Part shown: one piece after another, positions 1 to 36,953 of the stretch | Layout: each line of letters opens with the position of its first letter | Numbering within the stretch: position 1 is the first letter of the stretch | Origin: a virus | Length of the DNA stretch: 36,953 nt | Virus record (IMG/VR): IMGVR_UViG_3300001686_000002 | Coordinates: 1-36,953 of that record | Direction: 5' to 3' (one strand) | Translations under genes and position numbers: made by a program | The notes under the pieces: model-generated | The model's database searches: none | Seen by the model: the letters and a program-made list of their open reading frames with translations, nothing else | What the model was told of the DNA's origin: nothing

Positions 1-82
1 AAAAATGCTGGCTGACGCGAATGAATGAACGCCCATTTGCATCCGAGCGATCATTCACAAATCCGTTGATCTTACTGATAAT
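1..82. repeat. Terminal overlap, left copy (circular join)
   Basis: These 82 bases are identical to the last 82 bases of the window. An exact end overlap plus an open reading frame that continues through it indicates a circular or circularly permuted molecule. The overlap should be counted once. Confidence 0.95.
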
Positions 83-571
83 GAGTTCACCCATCGTGCC
101 GCCACCCTTCATCGGATCGCCATGCACGAAATAGATCAGCGTATTGTGACATCTTAACAGGGCTTGCTTCAGCCATTCGATATTGTCACCGCTGTTCGGA
201 TCGTATCCAATATCTCTCAAAATTTGAGAACCATCTCTGAAATAGATCGTATCGCTCTTTAGCAGCGTCACCTGCTTCTTTATCCAAAATAACAACTTGC
301 GATCTCTGCCATACGGTAAACCGTATTCTTCTGGCGCTGTCGCTCTTAACTCTAAGCAACCCGTACCGTTATTTCTGAAGTATCGGCTTACTGTTGGCTT
401 AGTGTTCGGTATCGAACATAGTACTAAGGGTTTTGCTACAAATCCCACCTTGCTTAAATCCTCCTTTGGCTTAACTTTCTTTTTATTATCAACGGCAACT
501 TGTTCATCACATTTTTTTTCGGTGCAAGCATTTTGCTGTGCACGTTCTGCTATAGCGTAAAAGTCAACCAT
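1..571 (-). CDS. rep: RepA-like replication initiator, N-terminal part (gene crosses the circular join)
   Basis: This is the 5' part of an initiator that should bind the iterons near 36.45-36.55 kb and open the origin. Translating upstream of position 58 keeps the frame open to a stop at 608-610. The gene continues across the circle join (82 equals 36953) and ends at 36579. The whole protein is about 287 residues. The motif EYGLPYGRDRKLLFWIKK (residues 82-99) matches the LPYG..R..L.W signature of the plasmid RepA_C family (PF04796). ATG 571 is chosen because AAGGGG lies 9 nt upstream; ATG 577 is also possible with a 3-nt spacer. Residues 30-40 are Lys-rich. Codons look like those of neighbouring genes. 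Family assignment rests on motif recognition, so a profile search would settle it. Confidence 0.85.
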   Translation of the reverse strand, partial: MVDFYAIAERAQQNACTEKKCDEQVAVDNKKKVKPKEDLSKVGFVAKPLVLCSIPNTKPTVSRYFRNNGTGCLELRATAPEEYGLPYGRDRKLLFWIKKQVTLLKSDTIYFRDGSQILRDIGYDPNSGDNIEWLKQALLRCHNTLIYFVHGDPMKGGGTMGELIISKINGFVNDRSDANGRSFIRVSQHF

Positions 572-577
572 CCCCAT

Positions 578-789
578 GATCCCCTTAACCGTTCTAGTTG
601 CTAGAATTTACTAAGATAAATTCTGATTCTACTACATTTTTACGTTGATGTGATAAGCGTGATGCGCTATAAGATTTTCAACGTAATCAAGTCACAAAGC
701 CTCCGGTATATCTACTGCCGGGGGCTTTCCCCTTTTAAGGGCTAAACAGTTTTAATCGCTTTTACTCTATTTTTCAAGTCACCCAATAC
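578..789. promoter_or_regulatory. rep upstream region with inverted repeats
   Basis: No gene is seen here. The stretch ahead of rep carries TTCTAG-TTG-CTAGAA (592-606), a 7-bp inverted repeat ACGTTGA/TCAACGT (642-648 and 678-684) and AGCG-TGATG-CGCT (656-668). Such dyads next to an initiator gene are often sites for Rep dimers or a copy-number repressor. A minus-strand TTGAAA lies around 674-680, but no convincing -10 is spaced from it, so I do not fix a promoter. Confidence 0.4.
697..727. terminator. Hairpin terminator between the early operon and rep
   Basis: A 10-bp stem (697-706 with 718-727, one G-T pair) has an 11-nt loop. On the plus side it is followed by a loose T-rich stretch and on the minus side by only three T. 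It probably separates the leftward early operon from the rep promoter. Confidence 0.5.
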
Positions 790-957
790 CTATTCAGTAT
801 CTTTCATGTCGTTATCTCCTTCTTCTTTCGCGTGGTAATAAACTACTTTCGTTGTGATGAACTTACCCTTTTCATCGTAACTAATTTCGATCGGCTTTTC
901 AGAGATCTCAATTTTCGAACGACATTTTATTGACAGCTCAACTAACACCTCAGACAT
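790..957 (-). CDS. Small hypothetical protein, 55 aa
   Basis: The gene starts MSEVLVELSIKCRS and ends in an acidic tail (EEGDNDMKDTE). It lies just downstream of a strong intrinsic terminator (973-1010), with the A/G-rich GGAATGCAAA ahead of the ATG as a weak ribosome site. Alternating charged and hydrophobic residues suggest a small beta-rich fold. I do not recognise a family. The regular codon structure and position at the end of the early operon support a real gene. Confidence 0.55.
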   Translation of the reverse strand: MSEVLVELSIKCRSKIEISEKPIEISYDEKGKFITTKVVYYHAKEEGDNDMKDTE

Positions 958-972
958 TTTGCATTCCTTTCT

Positions 973-1010
973 AAAAAAAAAGAGGCGATCCCCGAAGGGA
1001 ATTCCTCTTT
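973..1010 (-). terminator. Rho-independent terminator, minus strand
   Basis: The stem AAAGAGG/CCTCTTT (979-985 with 1004-1010) encloses an inner CCC-gaa-GGG stem. On the minus strand a run of nine T (973-981) follows. It lies after the gene ending at 1152 and ahead of the one starting at 957. Confidence 0.85.
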
Positions 1011-1123
1011 ATAAACTCCCATCGCTGGGCTACTCCCTTTTATTTCTACGGCCCAGTTCCATGGACTTTTTTTAATTGGTTTTGAAAATTGGGAATATAT
1101 AATGTTGATGCTGTTTTTGCAGT

Positions 1124-1139
1124 ATAATTTGCAAATTAT
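1124..1139. promoter_or_regulatory. Perfect 16-bp palindrome, possible operator
   Basis: ATAATTTGCAAATTAT is fully self-complementary. It sits 13 bases past the stop of the gene ending at 1152 and ahead of the terminator at 973-1010. It could be an operator or an mRNA 3' structure. No helical spacing to a clear promoter is visible. Confidence 0.4.
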
Positions 1140-1151
1140 TACAAGTTTAAT

Positions 1152-1394
1152 TTACTCTAACTCTCGCGGTCTCGTTCTAAATTCGTGAATCATTTTCATC
1201 CATTCCAGGTAGTAATCATCAGCAGACATCGTTCCGTTTTCAAGAGAATCAGTAACGAAATCAAATCGCGTTGACTGATATCTACCGACAATTCCCATCA
1301 CGACAACCGACGGTATGGGTGTGCCGTCCTTGTATTTGACGTTCAATTTTAAAACGATCTTCTCAATTGATTCAACGGCTTCGAAGAAAGTCAT
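1152..1394 (-). CDS. Hypothetical protein, 80 aa
   Basis: The gene begins MTFFEAVESIEKIVLKLN and contains SADDYYLEWMKMIHEF near its end. The start overlaps the stop of the preceding zinc-ribbon gene as ATGA, so it is translationally coupled at the end of the recE-recT operon. It is acidic with no membrane segment or recognisable catalytic motif. A 16-bp palindrome and an intrinsic terminator follow. The function is unknown. Confidence 0.7.
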   Translation of the reverse strand: MTFFEAVESIEKIVLKLNVKYKDGTPIPSVVVMGIVGRYQSTRFDFVTDSLENGTMSADDYYLEWMKMIHEFRTRPRELE

Positions 1395-1552
1395 GGTCGG
1401 GATTTTTCTCGGATGTTTTTACATCTCTTGCAGTGCTGGCAACCTCGTTTGTCAACATAGGTATTCAGTTCGGTAAACAAGTGACCCCTACGGCACCTCG
1501 CTTTATGCCGTGAATTTTCTCCTCTTGCTATTTCTGTGGGTTTATCTACCAT
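1391..1552 (-). CDS. Small zinc-ribbon protein, HNH-associated type
   Basis: The protein is 53 aa with C-x2-GH followed by NTY and a C-x2-C-x2-C cluster (RRGHLFTELNTY, CQHCKRCKN). This is the zinc ribbon often found at the N-terminus of phage HNH nucleases, here without the HNH core, so it probably binds nucleic acid. ATG 1552 is preferred because AGAGGAA lies about 10 nt upstream. The open frame continues up to a TTG at 1606, but that start would run through the hairpin at 1582-1604 and has no ribosome site. Confidence 0.65.
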   Translation of the reverse strand: MVDKPTEIARGENSRHKARCRRGHLFTELNTYVDKRGCQHCKRCKNIREKSRP

Positions 1553-1581
1553 AAGAATAACATTCCTCTGCTGCCTTGAAA

Positions 1582-1604
1582 GGGCCTGGTATTTCGCCAG
1601 GCCC
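1582..1604 (-). terminator. Strong hairpin after recT
   Basis: GGGCCTGG (1582-1589) pairs perfectly with CCAGGCCC (1597-1604) over a 7-nt loop, just after the recT stop. On the minus strand only CTTTC follows, so it is a weak terminator or an mRNA 3'-end stabiliser. Confidence 0.55.
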
Positions 1605-1614
1605 AACCAAGCAA

Positions 1615-2448
1615 TTACTTGACTATCTTCGGATCATGAATCGCAGGAACCCCTTCAATCCTATCATCGAAATCCTCGTGCTGAGGCATCACCTCAGCTT
1701 CTTCATAAGCTTCGAGCTTCACGGTCAACTCCTCCGCCTTCGTTTGTGACGGTGCCTTCGGCTTTTCGAACTGATAGTTCTCTTCATCGTCACGCTTGAG
1801 GAATTCAAGAACGTCAGTCGAGAGAGGCAAACGTTTCGCTAGTCGTTTCACAACAGTCTTGCGCCACATCTCACTTTCGAACGGCCCAGACCACGGCCCA
1901 CTATCTTTCGACTTAGAGACGTTCTTGACTGACATGATCTGAGACTTGCTCATCACTTCAATGTACGAGACGCCCTCTTTCGTGATCGCGATTGCAAACG
2001 CTCCAATCGGTTCACCACGCTCACCAAAACATTCCGGTTCGTGCTCAATCTGTTTCCCTGTGCGATCGGTCCACATCCTGAACTTATCGTTCTTGCACAC
2101 GATCTCAGAATCAATGCTGGCGATTTGACCGGAGTTTCTAATTTTCTTATAGATGCCTCCGATCATCGGCTGGTACTGAGCGATGGGACCTGTCTTGCTC
2201 TTGTAAATTAAAATCGCAGCTTCACGGCTATCAGGTAGAAGTCCGTCACCCGCACATTTCTTTGCAGCACTAAAGAGAGACGAACGGTTTGCGGTCAGAA
2301 GTGCTGAATTGCTTTCAATGCAAGTCATCATTACGGACAGGAATTTCTCGGGCGCAATATGCGGTGGGAGCGATGCCTTGAACCTCGGTAACATCGATGC
2401 AAATTCTCTGCGGACAACTTCAACTGGATTATTATTTTCGTTACTCAT
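1615..2448 (-). CDS. recT: RecT-family single-strand annealing protein
   Basis: The 277-aa protein should coat single-stranded DNA and anneal complementary strands, acting with the exonuclease encoded just upstream. The block SAAKKCAGDGLLPDSREAA (around residues 62-80), then YQPMIGGIYKKIRNSG, is the conserved core of RecT/Red-beta-like proteins (PF03837). The length is close to E. coli RecT (269 aa). The acidic C-terminal tail (residues about 225-277) is also typical. AAAGGGG sits about 6 nt ahead of ATG 2448, and the first codons overlap the end of recE by 8 nt, so the pair is translationally coupled. In phages such pairs make concatemers and promote recombination. Confidence 0.9.
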   Translation of the reverse strand: MSNENNNPVEVVRREFASMLPRFKASLPPHIAPEKFLSVMMTCIESNSALLTANRSSLFSAAKKCAGDGLLPDSREAAILIYKSKTGPIAQYQPMIGGIYKKIRNSGQIASIDSEIVCKNDKFRMWTDRTGKQIEHEPECFGERGEPIGAFAIAITKEGVSYIEVMSKSQIMSVKNVSKSKDSGPWSGPFESEMWRKTVVKRLAKRLPLSTDVLEFLKRDDEENYQFEKPKAPSQTKAEELTVKLEAYEEAEVMPQHEDFDDRIEGVPAIHDPKIVK

Positions 2449-3301
2449 GATTCACCCCTTTATTTAACGCCCACGGTGGTAGGCCAATCGGTTTCACACC
2501 CTGTTGATATCTTCCCCAGGAGCGCGTTGACAGAGACGTTTTCAGTCTTTCTAGTGCTATATAATAGTCTATTTCGCCTCGCTGTAACAGATCTTCGTCA
2601 GCAATATAAAGAGCAACATCGTATGGGGGTTTCTTCTCGACTGCGAGAAACAAACAGTTATCTACTTTCTTTCCGTCGATCGCAGCGATACCAGCGCAGT
2701 ACATTGACATTTGAAAATCATATCGTAAATCCCAGATCTTTCTGGAGAACGCATCCATACTACAGTCGGTGGTTGTTTTCACATCCAAGAAAGTCATCGA
2801 CTTGCTATCAAATAAATCAGGACGGATTTTGCAGAGAATTCCTGTACCTGGATCTCTATAAAATCCAGAAACCTCGGGCGTACCATGTTTCAAGATTCTG
2901 CTTGCGACACGATGCTGTGAAACAGATTCAATCATGCCGCTCAGATCTCGAAATTCAGTTTCAGTCAAAAACAGAGAACCAGGATGGGCATCCATGAACT
3001 CCTTCTTTGCAGCGACTGATCCGGTACCTGAAAATTTCGGCACCAGGATAAACTTCTTGGCGAACTCAGTCGGTTCAAGTATCGCCATGTGAAACGCGGT
3101 GCCCAGCTTGAACGCGGGAACATCTTCTTCTTTCTGATCTAAAAAATGGTGGGAATAGAATGAATAAGGTGACTTCAGAATCTTTCTCAATCCGGTCGAA
3201 CTCACGGCTGATTTATCGCCGTGATACTGATCTGACGTGATCGAAAGATTCCAGTTTGGCGTGAATTTCTCTCCAACAACGAGAGGTGTATCTTCTTGCA
3301 T
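2441..3301 (-). CDS. recE: RecE-like (exonuclease VIII type) PD-(D/E)XK exonuclease
   Basis: The 286-aa protein is predicted to resect double-strand ends 5' to 3' and hand single strands to RecT. It shows GTAFHMAILEP (His 71), RPDLF (Asp 162), FLDVKTT (Asp 173 and Lys 175) and Q197-x3-Y201 in QMSMY. This is the usual order of the RecE C-terminal nuclease and DUF3799 family. ATG 3301 is chosen because GGAG lies 5 nt upstream; the longer frame from GTG 3343 lacks a ribosome site and starts inside an inverted repeat. It is about the size of the RecE nuclease domain alone, without the long N-terminus of E. coli RecE. Confidence 0.87.
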   Translation of the reverse strand: MQEDTPLVVGEKFTPNWNLSITSDQYHGDKSAVSSTGLRKILKSPYSFYSHHFLDQKEEDVPAFKLGTAFHMAILEPTEFAKKFILVPKFSGTGSVAAKKEFMDAHPGSLFLTETEFRDLSGMIESVSQHRVASRILKHGTPEVSGFYRDPGTGILCKIRPDLFDSKSMTFLDVKTTTDCSMDAFSRKIWDLRYDFQMSMYCAGIAAIDGKKVDNCLFLAVEKKPPYDVALYIADEDLLQRGEIDYYIALERLKTSLSTRSWGRYQQGVKPIGLPPWALNKGVNHE

Positions 3302-3340
3302 TAAAGCTCCAACTGAACAAGGCAGCCCAGACTTAACAAA

Positions 3341-3421
3341 CACTAGCGACAGAATTCGCTAAGTCTTGGGCCATTCCTTGTGCAAAAGGGGTTTCTGATT
3401 TTTGATGTGACGTCGCTAGTG
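3341..3421. promoter_or_regulatory. recE upstream region with a 10-bp inverted repeat
   Basis: CACTAGCGAC (3341-3350) and GTCGCTAGTG (3412-3421) are perfect reverse complements 61 bases apart. They bracket the region in front of recE. Between them on the minus strand is a possible 13-codon peptide frame beginning MAQDLANSV. The arms could be paired operator sites or the base of an mRNA stem. Confidence 0.45.
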
Positions 3422-3499
3422 TCGGGTTGAAGTGTACCACGGTGGGATCAGAAAATAAAGAGAAAGAGGCAGGATGTATTTCAATCCCGCCCACACAAA

Positions 3500-3811
3500 C
3501 TAAGCGCGTTTAAGTTTTCTACCGACCTCATAAGAACTAAATTGCGTCCAGTTCATATAAAAAATCTGCGCCAGTCCGATCACATAAGTGGCGATGTCGT
3601 TCAGATCTTTCTCAGGAATTTCATTCAGATTCGTCACCGTCGGATATCTCACGGTCACGAGTTCAAAAAACTGATCAATGCACTGAGATAAAATATCGGT
3701 GTTTCCCATTCCTAGTCCCGGTAGTCTTTCGCCGAATAGAGAGTGAACTTTCGGAACAACACCGCTTGAGACTTGTTTCAGATTCAGACGTGAGCGAGTA
3801 GTTTTAGCCAT
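3500..3811 (-). CDS. Hypothetical protein, 103 aa
   Basis: From ATG 3811 the product begins MAKTTRSRLNLKQVSSG, with AAAGGA 7 nt upstream; a start at 3847 has no such site. The basic N-terminus (about 15 residues) precedes a mostly helical body (DILSQCIDQFFELVTVRYP). It lies between the ParB-like gene and recE in the same direction. I do not recognise a family. A small DNA-binding or recombination accessory role is only a guess from position. Confidence 0.65.
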   Translation of the reverse strand: MAKTTRSRLNLKQVSSGVVPKVHSLFGERLPGLGMGNTDILSQCIDQFFELVTVRYPTVTNLNEIPEKDLNDIATYVIGLAQIFYMNWTQFSSYEVGRKLKRA

Positions 3812-3847
3812 TTTATAATCCTTTCGAATGAACAGGTTAAAATACAA

Positions 3848-4627
3848 TCAACTCACTGCATTCACATTCTGTGCCGATTCCTTCTGTGCCTTTTCAATGG
3901 CTTCATAATGAGCGCGAACAATCTTAATCATCCGGTACAAGATCGCTGAAATATTTCGGATGTTCTCGGATTTCGATACCTTCTTAGCGGCTTTCTTGAA
4001 CTTATCGAATGCCGCGAGCTCCGAAACTAGAACGTTGTCACCTGTCTGGTCTTTGTCCATCAGGTCAAGCACCGTCTCGAACTCGGCTTTTTGATTCGGA
4101 AAGAAACAGATATTCAACATTTCAAAATCCATCGAAATAGAAAGGTCTTCAGTCTTAACTTGCCCGACACTGTAGTTCAGTTCATCCTGCGTTATGGCGG
4201 ATTCAATCTTCGACCGGATGTCGTCAATGCTGTCGTAAATCTCTTTCAACTTCGCTGAATCATCGGTTCCGTTAATCGCGTTGTGAGCTAACTGTTTTGC
4301 TTTCACGGAATTCGAATCAAGTGTTGATTCAAAAACCAGAACGAAAATGATCATCACACTCGCAGCTCGTGCCGCCCGAGTTCTGTGATGCCCAGAAATA
4401 ATTCCGAGCTGGCGATTGCCAGATTTATTCGTCTCCCAGGTACACAGAGGTAAACTCTCTAGGCGTTTGTCGTTCTTAATGTTGTTCACGAGAGACGTGA
4501 ACTTCGTATCGGACATTACCCTGGCATTGACGTCTTGCTCTCGGAGCACGTCAAGATGCACTTTCCAGAGTGACAACCCATTCTCCATGTCGTAAACTTT
4601 TTCAGCGTTGGTCGAGTTCTCATGCAT
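3848..4627 (-). CDS. ParB/Srx-fold protein, likely partner of the modification-like gene
   Basis: The 259-aa protein has the N-terminal ParB-like fold: a strand plus DVNARVMSD (residues 32-40), a helix SLVNNIKND, and the box-II motif ISGHHRTRAARAA (77-89), where the GxxR signature binds nucleotide or phosphate. The rest (about 110-259) is helical and lacks a recognisable ParB helix-turn-helix. There is no parA or parS-like array nearby, so classic partition is unlikely. ATG 4627 overlaps the stop of the upstream gene by 8 nt and has AGGGGAAG ahead of it. ParB-fold proteins occur in phage DNA-modification operons as nucleotide-using enzymes, which fits its coupling to the upstream gene. That role is inference. 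Confidence 0.72.
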   Translation of the reverse strand: MHENSTNAEKVYDMENGLSLWKVHLDVLREQDVNARVMSDTKFTSLVNNIKNDKRLESLPLCTWETNKSGNRQLGIISGHHRTRAARAASVMIIFVLVFESTLDSNSVKAKQLAHNAINGTDDSAKLKEIYDSIDDIRSKIESAITQDELNYSVGQVKTEDLSISMDFEMLNICFFPNQKAEFETVLDLMDKDQTGDNVLVSELAAFDKFKKAAKKVSKSENIRNISAILYRMIKIVRAHYEAIEKAQKESAQNVNAVS

Positions 4628-6044
4628 CTTCGTCTTCCCCTTCTTCATCGTCCTGGTTTTTTCTCAAGTCCTGGACATTGAACTCTTTTAGCCACAGGTC
4701 CAGCGTTTCCTTAAATGATCTTCTGTAAAAGTTTGTCCTGTACAAAAGCTTGTACATACCATTTGGTAACTTTTCTCGATTCTCAATCGTCAGCAGTCCA
4801 GTGTTCGATTTGAGTTTTCTGTATTTTGTCAGTCCAGTTGTTTTGATTCCTTTGATGTCGTAAATCCTGTTGATCTTCACTCGCTTTTCAACGAGACGCT
4901 TAAAGTCGTAACAGGTTAGTAGCATCATGAATAATTTGTGAACATTCGGGTGCTTGTCCAGAGGCTGATCAAATCCAAACACCTGAATGATGTCCGTGGA
5001 CTTCAATCGCAGTACGTCTGACAAAAATATCCCCGTGACACCAAAAGCCATCCCATCCAGCATAAAGAGGTAATAGATCTCTGCCTTGGTCGTCCCCATC
5101 TTGTGCGCCCAGAGATCGCGGTAATACAGAGCGTTCTCCGCTCGAATCATCGAAACGGTGATTTTCGTGTCCTGCGTGATTTCATAGCTCTTTGGCAAAA
5201 TCTCGATACCTAAACTCTTGACGTCTTTTCTCGACTTATACTGAATCTTGTAGGCGAGTGGGTGCTTTTCAAATAGTCGGGGATCAGTAACGCAGTAATA
5301 CTCAAACTTGCTTTTACCTGTCTCTTCGGCAAAAATGATATTCTTTGCAGAGATGGCCGGCCTTCTGTCACACGACCAGATCCATAGTTCTTTGTCCTTG
5401 AATTCTGTCGCGGTAAACCCATCGCTAAACTCTTTCGCTGAGTTGTATGATTCGTAATTGCTCTCGAAAATAATCTCGCCCATGTCTGAACTCTTACCCT
5501 TCGCTGGCGGGTGGACTACGGTTACTGTGCCAGGGCTGTCGCTGGCGATACACACTCTCAGGTCCTTGATCGAATAGTGAATGCCTCTGTACTTCTCCAC
5601 CTTGATTTTCAATTGCTTCACTATGTCTGCGATGATCTCTTCTTTGCTCTTCGTGAGATACTCGTAAACGAGCGCCTCATAGAACAGATCATGGTTGATG
5701 TCCAATCCCCGCATCAGCCAGATCAGGAACGCCACCTTCTCAAACTGTGTCTTATACTGGTCGTATTCCTTCTGCCAATCATAGGTCAGTCGGAAACCGA
5801 TCTCGTCTACGTTCTGATTTTGAATCAAGGCACCGAGCAAGGAACTCATCAGGCTTATGTCAGAAGTAAAGATGTCTCCTGGCTTGTAACCGGCCTCTAG
5901 AGCGACGTCAACAAGGGCAAAGGTGCCGACGCAAGGGATATGGATTTTTGGGTATTTTTCTCGGATTTCTTTAAGAAGTGAGACGTACAGTTTTTTCTGT
6001 GTGGATCTTGAGGCACCAATAAACACAGATTCGGATTTTTTCAT
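4620..6044 (-). CDS. Large two-part protein: degenerate methylase-like N-terminus and Mom/GNAT-like C-terminus
   Basis: The 474-aa protein begins MKKSESVFIGASRSTQ. Residues 32-75 (HIPCVGTFALVDVALEAGY, then FTSDISLMSSLLG) look like the SAM-binding start of D12-class adenine methylases. The usual DPPY motif is absent; VVHPPAKG (176-183) is the nearest match. The C-terminal half (about 290-460: AEIYYLFMLDGMAFGV, then GIKTTGLTKYRKLKSN and MYKLLYRTNFYRRSF) resembles GNAT/Mom-like phage antirestriction acyltransferases. The C-terminus is acidic. No ribosome site is visible; instead a 5-codon frame (6062-6048) ends in TAA directly abutting this ATG. It is coupled to the ParB-like gene. I am fairly sure it is one gene and unsure of its chemistry. 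Confidence 0.55.
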   Translation of the reverse strand: MKKSESVFIGASRSTQKKLYVSLLKEIREKYPKIHIPCVGTFALVDVALEAGYKPGDIFTSDISLMSSLLGALIQNQNVDEIGFRLTYDWQKEYDQYKTQFEKVAFLIWLMRGLDINHDLFYEALVYEYLTKSKEEIIADIVKQLKIKVEKYRGIHYSIKDLRVCIASDSPGTVTVVHPPAKGKSSDMGEIIFESNYESYNSAKEFSDGFTATEFKDKELWIWSCDRRPAISAKNIIFAEETGKSKFEYYCVTDPRLFEKHPLAYKIQYKSRKDVKSLGIEILPKSYEITQDTKITVSMIRAENALYYRDLWAHKMGTTKAEIYYLFMLDGMAFGVTGIFLSDVLRLKSTDIIQVFGFDQPLDKHPNVHKLFMMLLTCYDFKRLVEKRVKINRIYDIKGIKTTGLTKYRKLKSNTGLLTIENREKLPNGMYKLLYRTNFYRRSFKETLDLWLKEFNVQDLRKNQDDEEGEDEDA

Positions 6045-6067
6045 TTACGCTAAACGTAACATTTTTT

Positions 6068-6143
6068 TGGCTGCCCTGTCTTGGATTTTTACCAGGAATC
6101 TCTCACACTGAAGTGAGCGTTCTAAGCATTAAACTACAAGGCA
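6068..6143 (-). tRNA. tRNA-like element (irregular)
   Basis: Read on the minus strand it is 76 nt including an encoded CCA. There is a 7-bp acceptor (TGCCTTG/CAGGGCA), T8-A9, a D stem GTTT/GAAC and an anticodon stem CTCAC/GTGAG. The anticodon loop has only 6 nt (TTCAGT). The T loop is TAAAAAT instead of TTCRA, and the T stem has a mismatch. The cloverleaf is clear but degenerate, so the anticodon (CAG or TCA reading) is uncertain. It lies between DUF488 and the Mom-like gene and may be a decayed tRNA or an mRNA processing signal. Confidence 0.45.
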
Positions 6144-6150
6144 ACATTAC

Positions 6151-6519
6151 CTAGAGAAACGATTCTTGATCGTTACCCCATTCCATCGATGTAACAGAGA
6201 TGCCTTTAAAGCGCAACCAGTCAATTACATAATGGCGGTGACATCTGTCTCCAGGCTTTTCCCAACAGAGCAATATCTTCTCATTTACGATCATCGCAAT
6301 CTCTTCAGGATCAAACCTATCAAGCTGCTGAAAGTAAATGTTTCTCCATTCCTCTGGTTCATAGTCCTTGGCGTTTCGTACCATGTGCCAAGGCGGAGCA
6401 AGGCGAACATCCTTTGCTCCTTCGTAAAATGAGGGAACTCCTTGCGAAATTGCCAAACACTTTTCGAGTGGCAAGTTCTTCAGGTTTCCGTAGTAACTCG
6501 TATAAATCATGATGCTCAT
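6151..6519 (-). CDS. DUF488-like protein
   Basis: The 122-aa protein starts MSIMIYTSYYGNLK, with an AAGAAGAGAAGAAG purine run as ribosome site. The C-terminal block LLCWEKPGDRCHRHYVIDWL is the hallmark of DUF488: L.C.E.....CHR...a..L, with Cys and His residues thought to form an active or metal site. DUF488 proteins are common in phages and bacteria and their biochemical role is not settled. It belongs to the early small-gene operon, upstream of a tRNA-like element. Confidence 0.8.
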   Translation of the reverse strand: MSIMIYTSYYGNLKNLPLEKCLAISQGVPSFYEGAKDVRLAPPWHMVRNAKDYEPEEWRNIYFQQLDRFDPEEIAMIVNEKILLCWEKPGDRCHRHYVIDWLRFKGISVTSMEWGNDQESFL

Positions 6520-6549
6520 TCTTCTTCTCTTCTTGCATATTAGTTGGAA

Positions 6550-6759
6550 CTACTTGATTTCAATTAGTCCCATCAGAAGTGCATTCTCAGCTCCAGTCAC
6601 ACCACGGTTCTCACACTCGTGACAGTAGTAATGTTCGGCATCTGGTTCAGCACCTCCGAAACTCCAACTACCACAGAATCTGCACAAACCGTCGTACTCC
6701 TTTCGATGATACAGGTATTCTGATTTAAGTATTTTAATTGGAAATAAGACTGTTGTCAC
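6550..6759 (-). CDS. Small zinc-ribbon protein, 69 aa
   Basis: Two CxxC knuckles (CRFCGSWSFGG and YYCHECENRG) lie about 20 residues apart, with EPDAEHYY between them. This makes a rubredoxin-like zinc ribbon. The start is GTG 6759 with GGAG 9 nt upstream. Similar short zinc ribbons are common in phage early regions and usually bind nucleic acid or a host protein. Seven bases separate it from the gene before it, so it is in the same operon. Confidence 0.7.
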   Translation of the reverse strand: MTTVLFPIKILKSEYLYHRKEYDGLCRFCGSWSFGGAEPDAEHYYCHECENRGVTGAENALLMGLIEIK

Positions 6760-6765
6760 TTTTTT

Positions 6766-6969
6766 TTACTCCGTAAGTTCTTGTGCAAAATCAGATAATT
6801 CTTTCGGATCATTGAACTTATTCGACGGTCCCATCCATATAGAATTTCCTTCTCTTGGATCACAGTACTCAACATCATCGAGAAAACTCTTTGCTTCCTC
6901 GGCTGATTCAGCATCGACAATCCATTCCTGCCTTACTGAAAAACATCGTGATACAATGAACGTTTTCAT
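6766..6969 (-). CDS. Hypothetical protein, 67 aa
   Basis: From ATG 6969 it reads [20 protein letters not shown], with GAGGG 8 nt upstream and an ATGA overlap with the DUF2958 stop; both favour this start over the longer frame from 7014. The pattern [23 protein letters not shown] resembles small phage proteins that follow a beta-beta-alpha scheme. I cannot name the family or function. Confidence 0.65.
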
Positions 6970-7280
6970 TGCGTTTTCCCTCTCACTAACGAATAAGGTT
7001 TCTGTATCCACCATAGGTCACGCTCCATCGGCAACCCATTCACCTCGGTCTCTTCAAGTTCTTCAAGTGAGAAATATCCCCACTCCTTTTCAAAACCATG
7101 TACACATCCAAAAAATGTCTTGTCCTTTGGATGGAATTCGCTGGCATACCACGTCCAGTTACTCATCGGATGAAAGTATTTAGCAACTATGATCGGATCA
7201 TCTCCTTTCTGGCGACCCAAACATTTAAAACGTTCTTCAAGTTCTTTAGTCAATAGCTTGTGACGACGTTTCGTATTCAC
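6966..7280 (-). CDS. DUF2958 family protein
   Basis: The 104-aa protein shows the full family pattern: LTKELEERF, then [43 protein letters not shown] and [13 protein letters not shown]2958 proteins are common on plasmids, integrative elements and phages and have no assigned activity. The start is GTG 7280 with AAAGGAAAA just upstream. It is the first gene of the leftward operon that follows the 7.3-7.6 kb gap. Confidence 0.85.
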
Positions 7281-7485
7281 GAATTTTCCTTTCTTATTTA
7301 GGGTTTATTTAGTGGTTTACCGTTCCACAGAGTTTCTATTTTTGCAAGTTATTTGTTCTGGAATGAGATGTAAAGTGGTTGTAAAGGTTGGGTTTTTTGA
7401 CGTTTTGAGAGACCTGAGGATGCCCGAGAATCGATTTTGAATGAGTGGTTGATAGGTGAGTATAGGGGTAAATGGATGGGTGAGG
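7281..7485. promoter_or_regulatory. Non-coding gap with possible leftward promoter
   Basis: I see no gene in the gap from 7281 to 7600 apart from the tRNA-like element. On the minus strand CTTTACATCT (7361-7370) also occurs upstream of the 9039 gene, with a TA..(C)T hexamer 17 nt downstream in each case, so it may be a -35 element. Two copies of TTATTTAG (7293-7300 and 7304-7311) sit just ahead of the DUF2958 gene. The promoter call is weak. Confidence 0.3.
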
Positions 7486-7561
7486 TGGAGCTACCGGAAT
7501 TGAACCAGATCTGAATCAACTAGCAAGGTTGAGTTCCGCTTTACCGTTAAGCTATAGCTCC
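7486..7561 (-). tRNA. tRNA-like element (irregular anticodon arm)
   Basis: On the minus strand the acceptor GGAGCTA/TAGCTCC is perfect (9 bp if extended). It is followed by TA and a D arm GCTT-AACGGTA-AAGC. The T arm has the canonical TTCAATT loop but a 4-bp stem (CTGG/CCGG). The best anticodon stem is TCAAC/GTTGA with loop CTTGCTA, giving UGC (alanine) but leaving five extra bases before it. CCA is not encoded. It may be a decayed or unusually folded phage tRNA. Confidence 0.55.
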
Positions 7562-7600
7562 ACTTCAAATTATGGGTGAGATGTGTGAGTTAGGAAAGGC

Positions 7601-7858
7601 TTATTCCCATCCCGCCTTCTGAAGCTGAGCAAAGATGTATCTCTTGAGTAGAATCACTGCTGAGTGGGTGTCTAATCTATCGAAACATTTTTCAGCTTCT
7701 TCAAATTCTTTATTTGCTTCTTGCCCTGGTTCAATGCGGCTTGCGAATGCATAGAGAACAATTTCGATTGGCCCATCTTCGTTTGTTATTTCATGTTCTA
7801 AGATGTGCAGGAGAGCGGTTGAATAGAAGTAAATCATTTCTTCATTTCTGGTTTTCAT
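7601..7858 (-). CDS. Hypothetical protein, 85 aa
   Basis: The protein begins MKTRNEEMIYFYSTALLHIL and is acidic and helical (ANKEFEEAEKCFDRLDTHSAVILLKRY). It shares its first codons, ATGAAAACCAGA, with the next gene upstream (8037), which suggests a duplicated 5' end or convergent start context. No domain is recognised. It ends ahead of the tRNA-like element. Confidence 0.6.
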   Translation of the reverse strand: MKTRNEEMIYFYSTALLHILEHEITNEDGPIEIVLYAFASRIEPGQEANKEFEEAEKCFDRLDTHSAVILLKRYIFAQLQKAGWE

Positions 7859-7863
7859 TGTGA

Positions 7864-8037
7864 CTACTTTCTTGCACTCTTGAGAGTTTTGATCTGTTCT
7901 TCAAGTTCTTCGACTTCTTCTGAAGCGGTATCCATCGGTCCGCAGTCGTCGTACTTGATACAATCGCGCTCAGCTTTAGCGAGGATTTTCGCAATTTGCT
8001 TTTCAATCTTTTTAATTTCATTATCTCTGGTTTTCAT
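7864..8037 (-). CDS. Small coiled-coil protein, 57 aa
   Basis: It begins MKTRDNEIKKIEKQIAKIL and ends EELEEQIKTLKSARK. Two charged heptad-like helices flank a CIKYDDCGPMDTA turn with two cysteines, so a short helical hairpin is likely. AAAAGAGGAAC lies just ahead of the ATG. A TAGGTATAAG promoter-like motif is 38 nt upstream of the start. Confidence 0.6.
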   Translation of the reverse strand: MKTRDNEIKKIEKQIAKILAKAERDCIKYDDCGPMDTASEEVEELEEQIKTLKSARK

Positions 8038-8074
8038 AAGTTCCTCTTTTCGTTTTTTGAGGGATCATGAGGTG

Positions 8075-8106
8075 CTTATACCTAAATCCTGACAGAAGTA
8101 GTCAGG
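8075..8106 (-). promoter_or_regulatory. Promoter-like motif with adjacent dyad
   Basis: On the minus strand TTTAGGTATAAGCA (forward 8073-8086) matches an element upstream of the 9039 gene and resembles the plus-strand -10 at 21709. A perfect dyad CCTGAC-AGAAGTA-GTCAGG (8088-8106) sits where the spacer would be, which would suit an operator. No good -35 is visible. Confidence 0.4.
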
Positions 8107-8122
8107 TATGGCAAGGGTTATT

Positions 8123-8461
8123 TTACGACCTATTTTTAAAGTGGGTTAGTTGAGAGCGCCTAGCAGGGCTGAGGATCGCTTTCACCGAGCGGGGTAATAG
8201 GTAAGGGGTCGGCAGATTTTTGGTCTCAGGGAACAGGCAATGTAAATGGAGAACTGGTACTCCACGGCACCCAGTTCTCCACTTAAAGTTTGGCCTAATT
8301 TTTGACGCAATTACCGCCAACGGCTGGCCTGAATCGTCCCTTATGATGAAACAGGTGTACCCCGGTTGATCGGATGGAATGGTGGTTGCGCGGGCACCGG
8401 AGGCCTTAGCGATCCCACAGCTTGTCAGCGCAAGGGCAAATAGGATGAGTAGAGTTTTCAT
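8123..8461 (-). CDS. Small lipoprotein, possibly frameshifted
   Basis: The N-terminus MKTLLILFALALTSCG is a textbook lipoprotein signal with lipobox LTSC (Cys 15). The middle (PGYTCFIIRDDSGQ) looks like a normal folded segment. After it the open frame becomes Pro/Leu/Arg-rich and runs over an 11-bp hairpin. In another frame the sequence reads AVGGNCVKN and then stops, so a one-base deletion may have extended the frame. ATG 8461 overlaps the previous stop as ATGA. The role is unknown; surface exclusion or lysis are possibilities only. Confidence 0.5.
   Translation of the reverse strand: MKTLLILFALALTSCGIAKASGARATTIPSDQPGYTCFIIRDDSGQPLAVIASKIRPNFKWRTGCRGVPVLHLHCLFPETKNLPTPYLLPRSVKAILSPARRSQLTHFKNRS
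8247..8281. other. 11-bp perfect hairpin inside or after the lipoprotein gene
   Basis: TGGAGAACTGG (8247-8257) pairs perfectly with CCAGTTCTCCA (8271-8281) around a 13-nt loop. It would make better sense as a 3' hairpin of the lipoprotein gene if that gene stopped at the alternative-frame TAG. It has no T tract. Confidence 0.55.
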
Positions 8462-8655
8462 ACTCGCCTCTTAACTAACTTCGTATTTCTAATGAGTTGC
8501 TTTGCCTCGTACACATTTAGGCCGTGAGCAATACTGATAGTCTGACCTGCTATGGTAACTTCTACTGAGTACGAATATGGATCGTCTCCGTTTTTGTGTG
8601 CAGTAATGCTCATGGTGTACTGAATACCGTCGTATTTACCTTTAACGAGTTTCAT
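8458..8655 (-). CDS. Hypothetical protein, 65 aa
   Basis: From ATG 8655 the product reads MKLVKGKYDGIQYTMSITAH. GGAGGT lies 5 nt upstream, which settles the start against a longer frame from 8694. The residues alternate as in beta strands (YSYSVEVTIAGQTISI), followed by one helix (NVYEAKQLIRNTK). It is coupled to the lipoprotein gene by an ATGA overlap. The family is not recognised. Confidence 0.65.
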   Translation of the reverse strand: MKLVKGKYDGIQYTMSITAHKNGDDPYSYSVEVTIAGQTISIAHGLNVYEAKQLIRNTKLVKRRV

Positions 8656-8757
8656 AATGGACCTCCAAAAAAAACAGGGCGTCTCCTTTTCCACACTGGA
8701 TTGCGAGAGCGTTTAAGAGCGTGGTTCAGTCCGCTCCCCTGATATTTAATTGTCTTA

Positions 8758-9039
8758 CTATCCTGCGCGTGATTCAGCGATCTTGCTCTTTGCTTTAGCA
8801 AGGCGTCGATCCCATGCTTCTCGCGCTAGTGTTTCGGTTGCATACTCGCATCGGTGAAAGTTCGTGACGTAGTTGACTGGCACGATGAGAGGGCAAACGC
8901 CTCGTTTCCGGCTTGAGATCCAAACGGTTTTGGTTGGACCGATCGGAGAGGGGATTGAAGTCTTGAGTTCCTTCTTAACTTCTTTTGCTACCTGAGTTGC
9001 GATTTCCTTCTTCATTTCTTTCTTTTCTTGCATCGTCAT
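8758..9039 (-). CDS. Hypothetical basic protein, 93 aa
   Basis: A Lys/Glu-rich helical N-terminus (MQEKKEMKKEIATQVAKEVK) is followed by a compact region with VWISSRKRGVCPLIVPVNY and a basic tail (AWDRRLAKAKSKI). GGAGGC stands just ahead of the ATG. It is the first gene of the leftward early operon and faces the plus-strand nuclease gene across an AT-rich spacer. The function is unknown; its basic charge suggests nucleic-acid binding. Confidence 0.65.
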   Translation of the reverse strand: MTMQEKKEMKKEIATQVAKEVKKELKTSIPSPIGPTKTVWISSRKRGVCPLIVPVNYVTNFHRCEYATETLAREAWDRRLAKAKSKIAESRAG

Positions 9040-9222
9040 AAAGCCTCCTGGGCTTGTTTTAGGTTTTTTATGATGTTCTTGATGCTTATACCTAGAGACT
9101 AACGCAGCGTGTTAAAGATGTAAAGGATTATTTTTATATAGTTAAAGTATATGATTTTTAAGGTTTTTTTAATGTTTAAATCTATTTAGTTTATGCTATT
9201 TTTCTCGTTCTGGGGGGTGAGT
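9040..9222. promoter_or_regulatory. Divergent AT-rich control region
   Basis: This spacer separates the leftward early operon from the rightward nuclease gene. On the minus strand it has CTCTAGGTATAAGCA (TATAAG at 9085-9090), with TTAACA 19 nt upstream, and a TTTACATCT further up. The plus side is a long A/T tract (9119-9200). The shared TAGGTATAAG element supports a leftward promoter; the rightward one is not resolved. Confidence 0.45.
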
Positions 9223-9567
9223 ATGGGTGTGGATAAGGCCTACGAGAATGCAATCAAGAACGCAATTATTGACTATATAAGGATGTTCCCACGAAAAGGC
9301 TTTGCCTGGTCACAGTACAATGGTGCTGTTTACGATCCTCGGAGAAAATGTTTTCGGAAACGTTCAAATTACTCACTCAATGGAGTACCCGACATCATAG
9401 GCATATGGTGCAAGAGACCTTTATTTATCGAAGTAAAGAGACCTGGTGGAATAGTCTCACCAGACCAAAATAAATTCATTGCACAAGCACTTCATCACGA
9501 TGCAATCGCATTCGTTTGCTACGATTTACTTGCTGCACGAAATAAATTAGATTCCTTCGACATTTAA
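9223..9567 (+). CDS. VRR-NUC type nuclease
   Basis: The protein is about 114 aa from ATG 9223, which has a GGGGGGTGAG ribosome site. It has the compact PD-(D/E)XK layout of the VRR-NUC family (PF08774): a helical E..I...I start, GVPDIIGIWCKRP with the active Asp, FIEVKRPGG with Glu-x-Lys, then SPDQNKFI. Stand-alone VRR-NUC proteins in phages are thought to resolve branched DNA or act as endonucleases. It is one of only three plus-strand genes and diverges from the early operon. Confidence 0.85.
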   Translation: MGVDKAYENAIKNAIIDYIRMFPRKGFAWSQYNGAVYDPRRKCFRKRSNYSLNGVPDIIGIWCKRPLFIEVKRPGGIVSPDQNKFIAQALHHDAIAFVCYDLLAARNKLDSFDI

Positions 9568-9583
9568 ATATAACCTTATGTAA

Positions 9584-9940
9584 ATGGACGCAAGCTTCTG
9601 GTTTGGCATTGCAGGAGTTATCACGGCCTTAGCCACTCTTATTACTGCGGTGCTTTCTCACAAGAAACTCATGCGCGAACTCGCCTTGAAAGAATCAGAT
9701 GCAGAGATGAAAGATTCTCAGCTGATTCGACAGCAACTCAGAGAAGAACTTCAGATTGCTCGTGAGATGATCGGGACACTGAATATAAAACTTGATCACA
9801 TGAATCTAGTTATCGACGACTGGCAAACGAAATATTTCGAGCTCAAGCAAGAGCACGTCGTGACTATGGTTAAGTTTAAAGAGGTCGAGAAAGCTCTCGC
9901 AGGAATTCGAACTGATCTTCAGGTGAAGTTTTTAAATTAA
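9584..9940 (+). CDS. Membrane-anchored coiled-coil protein, spanin-like topology
   Basis: The 118-aa protein has one transmembrane segment (FWFGIAGVITALATLITAV, residues 5-23). A long charged coiled coil follows (about 27-112, EELQIAREMIGTLNIKLDHM). That is the layout of inner-membrane spanin subunits and of some accessory or exclusion proteins. No clear ribosome site precedes ATG 9584, and it follows the nuclease gene by 16 bases. Its 3' end overlaps the receiver gene tail to tail by 9 bases. The lysis role is inference from topology. Confidence 0.6.
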   Translation: MDASFWFGIAGVITALATLITAVLSHKKLMRELALKESDAEMKDSQLIRQQLREELQIAREMIGTLNIKLDHMNLVIDDWQTKYFELKQEHVVTMVKFKEVEKALAGIRTDLQVKFLN

Positions 9941-10315
9941 CTTCTTCTGCCATCGGAAGAGCAGGGCTTTAAAATCAGCCATACTGACTGGCTTCGACAA
10001 ATATCCATCCATGCCGGATTGTAAACATCGGTTCAGATCTTTCATGAAAACATAGGCCGTGACAGCAATGATAGGGGTATGATTCAAACCCTTTTCTTTC
10101 TCTAGGGTTCGTATCCTTAGAGTGACATCGTAACCGTCAATATCTTCGAGTTCACAATCAAGCAAAATGAGATCAAACGTGTTTTTATCAAATTCCTCTA
10201 GCGCACCCATTCCACTACCGACAACGGTCACCTTATTTTCCTTATTGATCGACATCAACATAGCATTCAAAACGATTCGATTCGGTTCATTATCCTCAGC
10301 CAGAAGTATTTTCAT
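9932..10315 (-). CDS. Stand-alone CheY-like response-regulator receiver
   Basis: From ATG 10315 the 127-aa protein is a single complete receiver domain. It has the acidic pocket E7-D8 (LLAEDNEPNR), phosphoacceptor D53 (LILLDCELEDIDGYD), T86 (IIAVTAY), Y105 and K108 (GYLSKPVSM). There is no output domain. Such domains take phosphate from host histidine kinases or hybrid kinases. The start overlaps the previous stop as ATGA, so it is co-translated with the late lysis-side operon. A receiver is very unusual in a phage; it may divert host phosphorelay signalling. Identification is strong, the role is not known. Confidence 0.92.
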   Translation of the reverse strand: MKILLAEDNEPNRIVLNAMLMSINKENKVTVVGSGMGALEEFDKNTFDLILLDCELEDIDGYDVTLRIRTLEKEKGLNHTPIIAVTAYVFMKDLNRCLQSGMDGYLSKPVSMADFKALLFRWQKKLI

Positions 10316-10584
10316 ACAATCCAATCTCTCCCTAAAAGGGTAGGTGTACGTTCCTTCTTGTCTATTTTTGAAACGATAGTCTCGAACATCAACAGGTGAC
10401 TGCCGTGACACTCATGCTTATGGTACGTGACCAGCTCAGTGCCTACAATATTGTTTTTTACAAGCCACTCCAGGATGTCCTCGCATCTCACATGGTGATC
10501 TAAGAACTGAAGGATCAGATTTGCCCTCGGGTTTCCACCGTAGGCTTTATACATCAATTCTCTTTTACGATTTGACCAATTCAT
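10312..10584 (-). CDS. Hypothetical protein, 90 aa
   Basis: It begins MNWSNRKRELMYKAYGGNPR and contains a His-rich stretch (YHKHECHGSH) that could hold a metal. It is coupled by ATGA overlaps to both the NlpC/P60 gene before it and the receiver gene after it. That makes a three-gene unit of hydrolase, unknown and receiver. No family is recognised. Confidence 0.7.
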   Translation of the reverse strand: MNWSNRKRELMYKAYGGNPRANLILQFLDHHVRCEDILEWLVKNNIVGTELVTYHKHECHGSHLLMFETIVSKIDKKERTPTLLGRDWIV

Positions 10585-11021
10585 GGGTTCATCATCCCGA
10601 TGCCAACGTACTTAGGCTTGATCACACACAGAAAATCTTTACGATATTTGATCGGTCTCATCTTCACAAAGGCGTTGTGGGCAATCGCGTCTGCGTCCGA
10701 TACAGTTGATGCGGTTCCACCTCCGGCTTCGAGCATCGAATAAGTGTCCAAGCAAAATCCGACATGATCAATTTTACTAGCGTTGGTTCCATAGAAAGCA
10801 AGAGCACCTGCCCCATAGGAACGGTTTCCTTCAGATTCAAAACGGTTGTAAAGCATTTGCGCTGACTGCTTAGGAGTTCCGAACGAGATTTCCCCACATG
10901 CTAATAATAGCTCTTGGACAAACCCAGAACAATCAAAACCTATGATCGGGTTCGTACCGCCAAATTGATAACGGTGAGTTCTCGCTAAAAGTTCCCATGC
11001 GTACTTGATCAAGTTATCCAT
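10581..11021 (-). CDS. NlpC/P60 peptidoglycan hydrolase, probable endolysin
   Basis: The 146-aa domain has catalytic Cys 31 (GFDCSGFVQELL), His 86 (KIDHVGFCLD) and a following MLEAGGG segment that may carry the third polar residue. It should cut peptide bonds in peptidoglycan. No signal peptide is present, so it would need a holin. ATG 11021 is chosen because AGAGGTG is upstream; the frame further up is shared with the glycosyltransferase gene and has no site. NlpC/P60 domains also occur in tail tips, but here the gene lies beyond the fibre, next to lysis candidates, which favours lysis. Confidence 0.82.
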   Translation of the reverse strand: MDNLIKYAWELLARTHRYQFGGTNPIIGFDCSGFVQELLLACGEISFGTPKQSAQMLYNRFESEGNRSYGAGALAFYGTNASKIDHVGFCLDTYSMLEAGGGTASTVSDADAIAHNAFVKMRPIKYRKDFLCVIKPKYVGIGMMNP

Positions 11022-11025
11022 CGCA

Positions 11026-11745
11026 TCACCTCTTGCATGGCCTGTACGGTTTGAATGGACGTGTTTTTCGACCATTCCAATTCGCGCCCATCTGAGATGA
11101 TTCACTTTCGAGATGGTAAACAAAGAACTCAGGCAATAGGGTTCGCTTTTCTCTCGGCCATTGGACAGCAAATAATACATCTCCATGCTCGGCACTGCCG
11201 TTAATCACTGGATACTTTCGATTCATCGAAGAGTGCCACAGTTGGAAATAACCGATCGGGCAATACCCATACTCTCTATGTAGAAGCCTAGACCCGAGTG
11301 GGAATTCAGATTGAGGCGTCACCAGGTATCGATGCTTATATTGAGGAACGGTTTTAGCCTTGTTCAACATCCAGTGATCATAGGACACCGCATTCATTCG
11401 GTCCGCACCGTAAAGATGGGTTTTATCGAGCTTCGCCATCGCTAACATCTCTCGAAACCGATGAGGCAAAAGAATATCAGCGTCGATATGAAGTAACCAA
11501 TCAACGTGTCTAAGATGTGACAGGCCAAGGTTGATCGCTCGGCCTTTGTTGAACTTGTCTCCATCGTCGTGGAATATTTTCGTCTCAACATAGTCTACGC
11601 CATAGTGGTTACAGAGCGCGTGTGTGGCCTTGTCGTCTGGATGAGTGACAACCACAACACGATCGAGGTGCTGAAGGTTATCAGACAAGGTGTGCTCTAA
11701 AAAGTCCGAGTAGTCCTTACAAATTATTACTGCTTCTATGATCAT
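11026..11745 (-). CDS. Family-2-like glycosyltransferase
   Basis: The 239-aa protein starts MIIEAVIICKDYSDFLEHTL, with GGAAAC 5 nt upstream. It shows the GT-A nucleotide-sugar fold: VVVVTHPDDKATHALCNHY, FNKGRAINLGL, and the metal-binding DAD at residues 88-90 in WLLHIDADILL. There is no membrane segment. Phage glycosyltransferases modify host surface sugars (blocking superinfection), DNA or virion proteins. It sits 14 bases after a lipoprotein gene and 4 bases ahead of the endolysin, so surface modification in the lysogen or late phase is the simplest reading. Confidence 0.8.
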   Translation of the reverse strand: MIIEAVIICKDYSDFLEHTLSDNLQHLDRVVVVTHPDDKATHALCNHYGVDYVETKIFHDDGDKFNKGRAINLGLSHLRHVDWLLHIDADILLPHRFREMLAMAKLDKTHLYGADRMNAVSYDHWMLNKAKTVPQYKHRYLVTPQSEFPLGSRLLHREYGYCPIGYFQLWHSSMNRKYPVINGSAEHGDVLFAVQWPREKRTLLPEFFVYHLESESSQMGANWNGRKTRPFKPYRPCKR

Positions 11746-11758
11746 TTTGTTTCCAAAT

Positions 11759-12022
11759 TTATTTCTTTTCTTTGCAACGACTGATGGCATCGCTACAGAA
11801 ATTGAATACCTCTTGGGCGTCTGTCGGAGGCATGCAAACCCACTTGTCAGTGTCTATGTATTGCTCGAAAAACTTCTTAGCTGTTTTCTCGTCGTAACAA
11901 TCCATTCCGCCTCGTTCTGGATCAGAAATGCCAACGGTCACCTGCGGACCTGGATGGGCACATCCACTACTTAGAACTAGGAATGTTGTGAACAATATTT
12001 GCAATACCCTTTGCAGCTTCAT
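11759..12022 (-). CDS. Small lipoprotein, outer-spanin candidate
   Basis: The 87-aa protein has a lipoprotein signal (MKLQRVLQILFTTFLVLSSGC; Cys 21). The mature part has three or four more cysteines and ends in KEKK. It overlaps the start of the neighbouring 80-aa gene by 56 nt but has a GGAAGAAAG site of its own. Next to holin and endolysin candidates, it could be an outer-membrane spanin. It lacks the Pro-rich linker of classical Rz1, so that role is uncertain. Confidence 0.65.
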   Translation of the reverse strand: MKLQRVLQILFTTFLVLSSGCAHPGPQVTVGISDPERGGMDCYDEKTAKKFFEQYIDTDKWVCMPPTDAQEVFNFCSDAISRCKEKK

Positions 12023-12209
12023 ATCTTTCTTCCAGGGTTTTGGAACCGAACAAGCCTTTAATCACCTGTGCCGATTCTTTGATAAATTTCTCGGGATCGT
12101 TTCCACTTACGTCTTTCATCCACGACGTAACGGACTTGGCCGCGTCCACAATATCTGGAGCGGCCTTCGCAAGTCCCAGCAATCCCTCTAAAATTGATAC
12201 GATACTCAT
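11967..12209 (-). CDS. Hypothetical helical protein, 80 aa
   Basis: It begins MSIVSILEGLLGLAKAAPDI and is an amphipathic helical protein. It overlaps the preceding gene as ATGA (12206-12209) and the lipoprotein start by 56 nt. Small Ala/Gly-rich helical proteins of this kind follow holins in several phages, but I do not recognise this one. Confidence 0.65.
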   Translation of the reverse strand: MSIVSILEGLLGLAKAAPDIVDAAKSVTSWMKDVSGNDPEKFIKESAQVIKGLFGSKTLEERYEAAKGIANIVHNIPSSK

Positions 12210-12556
12210 GATGCGTTGATGGCGTCGATCAGCACTTTAGTCTTAACAGCGCAAGTTCCGGCCAAATCCAGTGCTGCCGAAGCAATTTTAATTGCGTGTT
12301 CGTTACTGACAACGTTCGGGAATTTCTCCATTACCGCAGCAACCAGGTCAACCTCATTCTCTTCGTGAACGAGCGCCTGAAGGTCGGGTAATATCTGAGA
12401 TAAGTTCTGAACAAGAGCGGGCAAGTCGCCTGCAACCTTGATAAAATCAGGAGTGATCACTGTCAGATCACCCTTCTTCTGGATTGCATCCTCGCCCAAT
12501 TTTACTGAATCAAAAACAAAATTCACCACTGGTCTCAACCCTGCGTTTGGTGCCAT
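12206..12556 (-). CDS. Hypothetical protein, 116 aa
   Basis: It starts MAPNAGLRPVVNFVFDSVKL, with AGGGGAGACGGGA as ribosome site. The body is all helical and acidic (LVQNLSQILPDLQALVHEEN). It lies between the holin candidate and the 80-aa gene, with which it shares a helical, amphipathic style, so the two may act together. The function is unknown. Confidence 0.7.
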   Translation of the reverse strand: MAPNAGLRPVVNFVFDSVKLGEDAIQKKGDLTVITPDFIKVAGDLPALVQNLSQILPDLQALVHEENEVDLVAAVMEKFPNVVSNEHAIKIASAALDLAGTCAVKTKVLIDAINAS

Positions 12557-12585
12557 ATTCCCGTCTCCCCTTTAAAAAATTGTTT

Positions 12586-12741
12586 CTATTTAGATTTTAG
12601 AATAGAAGAAAGTCGCTGGATTGCAAGCATTAAAAACTCAAGTAACGAATTTGCTTCTGTCACCTTTGTCTTGCCGAACCAGTACTCCAAGCCCATATAG
12701 CAAATCCACGCGGCAACCTTAACGAGTACAAGGAACGTCAT
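12586..12741 (-). CDS. Small membrane protein, holin candidate
   Basis: From ATG 12741 the 51-aa peptide has one strong membrane segment (MTFLVLVKVAAWICYMGLEY) and a short polar helix with a basic end (SSILKSK). AGGGG lies 8 nt upstream and directly abuts the T run of an intrinsic terminator. The size, the single membrane helix and the neighbourhood suggest a class-III-like holin. A longer frame from 12801 would run through the terminator hairpin. Confidence 0.6.
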   Translation of the reverse strand: MTFLVLVKVAAWICYMGLEYWFGKTKVTEANSLLEFLMLAIQRLSSILKSK

Positions 12742-12753
12742 TACAAATCCCCT

Positions 12754-12791
12754 AAAAAAAGCAGCACTAGAAGGAGAACCACTAGTGCTGC
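12754..12791 (-). terminator. Intrinsic terminator just upstream of the holin candidate
   Basis: A perfect 10-bp stem (12761-12770 with 12782-12791), an 11-nt loop and seven T on the minus strand (12754-12760) form a strong terminator. The T run touches the holin ribosome site. Read-through would control holin expression. Confidence 0.88.
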
Positions 12792-12835
12792 CATTGATCA
12801 AACAAGTAGGACAATTTCGAATCGGCGCTCAAGGA

Positions 12836-12991
12836 CTACAGATCCGAGCACTCTGACAACGCGTCTCCAGATTCAAGCTTGCCTACCGTTGAACAGTTTT
12901 TCATAAGTTTGGGAGCATGGGAACATGCTGTAAAGGCACTCATGCAAATAACAATTAACAGACCAATGAACACTTCTATTTTGTTTCTCAT
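12836..12991 (-). CDS. Small lipoprotein, 51 aa
   Basis: It begins MRNKIEVFIGLLIVICMSAF and carries the lipobox FTAC (Cys 23). The mature peptide of about 29 residues has two further cysteines. ATG 12991 overlaps the preceding stop as ATGA. It is the last gene before the intrinsic terminator at 12754-12791. Short lipopeptides like this serve as outer spanins or exclusion proteins in phages, but no family is recognised. Confidence 0.65.
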   Translation of the reverse strand: MRNKIEVFIGLLIVICMSAFTACSHAPKLMKNCSTVGKLESGDALSECSDL

Positions 12992-13650
12992 ATTTCATCC
13001 CTCCACCATTTCGAATATGGATTAGCGTCCAATCCTCGCGGCTTATAATAAATTGCAGCTACATCTCGCATACCATTAGGCGCTATCTCGTGAAGTTTGC
13101 CGATCCACCATTTGCCCATCTGACGACAAAGGATAGAGTGATTCATTGTCCCCTGGATTAGCAACCAACATAATCGGGCGTTGGTCGTATCGTCCATATG
13201 CATCGCTCGTCCACCTACCCAAATAGCACCGCAAGTATAAAGCATAAGCGGCCACCACCAAAATTTCCACTCCTTATATTTATCCTCAGCACAGGCTTTC
13301 AGAAATATCAGGTGAAAGAATCTGTACGCCCGCCAACCCATTGGCACTTTTAGATTAATCTTCAGAACAGAGATGGCAGCGTAGACACCGGAGTAGTCGT
13401 CAATCTCATCGTGTCTTTGATCATTCGGATCTGGTGTTCTTCTCAATTCGCTACGAATACAAGGCAGAAGTCTAACCTTGAGGCACTCGGCTAAAAACTC
13501 ACGATCAACACCATTAAAAAACATGATCAGCGCAACTTCGGAGCTAAACATTGGACCGTTATCGCTACCACCTACTCCATTTGACGGCTGACAACTGTAC
13601 AGACCATTTGAGTCCAAATACGGCTGAAAGTCTGAAATTATCTCCATCAT
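12988..13650 (-). CDS. Unknown protein following the fibre, 220 aa
   Basis: From ATG 13650 (AAGGAG 3 nt upstream; ATG 13647 is equally possible) it begins MMEIISDFQPYLDSNGLYSC. A segment SDNGPMFSSEVALIMFF is followed by helices. A very Trp-rich patch (EWKFWWWPLMLY, about residues 127-138) and further aromatic residues suggest carbohydrate or membrane contact. The longer frame to 13788 only overlaps the fibre gene. It might be a fibre-associated enzyme or adhesin cap, or a lysis factor. I do not recognise it. Confidence 0.65.
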   Translation of the reverse strand: MMEIISDFQPYLDSNGLYSCQPSNGVGGSDNGPMFSSEVALIMFFNGVDREFLAECLKVRLLPCIRSELRRTPDPNDQRHDEIDDYSGVYAAISVLKINLKVPMGWRAYRFFHLIFLKACAEDKYKEWKFWWWPLMLYTCGAIWVGGRAMHMDDTTNARLCWLLIQGTMNHSILCRQMGKWWIGKLHEIAPNGMRDVAAIYYKPRGLDANPYSKWWRDEI

Positions 13651-13702
13651 GTACTCCTTAAGGCCATCGAAAAAACGCACAACATTTAATTTCCAACAAT
13701 TT

Positions 13703-15949
13703 TTAGTTCCCCACTCTTGTGATACTGAAGGAGTTGAATGTCCCGTCACTCGTGAGTGCGACAGCTCCGCCTGAATTCTGAAATGCATTGATCGTTAATG
13801 TGTCTCCTGCAACAACCTTATACAAAAAACAACCTGGGTTTGTCGGAAGTATTTGCGTACTAGTAGACGGAATGTAGTTATTTCCCAATCGAAATCCTTG
13901 CACGCTAGAACCAGCGGTTACAGCATACAAGTACAGAGCATTTCCAGCGGTCCATGCTGTTGAGATAGCAATAGAACCACAAGCTAAATAAGATCCACTG
14001 ACAGGAAATGTATAAACTCCTGCGCTAAAAGCGTTATGAGTGTCTTTTACTTTCGTGTAGGTCGCATAGGTATTCGATATTGCCGTTGTGCTGTTATTCG
14101 GAATACCAGTTGCTCCGACAAACGTATAAGTGGCATTTACGGATTCACTCGCAGCGACAACGGCTGGACCAGAAATTCTGTCAATTATAACTCGGTTATA
14201 AGTAGTATCATTATGCTGATTTGCAGTGATTCCTGTGCCACTCTTGGATGAGTAAAACGCAATTGTGTCACCAGCATTGAAATTATTTTCATAAGAAACA
14301 AACCCGGTTACAAACTGACCACTTGCGGTTATAAATGGCGTTCTAGCTGCTGAGACGCCACTACCGTTTCTATAAATCGTGGTTATGAGTTGAGTGTTAG
14401 CGGTAAATGCGGTCACGTTATAAAATGCCTGCAAGTGAATCTTATACCTTCCGCTAACAGGGACAGTAAATGTATTCGAACTAAATGCAGAGTGGCTATC
14501 GTCAACCTTCGTATCGAATGTCAACTGTGTATCAGAGGTCCCTATAGTGGGAGTGCCTGAAGCATTCGTGTAACTTGCAGCTACGGATCGAGTATCAGTA
14601 TCTGCTGACATTTGAGTATTGGAGGACCAGCCAGTTATAGGAATAACTGCATATACAAACATTATATTCGCGTTACCTTCTAACGCTGATCCAGTCGCAG
14701 GGGTTGAACCAGATGCAGTGCTAGTCTGTACGGCAAATTGCAGTGCTGTTCCCCCACTCGCAGAAGGGGATAAGATATCCCATTTAAATGTCGTTGCGCT
14801 TGCTGTCCCTGCATTATTTGCAGATCCGGCTAGGCTTGAGGTATTTCCCTTGGTTCCATCAAAAGTTACGTTTGCATTTACACCGTTATAGCCAATCGTC
14901 ATTGTTGCCGCAGAAGCCGCAACTGTCCCTGCGGTAAAATTCCCCATTATTTCTAATGAATCCCCGACTCTGCGTGAATACATATGGGACGTTGCTACAG
15001 TTCCAAACCCGGCACTATATGTCGGAGTATAAGCAACCCAGTCAGTCATAGCAGGACCGAATGCTAACGACTGAGGTCCAACGTAAAAATCATCTAGGTA
15101 AAGAGTAGTTGCTCCACTGGACGCGTTTCCATTGAACATGCAAAAACGAAACGAAGTCATGTTCGACGGAGTTTGAAACGTTCCTTGCGAAATCCCTGTG
15201 CCGCTACTCTGCACAATATTCCATACCCCAGAAGGGATGATCCACGCTGAATTCGTGACATCGTAAATCGCGTTTCCAAATGAGTTCGCACCAGTTCCAG
15301 ACCAGTTATCATTCGCAGGGTTAGAGAACGCGCTGTAGTAGTACTTGAACGCGAGGACCTTCGCCTGATCTTCTTTGTCAATCGTGTACGCCTGGGTGCA
15401 GAGAGTGTCTCCGACGGTTGTCGCTGTACTGCTTGCATAGGACAGTGAATAACTACCCGCAAGTTGATTGGAACCTACAGCAGCAATTGAAAGGTTTCCA
15501 CTCGCTCCGCTACCGAAAGTCGGAACGCCTGTTGGCAAAGGATTAGGCGTTGGCGCAACAGCGACGTGACCTAAGCTCCATCCGGTCGTGGCATTGACCT
15601 CGAAATCTGGATAGGTGATGTAATTTTTTGCTCCACCTGACGATCCGACAGTTGCCCACGCGCTACCGTTATAAACTTCGATTTTGTTTGTGTCAGTATT
15701 GTACACTTGCAATCCGGCAAATGGACTGGCAATGGCTGTTCTCTGCGCGGATGTCATTCTAGGTCCGGCAAAACCCTTTGTCGTGGTCTGAATATCTAGG
15801 GCTGCGGCACTGGCAGCGGGAGTTGGCGTCGCACCTACTGAGATTTGACCGTTAACAACAACACCTTGCTGAAATCTGGATTGGCTTGTCGCATACGAAG
15901 TTCCCGCTGCGAGCAAAAATGAAACAAAAATTCCTAACGTCTTTTTCAT
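13703..15949 (-). CDS. Tail fibre / adhesin-like protein with signal peptide and two C1q-like domains
   Basis: The 748-aa protein starts with a Sec signal (MKKTLGIFVSFLLAAGTSYA). A shaft motif around residues 48-98 (AALDIQTTTKGFAGPRMTS, VYNTDTNKIEVYNGSAW) is typical of phage and bacterial fibre proteins. A carbohydrate-binding-like region follows (about 110-300). Two similar C-terminal domains (about 455-595 and 605-748; PVSGRYKIHLQAFYN and FPVSGSYLACGSIAI) have the C1q/TNF-like pattern. It should bind the host surface. A signal peptide is odd for a phage fibre and suggests origin from, or double duty as, a secreted adhesin. It ends the tail module. Confidence 0.75.
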   Translation of the reverse strand: MKKTLGIFVSFLLAAGTSYATSQSRFQQGVVVNGQISVGATPTPAASAAALDIQTTTKGFAGPRMTSAQRTAIASPFAGLQVYNTDTNKIEVYNGSAWATVGSSGGAKNYITYPDFEVNATTGWSLGHVAVAPTPNPLPTGVPTFGSGASGNLSIAAVGSNQLAGSYSLSYASSTATTVGDTLCTQAYTIDKEDQAKVLAFKYYYSAFSNPANDNWSGTGANSFGNAIYDVTNSAWIIPSGVWNIVQSSGTGISQGTFQTPSNMTSFRFCMFNGNASSGATTLYLDDFYVGPQSLAFGPAMTDWVAYTPTYSAGFGTVATSHMYSRRVGDSLEIMGNFTAGTVAASAATMTIGYNGVNANVTFDGTKGNTSSLAGSANNAGTASATTFKWDILSPSASGGTALQFAVQTSTASGSTPATGSALEGNANIMFVYAVIPITGWSSNTQMSADTDTRSVAASYTNASGTPTIGTSDTQLTFDTKVDDSHSAFSSNTFTVPVSGRYKIHLQAFYNVTAFTANTQLITTIYRNGSGVSAARTPFITASGQFVTGFVSYENNFNAGDTIAFYSSKSGTGITANQHNDTTYNRVIIDRISGPAVVAASESVNATYTFVGATGIPNNSTTAISNTYATYTKVKDTHNAFSAGVYTFPVSGSYLACGSIAISTAWTAGNALYLYAVTAGSSVQGFRLGNNYIPSTSTQILPTNPGCFLYKVVAGDTLTINAFQNSGGAVALTSDGTFNSFSITRVGN

Positions 15950-15958
15950 AACTCCCCC

Positions 15959-16492
15959 TTACAGTGCGAACGAAATCACTTTATATTTGATCGAACCAGC
16001 GTATCCAGTCCCACCCACGTTTGTCGAAGTATATTGAACTTGGCCTCCAGCAGTGATCGAAAGAGTCACTCCTGTTAAATCCCCCCCCAGTTCATCGAGG
16101 ACCTCCCAAGTAGAACCTGTTGTTCGGTAAAACAGTTTGATCAAGCCTGACGAAATAGTGTCGGTCGTGCTCGTGTGAATTCTAATTTCCATCGGCACTA
16201 CGGCTGAGGTGTATTTTGTACTGTCAAGTAACAGTGCAGTTGTAGAACATCCTCCAACACCACCGCCTGTAATGCTTGCGGCAGAGCTCTGGTTGTTTGT
16301 CGTGACAAACTTCTGTTCACAAATAAATCCTTGTCCGACTATATTTTCTAATGAAAGCCCGGCAGCCACGATATCATTGAACCAGTTTGCAAGAATTCTA
16401 TCTCCATTACTCCTCGTGGGTATCGCATCGAAGTTAATCGCGAACGCATTCAGCGACGCAAGGAACGATAAGACTACAAATAATTTCTTCAT
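15959..16492 (-). CDS. Putative tail protein with signal peptide, 177 aa
   Basis: An N-terminal Sec signal (MKKLFVVLSFLASLNAFA) ends in an AxA-like site at residue 18. The start of the mature part (RSNGDRILANWFNDIV) resembles regions of phage tail-tip proteins. The rest is beta-rich, Gly/Thr/Ser-rich with two cysteines. It lies 9 bases from the fibre and 1 base from the tail-tip gene, so it is part of the tail module. This is the second of three structural-type genes with a signal peptide. Confidence 0.65.
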   Translation of the reverse strand: MKKLFVVLSFLASLNAFAINFDAIPTRSNGDRILANWFNDIVAAGLSLENIVGQGFICEQKFVTTNNQSSAASITGGGVGGCSTTALLLDSTKYTSAVVPMEIRIHTSTTDTISSGLIKLFYRTTGSTWEVLDELGGDLTGVTLSITAGGQVQYTSTNVGGTGYAGSIKYKVISFAL

Positions 16493-16493
16493 A

Positions 16494-17717
16494 TCAATAC
16501 GCCCTCAGATGAAATTTGATGGTTGAATCTTTCACGCTAATCGTTTTCGAAGTGACTTTGAATCGAGTTCCTAAATACATTTGCGAGTAGTACCTGCTCA
16601 CTCCTGCCGTATTATTCGCTGTACTTAAGTCAGGTAAATCTAAATACACCTGATCAAGAAGGTTAACAGCGACAGAGGTAAAGTTCAGAGGTGTCGTTAC
16701 ATCCATCTCAATTTGGGGCAAATAGAATTCATTCTTGATCGTAGTAACAATGTTACCTTGCGTAGTTGAATTAGTAAACCAGGCATAGGATATAGTTTTT
16801 GTCTTACATCCGAAGGTAGAAATGGACGTGGTGTCCTTGGCAATCTGGGGACTGGTTCCACTCCACTGGACATAGTTGAATAGTTTTGACAAACCGAACG
16901 TAACATTTTCAATCAACAAGATATTCTCAGGACCGGCTGACGATCCTTGGCCTCTGAGGTAAATTGTAGGGTTTGCGGTAGCCGATCTATTCGTAATAAA
17001 AACAACGTAATTTCTAATGTACAGTACAGCGTTTACACTTGGCAAATACCCTGAGATGCAGTCAAGTCCATTCAATGTCTGAAGCGTTGATACATCGTCT
17101 GTCCCAGGATCTAAAAGAGGTGACGTAGTTTTGTACGTGAAGTTTGTCGCACTAATCGTCAAATAGCTACTTGCTGGTGTTCGGTTAATCATTGCCAGCA
17201 TTAAAATACTGCTGATCGTTCCATTCACTAGAGGCAGAGGTTGATTCAAACTAAACAAACTTTCAAGCCCAAGTACTGTAAATGTGAGCGTTCTGGTTAC
17301 AGGATCAAACAGTGTTGCTGAATCGTCAATAAGTCCTTCAAATACGGTTTGCTCGGACGACAAAAAATTATTCGATGCTGTCGAAATTCCTGCTATTGGA
17401 TCAGGATATTCTTCTTCCCAAGTTAATTTCACCTGCGAATAAGCTCTGCTTACTCCTGTGTTAAATATCGAAGCACTCCCAACAGCTTGAGTGAAAGGAT
17501 CACTGTACCTGCCAGCATAATTTAAAATGGAGAACGTAAAGTTCTGCATTCGAAACAAACCGACATCGAATTCAGTATTATCGAGAGCTTGCACGACATC
17601 GCCAATGCTTGTCATGATAACGTCGCTGGTCACTTCAATGTATCCGGTACCGTCAAACTTGAACTGAAATCCACCAGTGTTGACAGGTCTGATGTAAATA
17701 TGCCACCTCGATCTCAT
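16494..17717 (-). CDS. Tail-tip / hub protein, 407 aa
   Basis: A beta-rich protein beginning MRSRWHIYIRPVNTGGFQF. It has phrases such as FEGLIDDSATLFDPVTRTL and TFTVLGLESLFSLNQPLPLV that are typical of siphovirus baseplate hub or distal-tail adaptor proteins. It is ATGA-linked to the upstream gene. Its place between the distal tail protein and the fibre gives the best clue. The exact role is inferred from gene order. Confidence 0.65.
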   Translation of the reverse strand: MRSRWHIYIRPVNTGGFQFKFDGTGYIEVTSDVIMTSIGDVVQALDNTEFDVGLFRMQNFTFSILNYAGRYSDPFTQAVGSASIFNTGVSRAYSQVKLTWEEEYPDPIAGISTASNNFLSSEQTVFEGLIDDSATLFDPVTRTLTFTVLGLESLFSLNQPLPLVNGTISSILMLAMINRTPASSYLTISATNFTYKTTSPLLDPGTDDVSTLQTLNGLDCISGYLPSVNAVLYIRNYVVFITNRSATANPTIYLRGQGSSAGPENILLIENVTFGLSKLFNYVQWSGTSPQIAKDTTSISTFGCKTKTISYAWFTNSTTQGNIVTTIKNEFYLPQIEMDVTTPLNFTSVAVNLLDQVYLDLPDLSTANNTAGVSRYYSQMYLGTRFKVTSKTISVKDSTIKFHLRAY

Positions 17718-18637
17718 GTGGTTACTTCCTGTAAATCCATCTGAAATTGGAGTGGCATCTGGTAGACGCCAGCAACGTACTCAGGAATGTATTCATTTGA
17801 ACAAGCGCAGAGGTAAAAGTCCTTAAATCTATACCCGTGACGAATCGTTTTAAAGTAACTGGGATTTCCACCACATGGCCAAATCAAAAATCCTTCTCCC
17901 CAATTATAAAGCGTCTCAACTAGGGTTAGATCTGCGTTGTTCGTCCAATTTTTGAATTGCAAGGATGCGGAGTATCCTCCCTTGTTTTCAACAATGTATG
18001 ATTTTCCAGACATCATCGACAGCATTTGTCTATTTTTACTGTGAGTGGGTTTTTTAATAACGGGCCATCCGTTCAATTGTCCCATCAGTTCAAGAGCTAA
18101 GAATTGATACAATTGCTTGTCGGAGTTCGCGACAATAGTTCCAAGTACGGTAATTCTTAACTTGAAAATTTTATTATAGTAGTAACCAACCGGCCCAAGG
18201 ATGAATCTCGAATTGTATTCAGCTCCAAGAGTGTACGTAGAATAACCTGTCACATAGTTGTTCAGATAGACTAGACCGCTGGTATAGGCCGTATCAATGG
18301 GTGTTAAAACACTAGGTGCAGTCAACGGATTTTGCGCGAAATTTAGCGTGATCCACGAAGAGACGCCATCCCAGTATTCAATTCTAAAGTTCAAAAAATT
18401 ATGATTCAGTAGAATGATCTCGTCAATGTTTTGACTGGTCCCACCGAAGTCAATTGTCAACGTGGTATTATTTGCGTCTACAGAACCAGTGGTCTGCCAG
18501 GCAGTATCATTTTGACGGTCCATTACATTCAGTGCTGTACCAGAGCTTTCACTTGCGCTTGCAACGTTTGTCGAGAAACCGTAGTCAGCCTTGTTCTTCT
18601 TATAAAACATCAACTGATTCATTGTTGCATAGCTCAT
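17714..18637 (-). CDS. Distal tail protein with discoidin-like N-terminus, 307 aa
   Basis: The region around residues 22-115 (ASESSGTALNVMDRQNDTAW, TTLTIDFGG, IDEIILLNHNF) follows the F5/8-type C (discoidin) pattern seen in distal tail proteins that bind sugars. The C-terminal part (WTNNADLTLVETLYNWGEG) fits tail-tip folds. It starts where the tape measure stops, overlapping by one base. Location right after the tape measure matches the distal-tail position in siphoviruses. Confidence 0.7.
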   Translation of the reverse strand: MSYATMNQLMFYKKNKADYGFSTNVASASESSGTALNVMDRQNDTAWQTTGSVDANNTTLTIDFGGTSQNIDEIILLNHNFLNFRIEYWDGVSSWITLNFAQNPLTAPSVLTPIDTAYTSGLVYLNNYVTGYSTYTLGAEYNSRFILGPVGYYYNKIFKLRITVLGTIVANSDKQLYQFLALELMGQLNGWPVIKKPTHSKNRQMLSMMSGKSYIVENKGGYSASLQFKNWTNNADLTLVETLYNWGEGFLIWPCGGNPSYFKTIRHGYRFKDFYLCACSNEYIPEYVAGVYQMPLQFQMDLQEVTT

Positions 18638-20898
18638 TAGAATAACCCCTGAACAGAAAGTTTCATTCGTTTACGCTGAACAAGTTTCGTCTCGATAAAA
18701 TCCATCAGGTTATTTTTCAAACTAATCTCGACATGAGCGTATCCTCCGTCTGCTGAGTGAGAACCGTCACCAGAGGAATCAGATCGTTTATTTGAAACAG
18801 AACTCACGACCTCTTCGAAGTTTTGTTTAGGAACAACAAGCTCGCCTGGCATCGCCATCATGGGAACGCTGTCTTTACCCTCTATGCCACCGTAGACAAG
18901 TCCCCCTTCAGCCATTCCTAAGACTTGTCCAATCTGCTCTGCTCCATACGCTACGATGGCACCAGCAGCAGCAAAACCAATTGGGACACCCCAAGGCCCA
19001 AGAGAACTAAATCCAGCAATGGCGGCCATCGCAGCATTTGCTGTTGACATCGTGATCTGTGCGATAGCGGCAGCTTTACCTATCGTTCTAAGAACTTCGT
19101 TGTGACTGCTTTGCATGCTCTGCATCTGGGCAAAGGCACTGGAGGTGCCAGTGATCACGGCACTGTGCATCGCCTGGTAAACAGCGGCATACTCGGTTCC
19201 GAATTCTTGCTGGTTAGCAAGGAAAGTATTATTCTCTTGAACCTGTTCTTGAATCTTCTTCATCGTGAACTGCTGTGTAGCCATTTCTTCAGTTTGCATG
19301 GACTGTTTCAGCTTATTTCCTTGAGTAGATAAAAATGCTTGCTGTTGGTTCTCAGTCATGCTTTGAAACTGTTTGTTCTTGGCGAGAACTTGGTTATTGA
19401 ATTTGCTTTCCTGTTCTAAATTATCATCGTCAGCATCTTCTTCAATTCGCTTGTACATTGCCAAGTGTTCAATCAAGCTGGCGCGAATGGACTTGTTTTT
19501 AGTATCTTGAAGTTGCTTGAGGATTGCAGCCTCTTTCGTGTGAATGTCGATCAACTCAGTGGAGGCACCGTCTTCTTTTTCAAGCATCAACTTTCTTTGA
19601 ATTTCAAGCTCTTGATTTTTCCACGTTTCAATAGCAATACGCTCATGGGCTTCTTTGTTTGCTGCGGCAAGTTTGAACGGATCTTGCTCGTGATGCACTT
19701 TAGGTACAGTCACCACGGGTAAAGAATTCATGCTCGAAATCCAATCCTTTACATTCGTCACTCCTTGCTTGACTTCATCTACAGCGGCATTCATCCCCTT
19801 GCTCACGGTATCTTTTACATGCCCAAATCCTTCTGATATTTTATCAGTGTCAAGATGGAATATTCCAGACAACATTTCTCCAAGGCCTGAACTCAACTCA
19901 GAAATGTACGATACAAACGCAGTATAGATCTGCTGCATCTTCGGCCAAATGCTACCCCAGTTGGAGTAAATTTCGTATCCCAGCAGTACAAGAGCGCCTA
20001 ACCCTGTGGCACCCACCAAGAGATTCGTCGAGAGGTGTAATGCAGTCATCACTTCTTTGGCAATTGTCATCGCCTCAGAGATTTTGTGAACGGCACCTGC
20101 TCCAGCGATCATCGCTAATACAAGTCCCGACACAGCAACGGTTCCAGCAATAATTGTCGTGATCAGATCAATTAAAACAGGGTTCTCCGAAATAGTGTTG
20201 AACATCTCGGTGAAGTAATGAATTACTTGAACAATCGTAGGCGCAAACCGTTCACCGATCGCCTTCTGCATTTCATCAAACGCAGTATTCATTCCCTTGA
20301 TCGAACCGATACCTTGATTCATTTGCTCTGCTTGTCCACCGAAATGGAGCGTGATTTGCTGAGTGATTGCATCGAGACGTTGCTGCTTTGTCAAACCTTC
20401 GTCAATCGTAATTCCAAGTCGTTTCAATGCGGTGGTCTGCCCATCAATCCCTTTGCTGATCAGAGTTGCTGTAGACTGAAGGTCCATTCCTTTCGCAGCA
20501 GAAAGATCTGTGATCGCTTTCATTAAGTCTTCTGTTACAGCGGTCTGACCGATCATCGCTTGAACAGTTGATTCCGTCTGAATAATTTTATCTTTGTCTA
20601 TGCCTGTTGTTTTAGAGATTTCCTCGGCATATTCTTTATACGACTGAACCAGTTCATCGCTATAGATGCCCTGGTTTTGCATGGCATTCGTCAATAGGTT
20701 AGTTGCCTGTTCACTCTCTCCAAACGCCTTGACTGATTCGAAAATCTCAGCAGACATAGCGGCAAACACTGCGCCCGACGCTAACCCTAGTTCAGAAAAT
20801 CCACCATGCAGACCTTCCGTCTGTGATTTGACACCTTCAAGAGCAGCCTCGAAGTTTTTAATATCGCCTGAAATTTTTATAACTAAATCAGCCGCCAT
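18637..20898 (-). CDS. Tail tape measure protein, 753 aa
   Basis: It begins MAADLVIKISGDIKNFEAAL, the usual tape-measure opening with repeated Ala/Gly helices. Hydrophobic segments lie around residues 240-270 and 290-310 (LLVGATGLGALVLLGYEIY) and near 640-675. Coiled-coil stretches fill 420-560. The C-terminal GGIEGKDSVPMMAMPGELVV is a conserved tape-measure signature. At roughly 0.15 nm per residue this predicts a tail near 110 nm. The start ATG overlaps the stop of the frameshifted chaperone product by 11 bases, so the two are coupled. Confidence 0.9.
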   Translation of the reverse strand: MAADLVIKISGDIKNFEAALEGVKSQTEGLHGGFSELGLASGAVFAAMSAEIFESVKAFGESEQATNLLTNAMQNQGIYSDELVQSYKEYAEEISKTTGIDKDKIIQTESTVQAMIGQTAVTEDLMKAITDLSAAKGMDLQSTATLISKGIDGQTTALKRLGITIDEGLTKQQRLDAITQQITLHFGGQAEQMNQGIGSIKGMNTAFDEMQKAIGERFAPTIVQVIHYFTEMFNTISENPVLIDLITTIIAGTVAVSGLVLAMIAGAGAVHKISEAMTIAKEVMTALHLSTNLLVGATGLGALVLLGYEIYSNWGSIWPKMQQIYTAFVSYISELSSGLGEMLSGIFHLDTDKISEGFGHVKDTVSKGMNAAVDEVKQGVTNVKDWISSMNSLPVVTVPKVHHEQDPFKLAAANKEAHERIAIETWKNQELEIQRKLMLEKEDGASTELIDIHTKEAAILKQLQDTKNKSIRASLIEHLAMYKRIEEDADDDNLEQESKFNNQVLAKNKQFQSMTENQQQAFLSTQGNKLKQSMQTEEMATQQFTMKKIQEQVQENNTFLANQQEFGTEYAAVYQAMHSAVITGTSSAFAQMQSMQSSHNEVLRTIGKAAAIAQITMSTANAAMAAIAGFSSLGPWGVPIGFAAAGAIVAYGAEQIGQVLGMAEGGLVYGGIEGKDSVPMMAMPGELVVPKQNFEEVVSSVSNKRSDSSGDGSHSADGGYAHVEISLKNNLMDFIETKLVQRKRMKLSVQGLF

Positions 20899-21630
20899 TT
20901 TTACTCGCCCACTCTCTCTTTTTTCTCTCTATGGCATCCAACATTGCTTTGTCGGATAACTCTCTTTGCTCGGGAGTTAATTCATCGCTTCCCTCGTCAG
21001 ACTGTGCAAATTTTCGAACCTCAATTTCTCGTCCATTGATACTAGCGGTAAACGCTCGATCTCGATTGATTCGATCGACGATGGCTTTGAGACGCCATCC
21101 GATTTCTCTTCGGGTTCTAGAGAGGATGTATTCTGTAGTCCATCCGTACTCGGCTGAGAGGAGGTCAAAGGCCCATCGGTAGTCGATGCTGGTGGAGGCG
21201 ACGATGTTTTTTTTTCTTCAGGATCGCTGGCTTTAGCGATCGCGTCTCTGACTTCTTTCGTGAAACCCATCGATTCCATGAGTGCCTCGGCTAAGATAAC
21301 TTTGTCTCTCATTCCTTGGGCATACGCCATCATGAGTCTATAGCCGCCTAATTTCAACGTACTAGAATCACCTTCTTCATTGACAATCTCGACATTTTTT
21401 GACGAAAAGAATTTCTTATCCTCGTCAGTCATCTGGTGGAAAATCACCCGACACAAATCTCGTAACCTGTTGGGCGAGAAAATTTTATCGAAACTTTCAC
21501 CAAACATTTCCTGTATCCAGAGTTCATCTGAGACATTAATCGGACGAATTACGAACTCTCGCCCCTCGCATCCTGACAGTCTAAAGGCACATTCCTGTGG
21601 TATAAGTTCTCTTATGTTGATTCGTGACAT
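20888..21630 (-). CDS. Tail assembly chaperone, -1 frameshift product (247 aa)
   Basis: The zero frame starts MSRINIRELIPQECAFRLSG and reaches GAA GAA AAA AAA ACA. The A9 run (21207-21215) contains the classic slippery heptamer A-AAA-AAA. Slipping back one base opens a 106-codon frame that reads DYRWAFDLLSAEYGWTTEYI and SRTRREIGWRLKAIVDR, with the Trp/Tyr pattern of tail chaperone C-terminal halves. It stops at 20888 inside the tape measure start (ATGGCGGCTGA). This matches the G/GT arrangement of lambda-like phages. A homopolymer error could mimic it. Confidence 0.75.
20977..21630 (-). CDS. Tail assembly chaperone, zero-frame product (217 aa)
   Basis: This is the unshifted form of the same gene. 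Residues 1-141 are shared with the frameshifted form. After the A9 run the zero frame becomes Ser/Pro/Thr-rich (TSSPPPASTTDGPLTSSQP), a composition more like an out-of-frame reading than a fold, and stops at 20977. If frameshifting is programmed, this is the abundant short product; if the A run is a sequence error, this tail does not exist. Confidence 0.6.
   Translation of the reverse strand: MSRINIRELIPQECAFRLSGCEGREFVIRPINVSDELWIQEMFGESFDKIFSPNRLRDLCRVIFHQMTDEDKKFFSSKNVEIVNEEGDSSTLKLGGYRLMMAYAQGMRDKVILAEALMESMGFTKEVRDAIAKASDPEEKKTSSPPPASTTDGPLTSSQPSTDGLQNTSSLEPEEKSDGVSKPSSIESIEIERLPLVSMDEKLRFENLHSLTREAMN
21207..21215 (-). promoter_or_regulatory. Slippery A9 tract for -1 frameshifting
   Basis: On the minus strand the zero frame reads GA-A AAA AAA-ACA. 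The heptamer A AAA AAA lets both tRNALys re-pair one base back. The downstream frame is the conserved chaperone half. I did not identify a convincing downstream pseudoknot by eye. Confidence 0.65.
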
Positions 21631-21685
21631 GCTTCTAGTTTGAACCTAAATTCTATTCACTTTCAATTAAAAACGTGAAATATTC

Positions 21686-21714
21686 TTTGTCATGACAAAT
21701 CTATTAGGTATAGT
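21686..21714 (+). promoter_or_regulatory. Promoter with palindromic operator for the RHH gene
   Basis: TTTGTCATGACAAA (21686-21699) is a perfect palindrome containing the -35 TTGTCA (21687-21692). A 16-nt spacer leads to -10 TATAGT (21709-21714) within TTAGGTATAGT. The overlap of dyad and -35 fits autorepression by the encoded RHH protein. Confidence 0.65.
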
Positions 21715-21747
21715 CAGTAACGTTTTTTTGGTGATCACTTCGCCTCT

Positions 21748-22011
21748 GTGGATTCTACCTGCCTTAATTGTTTTCATTTGTACCGACAAGGACGCACGAC
21801 AGAACTTTCTCTCGGGCAATCGGTTCACTTGATCGATACAAGACTGAATGTGAAGGTAGAATTCAGATGCACCCAGCGAGAAAAGAATCGAATTCGAGCA
21901 CTTGCTCAGATCTACTCAGCGGGCAGCATAAGCAAATTGATTCGCAGAGCAGTGGAGACATTCGAGAGAGAGTTCATTCATTCTAAAAAAAAAGGCAGAA
22001 CTAAGGTTTAG
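21748..22011 (+). CDS. Ribbon-helix-helix DNA-binding protein in a moron-like position
   Basis: The 87-aa frame has a strand plus two helices at residues 36-79 (VKVEFRCTQREKNRIRALA, then SISKLIRRAVETFEREF), the CopG/Arc-like RHH pattern. The N-terminal part holds CLNC. The start is uncertain: GTG 21748 has only a distant GGTGA, and no ATG exists in frame. It is the sole plus-strand gene inside the late block and has its own promoter, operator dyad and terminator, as in lambdoid morons. It may be the lysogeny or copy-number repressor, or a toxin-antitoxin-like regulator. Confidence 0.65.
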   Translation: MDSTCLNCFHLYRQGRTTELSLGQSVHLIDTRLNVKVEFRCTQREKNRIRALAQIYSAGSISKLIRRAVETFEREFIHSKKKGRTKV

Positions 22012-22020
22012 TTCTGCCTT
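21985..22020. terminator. Bidirectional terminator between tail tube gene and RHH gene
   Basis: A 13-bp perfect stem (21992-22004 with 22008-22020) has a 3-nt loop. On the minus strand nine T follow (21985-21993), ending tail-tube transcription. The RHH stop codon lies in the stem, so it also serves the plus strand, though with few T on that side. Confidence 0.88.
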
Positions 22021-22044
22021 CAAGCTCACAATCTGTAAACTCAA

Positions 22045-22938
22045 TCAGTTAACAGTCAATGGGGTGACATGTCTGATCGACAACACCTTATCCAGTTGAT
22101 CATCATACATCAGCATGATTTTGATATCGTTCTTTGCCCAAGCGTCCATCGTGAAACCTAAATGGCTTCCTGATCCCTTGCATCGATAGCAATCGACTTC
22201 ATACATCTCGCCTGTGTTTCTCTTGTTCGCCATCACAATACAACCGAACTCAGGGAATACTTGAGATGCGTTTCCACCGATATCAACAGACATCGACTTC
22301 GTATTTTTAGGACGAACCATGAATGTCGCGGTATCACCCACAACCATTGCAATCGTTCCAGCACCACCAGTCAGTGTTAACCCGAAATTAGGGATATCCG
22401 TTGGCGTTGCTGCCGTGATCGTCAACGCGGAAACGGTAACTTTCAGGGTATCATCTTGATACGCACCCGCTGAACCTCTGTAGATATCGGTATCGGACAT
22501 GAAGTAAACGTTTACAGTAGTCGCGCTAGCAGCTACCAAAACATACTTACCGAATTTCAAGCTAGTTTCAGATCCGGTTTTGATACCAATACTTGCAAGG
22601 CCAGTGGCCGCAACCATCGACGTACCTTTTTTATTTACAAGTGCAGAACAGTTTCCGAGAGCATCACCCCCATTTTCGGTGGGAGCAAGGCCGAGGAATA
22701 ACTGATAAACAAAGTCAGGCCATGCGCCTAACTTCAAAGACATTTCGGCCTTCATTAATCCTTCTTCAACAGCCCACGGATATTTCTGAGAACCACCTGT
22801 CAACTCCACAAGGCTGGTGGATAGATTAATACTCGAATCTTCTACCACTTTCACCGTACCATATGGGGTACCATCCACACGACTGTATGGAGTAACCGAG
22901 TTGACACCATAAATTGCTCTTGGCGTACCTAAACTCAT
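22045..22938 (-). CDS. Major tail tube protein
   Basis: The 297-aa protein begins MSLGTPRAIYGVNSVTPYSR. It shows ELTGGSQKYPWAVEEGLMKA and SLKLGAWPDFVYQLFLG, a pattern of siphovirus tube proteins with an N-terminal tube domain. The C-terminal part (from about 180) is Thr/Ala/Gly-rich and could be an Ig-like decoration. It is followed by an intrinsic terminator, as expected for an abundantly made structural gene. Position between tail-completion genes and the chaperone supports the call. Confidence 0.75.
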   Translation of the reverse strand: MSLGTPRAIYGVNSVTPYSRVDGTPYGTVKVVEDSSINLSTSLVELTGGSQKYPWAVEEGLMKAEMSLKLGAWPDFVYQLFLGLAPTENGGDALGNCSALVNKKGTSMVAATGLASIGIKTGSETSLKFGKYVLVAASATTVNVYFMSDTDIYRGSAGAYQDDTLKVTVSALTITAATPTDIPNFGLTLTGGAGTIAMVVGDTATFMVRPKNTKSMSVDIGGNASQVFPEFGCIVMANKRNTGEMYEVDCYRCKGSGSHLGFTMDAWAKNDIKIMLMYDDQLDKVLSIRHVTPLTVN

Positions 22939-22963
22939 ACTATTTTCCCCTTATCTCCTCGTT

Positions 22964-23152
22964 TTAGAGGACTCCCTCTGTTTTTAAATTGGCGTGAAAC
23001 TTTTCGGGTATCTTACTCAAATCATCCCCAGCCTTTATTTCGTGAAAATGTTCGTTCTGACAAATCACGAAATCCTTTTTTGCAATGAACTCGTTCTGTT
23101 CGATTTCAACAGCATCCCCTGTCGAAAGATCATTGATGGTAGTTTTTCCCAC
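22964..23152 (-). CDS. Small hypothetical structural-region protein, 62 aa
   Basis: It begins MGKTTINDLSTGDAVEIEQN and is beta-rich and acidic. The motif VICQNEHFHEIKAGDDLSKIP resembles the small gp35-like proteins that occur around Mu-type head-tail junction genes. It sits between the tail-terminator candidate and the tail tube. The function is unknown. Confidence 0.65.
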   Translation of the reverse strand: MGKTTINDLSTGDAVEIEQNEFIAKKDFVICQNEHFHEIKAGDDLSKIPEKFHANLKTEGVL

Positions 23153-23162
23153 ACTTTCCCCC

Positions 23163-23633
23163 TTATGGTAGTGTTGCTTTCAGAAGGATGCCCACAACCC
23201 TACAGAGCGCAGAACTATTCACCTTCTTAAACTCAACCGGAATTAGACTTTGTATTTCTAGGTTACTCGGAATTGAAAGACTTGCAAAGTTTTCTTCGAA
23301 CACTTCTTTAAGTGCTCTCATGTATCTAAGAATTCGTTTCTTGATGTCAGAATCTCCTGAATCTTCGATCACAAGCATGATGGGGATACTGAGTTTGTCT
23401 GCACTTGCCGATGGCATACTGATGGACTGAATATCGAGGCCGATCAAAATGAAAGGATCGTAATTCACCACTTCTTGATCGAGCGACAAGGTAAAGATTG
23501 CATTCGAATCGATTGCTTTACTTGAAAGACCGTCGTTCTTATCGTTGTCGATCTCGATCAACTTAGCATTCAAGTACGTCGCCAAAATAGTTGAGAGGTC
23601 TACAAGGAATTGTTCGACATCGTATTTAATCAC
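23163..23633 (-). CDS. Tail terminator-like protein, 156 aa
   Basis: It starts MIKYDVEQFLVDLSTILATY. The alpha-beta pattern, with IPIMLVIEDSGDSDIKKRIL in the middle and a C-terminal strand (ALCRVVGILLKATLP), fits the tail terminator or gp37-like slot. Gene order after the G-like tail-completion gene and before the tube is exactly where siphovirus terminators lie. Sequence evidence alone is modest. Confidence 0.55.
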   Translation of the reverse strand: MIKYDVEQFLVDLSTILATYLNAKLIEIDNDKNDGLSSKAIDSNAIFTLSLDQEVVNYDPFILIGLDIQSISMPSASADKLSIPIMLVIEDSGDSDIKKRILRYMRALKEVFEENFASLSIPSNLEIQSLIPVEFKKVNSSALCRVVGILLKATLP

Positions 23634-23634
23634 T

Positions 23635-24171
23635 TTAAGTTGACCTCACTGTTCCAACATTCGCAGATGCCTTCAAAACATAGTCTTGAATCTGAGCAAT
23701 CCACGCTTGCTGTCGGTTATTCGGATCGATTGGACCAGATTGTTCCGCACCGATGATAATTACCGGGCGCATTGGCATGTGTTTCGTTCCTGTGTGAAGG
23801 TACTGTGCATAGGGCACCTTCGTTCCAAGCGTCAACGTAGTGCCGTTTGTGATCACGGCAATTGCATTAGAATCACCTGGTTCTGTCAGTGAACTTTCAA
23901 GAACACCGAACAGTTTCAAGATCGGGTAAACAAACCCAACCATTTTCATTTTTCTTGCTTTGTAATTGTATTTTGACATTCCGCTGTCAGGAGCAAGGTC
24001 GGTATATTTCCCCGGTCCTTTCAAGTCAAAAATGAACGAATTTCCTTTGAACCAGCTCTTCGTAATGAGCGTGAATGGAATTGTCAGGTCGTTCACCTTC
24101 TTAAGAGCGTCGTCAATGGCTTTTTGAAACTGTTTTCCTGCATCTATTTCATAGGCAATCTGATCTGACAT
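23635..24171 (-). CDS. Mu G-like virion morphogenesis / tail completion protein
   Basis: The 178-aa protein has GGPGKYTDLAPDS-like LKGPGKYTDLAPDSGMSKYN, then VPYAQYLHTGTKHMPMRPVI near residue 140. Y...H..G....P.RP is the recognisable end of the phage virion morphogenesis (PF05069) family. It joins head to tail. One base separates it from the gp36-like gene. Confidence 0.75.
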   Translation of the reverse strand: MSDQIAYEIDAGKQFQKAIDDALKKVNDLTIPFTLITKSWFKGNSFIFDLKGPGKYTDLAPDSGMSKYNYKARKMKMVGFVYPILKLFGVLESSLTEPGDSNAIAVITNGTTLTLGTKVPYAQYLHTGTKHMPMRPVIIIGAEQSGPIDPNNRQQAWIAQIQDYVLKASANVGTVRST

Positions 24172-24172
24172 T

Positions 24173-24619
24173 TCACCACTGCTTTACGTTTCTCTGAAAG
24201 AATGGCGTGATTGAATTGTCATTATTGTACGATCTCACACCGTCAGCAGGAGTGGCCGTTACTTCTTGTCTCAGCAGAAGTTTGCCGTCACGAATATCTT
24301 TCAGCATCGAAATTGCTTTGTCTCGGGTTGACTGAGGGGACTTTCCATTTTGCACAACGTCCATCGTCGGACCTTTGAGGGCAAGGATGGGATCAAGTCT
24401 GTCTTTGACAATCCAAACAGCAACCTGCTTCATCATGTTCAGAGTTTCCGCTCCAGTCAAAGGCAACGTGTATTTCATTCCAATATAAGAATTAATTTCG
24501 GCGTCGGCCTGATCGAGAAACGACTGAAGCTTTGTCGAGTTTATCGCGGTGTTGCTCGATACCGTGAAAGACTTATACTCTGCTTCAATATCCACAATCT
24601 GTGCATAGACCGACGCCAT
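24173..24619 (-). CDS. Mu gp36-like (DUF1320) head-tail connector
   Basis: The 148-aa protein has FLDQADAEINSYIGMKYTLP and then QVAVWIVKDRL, the core of DUF1320 (PF07030), where a helical bundle forms the adaptor ring under the portal. In Mu this gene follows the capsid genes and precedes G, as here. The start MASVYAQIVDIEAEYKS is close to family norm. Confidence 0.82.
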   Translation of the reverse strand: MASVYAQIVDIEAEYKSFTVSSNTAINSTKLQSFLDQADAEINSYIGMKYTLPLTGAETLNMMKQVAVWIVKDRLDPILALKGPTMDVVQNGKSPQSTRDKAISMLKDIRDGKLLLRQEVTATPADGVRSYNNDNSITPFFQRNVKQW

Positions 24620-24628
24620 TTTATATCC

Positions 24629-24907
24629 TTATTCTGGTTTCTTTTCGTTAGAACCATCTGGACTATCAACACCCGTAGCAGGAGGAGTAACTGGAGGAGT
24701 AACTGGAGGAGTAACTGGAGGAGTAACTGGTTTGTCAGCTTTTCCTTTTTTACTCTTTTCTTGTTCGGGTTCTTTGCTCACACATCCATTGCTTTCTAAT
24801 TCAGGCATTAAATTCTTAATCTCAGCGACATCTTTATCTGTGAGAGTTTCGCCTGTTTTAAATTGCAATTTGTCAGCGTGAAAGTTTTTTAGTGCTATAT
24901 AAGCCAT
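24629..24907 (-). CDS. Mu gp35-like small protein with PVTP repeats
   Basis: The N-terminus MAYIALKNFHADKLQFKTGE with LTDKDVAEIKNL matches the small beta-plus-helix family near Mu-like head genes. A Lys-rich linker then leads to four perfect copies of PVTP and a polar tail. The repeats are probably an extended surface linker and arise from a 12-bp tandem repeat that could vary in copy number. Confidence 0.7.
   Translation of the reverse strand: MAYIALKNFHADKLQFKTGETLTDKDVAEIKNLMPELESNGCVSKEPEQEKSKKGKADKPVTPPVTPPVTPPVTPPATGVDSPDGSNEKKPE
24681..24728. repeat. Four perfect 12-bp tandem repeats
   Basis: The unit GGAGGAGTAACT occurs four times in a row and encodes PVTP on the minus strand. Exact identity at third positions suggests recent slippage expansion. 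Confidence 0.95.
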
Positions 24908-24924
24908 TTTCTATTCCTTTTCGA

Positions 24925-25608
24925 CTATGGAAAACATTGGTAGTTCTGCATGAAGAACAGATCTACGTTCGTGTTGTTTAGCGCGCTATTGAGCTGTGCT
25001 GTATTGCTTTCAACTGCACTTGCGCTTGCAGCAATCGTTGCAGCAGTCGCCTCTTTCACACCGTTCAGATTAGAGTGCATGAAGTAACCGGCAGCGGCCA
25101 TGCAACGTTTCAATCCAAGCTTACTGCCCAGTCCTAAACTCCACGTACCTCCGAAACTACCGCCTTCAGCATTCAACGGAAATGCAACGCTAGTAATAGT
25201 CGCAAATGCTTTCGCTCCTGTCGTTGCTCCTGCTTGATGCAGAGTGATCCCAAAATTTTCGCTGATGGCTTTTCCGAAAATGTTCGTTCCACTTACGACT
25301 ACGGTAGACGCGTTAATATCGTTTGCAGTACCTCCGGTTGTCAGCACAACGTTTCGTGCGACATCAGGCTGTCCTGAGAATGAGGTGATGCTTGTAGCAG
25401 CGCCAGAAGTCGGTCCAGCTACACCAGAGAGCAATTCACTCGGAACACCTGTGGCAACAGGAGTGGGGGACGCAATCGTTTGATGCTCAATCATTTGCTG
25501 CGTCGGTAATTTGATATCCTGGTAATAGGGCTTAATCGAAGCGTATGCAGCGCCTCCAGTCACCAGGAACATGCATGCAATACCTAACCAACCTTTAAAC
25601 TCTTTCAT
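24925..25608 (-). CDS. Head decoration-like protein with N-terminal signal sequence
   Basis: From ATG 25608 (AAGGGGAAAATAAAA ahead of it) the 227-aa protein begins MKEFKGWLGIACMFLVTGGAAYA, a hydrophobic segment with an AYA cleavage-like site. The body has GQPDVARNVVLTTGGTANDI, VVVSGTNIFGKAISENFGI and SLGLGSKLGLKR, a pattern I associate with phage head decoration or fibre proteins. It sits directly after the capsid gene beyond a strong hairpin. A signal sequence on such a protein is unexpected. Confidence 0.65.
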   Translation of the reverse strand: MKEFKGWLGIACMFLVTGGAAYASIKPYYQDIKLPTQQMIEHQTIASPTPVATGVPSELLSGVAGPTSGAATSITSFSGQPDVARNVVLTTGGTANDINASTVVVSGTNIFGKAISENFGITLHQAGATTGAKAFATITSVAFPLNAEGGSFGGTWSLGLGSKLGLKRCMAAAGYFMHSNLNGVKEATAATIAASASAVESNTAQLNSALNNTNVDLFFMQNYQCFP

Positions 25609-25632
25609 TTTTATTTTCCCCTTAAACACACT

Positions 25633-25662
25633 AGGGGAGACTGTTTTTATTCAGTCTCCCCT
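25633..25662. other. 11-bp perfect hairpin after the capsid gene
   Basis: AGGGGAGACTG (25633-25643) pairs perfectly with CAGTCTCCCCT (25652-25662). No T run follows on the minus strand. It may stabilise capsid mRNA or reduce read-through to the next gene. Confidence 0.75.
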
Positions 25663-25686
25663 TTGCTATGTCAGCTCAATTACAAA

Positions 25687-26622
25687 TTAAGCGATTGCGT
25701 TTGCGATGAGATATCCTGCACCCGTATTAGAAATCAACGAATCGTAATTATCTTCAACCAACACCAACGTAGAACCTGGAGGATTGAAGTTCGGTTGCTT
25801 GTACACCTTTCGTGGGGTGTCTCCTTCATATCGGACCATGTAACCAAGACTTGTCTGATATGGAACGGCCTTGTCTGGCAACACAGCGAAAATAATGTGC
25901 TTACCCCAGATAGGACCGAGCGCATCAGTCTGGCCTTCTTTAGCAGTGTTGTACGATGCTTTCGCAATTAACAACTTATCTACACCGAGAGCAACAGCAA
26001 GTTGATCGGGAGACAATCCACCTGGAGTAGCCCATTTAAATCCGAGGGCATCCAGCATTTGAGGATGGAAACGCAGGACATTAATCACGTCCCAGTCCAT
26101 AATTGCAACGTTCGGAGGCGTTCCACAACCGCTACGAATTGCTTTTCGTGCAGCTAAAAACTTCGACAAAGGATCGGAGTTATTGTAGTCGCTGAACTGC
26201 GCGGTTCCAGCAAGAGTTGTATTTTGCGTCATCACCGAAGTACTGCCCAGAGCAGTTGCAACGATTGATTCCTTTTCAACCCACAACGTCGTGCTGACGC
26301 CCAGAACAGAATCTTCTTCTGCTTTGAATGGCAACTCAACGTTTGCGTAATCTTCTTTCGTTACGATGTCTTCAAGACCGTGACCTTCAATCGTAAAGCC
26401 AGAAGTGTTACGAGTGATCGGTTCAATTCGACGATAAGAACCACGGCCTCCCTTGAGAGAGTTTTCAATTCTCAAGTAGTCCATTCCGTACTTACCCAAT
26501 TTACCTGTCGAGTTCTTCGACGTGATCAAAGGGAATAGTGTGTCGGATAAAAATCCTTCAGGGATATAAGCAGAACTTGTCTCAGTTAAGAGAAGGTCTA
26601 CTATCGGTTTTAATTGTGACAT
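25687..26622 (-). CDS. Major capsid protein
   Basis: The 311-aa protein starts MSQLKPIVDLLLTETSSAYI. It shows YIPEGFLSDTLFPLITSKN, a Gly-rich E-loop-like region and a middle DPLSKFLAARKAIRSGCGTP, followed by VAIMDWDVINVLRFHPQML. This order (N-arm, E-loop, P-domain) is standard for HK97-fold major capsid proteins of the Mu-like and related group. It follows the protease/scaffold and decoration-like genes. The A/G-rich GGAGATTTTTTAAA ahead of the ATG serves as ribosome site. Confidence 0.82.
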   Translation of the reverse strand: MSQLKPIVDLLLTETSSAYIPEGFLSDTLFPLITSKNSTGKLGKYGMDYLRIENSLKGGRGSYRRIEPITRNTSGFTIEGHGLEDIVTKEDYANVELPFKAEEDSVLGVSTTLWVEKESIVATALGSTSVMTQNTTLAGTAQFSDYNNSDPLSKFLAARKAIRSGCGTPPNVAIMDWDVINVLRFHPQMLDALGFKWATPGGLSPDQLAVALGVDKLLIAKASYNTAKEGQTDALGPIWGKHIIFAVLPDKAVPYQTSLGYMVRYEGDTPRKVYKQPNFNPPGSTLVLVEDNYDSLISNTGAGYLIANAIA

Positions 26623-26676
26623 TTTAAAAAATCTCCTCTAATTGTCTCTCGGATTTGCTTCATCTCATCTTGAGAT

Positions 26677-27051
26677 TTAGCTGTAATTGTAACGATTCAC
26701 ATGAAGGCTGAAGACATCACCAACAACGGCACCATCCATCGCAGTGGCAATCACATGATCACCAGCAGTTGTTGTTGCTACGAGTTTCCCGGTGCTATTG
26801 TCTGATGTCAGAGCATCACCGAAAAGAATCGTTCCACCAGCAAGACCTTTGCCTCCGCCACCTGGTAACGCGACTTCAACCTGATCATCAATTGCAGCAG
26901 CAGCATTCTGAGCAATTCCTATGATCTTGTCAGTTTTGCCAGTAGCAGCAGCAACGTGTTGAGAATCACTACCAGCTTTTACAGCCATACCCTTTGCAAT
27001 CACACCGTCAGCTCGATAGATCTGAATTGACGGTTTAAACGAAGTAGACAT
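26677..27051 (-). CDS. DUF2190-like capsid decoration/stabilising protein
   Basis: The 124-aa beta-rich protein reads MSTSFKPSIQIYRADGVIAK and contains KTDKIIGIAQNAAAAIDDQV and a Gly-rich loop (LPGGGGKGLAGGTILFGD). This matches small capsid decoration proteins of the DUF2190/head-spike kind that sit between scaffold and capsid genes. No signal peptide is present here. GGGG precedes the ATG. Confidence 0.72.
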   Translation of the reverse strand: MSTSFKPSIQIYRADGVIAKGMAVKAGSDSQHVAAATGKTDKIIGIAQNAAAAIDDQVEVALPGGGGKGLAGGTILFGDALTSDNSTGKLVATTTAGDHVIATAMDGAVVGDVFSLHVNRYNYS

Positions 27052-27092
27052 TTTAAAATCCCCCTAACGGTTTGAAAATTTTTCTAGAAACA

Positions 27093-27698
27093 TTACGCAA
27101 GCATAGATTCGTACTTAATACGGAGTTCAGAATTCGCTGAAAGTACAGTTTGAACAGCATCAGAAAAACTCTTACTCTTGCCCTCTGAAAGTCGAACCTT
27201 TGCGAGTTTGAGAACTTCTTCTTGTGCAGATTGAATATCAGGACGTGCAGAAGACCCCGCTGGGCTTCCACCGTGACCATGATTGTTTGAGTTCATTGGC
27301 TTATGAAGTTCCGAGAACTTAATCATATCGCCATCCATGAACGGTTGTCTCTGCGCCTCGACAGCTTTACCTTCTGAAAGCAGCTTGTCGAAAGATACTT
27401 TCTTTTCAGCCATTTTTGCATCGCCAGCAGACTTGCCGACTTGTTCTTTGAGAGCATCGTGAGATTTTTGCAATGCATCGTGTTTACTTGCAAGATCAGC
27501 AACTTCTTTTTTATTTGCTGCGCCTTCAGCCATATCGTCTTCTCCGTTTTTAGGTGCGTCGCCTTCTCCGCCTTCGTTTGCAGCATCCTTACCTTGTGCG
27601 TCTTGGATCTGTTTTACGAGTGCGGCCATTTGATTTACAAGATCAGTAACCTTGTCGTCGAGTTCATCAAGAGTGATGCTCTTTCCTGTTTTGCTCAT
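27093..27698 (-). CDS. Nested scaffold protein from an internal start, 201 aa
   Basis: ATG 27698 in the same frame is preceded by AGGAAGAGGG with a 6-nt gap, an unusually good ribosome site in the middle of a gene. The product begins MSKTGKSITLDELDDKVTDL and is a Glu/Lys-rich coiled coil with a Gly/Asn/His linker and a basic C-terminus. This parallels the I/Z pair of phage Mu and C/Nu3 of lambda, where the scaffold is made separately. Confidence 0.7.
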   Translation of the reverse strand: MSKTGKSITLDELDDKVTDLVNQMAALVKQIQDAQGKDAANEGGEGDAPKNGEDDMAEGAANKKEVADLASKHDALQKSHDALKEQVGKSAGDAKMAEKKVSFDKLLSEGKAVEAQRQPFMDGDMIKFSELHKPMNSNNHGHGGSPAGSSARPDIQSAQEEVLKLAKVRLSEGKSKSFSDAVQTVLSANSELRIKYESMLA

Positions 27699-28193
27699 TT
27701 GTTTCCCTCTTCCTTCGGATAGTTCAACCGCTGGTTCCATTCTCTTGATCACCGGACGGTTCGTTAGACCAGCACCCAAGAGTGTCGGCCCATACTCTTT
27801 TAAAGTTTCATTATCGATGTAATTAAAAATAAAATCAGCGGAGACGTATCGGTATTCTTTCTCGGAAAGTACTTGGCTACCTTTCGCGGTCCAGTCAATC
27901 TCAGCCCACAATTCGGTGTCACCGTTTTGGAGCTCAACGCTTTTAAACCAGCCCGCAGCGATACTTTCGCTTTCGTGAGCGTAGTCAATCGCGAGGTCGA
28001 TCCCACGTACCTTGTCTGAGAAGTTTTTGACCATTGAACGTAGATCATCAGCAGTAATATCCACTTCACCTAATTTGGGGTGATGGAACGTGCCGATTCT
28101 CATTACCTGGATAGACTTCTGAACTCCTCCATCTTTGTCGCTTAAGCGAATTGGAGCAGCTCTGAGAGGTGCTTTTTTGAACTGTTTCTGCAT
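27093..28193 (-). CDS. Mu I-like prohead protease with C-terminal scaffold
   Basis: The N-terminal half contains FHHPKLGEVDITADDLRSM, GIDLAIDYAHESESIAAGWF and the catalytic-type EKEYRYVSADF, the Mu-like protease pattern (PF10123) with His in DYAH and Ser in YVSADF. From about residue 166 the protein becomes an acidic coiled coil, which is the scaffold. ATG 28193 has only a short GGGA; TTG 28220 is an alternative with AAGAG 8 nt upstream. A second start inside the gene makes the scaffold alone. Confidence 0.85.
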   Translation of the reverse strand: MQKQFKKAPLRAAPIRLSDKDGGVQKSIQVMRIGTFHHPKLGEVDITADDLRSMVKNFSDKVRGIDLAIDYAHESESIAAGWFKSVELQNGDTELWAEIDWTAKGSQVLSEKEYRYVSADFIFNYIDNETLKEYGPTLLGAGLTNRPVIKRMEPAVELSEGRGKQMSKTGKSITLDELDDKVTDLVNQMAALVKQIQDAQGKDAANEGGEGDAPKNGEDDMAEGAANKKEVADLASKHDALQKSHDALKEQVGKSAGDAKMAEKKVSFDKLLSEGKAVEAQRQPFMDGDMIKFSELHKPMNSNNHGHGGSPAGSSARPDIQSAQEEVLKLAKVRLSEGKSKSFSDAVQTVLSANSELRIKYESMLA

Positions 28194-28233
28194 AGTCCCA
28201 TGCTGACGCCTGGGATGCAATTAGTCAACTCTT

Positions 28234-29100
28234 TTAGCTGATGCTACACCCACATCTCAGTTTTTTTCTCTCGGAGAACTCAACCTGATCATCGAGTGAA
28301 GAATCAGAAGGTTTGAGCTTTTCAATATCTCGATCACCTAAATCGCCCTTCAAAATAGGCACCAGATACGATTTGCAGCGCCAGTGGAGCGGAGGATAGT
28401 ATCGGTCAGCTTCAGGATCATCTTGATCGAAAATCGTACCGTCAAGGTCTTGACAAACCTCCGTGACAGGATCTCCGTTCGTGAATTGGAGTGCATCCAA
28501 TTGATTGGACACCTCCTCATCCATGAAGAACGCGTTTCTCGCGGAATTAATAATGGTCGAAGCAGCAAGGTCAGCTCCCAAATCAACAGAAGTTCCAGTC
28601 AGCCATCCAAGAGCACTATCTTGAAGGTCTTTCTGGATGAGATCGTTCGAATCGGTTTCATCGACTGCGTTCGTGTACGCAAACTCGATCACTTTCTGGA
28701 GATCGCCCACCTGTTTCCCGACAAGCAGATTCATTTGGTTCTGTATTTTCCTTTGCAGGTCGGGAGGCAGAAGCTCGAACTCACCAAACATTACCGAATC
28801 AGTATATTCGTGGAGCTTCACATTCTTTGCCTTGGGGATTTCTTTCCTCACCTGGTCGATTGCATCGGTCGCGATCACGGCTAGACCTGTTTTTACCAAA
28901 CTTTTATAGTCTGATATTCCCGACAACTGAACTCCTTTCAGGGCGGTCAGTTTCTTTGAATCGGTCAGCCTTCTGCACTTGCCCATGATCTGTTTGATCA
29001 TCGCGTTAGCCATCAATGTCAAGTCGTCTCGCATAACGTCTGCGAGGGCCTTCGCCGCCTCCACCATGTGCTTGTCGATCCTGACTTTCTTCTTTTTCAT
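28234..29100 (-). CDS. Mu F-like minor head protein
   Basis: ATG 29100 has AGGGG 8 nt upstream. The 288-aa protein is helical at the N-terminus and ends in the diagnostic C-terminal block TEVCQDLDGTIFDQDDPEA followed by YYPPLHWRCKSYLVPI. The C-x-LDG and PPLHW.C spacing identify the Mu F / SPP1 gp7-like family (PF04233). These proteins join the head and are sometimes injected. It follows the portal, as usual. The frame is open up to TTG 29118. Confidence 0.87.
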   Translation of the reverse strand: MKKKKVRIDKHMVEAAKALADVMRDDLTLMANAMIKQIMGKCRRLTDSKKLTALKGVQLSGISDYKSLVKTGLAVIATDAIDQVRKEIPKAKNVKLHEYTDSVMFGEFELLPPDLQRKIQNQMNLLVGKQVGDLQKVIEFAYTNAVDETDSNDLIQKDLQDSALGWLTGTSVDLGADLAASTIINSARNAFFMDEEVSNQLDALQFTNGDPVTEVCQDLDGTIFDQDDPEADRYYPPLHWRCKSYLVPILKGDLGDRDIEKLKPSDSSLDDQVEFSERKKLRCGCSIS

Positions 29101-29251
29101 TCTCGTTCCCCTTCGCAATTCCTAACGTAACGACACCTTGCAGAATGATTGCGGTACTTGCACACCAAGGGCAGGTTTCTGCACCGACATCACCTATAAA
29201 TTTCTTCGAACAACGCTGACAAAAGAACTCACCCTGTTTCCAGACCCCCAT
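29006..29251 (-). CDS. Small zinc-ribbon protein between portal and F-like genes
   Basis: ATG 29251 has AAAGGAG with 6-nt spacing, which argues for a real gene. The protein starts MGVWKQGEFFCQRCSKKFIG and has two CxxC pairs (CQRC, CPWC). After about residue 47 it overlaps the start of the F-like gene for 95 bases and becomes Gly/Arg-rich, so the functional part may end near there. It recalls Mu Com, the zinc protein that controls mom translation, but the resemblance is limited to size and zinc pattern. Confidence 0.55.
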   Translation of the reverse strand: MGVWKQGEFFCQRCSKKFIGDVGAETCPWCASTAIILQGVVTLGIAKGNENEKEESQDRQAHGGGGEGPRRRYARRLDIDG

Positions 29252-30767
29252 GTGATTCTCCTTTGATTTTCTGTCTCCTTGCCTCAGCAAGTCGGATCCT
29301 CTCGGCAAACAAACTCGTCGAAGTTTGGCCTGGACCATTTGCTGGTATGTCCACGCCCTTGGCCTGAACGAAACGTCTGCCAACTTCGGATTTAATAGGC
29401 AACTTATATCGTTTTCTAATGCTGTCTTCCAATGGATCATCTGGAACAACTACCTGTGCATCGACAAAGTACTTCATCACCTCAGCAAATTCTTTACCTG
29501 CCTTGTCACTCACTCCTGAATGAGCAAGTTTTGGATACGCATCTCGTGGCCCACGGTTCATTTGAATGAGGCGAGGGATCACCATGCGATTGAATTTTGA
29601 CTCTATTTCATTCGCGATGTGCTCAATCCCCGAGACAAAAAACTCTTGGAAAGTACTGCTCATTGCGAAACTCCCGACAGAATTCATTCCGAGTTCTAAG
29701 AAGTTCGCGAGGAACGCTTTCACCATTCTTTTATCTTCAGAATCGATCGAAGTTTCTACCTTTGATGGATCATAAGAATTATTATTTAAACTAATCTTCC
29801 ACCCTGCTGGGAACGTCAAATAGGCGGATTGATGAGTAGTGTAATCTTGCAAGGAATCTATCAGATTTTTGTACTGATCGCTGTTCTCTTTGCCAGCTGG
29901 GATTTCAGCCATCGGCGTCGGGATCGCGTACTTCTCGATGCCCATCGCGTTCAATTTCATGTACGTGTCTTTTCTCAACCAACATCCGTAACAGGATCGC
30001 AAGGCAGAAACACCCTCATAGTTCGAACCCTCCTGGTCGAGACTGAACAGAATCAAGAATTCTGCGGGGATATCTACTGTTTTGTACAAGTCTCCAAAAC
30101 TATACTGAGTGACCGATGCAAGTCTTCCCGTTGCGTAGTCAAGGTTAAATCTTTCGATAGTCCTTTGACTGCGGAAACCGAGCGACTGAATGGCGTTGTA
30201 TGTTCCAAATTTTGGATGGTCGAATACTACCTTGTCAGTGATTTCGAAAGCACTGAACCCGAAATCAATGAACGTCAGGATCTCCCCGAGTTGCTGCGTC
30301 CAGTCCATATCGAGATCATGGAATAGGATCTGCTCGATTAACTCAGCGTCAAGTTTCGCATCCTCAGAATCATCTGCGGGTTGAACCTCCCACGTCGCAC
30401 TCTTGATCGGATTTTTCACGGCCTTCAGACACATCTTAATCTGGTAGTCAGATCGTCTCATCTCATCGTAAAGGTCTGCTCGTTTTCTCGGAGAACGTAA
30501 CTCCGACAAATACTCTTCAGCAGGATAACCGTAGTACGAAATGCTGCCATAAGAACCGATTGAACTCGTGTGAGGATTGCCTCTGCTTGTTCTCGTGGAT
30601 GGGATAATTCCGCTCAAAGGCGACTGTCCTGGTATCGGTGCTGTCACCTGCGTCGGTGTCGCAGAAGGATTAGGGATTTGCAGCGGAGGTAACGATACCT
30701 GCCTGTTTTCAAACTGACCTAATAGAATTCTACTAGCGATCCTCAACAACGGATTTTTCGTTACCAT
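29229..30767 (-). CDS. Portal protein, Mu gp29-like (DUF935)
   Basis: The 512-aa protein has a Pro-rich N-terminus. Its core YDEMRRSDYQIKMCLKAVKN, SATWEVQPADDSEDAK and LTFIDFGFSAFEIT fits the DUF935 portal family (PF06074). The length fits Mu gp29 (about 512 aa). The start overlaps the TerL stop by 7 bases. It should form the dodecameric DNA port at one capsid vertex. Confidence 0.85.
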   Translation of the reverse strand: MVTKNPLLRIASRILLGQFENRQVSLPPLQIPNPSATPTQVTAPIPGQSPLSGIIPSTRTSRGNPHTSSIGSYGSISYYGYPAEEYLSELRSPRKRADLYDEMRRSDYQIKMCLKAVKNPIKSATWEVQPADDSEDAKLDAELIEQILFHDLDMDWTQQLGEILTFIDFGFSAFEITDKVVFDHPKFGTYNAIQSLGFRSQRTIERFNLDYATGRLASVTQYSFGDLYKTVDIPAEFLILFSLDQEGSNYEGVSALRSCYGCWLRKDTYMKLNAMGIEKYAIPTPMAEIPAGKENSDQYKNLIDSLQDYTTHQSAYLTFPAGWKISLNNNSYDPSKVETSIDSEDKRMVKAFLANFLELGMNSVGSFAMSSTFQEFFVSGIEHIANEIESKFNRMVIPRLIQMNRGPRDAYPKLAHSGVSDKAGKEFAEVMKYFVDAQVVVPDDPLEDSIRKRYKLPIKSEVGRRFVQAKGVDIPANGPGQTSTSLFAERIRLAEARRQKIKGESHGGLETG

Positions 30768-32347
30768 GCCTTTGTATTTCTCCTGTACGGAACGTTCGTG
30801 GAGGATGGTCTCTTTGCCATTCTACTCGTAAATTCACCCACGTTAAAGGCATCGTATCGCGCATAGTTCGCAAGTGCCAGAGAATCACTGCTGTCTGGAC
30901 TAGATCTCCCAGTTCTCGCTTTGTACTCGTCTTTCGATTCGATCAACCATCGTCCTTGTTTATCAAACCTGTATTGTATAGTCGGCATTTCCTCAAGATA
31001 AATGTCCTCATTCATCAGGGCGAGATCGGATTTCAAATCATTCGAGAGTTCAATAAAGATTCTAGACTTGAGGTTGACATATTTCTGAGCTTCAGCATCA
31101 TCTTTCTCTCCAGCAGCAGCTCCGAAATGGACCTCTCTTACCTCAATATACCGGGGAAAATCGTTCGTATCTTGTAATGAACGAAGTTGGTCAACTACTC
31201 CACCTCCCACCCCTGTCGCATCAACGGCAATGTGGACATCCTTTGACTTTTCATCCTTAAGAATTCGAACAACCTCTCCGGTCGTCTCCGTTGTATCTCT
31301 GCGCGAGAACGTTTTTTTGAGCGTTTGTTGCTCACCATGAAATCGCGTGATCACTGTTTTGTCAGTACCGAAGCGAGCGACATCAACTCCGATCGACACT
31401 CGAGAATTTTCATCGTAGGTTTCCGTTCGGTAAATAGCCTTCTGCACCATCGACATAGGAAAGAGTGTGTATTCTCCCTCTTCAGGGAACTCTCCCAAGG
31501 CTTTCGAGAGCACCAAGGGATGATCTAGGCCAAGGCGAAGGGCCATTCTCATTACCCATCGAACAGTCAAAAGATTCAGGTCAACTACTGTGAACGCACC
31601 GAGTGCGACTTCTTGATCGGCTTGACTGAGATTTTGAATGTGCTCGAGCTCGGATCTCAAATGCTCTTTCGTTCTCAACCCATTTGCCGCGAAGTTCGGG
31701 CTGTCGAAGCAATTCAAATAAATCTTGTGGTACGAGGGATCAGAGAAACATTTATAGAACTCGCAGTCTCTTGTCGTCGGGTTTCCGATGCCCAAAAATC
31801 GTACGCGAGCAGAAGTCATCAACCCTTCCATCTGCACCCAGATGGGTTTCTGAATGCCTGTCGCCTCATCGAAAATCACGAGGATATAGTCACCATGAAA
31901 GCCTTGGAACGAACTTGCCGAACCTTGCTCTTCACCTGATCCGCTGCCGGGACTGGCGGTGTAACCAATCGCAAACCAATCATCAGCGATCCTCCATCCA
32001 GTTTGCATCATCGTACCGCCCAATGGATACTTAGCTTTTTCATACCCTTTTCTAATCTCAGACCAAAGGAGCATCTTGACTTGCTTGAAAGTCGGTGCGG
32101 TCGTGATCACCTTTGCTCCAGGGAATGAGGACGTGAACCAGAGTACTATTTTAGCTGCTGTCCAGGTTTTTCCTAGGTCGTGAGCGGAGGCAACAACAGT
32201 CCGTTCATGTTTTGCTACTGATTCTGCTACCTTCTGCTGAAATGGTAGCATTGTCGATACGCCTTGGACCATTTTGATATGGTATAGAGCATCTTTTCTG
32301 CATTTTTCTGCAAGGCTATATTCGGTTAAGTTTTGCGTGTTCTCCAA
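30761..32347 (-). CDS. terL: Terminase large subunit
   Basis: The 528-aa protein has a Walker A-like VVASAHDLGKTWTAAK (residues 51-66), Walker B ILVIFDEAT (155-163) and a nuclease core with IGVDVARFGTDKT (Asp 321 and Asp 328) and HIAVDATGVGGG (Asp 375). A later SSPDSSDSLALA could supply another acidic residue. It packages DNA using ATP and cuts concatemers. The start overlaps the HNH gene by 32 bases. The packaging mode (headful or cos) is not readable from sequence alone. Confidence 0.92.
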   Translation of the reverse strand: MENTQNLTEYSLAEKCRKDALYHIKMVQGVSTMLPFQQKVAESVAKHERTVVASAHDLGKTWTAAKIVLWFTSSFPGAKVITTAPTFKQVKMLLWSEIRKGYEKAKYPLGGTMMQTGWRIADDWFAIGYTASPGSGSGEEQGSASSFQGFHGDYILVIFDEATGIQKPIWVQMEGLMTSARVRFLGIGNPTTRDCEFYKCFSDPSYHKIYLNCFDSPNFAANGLRTKEHLRSELEHIQNLSQADQEVALGAFTVVDLNLLTVRWVMRMALRLGLDHPLVLSKALGEFPEEGEYTLFPMSMVQKAIYRTETYDENSRVSIGVDVARFGTDKTVITRFHGEQQTLKKTFSRRDTTETTGEVVRILKDEKSKDVHIAVDATGVGGGVVDQLRSLQDTNDFPRYIEVREVHFGAAAGEKDDAEAQKYVNLKSRIFIELSNDLKSDLALMNEDIYLEEMPTIQYRFDKQGRWLIESKDEYKARTGRSSPDSSDSLALANYARYDAFNVGEFTSRMAKRPSSTNVPYRRNTKAW

Positions 32348-32792
32348 AATATTCCCTAGCAGCGTTATTATAGGCTACAGCTGCGTCAACTTCTTTTTCG
32401 AAAAACCCTAGATGGATCTGTTTTCTTTTTACAGCAATGTATGCTCGCCATTTTTTTGTGTTGGCGTGTTTTGATACGCCCTTGAATTTCGACCTTCCTT
32501 TTTTTGCTCTGGAGTTATAGCAGTTCTGCGTTTGAGTGCAGATTCTAAGGTTTTCTTTTCTGTTGTCGAGCGAATTTCCGTTCACGTGGTCAACAACGTA
32601 TCCTTCAGGGGGGCTTGCAATCACATTGTGCATTCGAACCAAGGTAGGGTTTTTTCTACCTCCACCAGAGTAGCTGACCGCATAGAATTTTTTCCCATTT
32701 GATTCCTTAGCACACCACTTGTACTTGGATATTTTTTTAAAATCCTCATCGTCAATTACAGCTACAAGTCGTTGAGTGAGAGGTATTTCCAT
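32316..32792 (-). CDS. HNH homing endonuclease with AP2-like DNA-binding domain
   Basis: The 158-aa protein has the HNH motif at MHNVI, VVDHVNGNSLDNRKENL (residues 54-83), then an AP2-like domain (FKGVSKHANTKKWRAYI, LGFFEKEVDAAVAYNNAA). This is the standard mobile HNH-AP2 nuclease of phages. It lies between TerS and TerL, a favourite insertion point, and overlaps TerL by 32 bases, so it is free-standing rather than in an intron. Confidence 0.92.
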   Translation of the reverse strand: MEIPLTQRLVAVIDDEDFKKISKYKWCAKESNGKKFYAVSYSGGGRKNPTLVRMHNVIASPPEGYVVDHVNGNSLDNRKENLRICTQTQNCYNSRAKKGRSKFKGVSKHANTKKWRAYIAVKRKQIHLGFFEKEVDAAVAYNNAAREYFGEHAKLNRI

Positions 32793-32842
32793 GTATCCGA
32801 GTATAAAAAAAAATGATCGTATTGTAAATATTGTTTACTGTT

Positions 32843-33349
32843 TTACTCTTCTTCTTTCTTGGATTCTTCGGCAGCTTTAATAAACTCTACGAACGTCAGA
32901 GGCCCACCGTCTTTGCCTGTCACTTCATTCTTCTGAGTGTATCCCCAGCGTTTCGGATGTCGTCGTTCAAGTCTCCAGGCGAGTGCTCTCCAATCCCGTT
33001 TCACTTCAGCTCGAAGCACTTCACCGGACTGTGAGAATACGGCTGGCATCCCATGTCCGGCAGCTTCAATGCCCAGTAAATCATTATCTTCAGCCTCGGC
33101 TTCTGCGATTTCTACTGCCTTGCAAAAGTTGACAAAAATATCACCTTCTCCACGCGATCCAGCCTTCAGCCATCGGTATCCTGTTGAGGGATTAATTCCA
33201 GCGGCAGAGCAAGCAGTCTCGAAATAATTACCGCGCTTGAGTTTTTTGACGATGATTTCTTGAACTTCAGGAGTGAGTTCAACAGGTCTCCCCATCTTTT
33301 CTTTGGGGGGGTATTTCGGCATTTTTCTTTTATCTTCTTCGTTTTCCAT
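32843..33349 (-). CDS. terS: Terminase small subunit
   Basis: The 168-aa protein has a basic N-terminus, then GRPVELTPEVQEIIVKKLKR and TACSAAGINPSTGYRWLKAG, a helix-turn-helix of phage TerS proteins. The central helices and a C-terminal ERRHPKRWGYTQKNEV fit small terminases that bind pac or cos. The start is uncertain: 33349 and 33322 both have only A-rich upstream sequence. Confidence 0.8.
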   Translation of the reverse strand: MENEEDKRKMPKYPPKEKMGRPVELTPEVQEIIVKKLKRGNYFETACSAAGINPSTGYRWLKAGSRGEGDIFVNFCKAVEIAEAEAEDNDLLGIEAAGHGMPAVFSQSGEVLRAEVKRDWRALAWRLERRHPKRWGYTQKNEVTGKDGGPLTFVEFIKAAEESKKEEE

Positions 33350-33365
33350 TATTACATCATGCCAC

Positions 33366-33401
33366 AAAAAAAGAGGCCACCGGAAGAATACGGCAGCCTC
33401 T
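33366..33401 (-). terminator. Intrinsic terminator upstream of terS
   Basis: AGAGGC-CA-CCG pairs with CGG-CA-GCCTCT (33372-33401), with seven T on the minus strand (33366-33372). It ends the small-gene operon just before the terminase genes, leaving almost no room for a promoter. Confidence 0.85.
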
Positions 33402-33468
33402 CAACCCATGTCTTTGCAAGAAAGATCTCTTTTAGTATTCCAGGGTTTTTTGGGATAGTCAAAAAAAA

Positions 33469-33693
33469 CTATTCAAAAGCAATCGACGTTTTTCTCTTTG
33501 CCGTCAATTTTTTGCCTTTATAAGCACCGATCACTTCACACTCGCCCAGTTCATTAACCTTCTTGTACAGTTCTCGTTTTGAGAACGCGGACAACTCCTG
33601 CATGTGACTTTCGTCTCCGGAGACGGTCTTGATGATTGCGTGAAAGAACGGTCTCTTCACTTTCTCGACTTCTTGACTTTGTTCATTGCTCAT
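33469..33693 (-). CDS. Hypothetical protein, 74 aa
   Basis: ATG 33693 is chosen because AAAGGGG lies 8 nt upstream. The protein starts MSNEQSQEVEKVKRPFFHAI, followed by SAFSKRELYKKVNELGECEV and a basic end. The ribosome site can pair with CCCTTTT just upstream, so a small hairpin may gate translation. No domain is recognised. Confidence 0.65.
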   Translation of the reverse strand: MSNEQSQEVEKVKRPFFHAIIKTVSGDESHMQELSAFSKRELYKKVNELGECEVIGAYKGKKLTAKRKTSIAFE

Positions 33694-33701
33694 TTTCATT
33701 T

Positions 33702-33766
33702 CCCCTTTGCAAAAGGGCACCCAGCGGCTTTCGAAGTAACATATGCTTAACCGCCAGGTGCTCCAA
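33702..33766 (-). terminator. Hairpins between the 33809 and 33693 genes
   Basis: GCACC-tg-GCGG pairs with CCGC-tg-GGTGC around 33711-33765 and is followed by CCCTTTTG on the minus strand. The CCCTTTT can also pair with the AAAGGGG ribosome site of the next gene (33702-33718). This could act as a terminator or attenuator. Confidence 0.5.
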
Positions 33767-33808
33767 GTATGAGCGGATAGTATTGCTTTTAAGTCAGTAA
33801 TAAGTCAA

Positions 33809-34267
33809 TCAAGTTCTTCTTCTCTTTGAATCAATTGACGTCAAACATTCGAAGCAAATCTTCGCTGTACCGTACTTCTCAATGCTCTTTTTCCACGTCA
33901 GAGTTTCTGGATCAACGTCACACGAATCGGAGTGAATAGTGCCTGATTCAGAAACAGTTACTCCGTAGTACGGATCGCACTTGCCACTGGGTGTATCGAG
34001 ATCTTTTAATGCTTGAAACAGCTCCATTATCAATTGATCGTTATGATAAGCGGGGAAATTACAATCAAAAGACACTTTAATTTTCTTCGCAACATCAACC
34101 ACATTCTCCAATTTTAAAATGTCCTGTCGAAGCTTATCAGCAAGAGGATCAAGCGTCAGGATATTCAAACGGTTTCGAAGCGCATGATTCTCATTCCTGA
34201 GAGATAGAATCTCGCTCGTAATTTTATCACACGCCTTGTCTAATTCATCGAGGAGATCTCTGCTCAT
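33809..34267 (-). CDS. Hypothetical coiled-coil protein, 152 aa
   Basis: An N-terminal coiled coil (LDELDKACDKITSEILSLRN) precedes a segment with ENVVDVAKKIKVSFDC and a C-terminal zinc-like ICFECL plus a basic tail. It is ATGA-coupled to the next upstream gene. The VVDVAKK style is common in phage small proteins of unknown role, and the two neighbours share it, so they may be paralogous. Confidence 0.65.
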   Translation of the reverse strand: MSRDLLDELDKACDKITSEILSLRNENHALRNRLNILTLDPLADKLRQDILKLENVVDVAKKIKVSFDCNFPAYHNDQLIMELFQALKDLDTPSGKCDPYYGVTVSESGTIHSDSCDVDPETLTWKKSIEKYGTAKICFECLTSIDSKRRRT

Positions 34268-34629
34268 TTATCAGCATCCAATTCTTGAATTCGAGCCCAT
34301 AGTAAATGAATACTCACGTCATCGACATTAAGTGACTTATTAGTTACTGTTCTAGCAGCGTCCACGACCTTAATTAATTTCTGACCTTCTTCGTGCAAAC
34401 CTCTTATATTATTGTTCGCAAACATAAGCTGAGATTCAAGGCTTCTATTCTTAGCCTCGCATTCTTCAAGCTCTTGCTTCATGAATGCGAAATTTCGATT
34501 GAAAGATTTGGCGTAGTGGCGGAGGGAATCGATTTCGTCAAACAGTTCTGACACCTTTTTCGAATCGGGATCATTGCCAGAAAAATAACTTCGAAGGAAT
34601 TGTTCTCTCTCTGGAGTTAGTTTAGACAT
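34264..34629 (-). CDS. Hypothetical coiled-coil protein, 121 aa
   Basis: It begins MSKLTPEREQFLRSYFSGND and is mostly coiled coil (FAFMKQELEECEAKNRSLES). The C-terminal part KVVDAARTVTNKSLNVDDVS mirrors the ENVVDVAKKI segment of the next gene, so a duplication is possible. The function is unknown. Confidence 0.65.
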   Translation of the reverse strand: MSKLTPEREQFLRSYFSGNDPDSKKVSELFDEIDSLRHYAKSFNRNFAFMKQELEECEAKNRSLESQLMFANNNIRGLHEEGQKLIKVVDAARTVTNKSLNVDDVSIHLLWARIQELDADK

Positions 34630-34630
34630 A

Positions 34631-35401
34631 TCACGAATACGCTCTTAAGATTCCATACTCGAACCATTGGTATCCTAAATACCCCGGCACGAGATTCTCG
34701 ACGTTTTGAAACGAAGGATTTTTCTTCCAGAAATCTCCCATGAAAATTTCATCACCCGTCGCGGTTCCAGGTCCTTCTACGCTAAAAATCGGCCAAATTT
34801 CGACATTAGGGTTAATCAGTTTCAGCGCAGTCACACGCGATTGAATGTATCCCACTGCTTGAGCAGGATCTTTGACATAGGCGTGAACCAGGATTTTGTC
34901 ACACAGTTTAACGAGTAACGCAGCGATGCGGTCTTGAGCAATTGTGGCAATTCGGTCCATGTATCCGATGTATGCTGCGGTATTAAATCCGAGAACATTA
35001 GCCTTAAATAACACTAATGCTAAATCAATGAGGTCGTTTGCCTGATTTGAACCGTTCCAAAATTCCATTTCAGTAATAATACCGTCGAATTTCGCTGGGT
35101 ACTTAGAGTTAAACTGCTTCATTGAGAGTACTTGAAATTCTGCTGCTACCGCACCGTTAATTTCGACTACGCCATTCATCCTCAAGTTAAAAATGAACTT
35201 CGCAAGTTTCTTCTCTAAATCAGGAATTCCTAAGATATGATTTAAGTCATAGAGTGTAACTGAAGTGAAGTTATTTTTAACGACATAATCTACGAATGCA
35301 GCCTCGTTGATCGGGCTACCTAAGATCCTATTTGCAAGTACCGGCAGAACAAATTTTCCAAGTTGCGTTGACAGAATGCTTGCGTAAATTCCTCTCGTCA
35401 T
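34631..35401 (-). CDS. Unknown 256-aa protein with winged-helix-like segment
   Basis: It starts MTRGIYASILSTQLGKFVLP. Residues about 45-80 (TSVTLYDLNHILGIPDLEKK and KFIFNLRMNGVVEI) resemble a winged helix. The rest is helical and then beta-rich (INPNVEIWPIFSVEGPGTAT). It is the largest gene of the right-hand early cluster and is coupled by ATGA to the membrane peptide upstream. No family is recognised. A DNA-binding regulator or plasmid maintenance factor would fit the fold but is conjecture. Confidence 0.65.
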   Translation of the reverse strand: MTRGIYASILSTQLGKFVLPVLANRILGSPINEAAFVDYVVKNNFTSVTLYDLNHILGIPDLEKKLAKFIFNLRMNGVVEINGAVAAEFQVLSMKQFNSKYPAKFDGIITEMEFWNGSNQANDLIDLALVLFKANVLGFNTAAYIGYMDRIATIAQDRIAALLVKLCDKILVHAYVKDPAQAVGYIQSRVTALKLINPNVEIWPIFSVEGPGTATGDEIFMGDFWKKNPSFQNVENLVPGYLGYQWFEYGILRAYS

Positions 35402-35571
35402 TCTTTAATCCCCTCTGGTTTTTCAATCATTTTTTTTAACAGATCCATTTGCTCTCCCGAGAGTCGGTTAATCTCTCTCTGGTAAGCAAACATCTTCAAG
35501 AAAAACATTGCCGACACAAACTGAGTAACGACTAGGGCAAAAAAACCTGCGGCCAAATAAACGTCAAGCAT
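35398..35571 (-). CDS. Small membrane protein, 57 aa
   Basis: The N-terminal membrane helix (MLDVYLAAGFFALVVTQFVS) is followed by a charged coil (YQREINRLSGEQMDLLKKMI). ATG 35571 overlaps the end of the zinc-ribbon gene by 8 bases and its stop overlaps the next ATG (ATGA). Single-helix peptides with a cytoplasmic coil occur in phage exclusion or lysis; no specific call is possible. Confidence 0.65.
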   Translation of the reverse strand: MLDVYLAAGFFALVVTQFVSAMFFLKMFAYQREINRLSGEQMDLLKKMIEKPEGIKE

Positions 35572-35776
35572 TTTTTCTTCTTTCTCTTTCTCTTTTTAGT
35601 CTTCTGCATAGAGCACAAAGGCTGAGATCAGTTCTTGTGAGCATGGGTGTGAACATTTCCTTGCATCGATTGCACTCTTTTTGCCTACATTTTAGGCACA
35701 TCCCCGACGAATAGTAACCTCTTTTCTCGCACTTCAAACACTTAAAATCTCCGCCTTGAACTCCAGCGTGTAGCAT
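35564..35776 (-). CDS. Double zinc-ribbon protein, 70 aa
   Basis: The order CLKCEKRG, GMCLKCRQK, CNRCKEMF and LCALCRRLKRERERR gives eight cysteines in four CxxC knuckles, enough for two zinc ions, plus a strongly basic tail. It overlaps the HNH gene by 35 bases and has AGGG 7-8 nt ahead of ATG 35776. A nucleic-acid-binding role next to the origin is plausible. Confidence 0.7.
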   Translation of the reverse strand: MLHAGVQGGDFKCLKCEKRGYYSSGMCLKCRQKECNRCKEMFTPMLTRTDLSLCALCRRLKRERERRKNA

Positions 35777-36083
35777 CCGACGTCCCTTTCCCTAGATTGC
35801 AATCCCTGCACAAAATTTGTAGGTTTCGTAAGTCTAGCGCAAGCGCGGGATATTTTGAACGCGGTTTTATATGGTCAACGTGCAGCTCAACTTGAGTTCT
35901 CCGGCATAAATGGCATTGCCTCCCATACGCTTTAAACGCCCTGTAGCGCAGGTTTTGCCATTGCCGGGTGTGGTAGAATGATTTCTTCTTTGCGGGCCGC
36001 TCCTGGGGGGTGTGGTGCATCCAGAATGCAAACCCTAGATACATCCAGCAGACGCACAATTGAATTACGAGGTCGTGGGACAC
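35742..36083 (-). CDS. HNH endonuclease next to the origin
   Basis: The protein is up to 113 aa. The HNH core is CHLCRRTQVELHVDHIKPRS followed by LRNLQILCRDCNLGKG, the standard C-x2-C, DHI, N, C-x2-C layout. An N-terminal hydrophobic stretch (LCVCWMYLGFAFWM) looks membrane-like and is unusual; a start at ATG 36020 would drop it. Phage HNH proteins beside terminase genes assist packaging, but this one lies near the replication origin and may be a free nuclease. Confidence 0.8.
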   Translation of the reverse strand: MSHDLVIQLCVCWMYLGFAFWMHHTPQERPAKKKSFYHTRQWQNLRYRAFKAYGRQCHLCRRTQVELHVDHIKPRSKYPALALDLRNLQILCRDCNLGKGTSDATRWSSRRRF

Positions 36084-36086
36084 TAT

Positions 36087-36302
36087 TCAACTTCGGTTCC
36101 ACTTCTTCGCTAACTCGATTTCAGATTCAGTAAACAGCAGTTCATCGATGTGCTCTGAATCGTCAGACCGCCAGCAAGTGTACCACCATTGATTTGCCAT
36201 GAATTCTTTCTTGACGACAAACGCGATTTTCCCTTTGTACGGACCTATCAAAGGCCGCACCGCATCTGTGAGTTTAAAAATATTTCTTGGTATCAAATCC
36301 AT
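36087..36302 (-). CDS. Hypothetical protein, 71 aa
   Basis: From ATG 36302 (GGAAA just upstream) it reads MDLIPRNIFKLTDAVRPLIG, then KIAFVVKKEFMANQWWYTCW and an acidic helical end. The pattern suggests a small beta-barrel like those in SH3-type phage proteins. It is the first gene beside the origin on this side. No family is recognised. Confidence 0.6.
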   Translation of the reverse strand: MDLIPRNIFKLTDAVRPLIGPYKGKIAFVVKKEFMANQWWYTCWRSDDSEHIDELLFTESEIELAKKWNRS

Positions 36303-36360
36303 TTTCCAATTTCCTCTTTTTCTTTCCATTTTTCGAAAATTTCAAACTCTCCCCTGGCAC

Positions 36361-36404
36361 ACCTCTAGGAACTTCTAGGTACCTCTAGGAAAAAACCTCT
36401 AGGA
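36361..36404. repeat. CTCTAGGA-type repeats beside the iterons
   Basis: Copies lie at 36363-36370, 36373-36380 (TTCTAGGT variant), 36383-36390 and 36397-36404, at 10, 10 and 14 base steps. All contain the palindromic CTAG. Roughly one helical turn apart, they suit cooperative protein binding near the origin. Confidence 0.8.
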
Positions 36405-36450
36405 GGCGTCCGGGTAGCCGCCACTGTAGCCGCTAGACAGTCACGTTGCT

Positions 36451-36551
36451 ACTAGATACGACGGTCACTTATACTAGATACGACGGTAAAACCTACTAGA
36501 TACGACGGTAAAACCTACTAGATACGACGGAATAGCTACTAGATACGACGG
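36451..36551. repeat. oriV: Five iterons of the replication origin
   Basis: The exact 14-mer ACTAGATACGACGG occurs at 36451, 36473, 36495, 36517 and 36538. The steps are 22, 22, 22 and 21 bp, close to two helical turns. Direct repeats at this period beside a RepA gene are the classical iteron origin of theta plasmids. Confidence 0.93.
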
Positions 36552-36565
36552 TCTTCAAAATGCAA

Positions 36566-36574
36566 TGTGGATAA
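36566..36574. promoter_or_regulatory. Consensus DnaA box
   Basis: TGTGGATAA is the exact reverse complement of the DnaA consensus TTATCCACA. It lies 15 bases from the last iteron and 5 bases from the rep stop. Confidence 0.85.
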
Positions 36575-36578
36575 CTTT

Positions 36579-36953
36579 TCATGATCTCTTTCGAGGTGGT
36601 ATATAAATGAGGTTATCCTCAATTTTGCACCCAGAATGAAACCCAATATCATTCAATTTTTTGAGAGACTTCTTGAGGTCTTGCTTCATTTTATAGTTGG
36701 GGATCTTATCACCGATGGCAAAATGGCTTCTGAGTTCTTCGAATCTAAACACCACTGTGTCTTTCGCTCTGTCTTGTCGGTCAACCAGATATACGTAAAG
36801 GTCCATCGCGGCATAGTCTCTTCCGAGTTTTTCGATGATCTCAAGATCAACCTTGACATACAGCATATCAAAAAAATGCTGGCTGACGCGAATGAATGAA
36901 CGCCCATTTGCATCCGAGCGATCATTCACAAATCCGTTGATCTTACTGATAAT
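36579..36953 (-). CDS. rep: RepA-like replication initiator, C-terminal part
   Basis: This is the 3' part of the initiator gene; bases 36872-36953 duplicate 1-82. The motif AAMDLYVYLVDRQ, then FRFEELRSHFAIGD and a Lys-rich helix (YKMKQDLKKSLKKL) fit the second winged-helix half of RepA_C proteins, where lDlY.WL, W..L...FG and nFK...L are the usual landmarks. The stop is 5 bases from a consensus DnaA box and under 30 bases from the last iteron, which is the usual rep-oriV arrangement. A start at the in-frame GTG 36929 would give only a fragment; it arises because the linear window cuts the gene. Confidence 0.85.
   Translation of the reverse strand: MISKINGFVNDRSDANGRSFIRVSQHFFDMLYVKVDLEIIEKLGRDYAAMDLYVYLVDRQDRAKDTVVFRFEELRSHFAIGDKIPNYKMKQDLKKSLKKLNDIGFHSGCKIEDNLIYIPPRKRS
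36872..36953. repeat. Terminal overlap, right copy (circular join)
   Basis: This is the second copy of the 82-base end overlap. The size is compatible with an assembler's k-mer overlap on a circular contig, but the sequence alone cannot exclude a short genuine direct terminal repeat. Confidence 0.95.

Follow-up and report, generated by a model that had tools for sequence, protein, structure and literature searches.

In mycobacteriophages such as Miko, RepA and ParABS replace the integrase, and the prophages have been proven to be extrachromosomal (PMC7157519). Circular phage-plasmids have been reported from glacier viromes (PMC4490671), and a 2026 survey found 4,395 phage-plasmid-like genomes in IMG/VR (PMC13221032). 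Plasmid unnamed5 of Piscirickettsia salmonis NVI 5692 (NZ_CP039224), circular and 42.7 kb long, carries rep with an array of ~4.7 22-bp repeats after it, as well as TerS/TerL, a Mu-type portal, protease, cement and tape measure proteins, ParA and ParB, and contractile-tail baseplate genes; the stretch that was read has no annotated integrase. Portal relatives also occur on Pigmentibacter and Promineifilum plasmids. P. aeruginosa pBH6::BH9 was considered as a precedent and rejected, since there a Mu-like phage has inserted itself into a plasmid (PMC6435834).

The window analysed here is the whole of IMG/VR entry IMGVR_UViG_3300001686_000002 (36,953 bp), which we regard as an uncultivated tailed phage whose ~37-kb genome is essentially complete. 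It resembles unnamed5 in its rep and repeat array, its packaging and head genes and its want of an integrase, but differs from it in the ParA–ParB pair and contractile-tail baseplate of that plasmid; the two Rep proteins share no tblastn similarity and only the portal matched (26%). A Mu-type head joined to an iteron replicon, which the first-pass annotation held to be unusual, thus has precedents in PLSDB, unnamed5 among them. Like the Miko-type phages, the window is tailed and has a RepA replicon instead of an integrase, whereas those phages carry ParABS and, according to their authors, no iterons (PMC7157519). Mu and B3-like phages share the portal, F, I, Gp36 and head protein families with the window, which differs from them in having no transposition genes and a capsid ~23–27% identical to those of phage records. 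Finally, the Rep proteins of Pelobacter propionicus pPRO2 and Rickettsiales bacterium Ac37b plasmid 1 are ~25% identical to the window Rep with shared motifs, and their genes are likewise followed by direct repeats or 22-bp iterons, but no virion genes were noted near rep, and in Ac37b ParA lies beside it.

Nearly all genes of the window lie on the minus strand, and the first and last 82 bp of the record are identical, a repeat that falls inside rep. The features are as follows.

1–577, minus: N-terminal part of rep (residues 1 to ~192), an ORF across the joint with plasmid RepA homology, resuming at 36871 once circularised
1615–2448, minus: RecT single-strand annealing protein (Pfam RecT 1.5e-32, phrog_148)
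2441–3343, minus: RecE-like exonuclease, DUF3799 PDDEXK (phrog_412 1.8e-72)
3848–4648, minus: ParB-like protein, overlapping the next gene (phrog_7405, weaker ParB matches)
4620–6044, minus: phage DAM-like and GNAT-like protein, probably for DNA modification (domain match)
7484–7561, minus: tRNA-Ala (TGC)
10581–11195, minus: NlpC/P60 protein, candidate lysis or tail hydrolase (profile match)
18637–20898, minus: tape measure protein (profile match)
24173–24619, minus: Mu Gp36-like head–tail adaptor (profile match)
25687–26622, minus: major head protein (phrog_1005 9.6e-51)
26677–27051, minus: capsid cement/decoration protein (profile match)
27093–28220, minus: Mu I-type prohead protease (Pfam 1.3e-25)
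28234–29118, minus: Mu F-type minor head protein (Pfam 1.6e-7)
29229–30767, minus: Mu-type portal, Portal_Mu (Pfam 6.1e-41)
30761–32347, minus: terminase large subunit (phrog_2 7.6e-37)
32316–32792, minus: HNH/AP2 endonuclease, between TerS and TerL (profile match)
32843–33367, minus: terminase small subunit (phrog_4102 1.9e-26)
36361–36404, plus: four 10-bp repeats, ACCTCTAGGA, adjoining the iterons
36444–36552, plus: five iterons of 22 bp (core TACTAGATACGACGG), 26 bp beyond the stop codon of rep
36566–36574, minus: perfect DnaA box (TTATCCACA; reads TGTGGATAA at 36566), between the iterons and rep
36579–36953, minus: C-terminal part of rep with its stop codon; the last 82 bp duplicate bases 1–82

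Joining the record ends yields a single intact 289-aa Rep ORF through the joint. Its own match to Pfam RepA_C is weak (E 0.004, below the cut-off); tblastn against plasmids matched 63 records, with RepA of pPRO2 as the best (6e-14), and an alignment with six plasmid RepA proteins revealed conserved blocks such as GLPYG. A profile built from the RepA alignment matched both halves of rep (3.9e-66 and 8.3e-43), values that show only that both halves are Rep, as the window protein is included in that profile. Judged from these comparisons, Rep is a distant but clearly related member of the plasmid RepA proteins, and the RepA-type initiator named at first reading stands. Structure prediction was poor (pLDDT 43), and sequence searches found no relative of solved structure. 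The RepA profile had no match in 21 other related viral records, leaving Rep in one of 22, and single-protein scans of viral contigs with Rep, TerL and RecE found no close relative of the same gene, one distant TerL excepted. One Rep alignment was too divergent for scanning, and a two-sequence alignment matched only Stammera symbiont replicons among genomes and nothing among viruses, so Rep offers no clue to the host.

The 15-bp iteron core occurs in five exact copies and in seven near-matches in total, while shuffled sequences averaged 0.5 near-matches and none reached seven. Only one further DnaA box of the searched form is present in the window; the annotated iterons and box were both confirmed. 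The adjoining ACCTCTAGGA repeats, with no exact copy elsewhere in the window, may be a site for a regulator, for partition or for packaging. Repeats also follow repA in Ac37b (5.2 copies of 22 bp), pPRO2 (2.6 copies of 33 bp) and a Xanthomonas plasmid (two of 23 bp), so the position of the iterons 3′ of rep is not odd in the RepA family; no array was called after the Pseudomonas syringae and Pseudonocardia genes. With its Rep homology, iterons and DnaA box, the window has the makings of an iteron theta replicon of RepA type. A lambda-type phage origin likewise uses an initiator and iterons, and iterons alone are therefore no proof of plasmid life.

The virion and packaging gene set looks complete by profile matching, as is asked of a phage-plasmid: TerS, TerL, the Mu-like portal, the F and I proteins and the tape measure were all supported. 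Some other structural genes could be assigned to no family. The RecE/RecT pair was also upheld (1615–3343). The lysis genes of the first-pass annotation were supported only in part, by one NlpC/P60 protein that may act in lysis, the holin and spanin candidates having been picked by eye only. At the distal tail end, a long gene at 13703–15949 lies in a trinucleotide outlier (z ~3, over 13501–16000) and is possibly a recently exchanged receptor-binding gene.

A capsid search of IMG/VR returned 20 loci at 42–68% identity. Six records (G007, G008, G004, G005, G010 and G020; 34–37.5 kb) were read whole, and fragments also belong to the lineage. By BLAST, the head, neck and tail genes at ~10 to 32 kb are common to these relatives, TerL is shared with some of them only, and rep, RecT, RecE and the other early genes of the window occur in none. 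The relatives, which like the window have no integrase, differ from it in their early genes and have no Rep or iterons of its type; visible in their sequences instead are DNA polymerase A in G005 and G010, a P4-type primase in G005 and, just under the cut-off, a Lin1244_N replisome protein in G020, Phage_rep_O being undetected. Initiators for G007 and G008 were guessed by eye and given no weight. In a tree of three structural proteins, the window falls within the lineage and pairs with its nearest relative, G007, at 0.999 support. Capsid identity to deposited phages is about 27% or less across 50,697 phage records; the lineage is real and has no described member among the phage records searched. 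The size and gene set of the window agree with those of the complete relatives.

Several further genes of the window and its relatives deserve mention. A stand-alone response-regulator receiver domain (9932–10411, minus; Pfam 3.3e-22), unusual for a phage of this size, retains by eye the phospho-acceptor Asp, Thr and Lys. A DUF2958 protein (6966–7280, minus; 8.4e-12) was found in none of 14 control genomes. A 90-aa gene without assigned function (10312–10584, minus) is common to most well-covered relatives, and a small ribbon-helix-helix-like gene with a weak NikA-like match (21748–22011, plus), on the strand opposite to the tail genes, has homologues in seven related records and is a candidate lineage-wide regulator. 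Near the tail or lysis region of four relatives we noted by eye O-antigen ligase/polymerase-like membrane proteins (G005 433–1422, G007 23331–24347, G008 12840–13997 and G020 12233–13372); in their place the window carries a glycosyltransferase-like gene (11026–11790). In G005 (19385–22102, 905 aa) and G006 (3958–6429, 823 aa) one ORF spans both portal and F-type minor head protein, which suggests a portal–F fusion in those two relatives; the window encodes portal and F separately.

When the main genes and 77 further ORFs of at least 60 aa were scanned with Pfam, families of integrase, transposase, repressor, ParA and toxin–antitoxin were all missing, and no MuA/MuB transposase accompanied the Mu-type head proteins. 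Direct searches with PF00589, PF13614 and PF00239, positive in most or all control genomes, came back empty for the window and 12 relatives, and ParA, integrase and resolvase are absent from this set. The missing integrase, transposase and Mu transposition genes of the original description were thus corroborated. Having no integrase characterises the lineage and carries no specific information on whether the window lives as a plasmid.

We think it rather probable that the window is a tailed phage from an uncultivated lineage with Mu-type heads, and that a plasmid RepA/iteron replicon has taken the place of its replication module, probably for lytic use. The replicon looks like a swapped-in module because the window nests in a lineage whose 21 other records have no such Rep; counting against this explanation, iterons after the gene are clear in some RepA relatives and not in all. 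We infer that Rep would bind the five iterons that closely follow the rep gene and, together with host DnaA bound to the adjoining box, open the origin for theta replication and recruit host helicase and polymerase; no polymerase, primase or helicase is recognisable in the window. RecE/RecT may then help to convert replication products to concatemers, which terminase would package into a prohead of the Mu-type portal, F and I proteins. Lytic replication is most likely driven by the RepA/iteron origin, a more economical view given that Rep is the only initiator recognised, although another replication protein could be hidden among the many early genes without a known family.

That rep and the virion genes come from two molecules merged in assembly is very improbable: the record is a metagenomic contig, but the rep ORF is intact over the joint with both halves matching RepA, the composition around rep is inside the range of the genome, and one main coding direction prevails, with phage genes flanking rep on both sides. 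Replicon and virion genes, we conclude, really do share one molecule. The 82-bp end repeat, across which the record assembles to a circle, fits a circular molecule and equally fits permuted virion DNA or concatemers, and end repeats of 123–127 bp also occur in relatives without Rep. We give as little credence to a defective or satellite element borrowing helper-phage functions, for which the structural genes of unassigned family might speak, since its size and gene set are those of the complete 34–37.5-kb relatives and it carries TerS, TerL and a full head–tail module.

A temperate phage-plasmid, in which the RepA/iteron origin keeps a low-copy circle in lysogens and unrecognised genes provide partition and repression, is possible but on the present evidence unlikely. 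The plasmid-type Rep, iterons, DnaA box and absent integration genes would suit it, as would the P. salmonis plasmid uniting rep, ParAB and a Mu-type portal, the known phages that swap integrase for RepA and ParABS (PMC7157519), and the ParB-like gene of the window itself. That gene, however, overlaps the DAM/GNAT gene, and in G004 a ParB-like domain precedes a methyltransferase-like part (by eye), so a role in DNA modification is more likely than one in partition. ParA, repressor and toxin–antitoxin families were likewise missing from the Pfam-scanned ORFs of at least 60 aa, as set out above, and a stable plasmid prophage is on that account unproven; partition or addiction genes could be present in unrecognised form, and to our knowledge such systems are not universal in phage-plasmids. 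Nor did the relatives show lysogeny genes, and with the patterns used no capsid relative was found in 84,980 species genomes.

The first-pass annotation had gone on to suggest an undescribed group of phage-plasmids. Its undescribed status held for the lineage, given the low capsid identity, but the group did not, Rep being confined to a single record; a lineage of phage-plasmids is contradicted by the want of ParA and integrase in the window and 12 relatives and by the other replication genes of those relatives. It is doubtful, too, that the lineage is moving to plasmid life, with one captured RepA/iteron origin used for lytic growth and also, in the absence of ParA, for a plasmid prophage; if so, its other members would have neither the origin nor the plasmid prophage.

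That related head–tail modules occur both beside a plasmid origin and in its absence offers a natural comparison, in which one may ask whether gain of a RepA replicon alone suffices to make a phage-plasmid out of a phage. There is a warning here for metagenomes, too: a plasmid lifestyle should not be read from a Rep match combined with the lack of an integrase. Similar combinations are already on record, and the window is a useful example of a replication-engine swap between phages and plasmids.

Follow-up and report, generated by a model that had tools for sequence, protein, structure and literature searches.

A conserved phage gene trio encoding DUF488, DAM-like/GNAT and ParB-fold proteins: a candidate DNA base-modification module

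Can two overlapping phage genes, one encoding a methylase-like protein with a GNAT-like C-terminus and the other a ParB-like protein, form a DNA-modification system, and are they the whole of it? The genes were noticed in an IMG/VR virus record, the complete 36,953-base stretch of which was analyzed (referred to below as the window). Sequence comparison revealed that the first 82 bases of the window are identical to the last 82. The contig can therefore be closed into a circle of 36,871 bases, which probably represents the whole genome. Scans of window ORFs identified a Mu-like portal, a terminase large subunit and a major head protein, i.e. the genome of a tailed phage. Both ORFs of the pair were found on the minus strand, where the first-pass annotation had placed them (Table 1). 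The 8-base overlap that it described holds with a ParB-fold start at ATG 4627, the one preceded by the better (AAGGGG-type) ribosome site; with the other candidate start, ATG 4648, the overlap is 29 bases. The overlap lengths of relatives, taken by a first-ATG rule, are upper bounds.

Table 1. Features of the window discussed in the text, with their coordinates and the basis of each assignment.
Feature	Position	Strand	Basis
Terminal repeat, 82 bases	1..82 (left copy), 36872-36953 (right copy)	.	Perfect identity
ParB-fold protein, 266 aa	3848..4648	-	phrog_7405, solved-ParB profile match, fold comparison
P-motif (Box II) SGHHR, residues 85-89	4382..4396	-	Alignment
DAM-like/GNAT two-domain protein, 474 aa	4620..6044	-	Pfam, PHROG, AlphaFold2 model, fold comparison
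GNAT-like domain, residues 292-453	4686..5171	-	PF22559 match; GNAT rows, including Mom 8bv8, in fold comparison
Motif IV equivalent, HPPA replacing DPPY, residues 178-181	5502..5513	-	Family alignment
DUF488-family protein, 122 aa	6151..6519	-	Cluster HMM, phrog_2450
DUF488 signature C-x-E...CHR, residues 85-95	6235..6267	-	Alignment
C-terminal QESFL, a weak version of the clamp-binding-like Q-x-x-L-F of relatives	6154..6168	-	Tail comparison

The larger protein has two domains, both from families known so far by name. Residues 8–180 match the Pfam family DAM-like-phage1 (PF22555; E 1.9e-20), residues 292–453 match GNAT-phage-like (PF22559; E 1.8e-15) and phrog_7858 (function unknown) spans nearly the whole chain (E 5.4e-36); both Pfam domains were found in 38 of 38 aligned relatives. 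In the AlphaFold2 model (pLDDT 86.3, pTM 0.70; alignment of 38 sequences), residues 5–255 match Dam enzymes, the best being E. coli Dam (Z 12.8 over 201 residues, rmsd 4.4, 13% identity), with Z 11–12.8 and 12–15% identity across the Dam/D12 enzymes E. coli Dam, T4 Dam and DpnM. Modelled residues 290–441 match GNATs, and here an IAA acetyltransferase (Z 9.8) and Mom of phage Mu (8bv8; Z 9.7, 141 residues, rmsd 3.5) are tied.

The C-terminus had initially been described as GNAT/Mom-like. The GNAT fold was confirmed, but a special relation to Mom was not: in the fold comparison the domain is equally close to RimI/Naa50-type protein acetyltransferases, the profile comparison with Mom gave an hhalign probability of 0.1, and the Pfam Mom family (PF25680) has no match in the 474-aa window protein. 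Mom, an adenine-modifying GNAT, is moreover without a Dam-like domain. Since the profile comparison failed, direct homology to Mom was rejected.

The catalytic motifs were inspected in a family alignment of 115 sequences, in which residue counts refer to rows with a letter at the given place. The motif I consensus for SAM is G-x-G. Its first glycine (G40) and the motif II aspartate (D62), both common to the Dam/D12 enzymes, are kept in 103/103 and 104/104 rows, respectively, whereas two positions past this motif I glycine all 103 rows carry F, L, M or Y and never G (F in the window). The DPPY of Dam/D12 motif IV is also replaced: most members have NPPT (74 of the 115 rows), with N or D at the first place in 92/109 rows and T at the fourth in 86/109, and DPPY occurs once (L120). 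HPPA is found in the window and in one relative (L006). An aromatic residue stands at position 182 in 105/110 relatives, compared to K in the window; residue 186 is S in the window and aromatic in all other rows with a letter. The description of a degenerate methylase-like start without DPPY was thus well founded. Judged from the alignment, the Dam part is altered throughout the family and its motif IV loop further eroded in the window copy which, with both aromatics gone, may be less active, inactive or changed.

The GNAT side of the alignment is strongly conserved at Y308, R309, H314, D330, T402, G416 and Y435, all of which are found in 102 or more of the 115 sequences. The canonical acyl-CoA loop of GNATs has the consensus R/Q-x-x-G-x-G/A. 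This consensus is not conserved here, the family having R-L-x-R/K-L and the window N-V-H-K-L; a domain without the usual loop may still work like a GNAT. A search of PDB sequences with the DAM-GNAT profile gave chance matches only, NCBIfam offered no useful name, and query P0001 used alone against IMG/VR found no relative. In one relative (L114) the motif IV loop holds an in-frame insertion that matches LAGLIDADG and whose ends are intein-like.

The 266-aa protein matches phrog_7405 (E 2.8e-53) as well as ParB-like PHROGs, and the profile of its family retrieves a ParB family protein of solved structure (E 3.9e-6). Its AlphaFold2 model (pLDDT 85.1) aligns with Caulobacter ParB (7bm8; Z 12.4, 98 residues, rmsd 2.0), which is the ParB/CTPase fold. 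In the P-motif, S85, G86, H88 and R89 (SGxHR box) are invariant in 48 aligned relatives. The predicted fold, together with the GxxR P-motif, places the protein in the ParB/CTPase fold superfamily. The C-terminal half gave no strong row in the fold comparison, an absence that is uninformative by the tool's own note. The nucleotide-binding ParB motif proposed at first sight is therefore present, and structure prediction of the single proteins, suggested as a check by the first-pass annotation, returned both the GNAT and the ParB folds. According to passages of PMC12704722, proteins of this fold bind CTP, ATP or GTP in an arginine-dependent manner, and the choice among these nucleotides is as yet unpredictable from sequence.

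The linkage of the two genes was analyzed from both sides. A query with the ParB alignment only retrieved 80 viral loci, 77 of which have a DAM-GNAT match, and 35 loci in prokaryote genomes, 34 of them with such a match. The three viral loci without it (L007, L013 and L070) start at a contig edge; in L057, counted among the 77, the match is a short piece located 5.8 kb away and not adjacent. The reverse query, from DAM-GNAT, retrieved 67 loci, of which 63 contain ParB and the other four end inside or just after the gene. Among 80 control loci of short phage SAM synthetases, DAM-GNAT and DUF488 were found in none and ParB in 27. The pairing of DAM-GNAT with ParB is far beyond chance.

Clustering of neighbouring genes revealed a third partner, missed by the first-pass annotation: a conserved small upstream gene, present in 47 loci, that encodes a DUF488 relative. 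In the window, 106 bases separate it from the DAM-GNAT gene downstream. Its 122-aa product matches the HMM of the upstream-gene cluster from other loci (E 1.6e-30) and phrog_2450 (E 5.7e-18). DUF488-N3a is matched by 19 of 21 aligned members (best 4e-10); the window protein is below the Pfam cut-off (E 0.011) and a relative in L315 above it (E 7e-16). C85, C93, H94 and R95 are invariant in 21 DUF488 sequences. The PDB sequence search with the DUF488 profile gave chance matches only. A defence-system label was considered and rejected, since PADLOC gave no label for the DAM-GNAT/ParB pair and only candidate models (PDC-M45 and PDC-M19A) for DUF488.

Locus counts for DUF488, those of the control and sister-form loci included, were made with an HMM that was built on some of the counted loci. 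Where 2 kb or more of sequence is available upstream of DAM-GNAT, the gene is present in 50/52 viral, 30/31 genome and 3/3 phage loci, as it is in the window. Starting from DUF488, a query retrieved 80 loci; ParB is in 74 of them and a DAM-GNAT-type match, in some cases to the amidoligase-fused form, in 68. The loci of the ParB, DAM-GNAT and DUF488 queries share contigs, and their counts are not additive. DUF488 was absent from L015, L019, L105, L256 and L258 even though upstream sequence is present, and lies on the opposite strand or elsewhere in L071, L078, L079, L120 and L006. Other irregular loci are L111, where DUF488 is joined to a ParB lacking its N-terminus, apparently through a deletion; L048, a fusion produced by a deletion; L015, which is frame-split; L011, in which an HNH gene separates the two genes; and L078 and L079, which have other genes in that place.

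Mirror-tree analysis gave a DAM-ParB rho of 0.89 for 41 representatives. For 24 representatives with a shared terminase family, the values were 0.92 for DAM-ParB and 0.79 for DAM-DUF488, compared to 0.42 for DAM-TerL and 0.26 for DUF488-TerL. DUF488, DAM-GNAT and ParB thus co-evolve beyond the phage backbone and are inherited as a unit by many phages. SAM synthetase neighbours, full-length or short, were found in 20 of the loci searched. As part of the module this gene was rejected, because its short form is found widely, with neither DAM-GNAT nor DUF488 in the 80 loci retrieved for it; full-length SAM synthetases are common in Streptococcus phages. Since phages that lack the module often have such genes too, these neighbours decide nothing on the use of SAM.

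The C-terminal tails of the DUF488 proteins were then compared. Tails ending in Q-x-x-L/M/I/F-F/W/L/M were found in 36 of 46 unique sequences, compared with 2.2 on average over 500 shuffles, and in 54 of 76 unique tails of a larger set. The same ending occurs in 0/88 DAM-GNAT, 0/85 ParB, 0/36 TerS and 0/36 TerL control sequences. By their sequence, the DUF488 tails appear sliding-clamp-like, the motif resembling the known pentapeptides by which proteins bind to this clamp in bacteria.

A sister form of the system emerged from the 12 of 80 DUF488 loci without a match to the DAM-GNAT HMM, eight of which encode a protein of ~690 aa. The only such chain scanned, that of L315, combines Amidoligase_2 (E 6e-19), DAM-like-phage2 (E 1e-106) and GNAT-phage-like (E 1e-42). 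ParB is found near the ~690-aa fusions, together with an ATP-grasp enzyme in L315 and an octopine-dehydrogenase-like enzyme in L326; in L331 an HNH-GNAT protein, with no DAM, takes the place of the fusion. An amidoligase-family query retrieved 80 loci, comprising 52 full-length fusions and 28 amidoligase-only loci. ParB is present with 50 of the fusions, DUF488 with 49, both with 47 and an ATP-grasp relative with 22; the five fusion loci that do not have both partners are at most ~1.3 kb from a contig end on the missing side. None of the 28 amidoligase-only loci contains ParB, DUF488 or an ATP-grasp relative. ParB and DUF488 therefore go with the DAM-like/GNAT part and not with the amidoligase. 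In passages of PMC11318856, phage amidoligases of PHROG 2443 are tabulated as host-metabolism or defence genes; the present loci give them a possible DNA-modification context.

How do these proteins compare with known systems? One close precedent is CmoA/CmoX/CmoY, which hypermodify cytosine in phage DNA with carboxymethyl and glycyl groups and have ParBc companions; of these, CmoX and CmoY have been experimentally shown to be phage DNA modifiers (passages of PMC12783734). There, as here, a methylase-fold enzyme stands beside a ParB-domain protein, and in the sister form it also stands beside ATP-grasp or amidoligase enzymes, which form amide bonds. However, CmoX is described in these passages as a C5-cytosine enzyme using carboxy-SAM, whereas in the present family a Dam fold is fused to a GNAT and DUF488 is added. 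In phage ParB-methyltransferase fusions, an NTP-binding GxxR-box domain of the ParB-CTPase fold is likewise tied to methylase- or acetyltransferase-type domains, but in our loci the genes are separate and overlapping, and a DAM-like-phage1/GNAT partner is unmentioned in the passages of PMC12704722 consulted; the same passages report an archaeal DUF488-HTH fusion among the proteins tested. True Mom genes adjoin ParB_N genes in phages Appa and StevieBAY (two of eight Mom loci examined).

PF22555, PF22559 and PHROG 7858 are names without a tested function, and the scan output lists no ParB or DUF488 partners for them. The existence of Pfam names means that the domains have already been noticed by someone; for these domains, known by Pfam names and PHROG numbers, no tested function was found in the literature searched. 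A description of the trio was not found in CC-licensed PMC literature searched by title and abstract start, a coverage outside which subscription papers and preprints fall.

The reading that we favour, and to which we give about an even chance of being right, is that DUF488, DAM-like/GNAT and ParB constitute a phage DNA base-(hyper)modification module that marks phage DNA before packaging. Its most likely role would be to decorate the phage DNA with an unusual chemical group, perhaps as protection from bacterial enzymes, restriction included. The Dam-fold domain, with its altered motifs I and IV, would bind DNA and flip out a base without carrying out ordinary methylation; the base presented would most likely be adenine, a target suggested by the Dam fold only. 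The fused GNAT domain would transfer an acyl-type group onto this base. The ParB-fold partner would bind a nucleotide and load or license the enzyme on DNA, and DUF488, putatively tethered to the replication sliding clamp via its C-terminal motif, would be an enzyme of accessory or regulatory function that works on freshly replicated DNA.

Base modification is supported by the combination of Dam and GNAT folds in one chain with a ParB fold in the other, the linkage and co-evolution of the three genes, the clamp-like tails, the contrast between fused and amidoligase-only loci, the ParBc companions of CmoX/CmoY, the Mom-ParB_N neighbours and the DPPY-intact member (L120). Against it speak the atypical GNAT loop, the lack of a sequence relation to Mom, the eroded motif IV and the position of the window copy away from the terminase. 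The proposal of a DNA-modification pair, made in the first-pass annotation, is supported as to folds and coupling (structure prediction, co-occurrence, co-evolution and the ParBc precedent in passages of PMC12783734), but the unit has three genes; with the DUF488 gene missed and an amidoligase-fused sister form in existence, the pair was an incomplete interpretation. A bolder idea, which we put forward tentatively and hold to be possible rather than probable, is that of an undescribed hypermodification class. Its fixed core would be a ParB-fold switch and a clamp-tethered DUF488. Its exchangeable writer, a degenerate Dam with an unusual GNAT, would act alone, as in the window, or fused to an amidoligase, with ATP-grasp and opine-dehydrogenase/racemase-like enzymes building an amino-acid-derived group for a DNA base.

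The trio is usually located just upstream of the terminase in relatives: in 50/56 viral, 30/31 genome and 2/4 phage loci, a terminase large subunit on the same strand starts no more than 3 kb downstream. This arrangement, together with the almost universal changes in motifs I and IV, would also suit a pseudo-enzyme DNA-binding complex that marks or licenses packaging. In such a complex the Dam-like domain would be catalytically dead, the GNAT a structural remnant, and the protein, with the ParB clamp, would indicate to the terminase the DNA to be packaged or the site at which to begin. We consider this unlikely. The conserved GNAT-side residues argue for activity, the amidoligase-fused sister form looks enzymatic, and the window copy departs from the rule: unlike in most relatives, exonuclease and RecT genes lie beside it and the terminase is ~8.4 kb downstream, counted round the circle (by arithmetic from the coordinates). 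No terminase is annotated near the copy in Mycobacterium phage Cepens either.

Rather unlikely, too, is ordinary adenine methylation, in which a variant DNA methyltransferase accompanied by ParB, on the pattern of the common phage ParB-methylase, would yield N6-methyladenine and the GNAT would be an accessory. The Dam fold, the invariant G40 and D62, the prevalence of N or D at the first place of motif IV, the DPPY of L120 and the SAM synthetase genes near some loci are all compatible with such an enzyme; F, L, M or Y at the second motif I glycine place and the usual T at the end of motif IV speak against it. Moreover, the ParB and DUF488 families also serve the DAM-like-phage2-amidoligase form and the DAM-less HNH-GNAT form. 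A nucleotide-binding ParB fold, a putatively clamp-tethered DUF488 and exchangeable writers that would form acyl or amide links from a Dam-like scaffold are, taken together, better explained by base modification than by plain methylation, packaging or partition.

The resemblance of the C-terminal domain to RimI/Naa50-type acetyltransferases raises the further alternative that the enzyme serves host takeover or counter-defence by acylating proteins, under the control of ParB and DUF488; in passages of PMC5512222 and PMC7824862, phage GNATs and ParB domains of other kinds are proposed to target proteins or to be DNases. We regard this alternative as very unlikely, since the fusion to a Dam fold, the co-inherited ParB fold and the putatively clamp-tethered partner point to DNA. 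Finally, a partition or plasmid-maintenance locus, with the ParB label taken literally on account of the ParB/CTPase fold, is highly improbable, as the conserved partners are DAM-GNAT and DUF488 and the loci are mostly beside the terminase; nor was parA found among the subset of window ORFs scanned.

Under the base-modification reading, the families of unknown function PHROGs 7858, 7405 and 2450 become one testable module, and a new base, if found, would add a modification route and give clues to restriction evasion. Relatives of the trio occur in phages and also in contigs whose names refer to Clostridia, actinobacteria, Acidobacteria and other groups, among them a contig of Faecalimonas umbilicata DSM 103426 (L086). 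Members are present in the named phages Mycobacterium phage Cepens (host M. smegmatis mc2 155), Microbacterium phage ValentiniPuff and Faecalibacterium phage FP_Brigit, which have laboratory hosts, so that the module is testable now.

Several members of the DAM-GNAT family, whose genes lie with DUF488-family and ParB-fold genes, depart from the common architecture. In locus L114 the motif IV loop of the DAM-like domain is the site of an in-frame insert that matches LAGLIDADG and has intein-like ends, and the L120 member has an intact DPPY, the usual Dam motif IV. The gene order in L120 is ParB, DAM-GNAT, DUF488, with DUF488 on the opposite strand. The fusion of the DAM-like part to ParB in L048, and the joining of DUF488 to a ParB lacking its N-terminus in L111, are both apparent products of deletion.

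A sister system, in which an amidoligase/DAM-like-phage2/GNAT fusion accompanies ParB and DUF488, was found in L315, L317, L320, L325, L326, L327, L332 and L335; ATP-grasp, octopine-dehydrogenase-like or (judged by eye) racemase-like genes occur near these fusions. The L331 fusion, HNH-GNAT-phage-like without a DAM domain, is a further variant of the proposed DNA-modifying enzyme; it stands between DUF488 and ParB, followed by apparent terminase genes. True Mom-family genes (PF25680) adjoin ParB_N genes in phages Appa, where the two overlap by 8 bases, and StevieBAY.

Short SAM-synthetase-like proteins, in which the N-terminal Pfam domain is the sole match, are abundant in viral contigs (at least 588 relatives).

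With a perfect 82-base repeat at its two ends, the window contig forms a closed circle of 36,871 bases. The best relative of the window terminase among phage records (31.9% identity) belongs to a Methanosarcinales-assigned virus. An HNH endonuclease ORF overlaps the terminase large subunit ORF at the start of the latter.

Positions of the features described
Feature	Locus	Position	Match
DAM-like with insert	L114	5725-7995	
DAM-GNAT, DPPY	L120	8651-9997	
DAM-like/ParB	L048	5269-6501	
DUF488-ParB	L111	7591-8702	
DUF488, HNH-GNAT, ParB	L331	5938-8553	
Mom family, ParB_N	L122 (Appa)	4469-5621	
Mom family, ParB_N	L124 (StevieBAY)	2181-3561	
SAM-synthetase-like (~270 aa)	L056	1400-2197	Pfam
SAM-synthetase-like (~270 aa)	L083	6716-7531	Pfam
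SAM-synthetase-like (~270 aa)	L102	1106-1924	Pfam
SAM-synthetase-like (~270 aa)	L109	5596-6468	Pfam
Terminal repeat	window	1-82 = 36872-36953	
Terminase	window	30761-32347	
HNH endonuclease	window	32316-32792	phrog_99, E 1.1e-37
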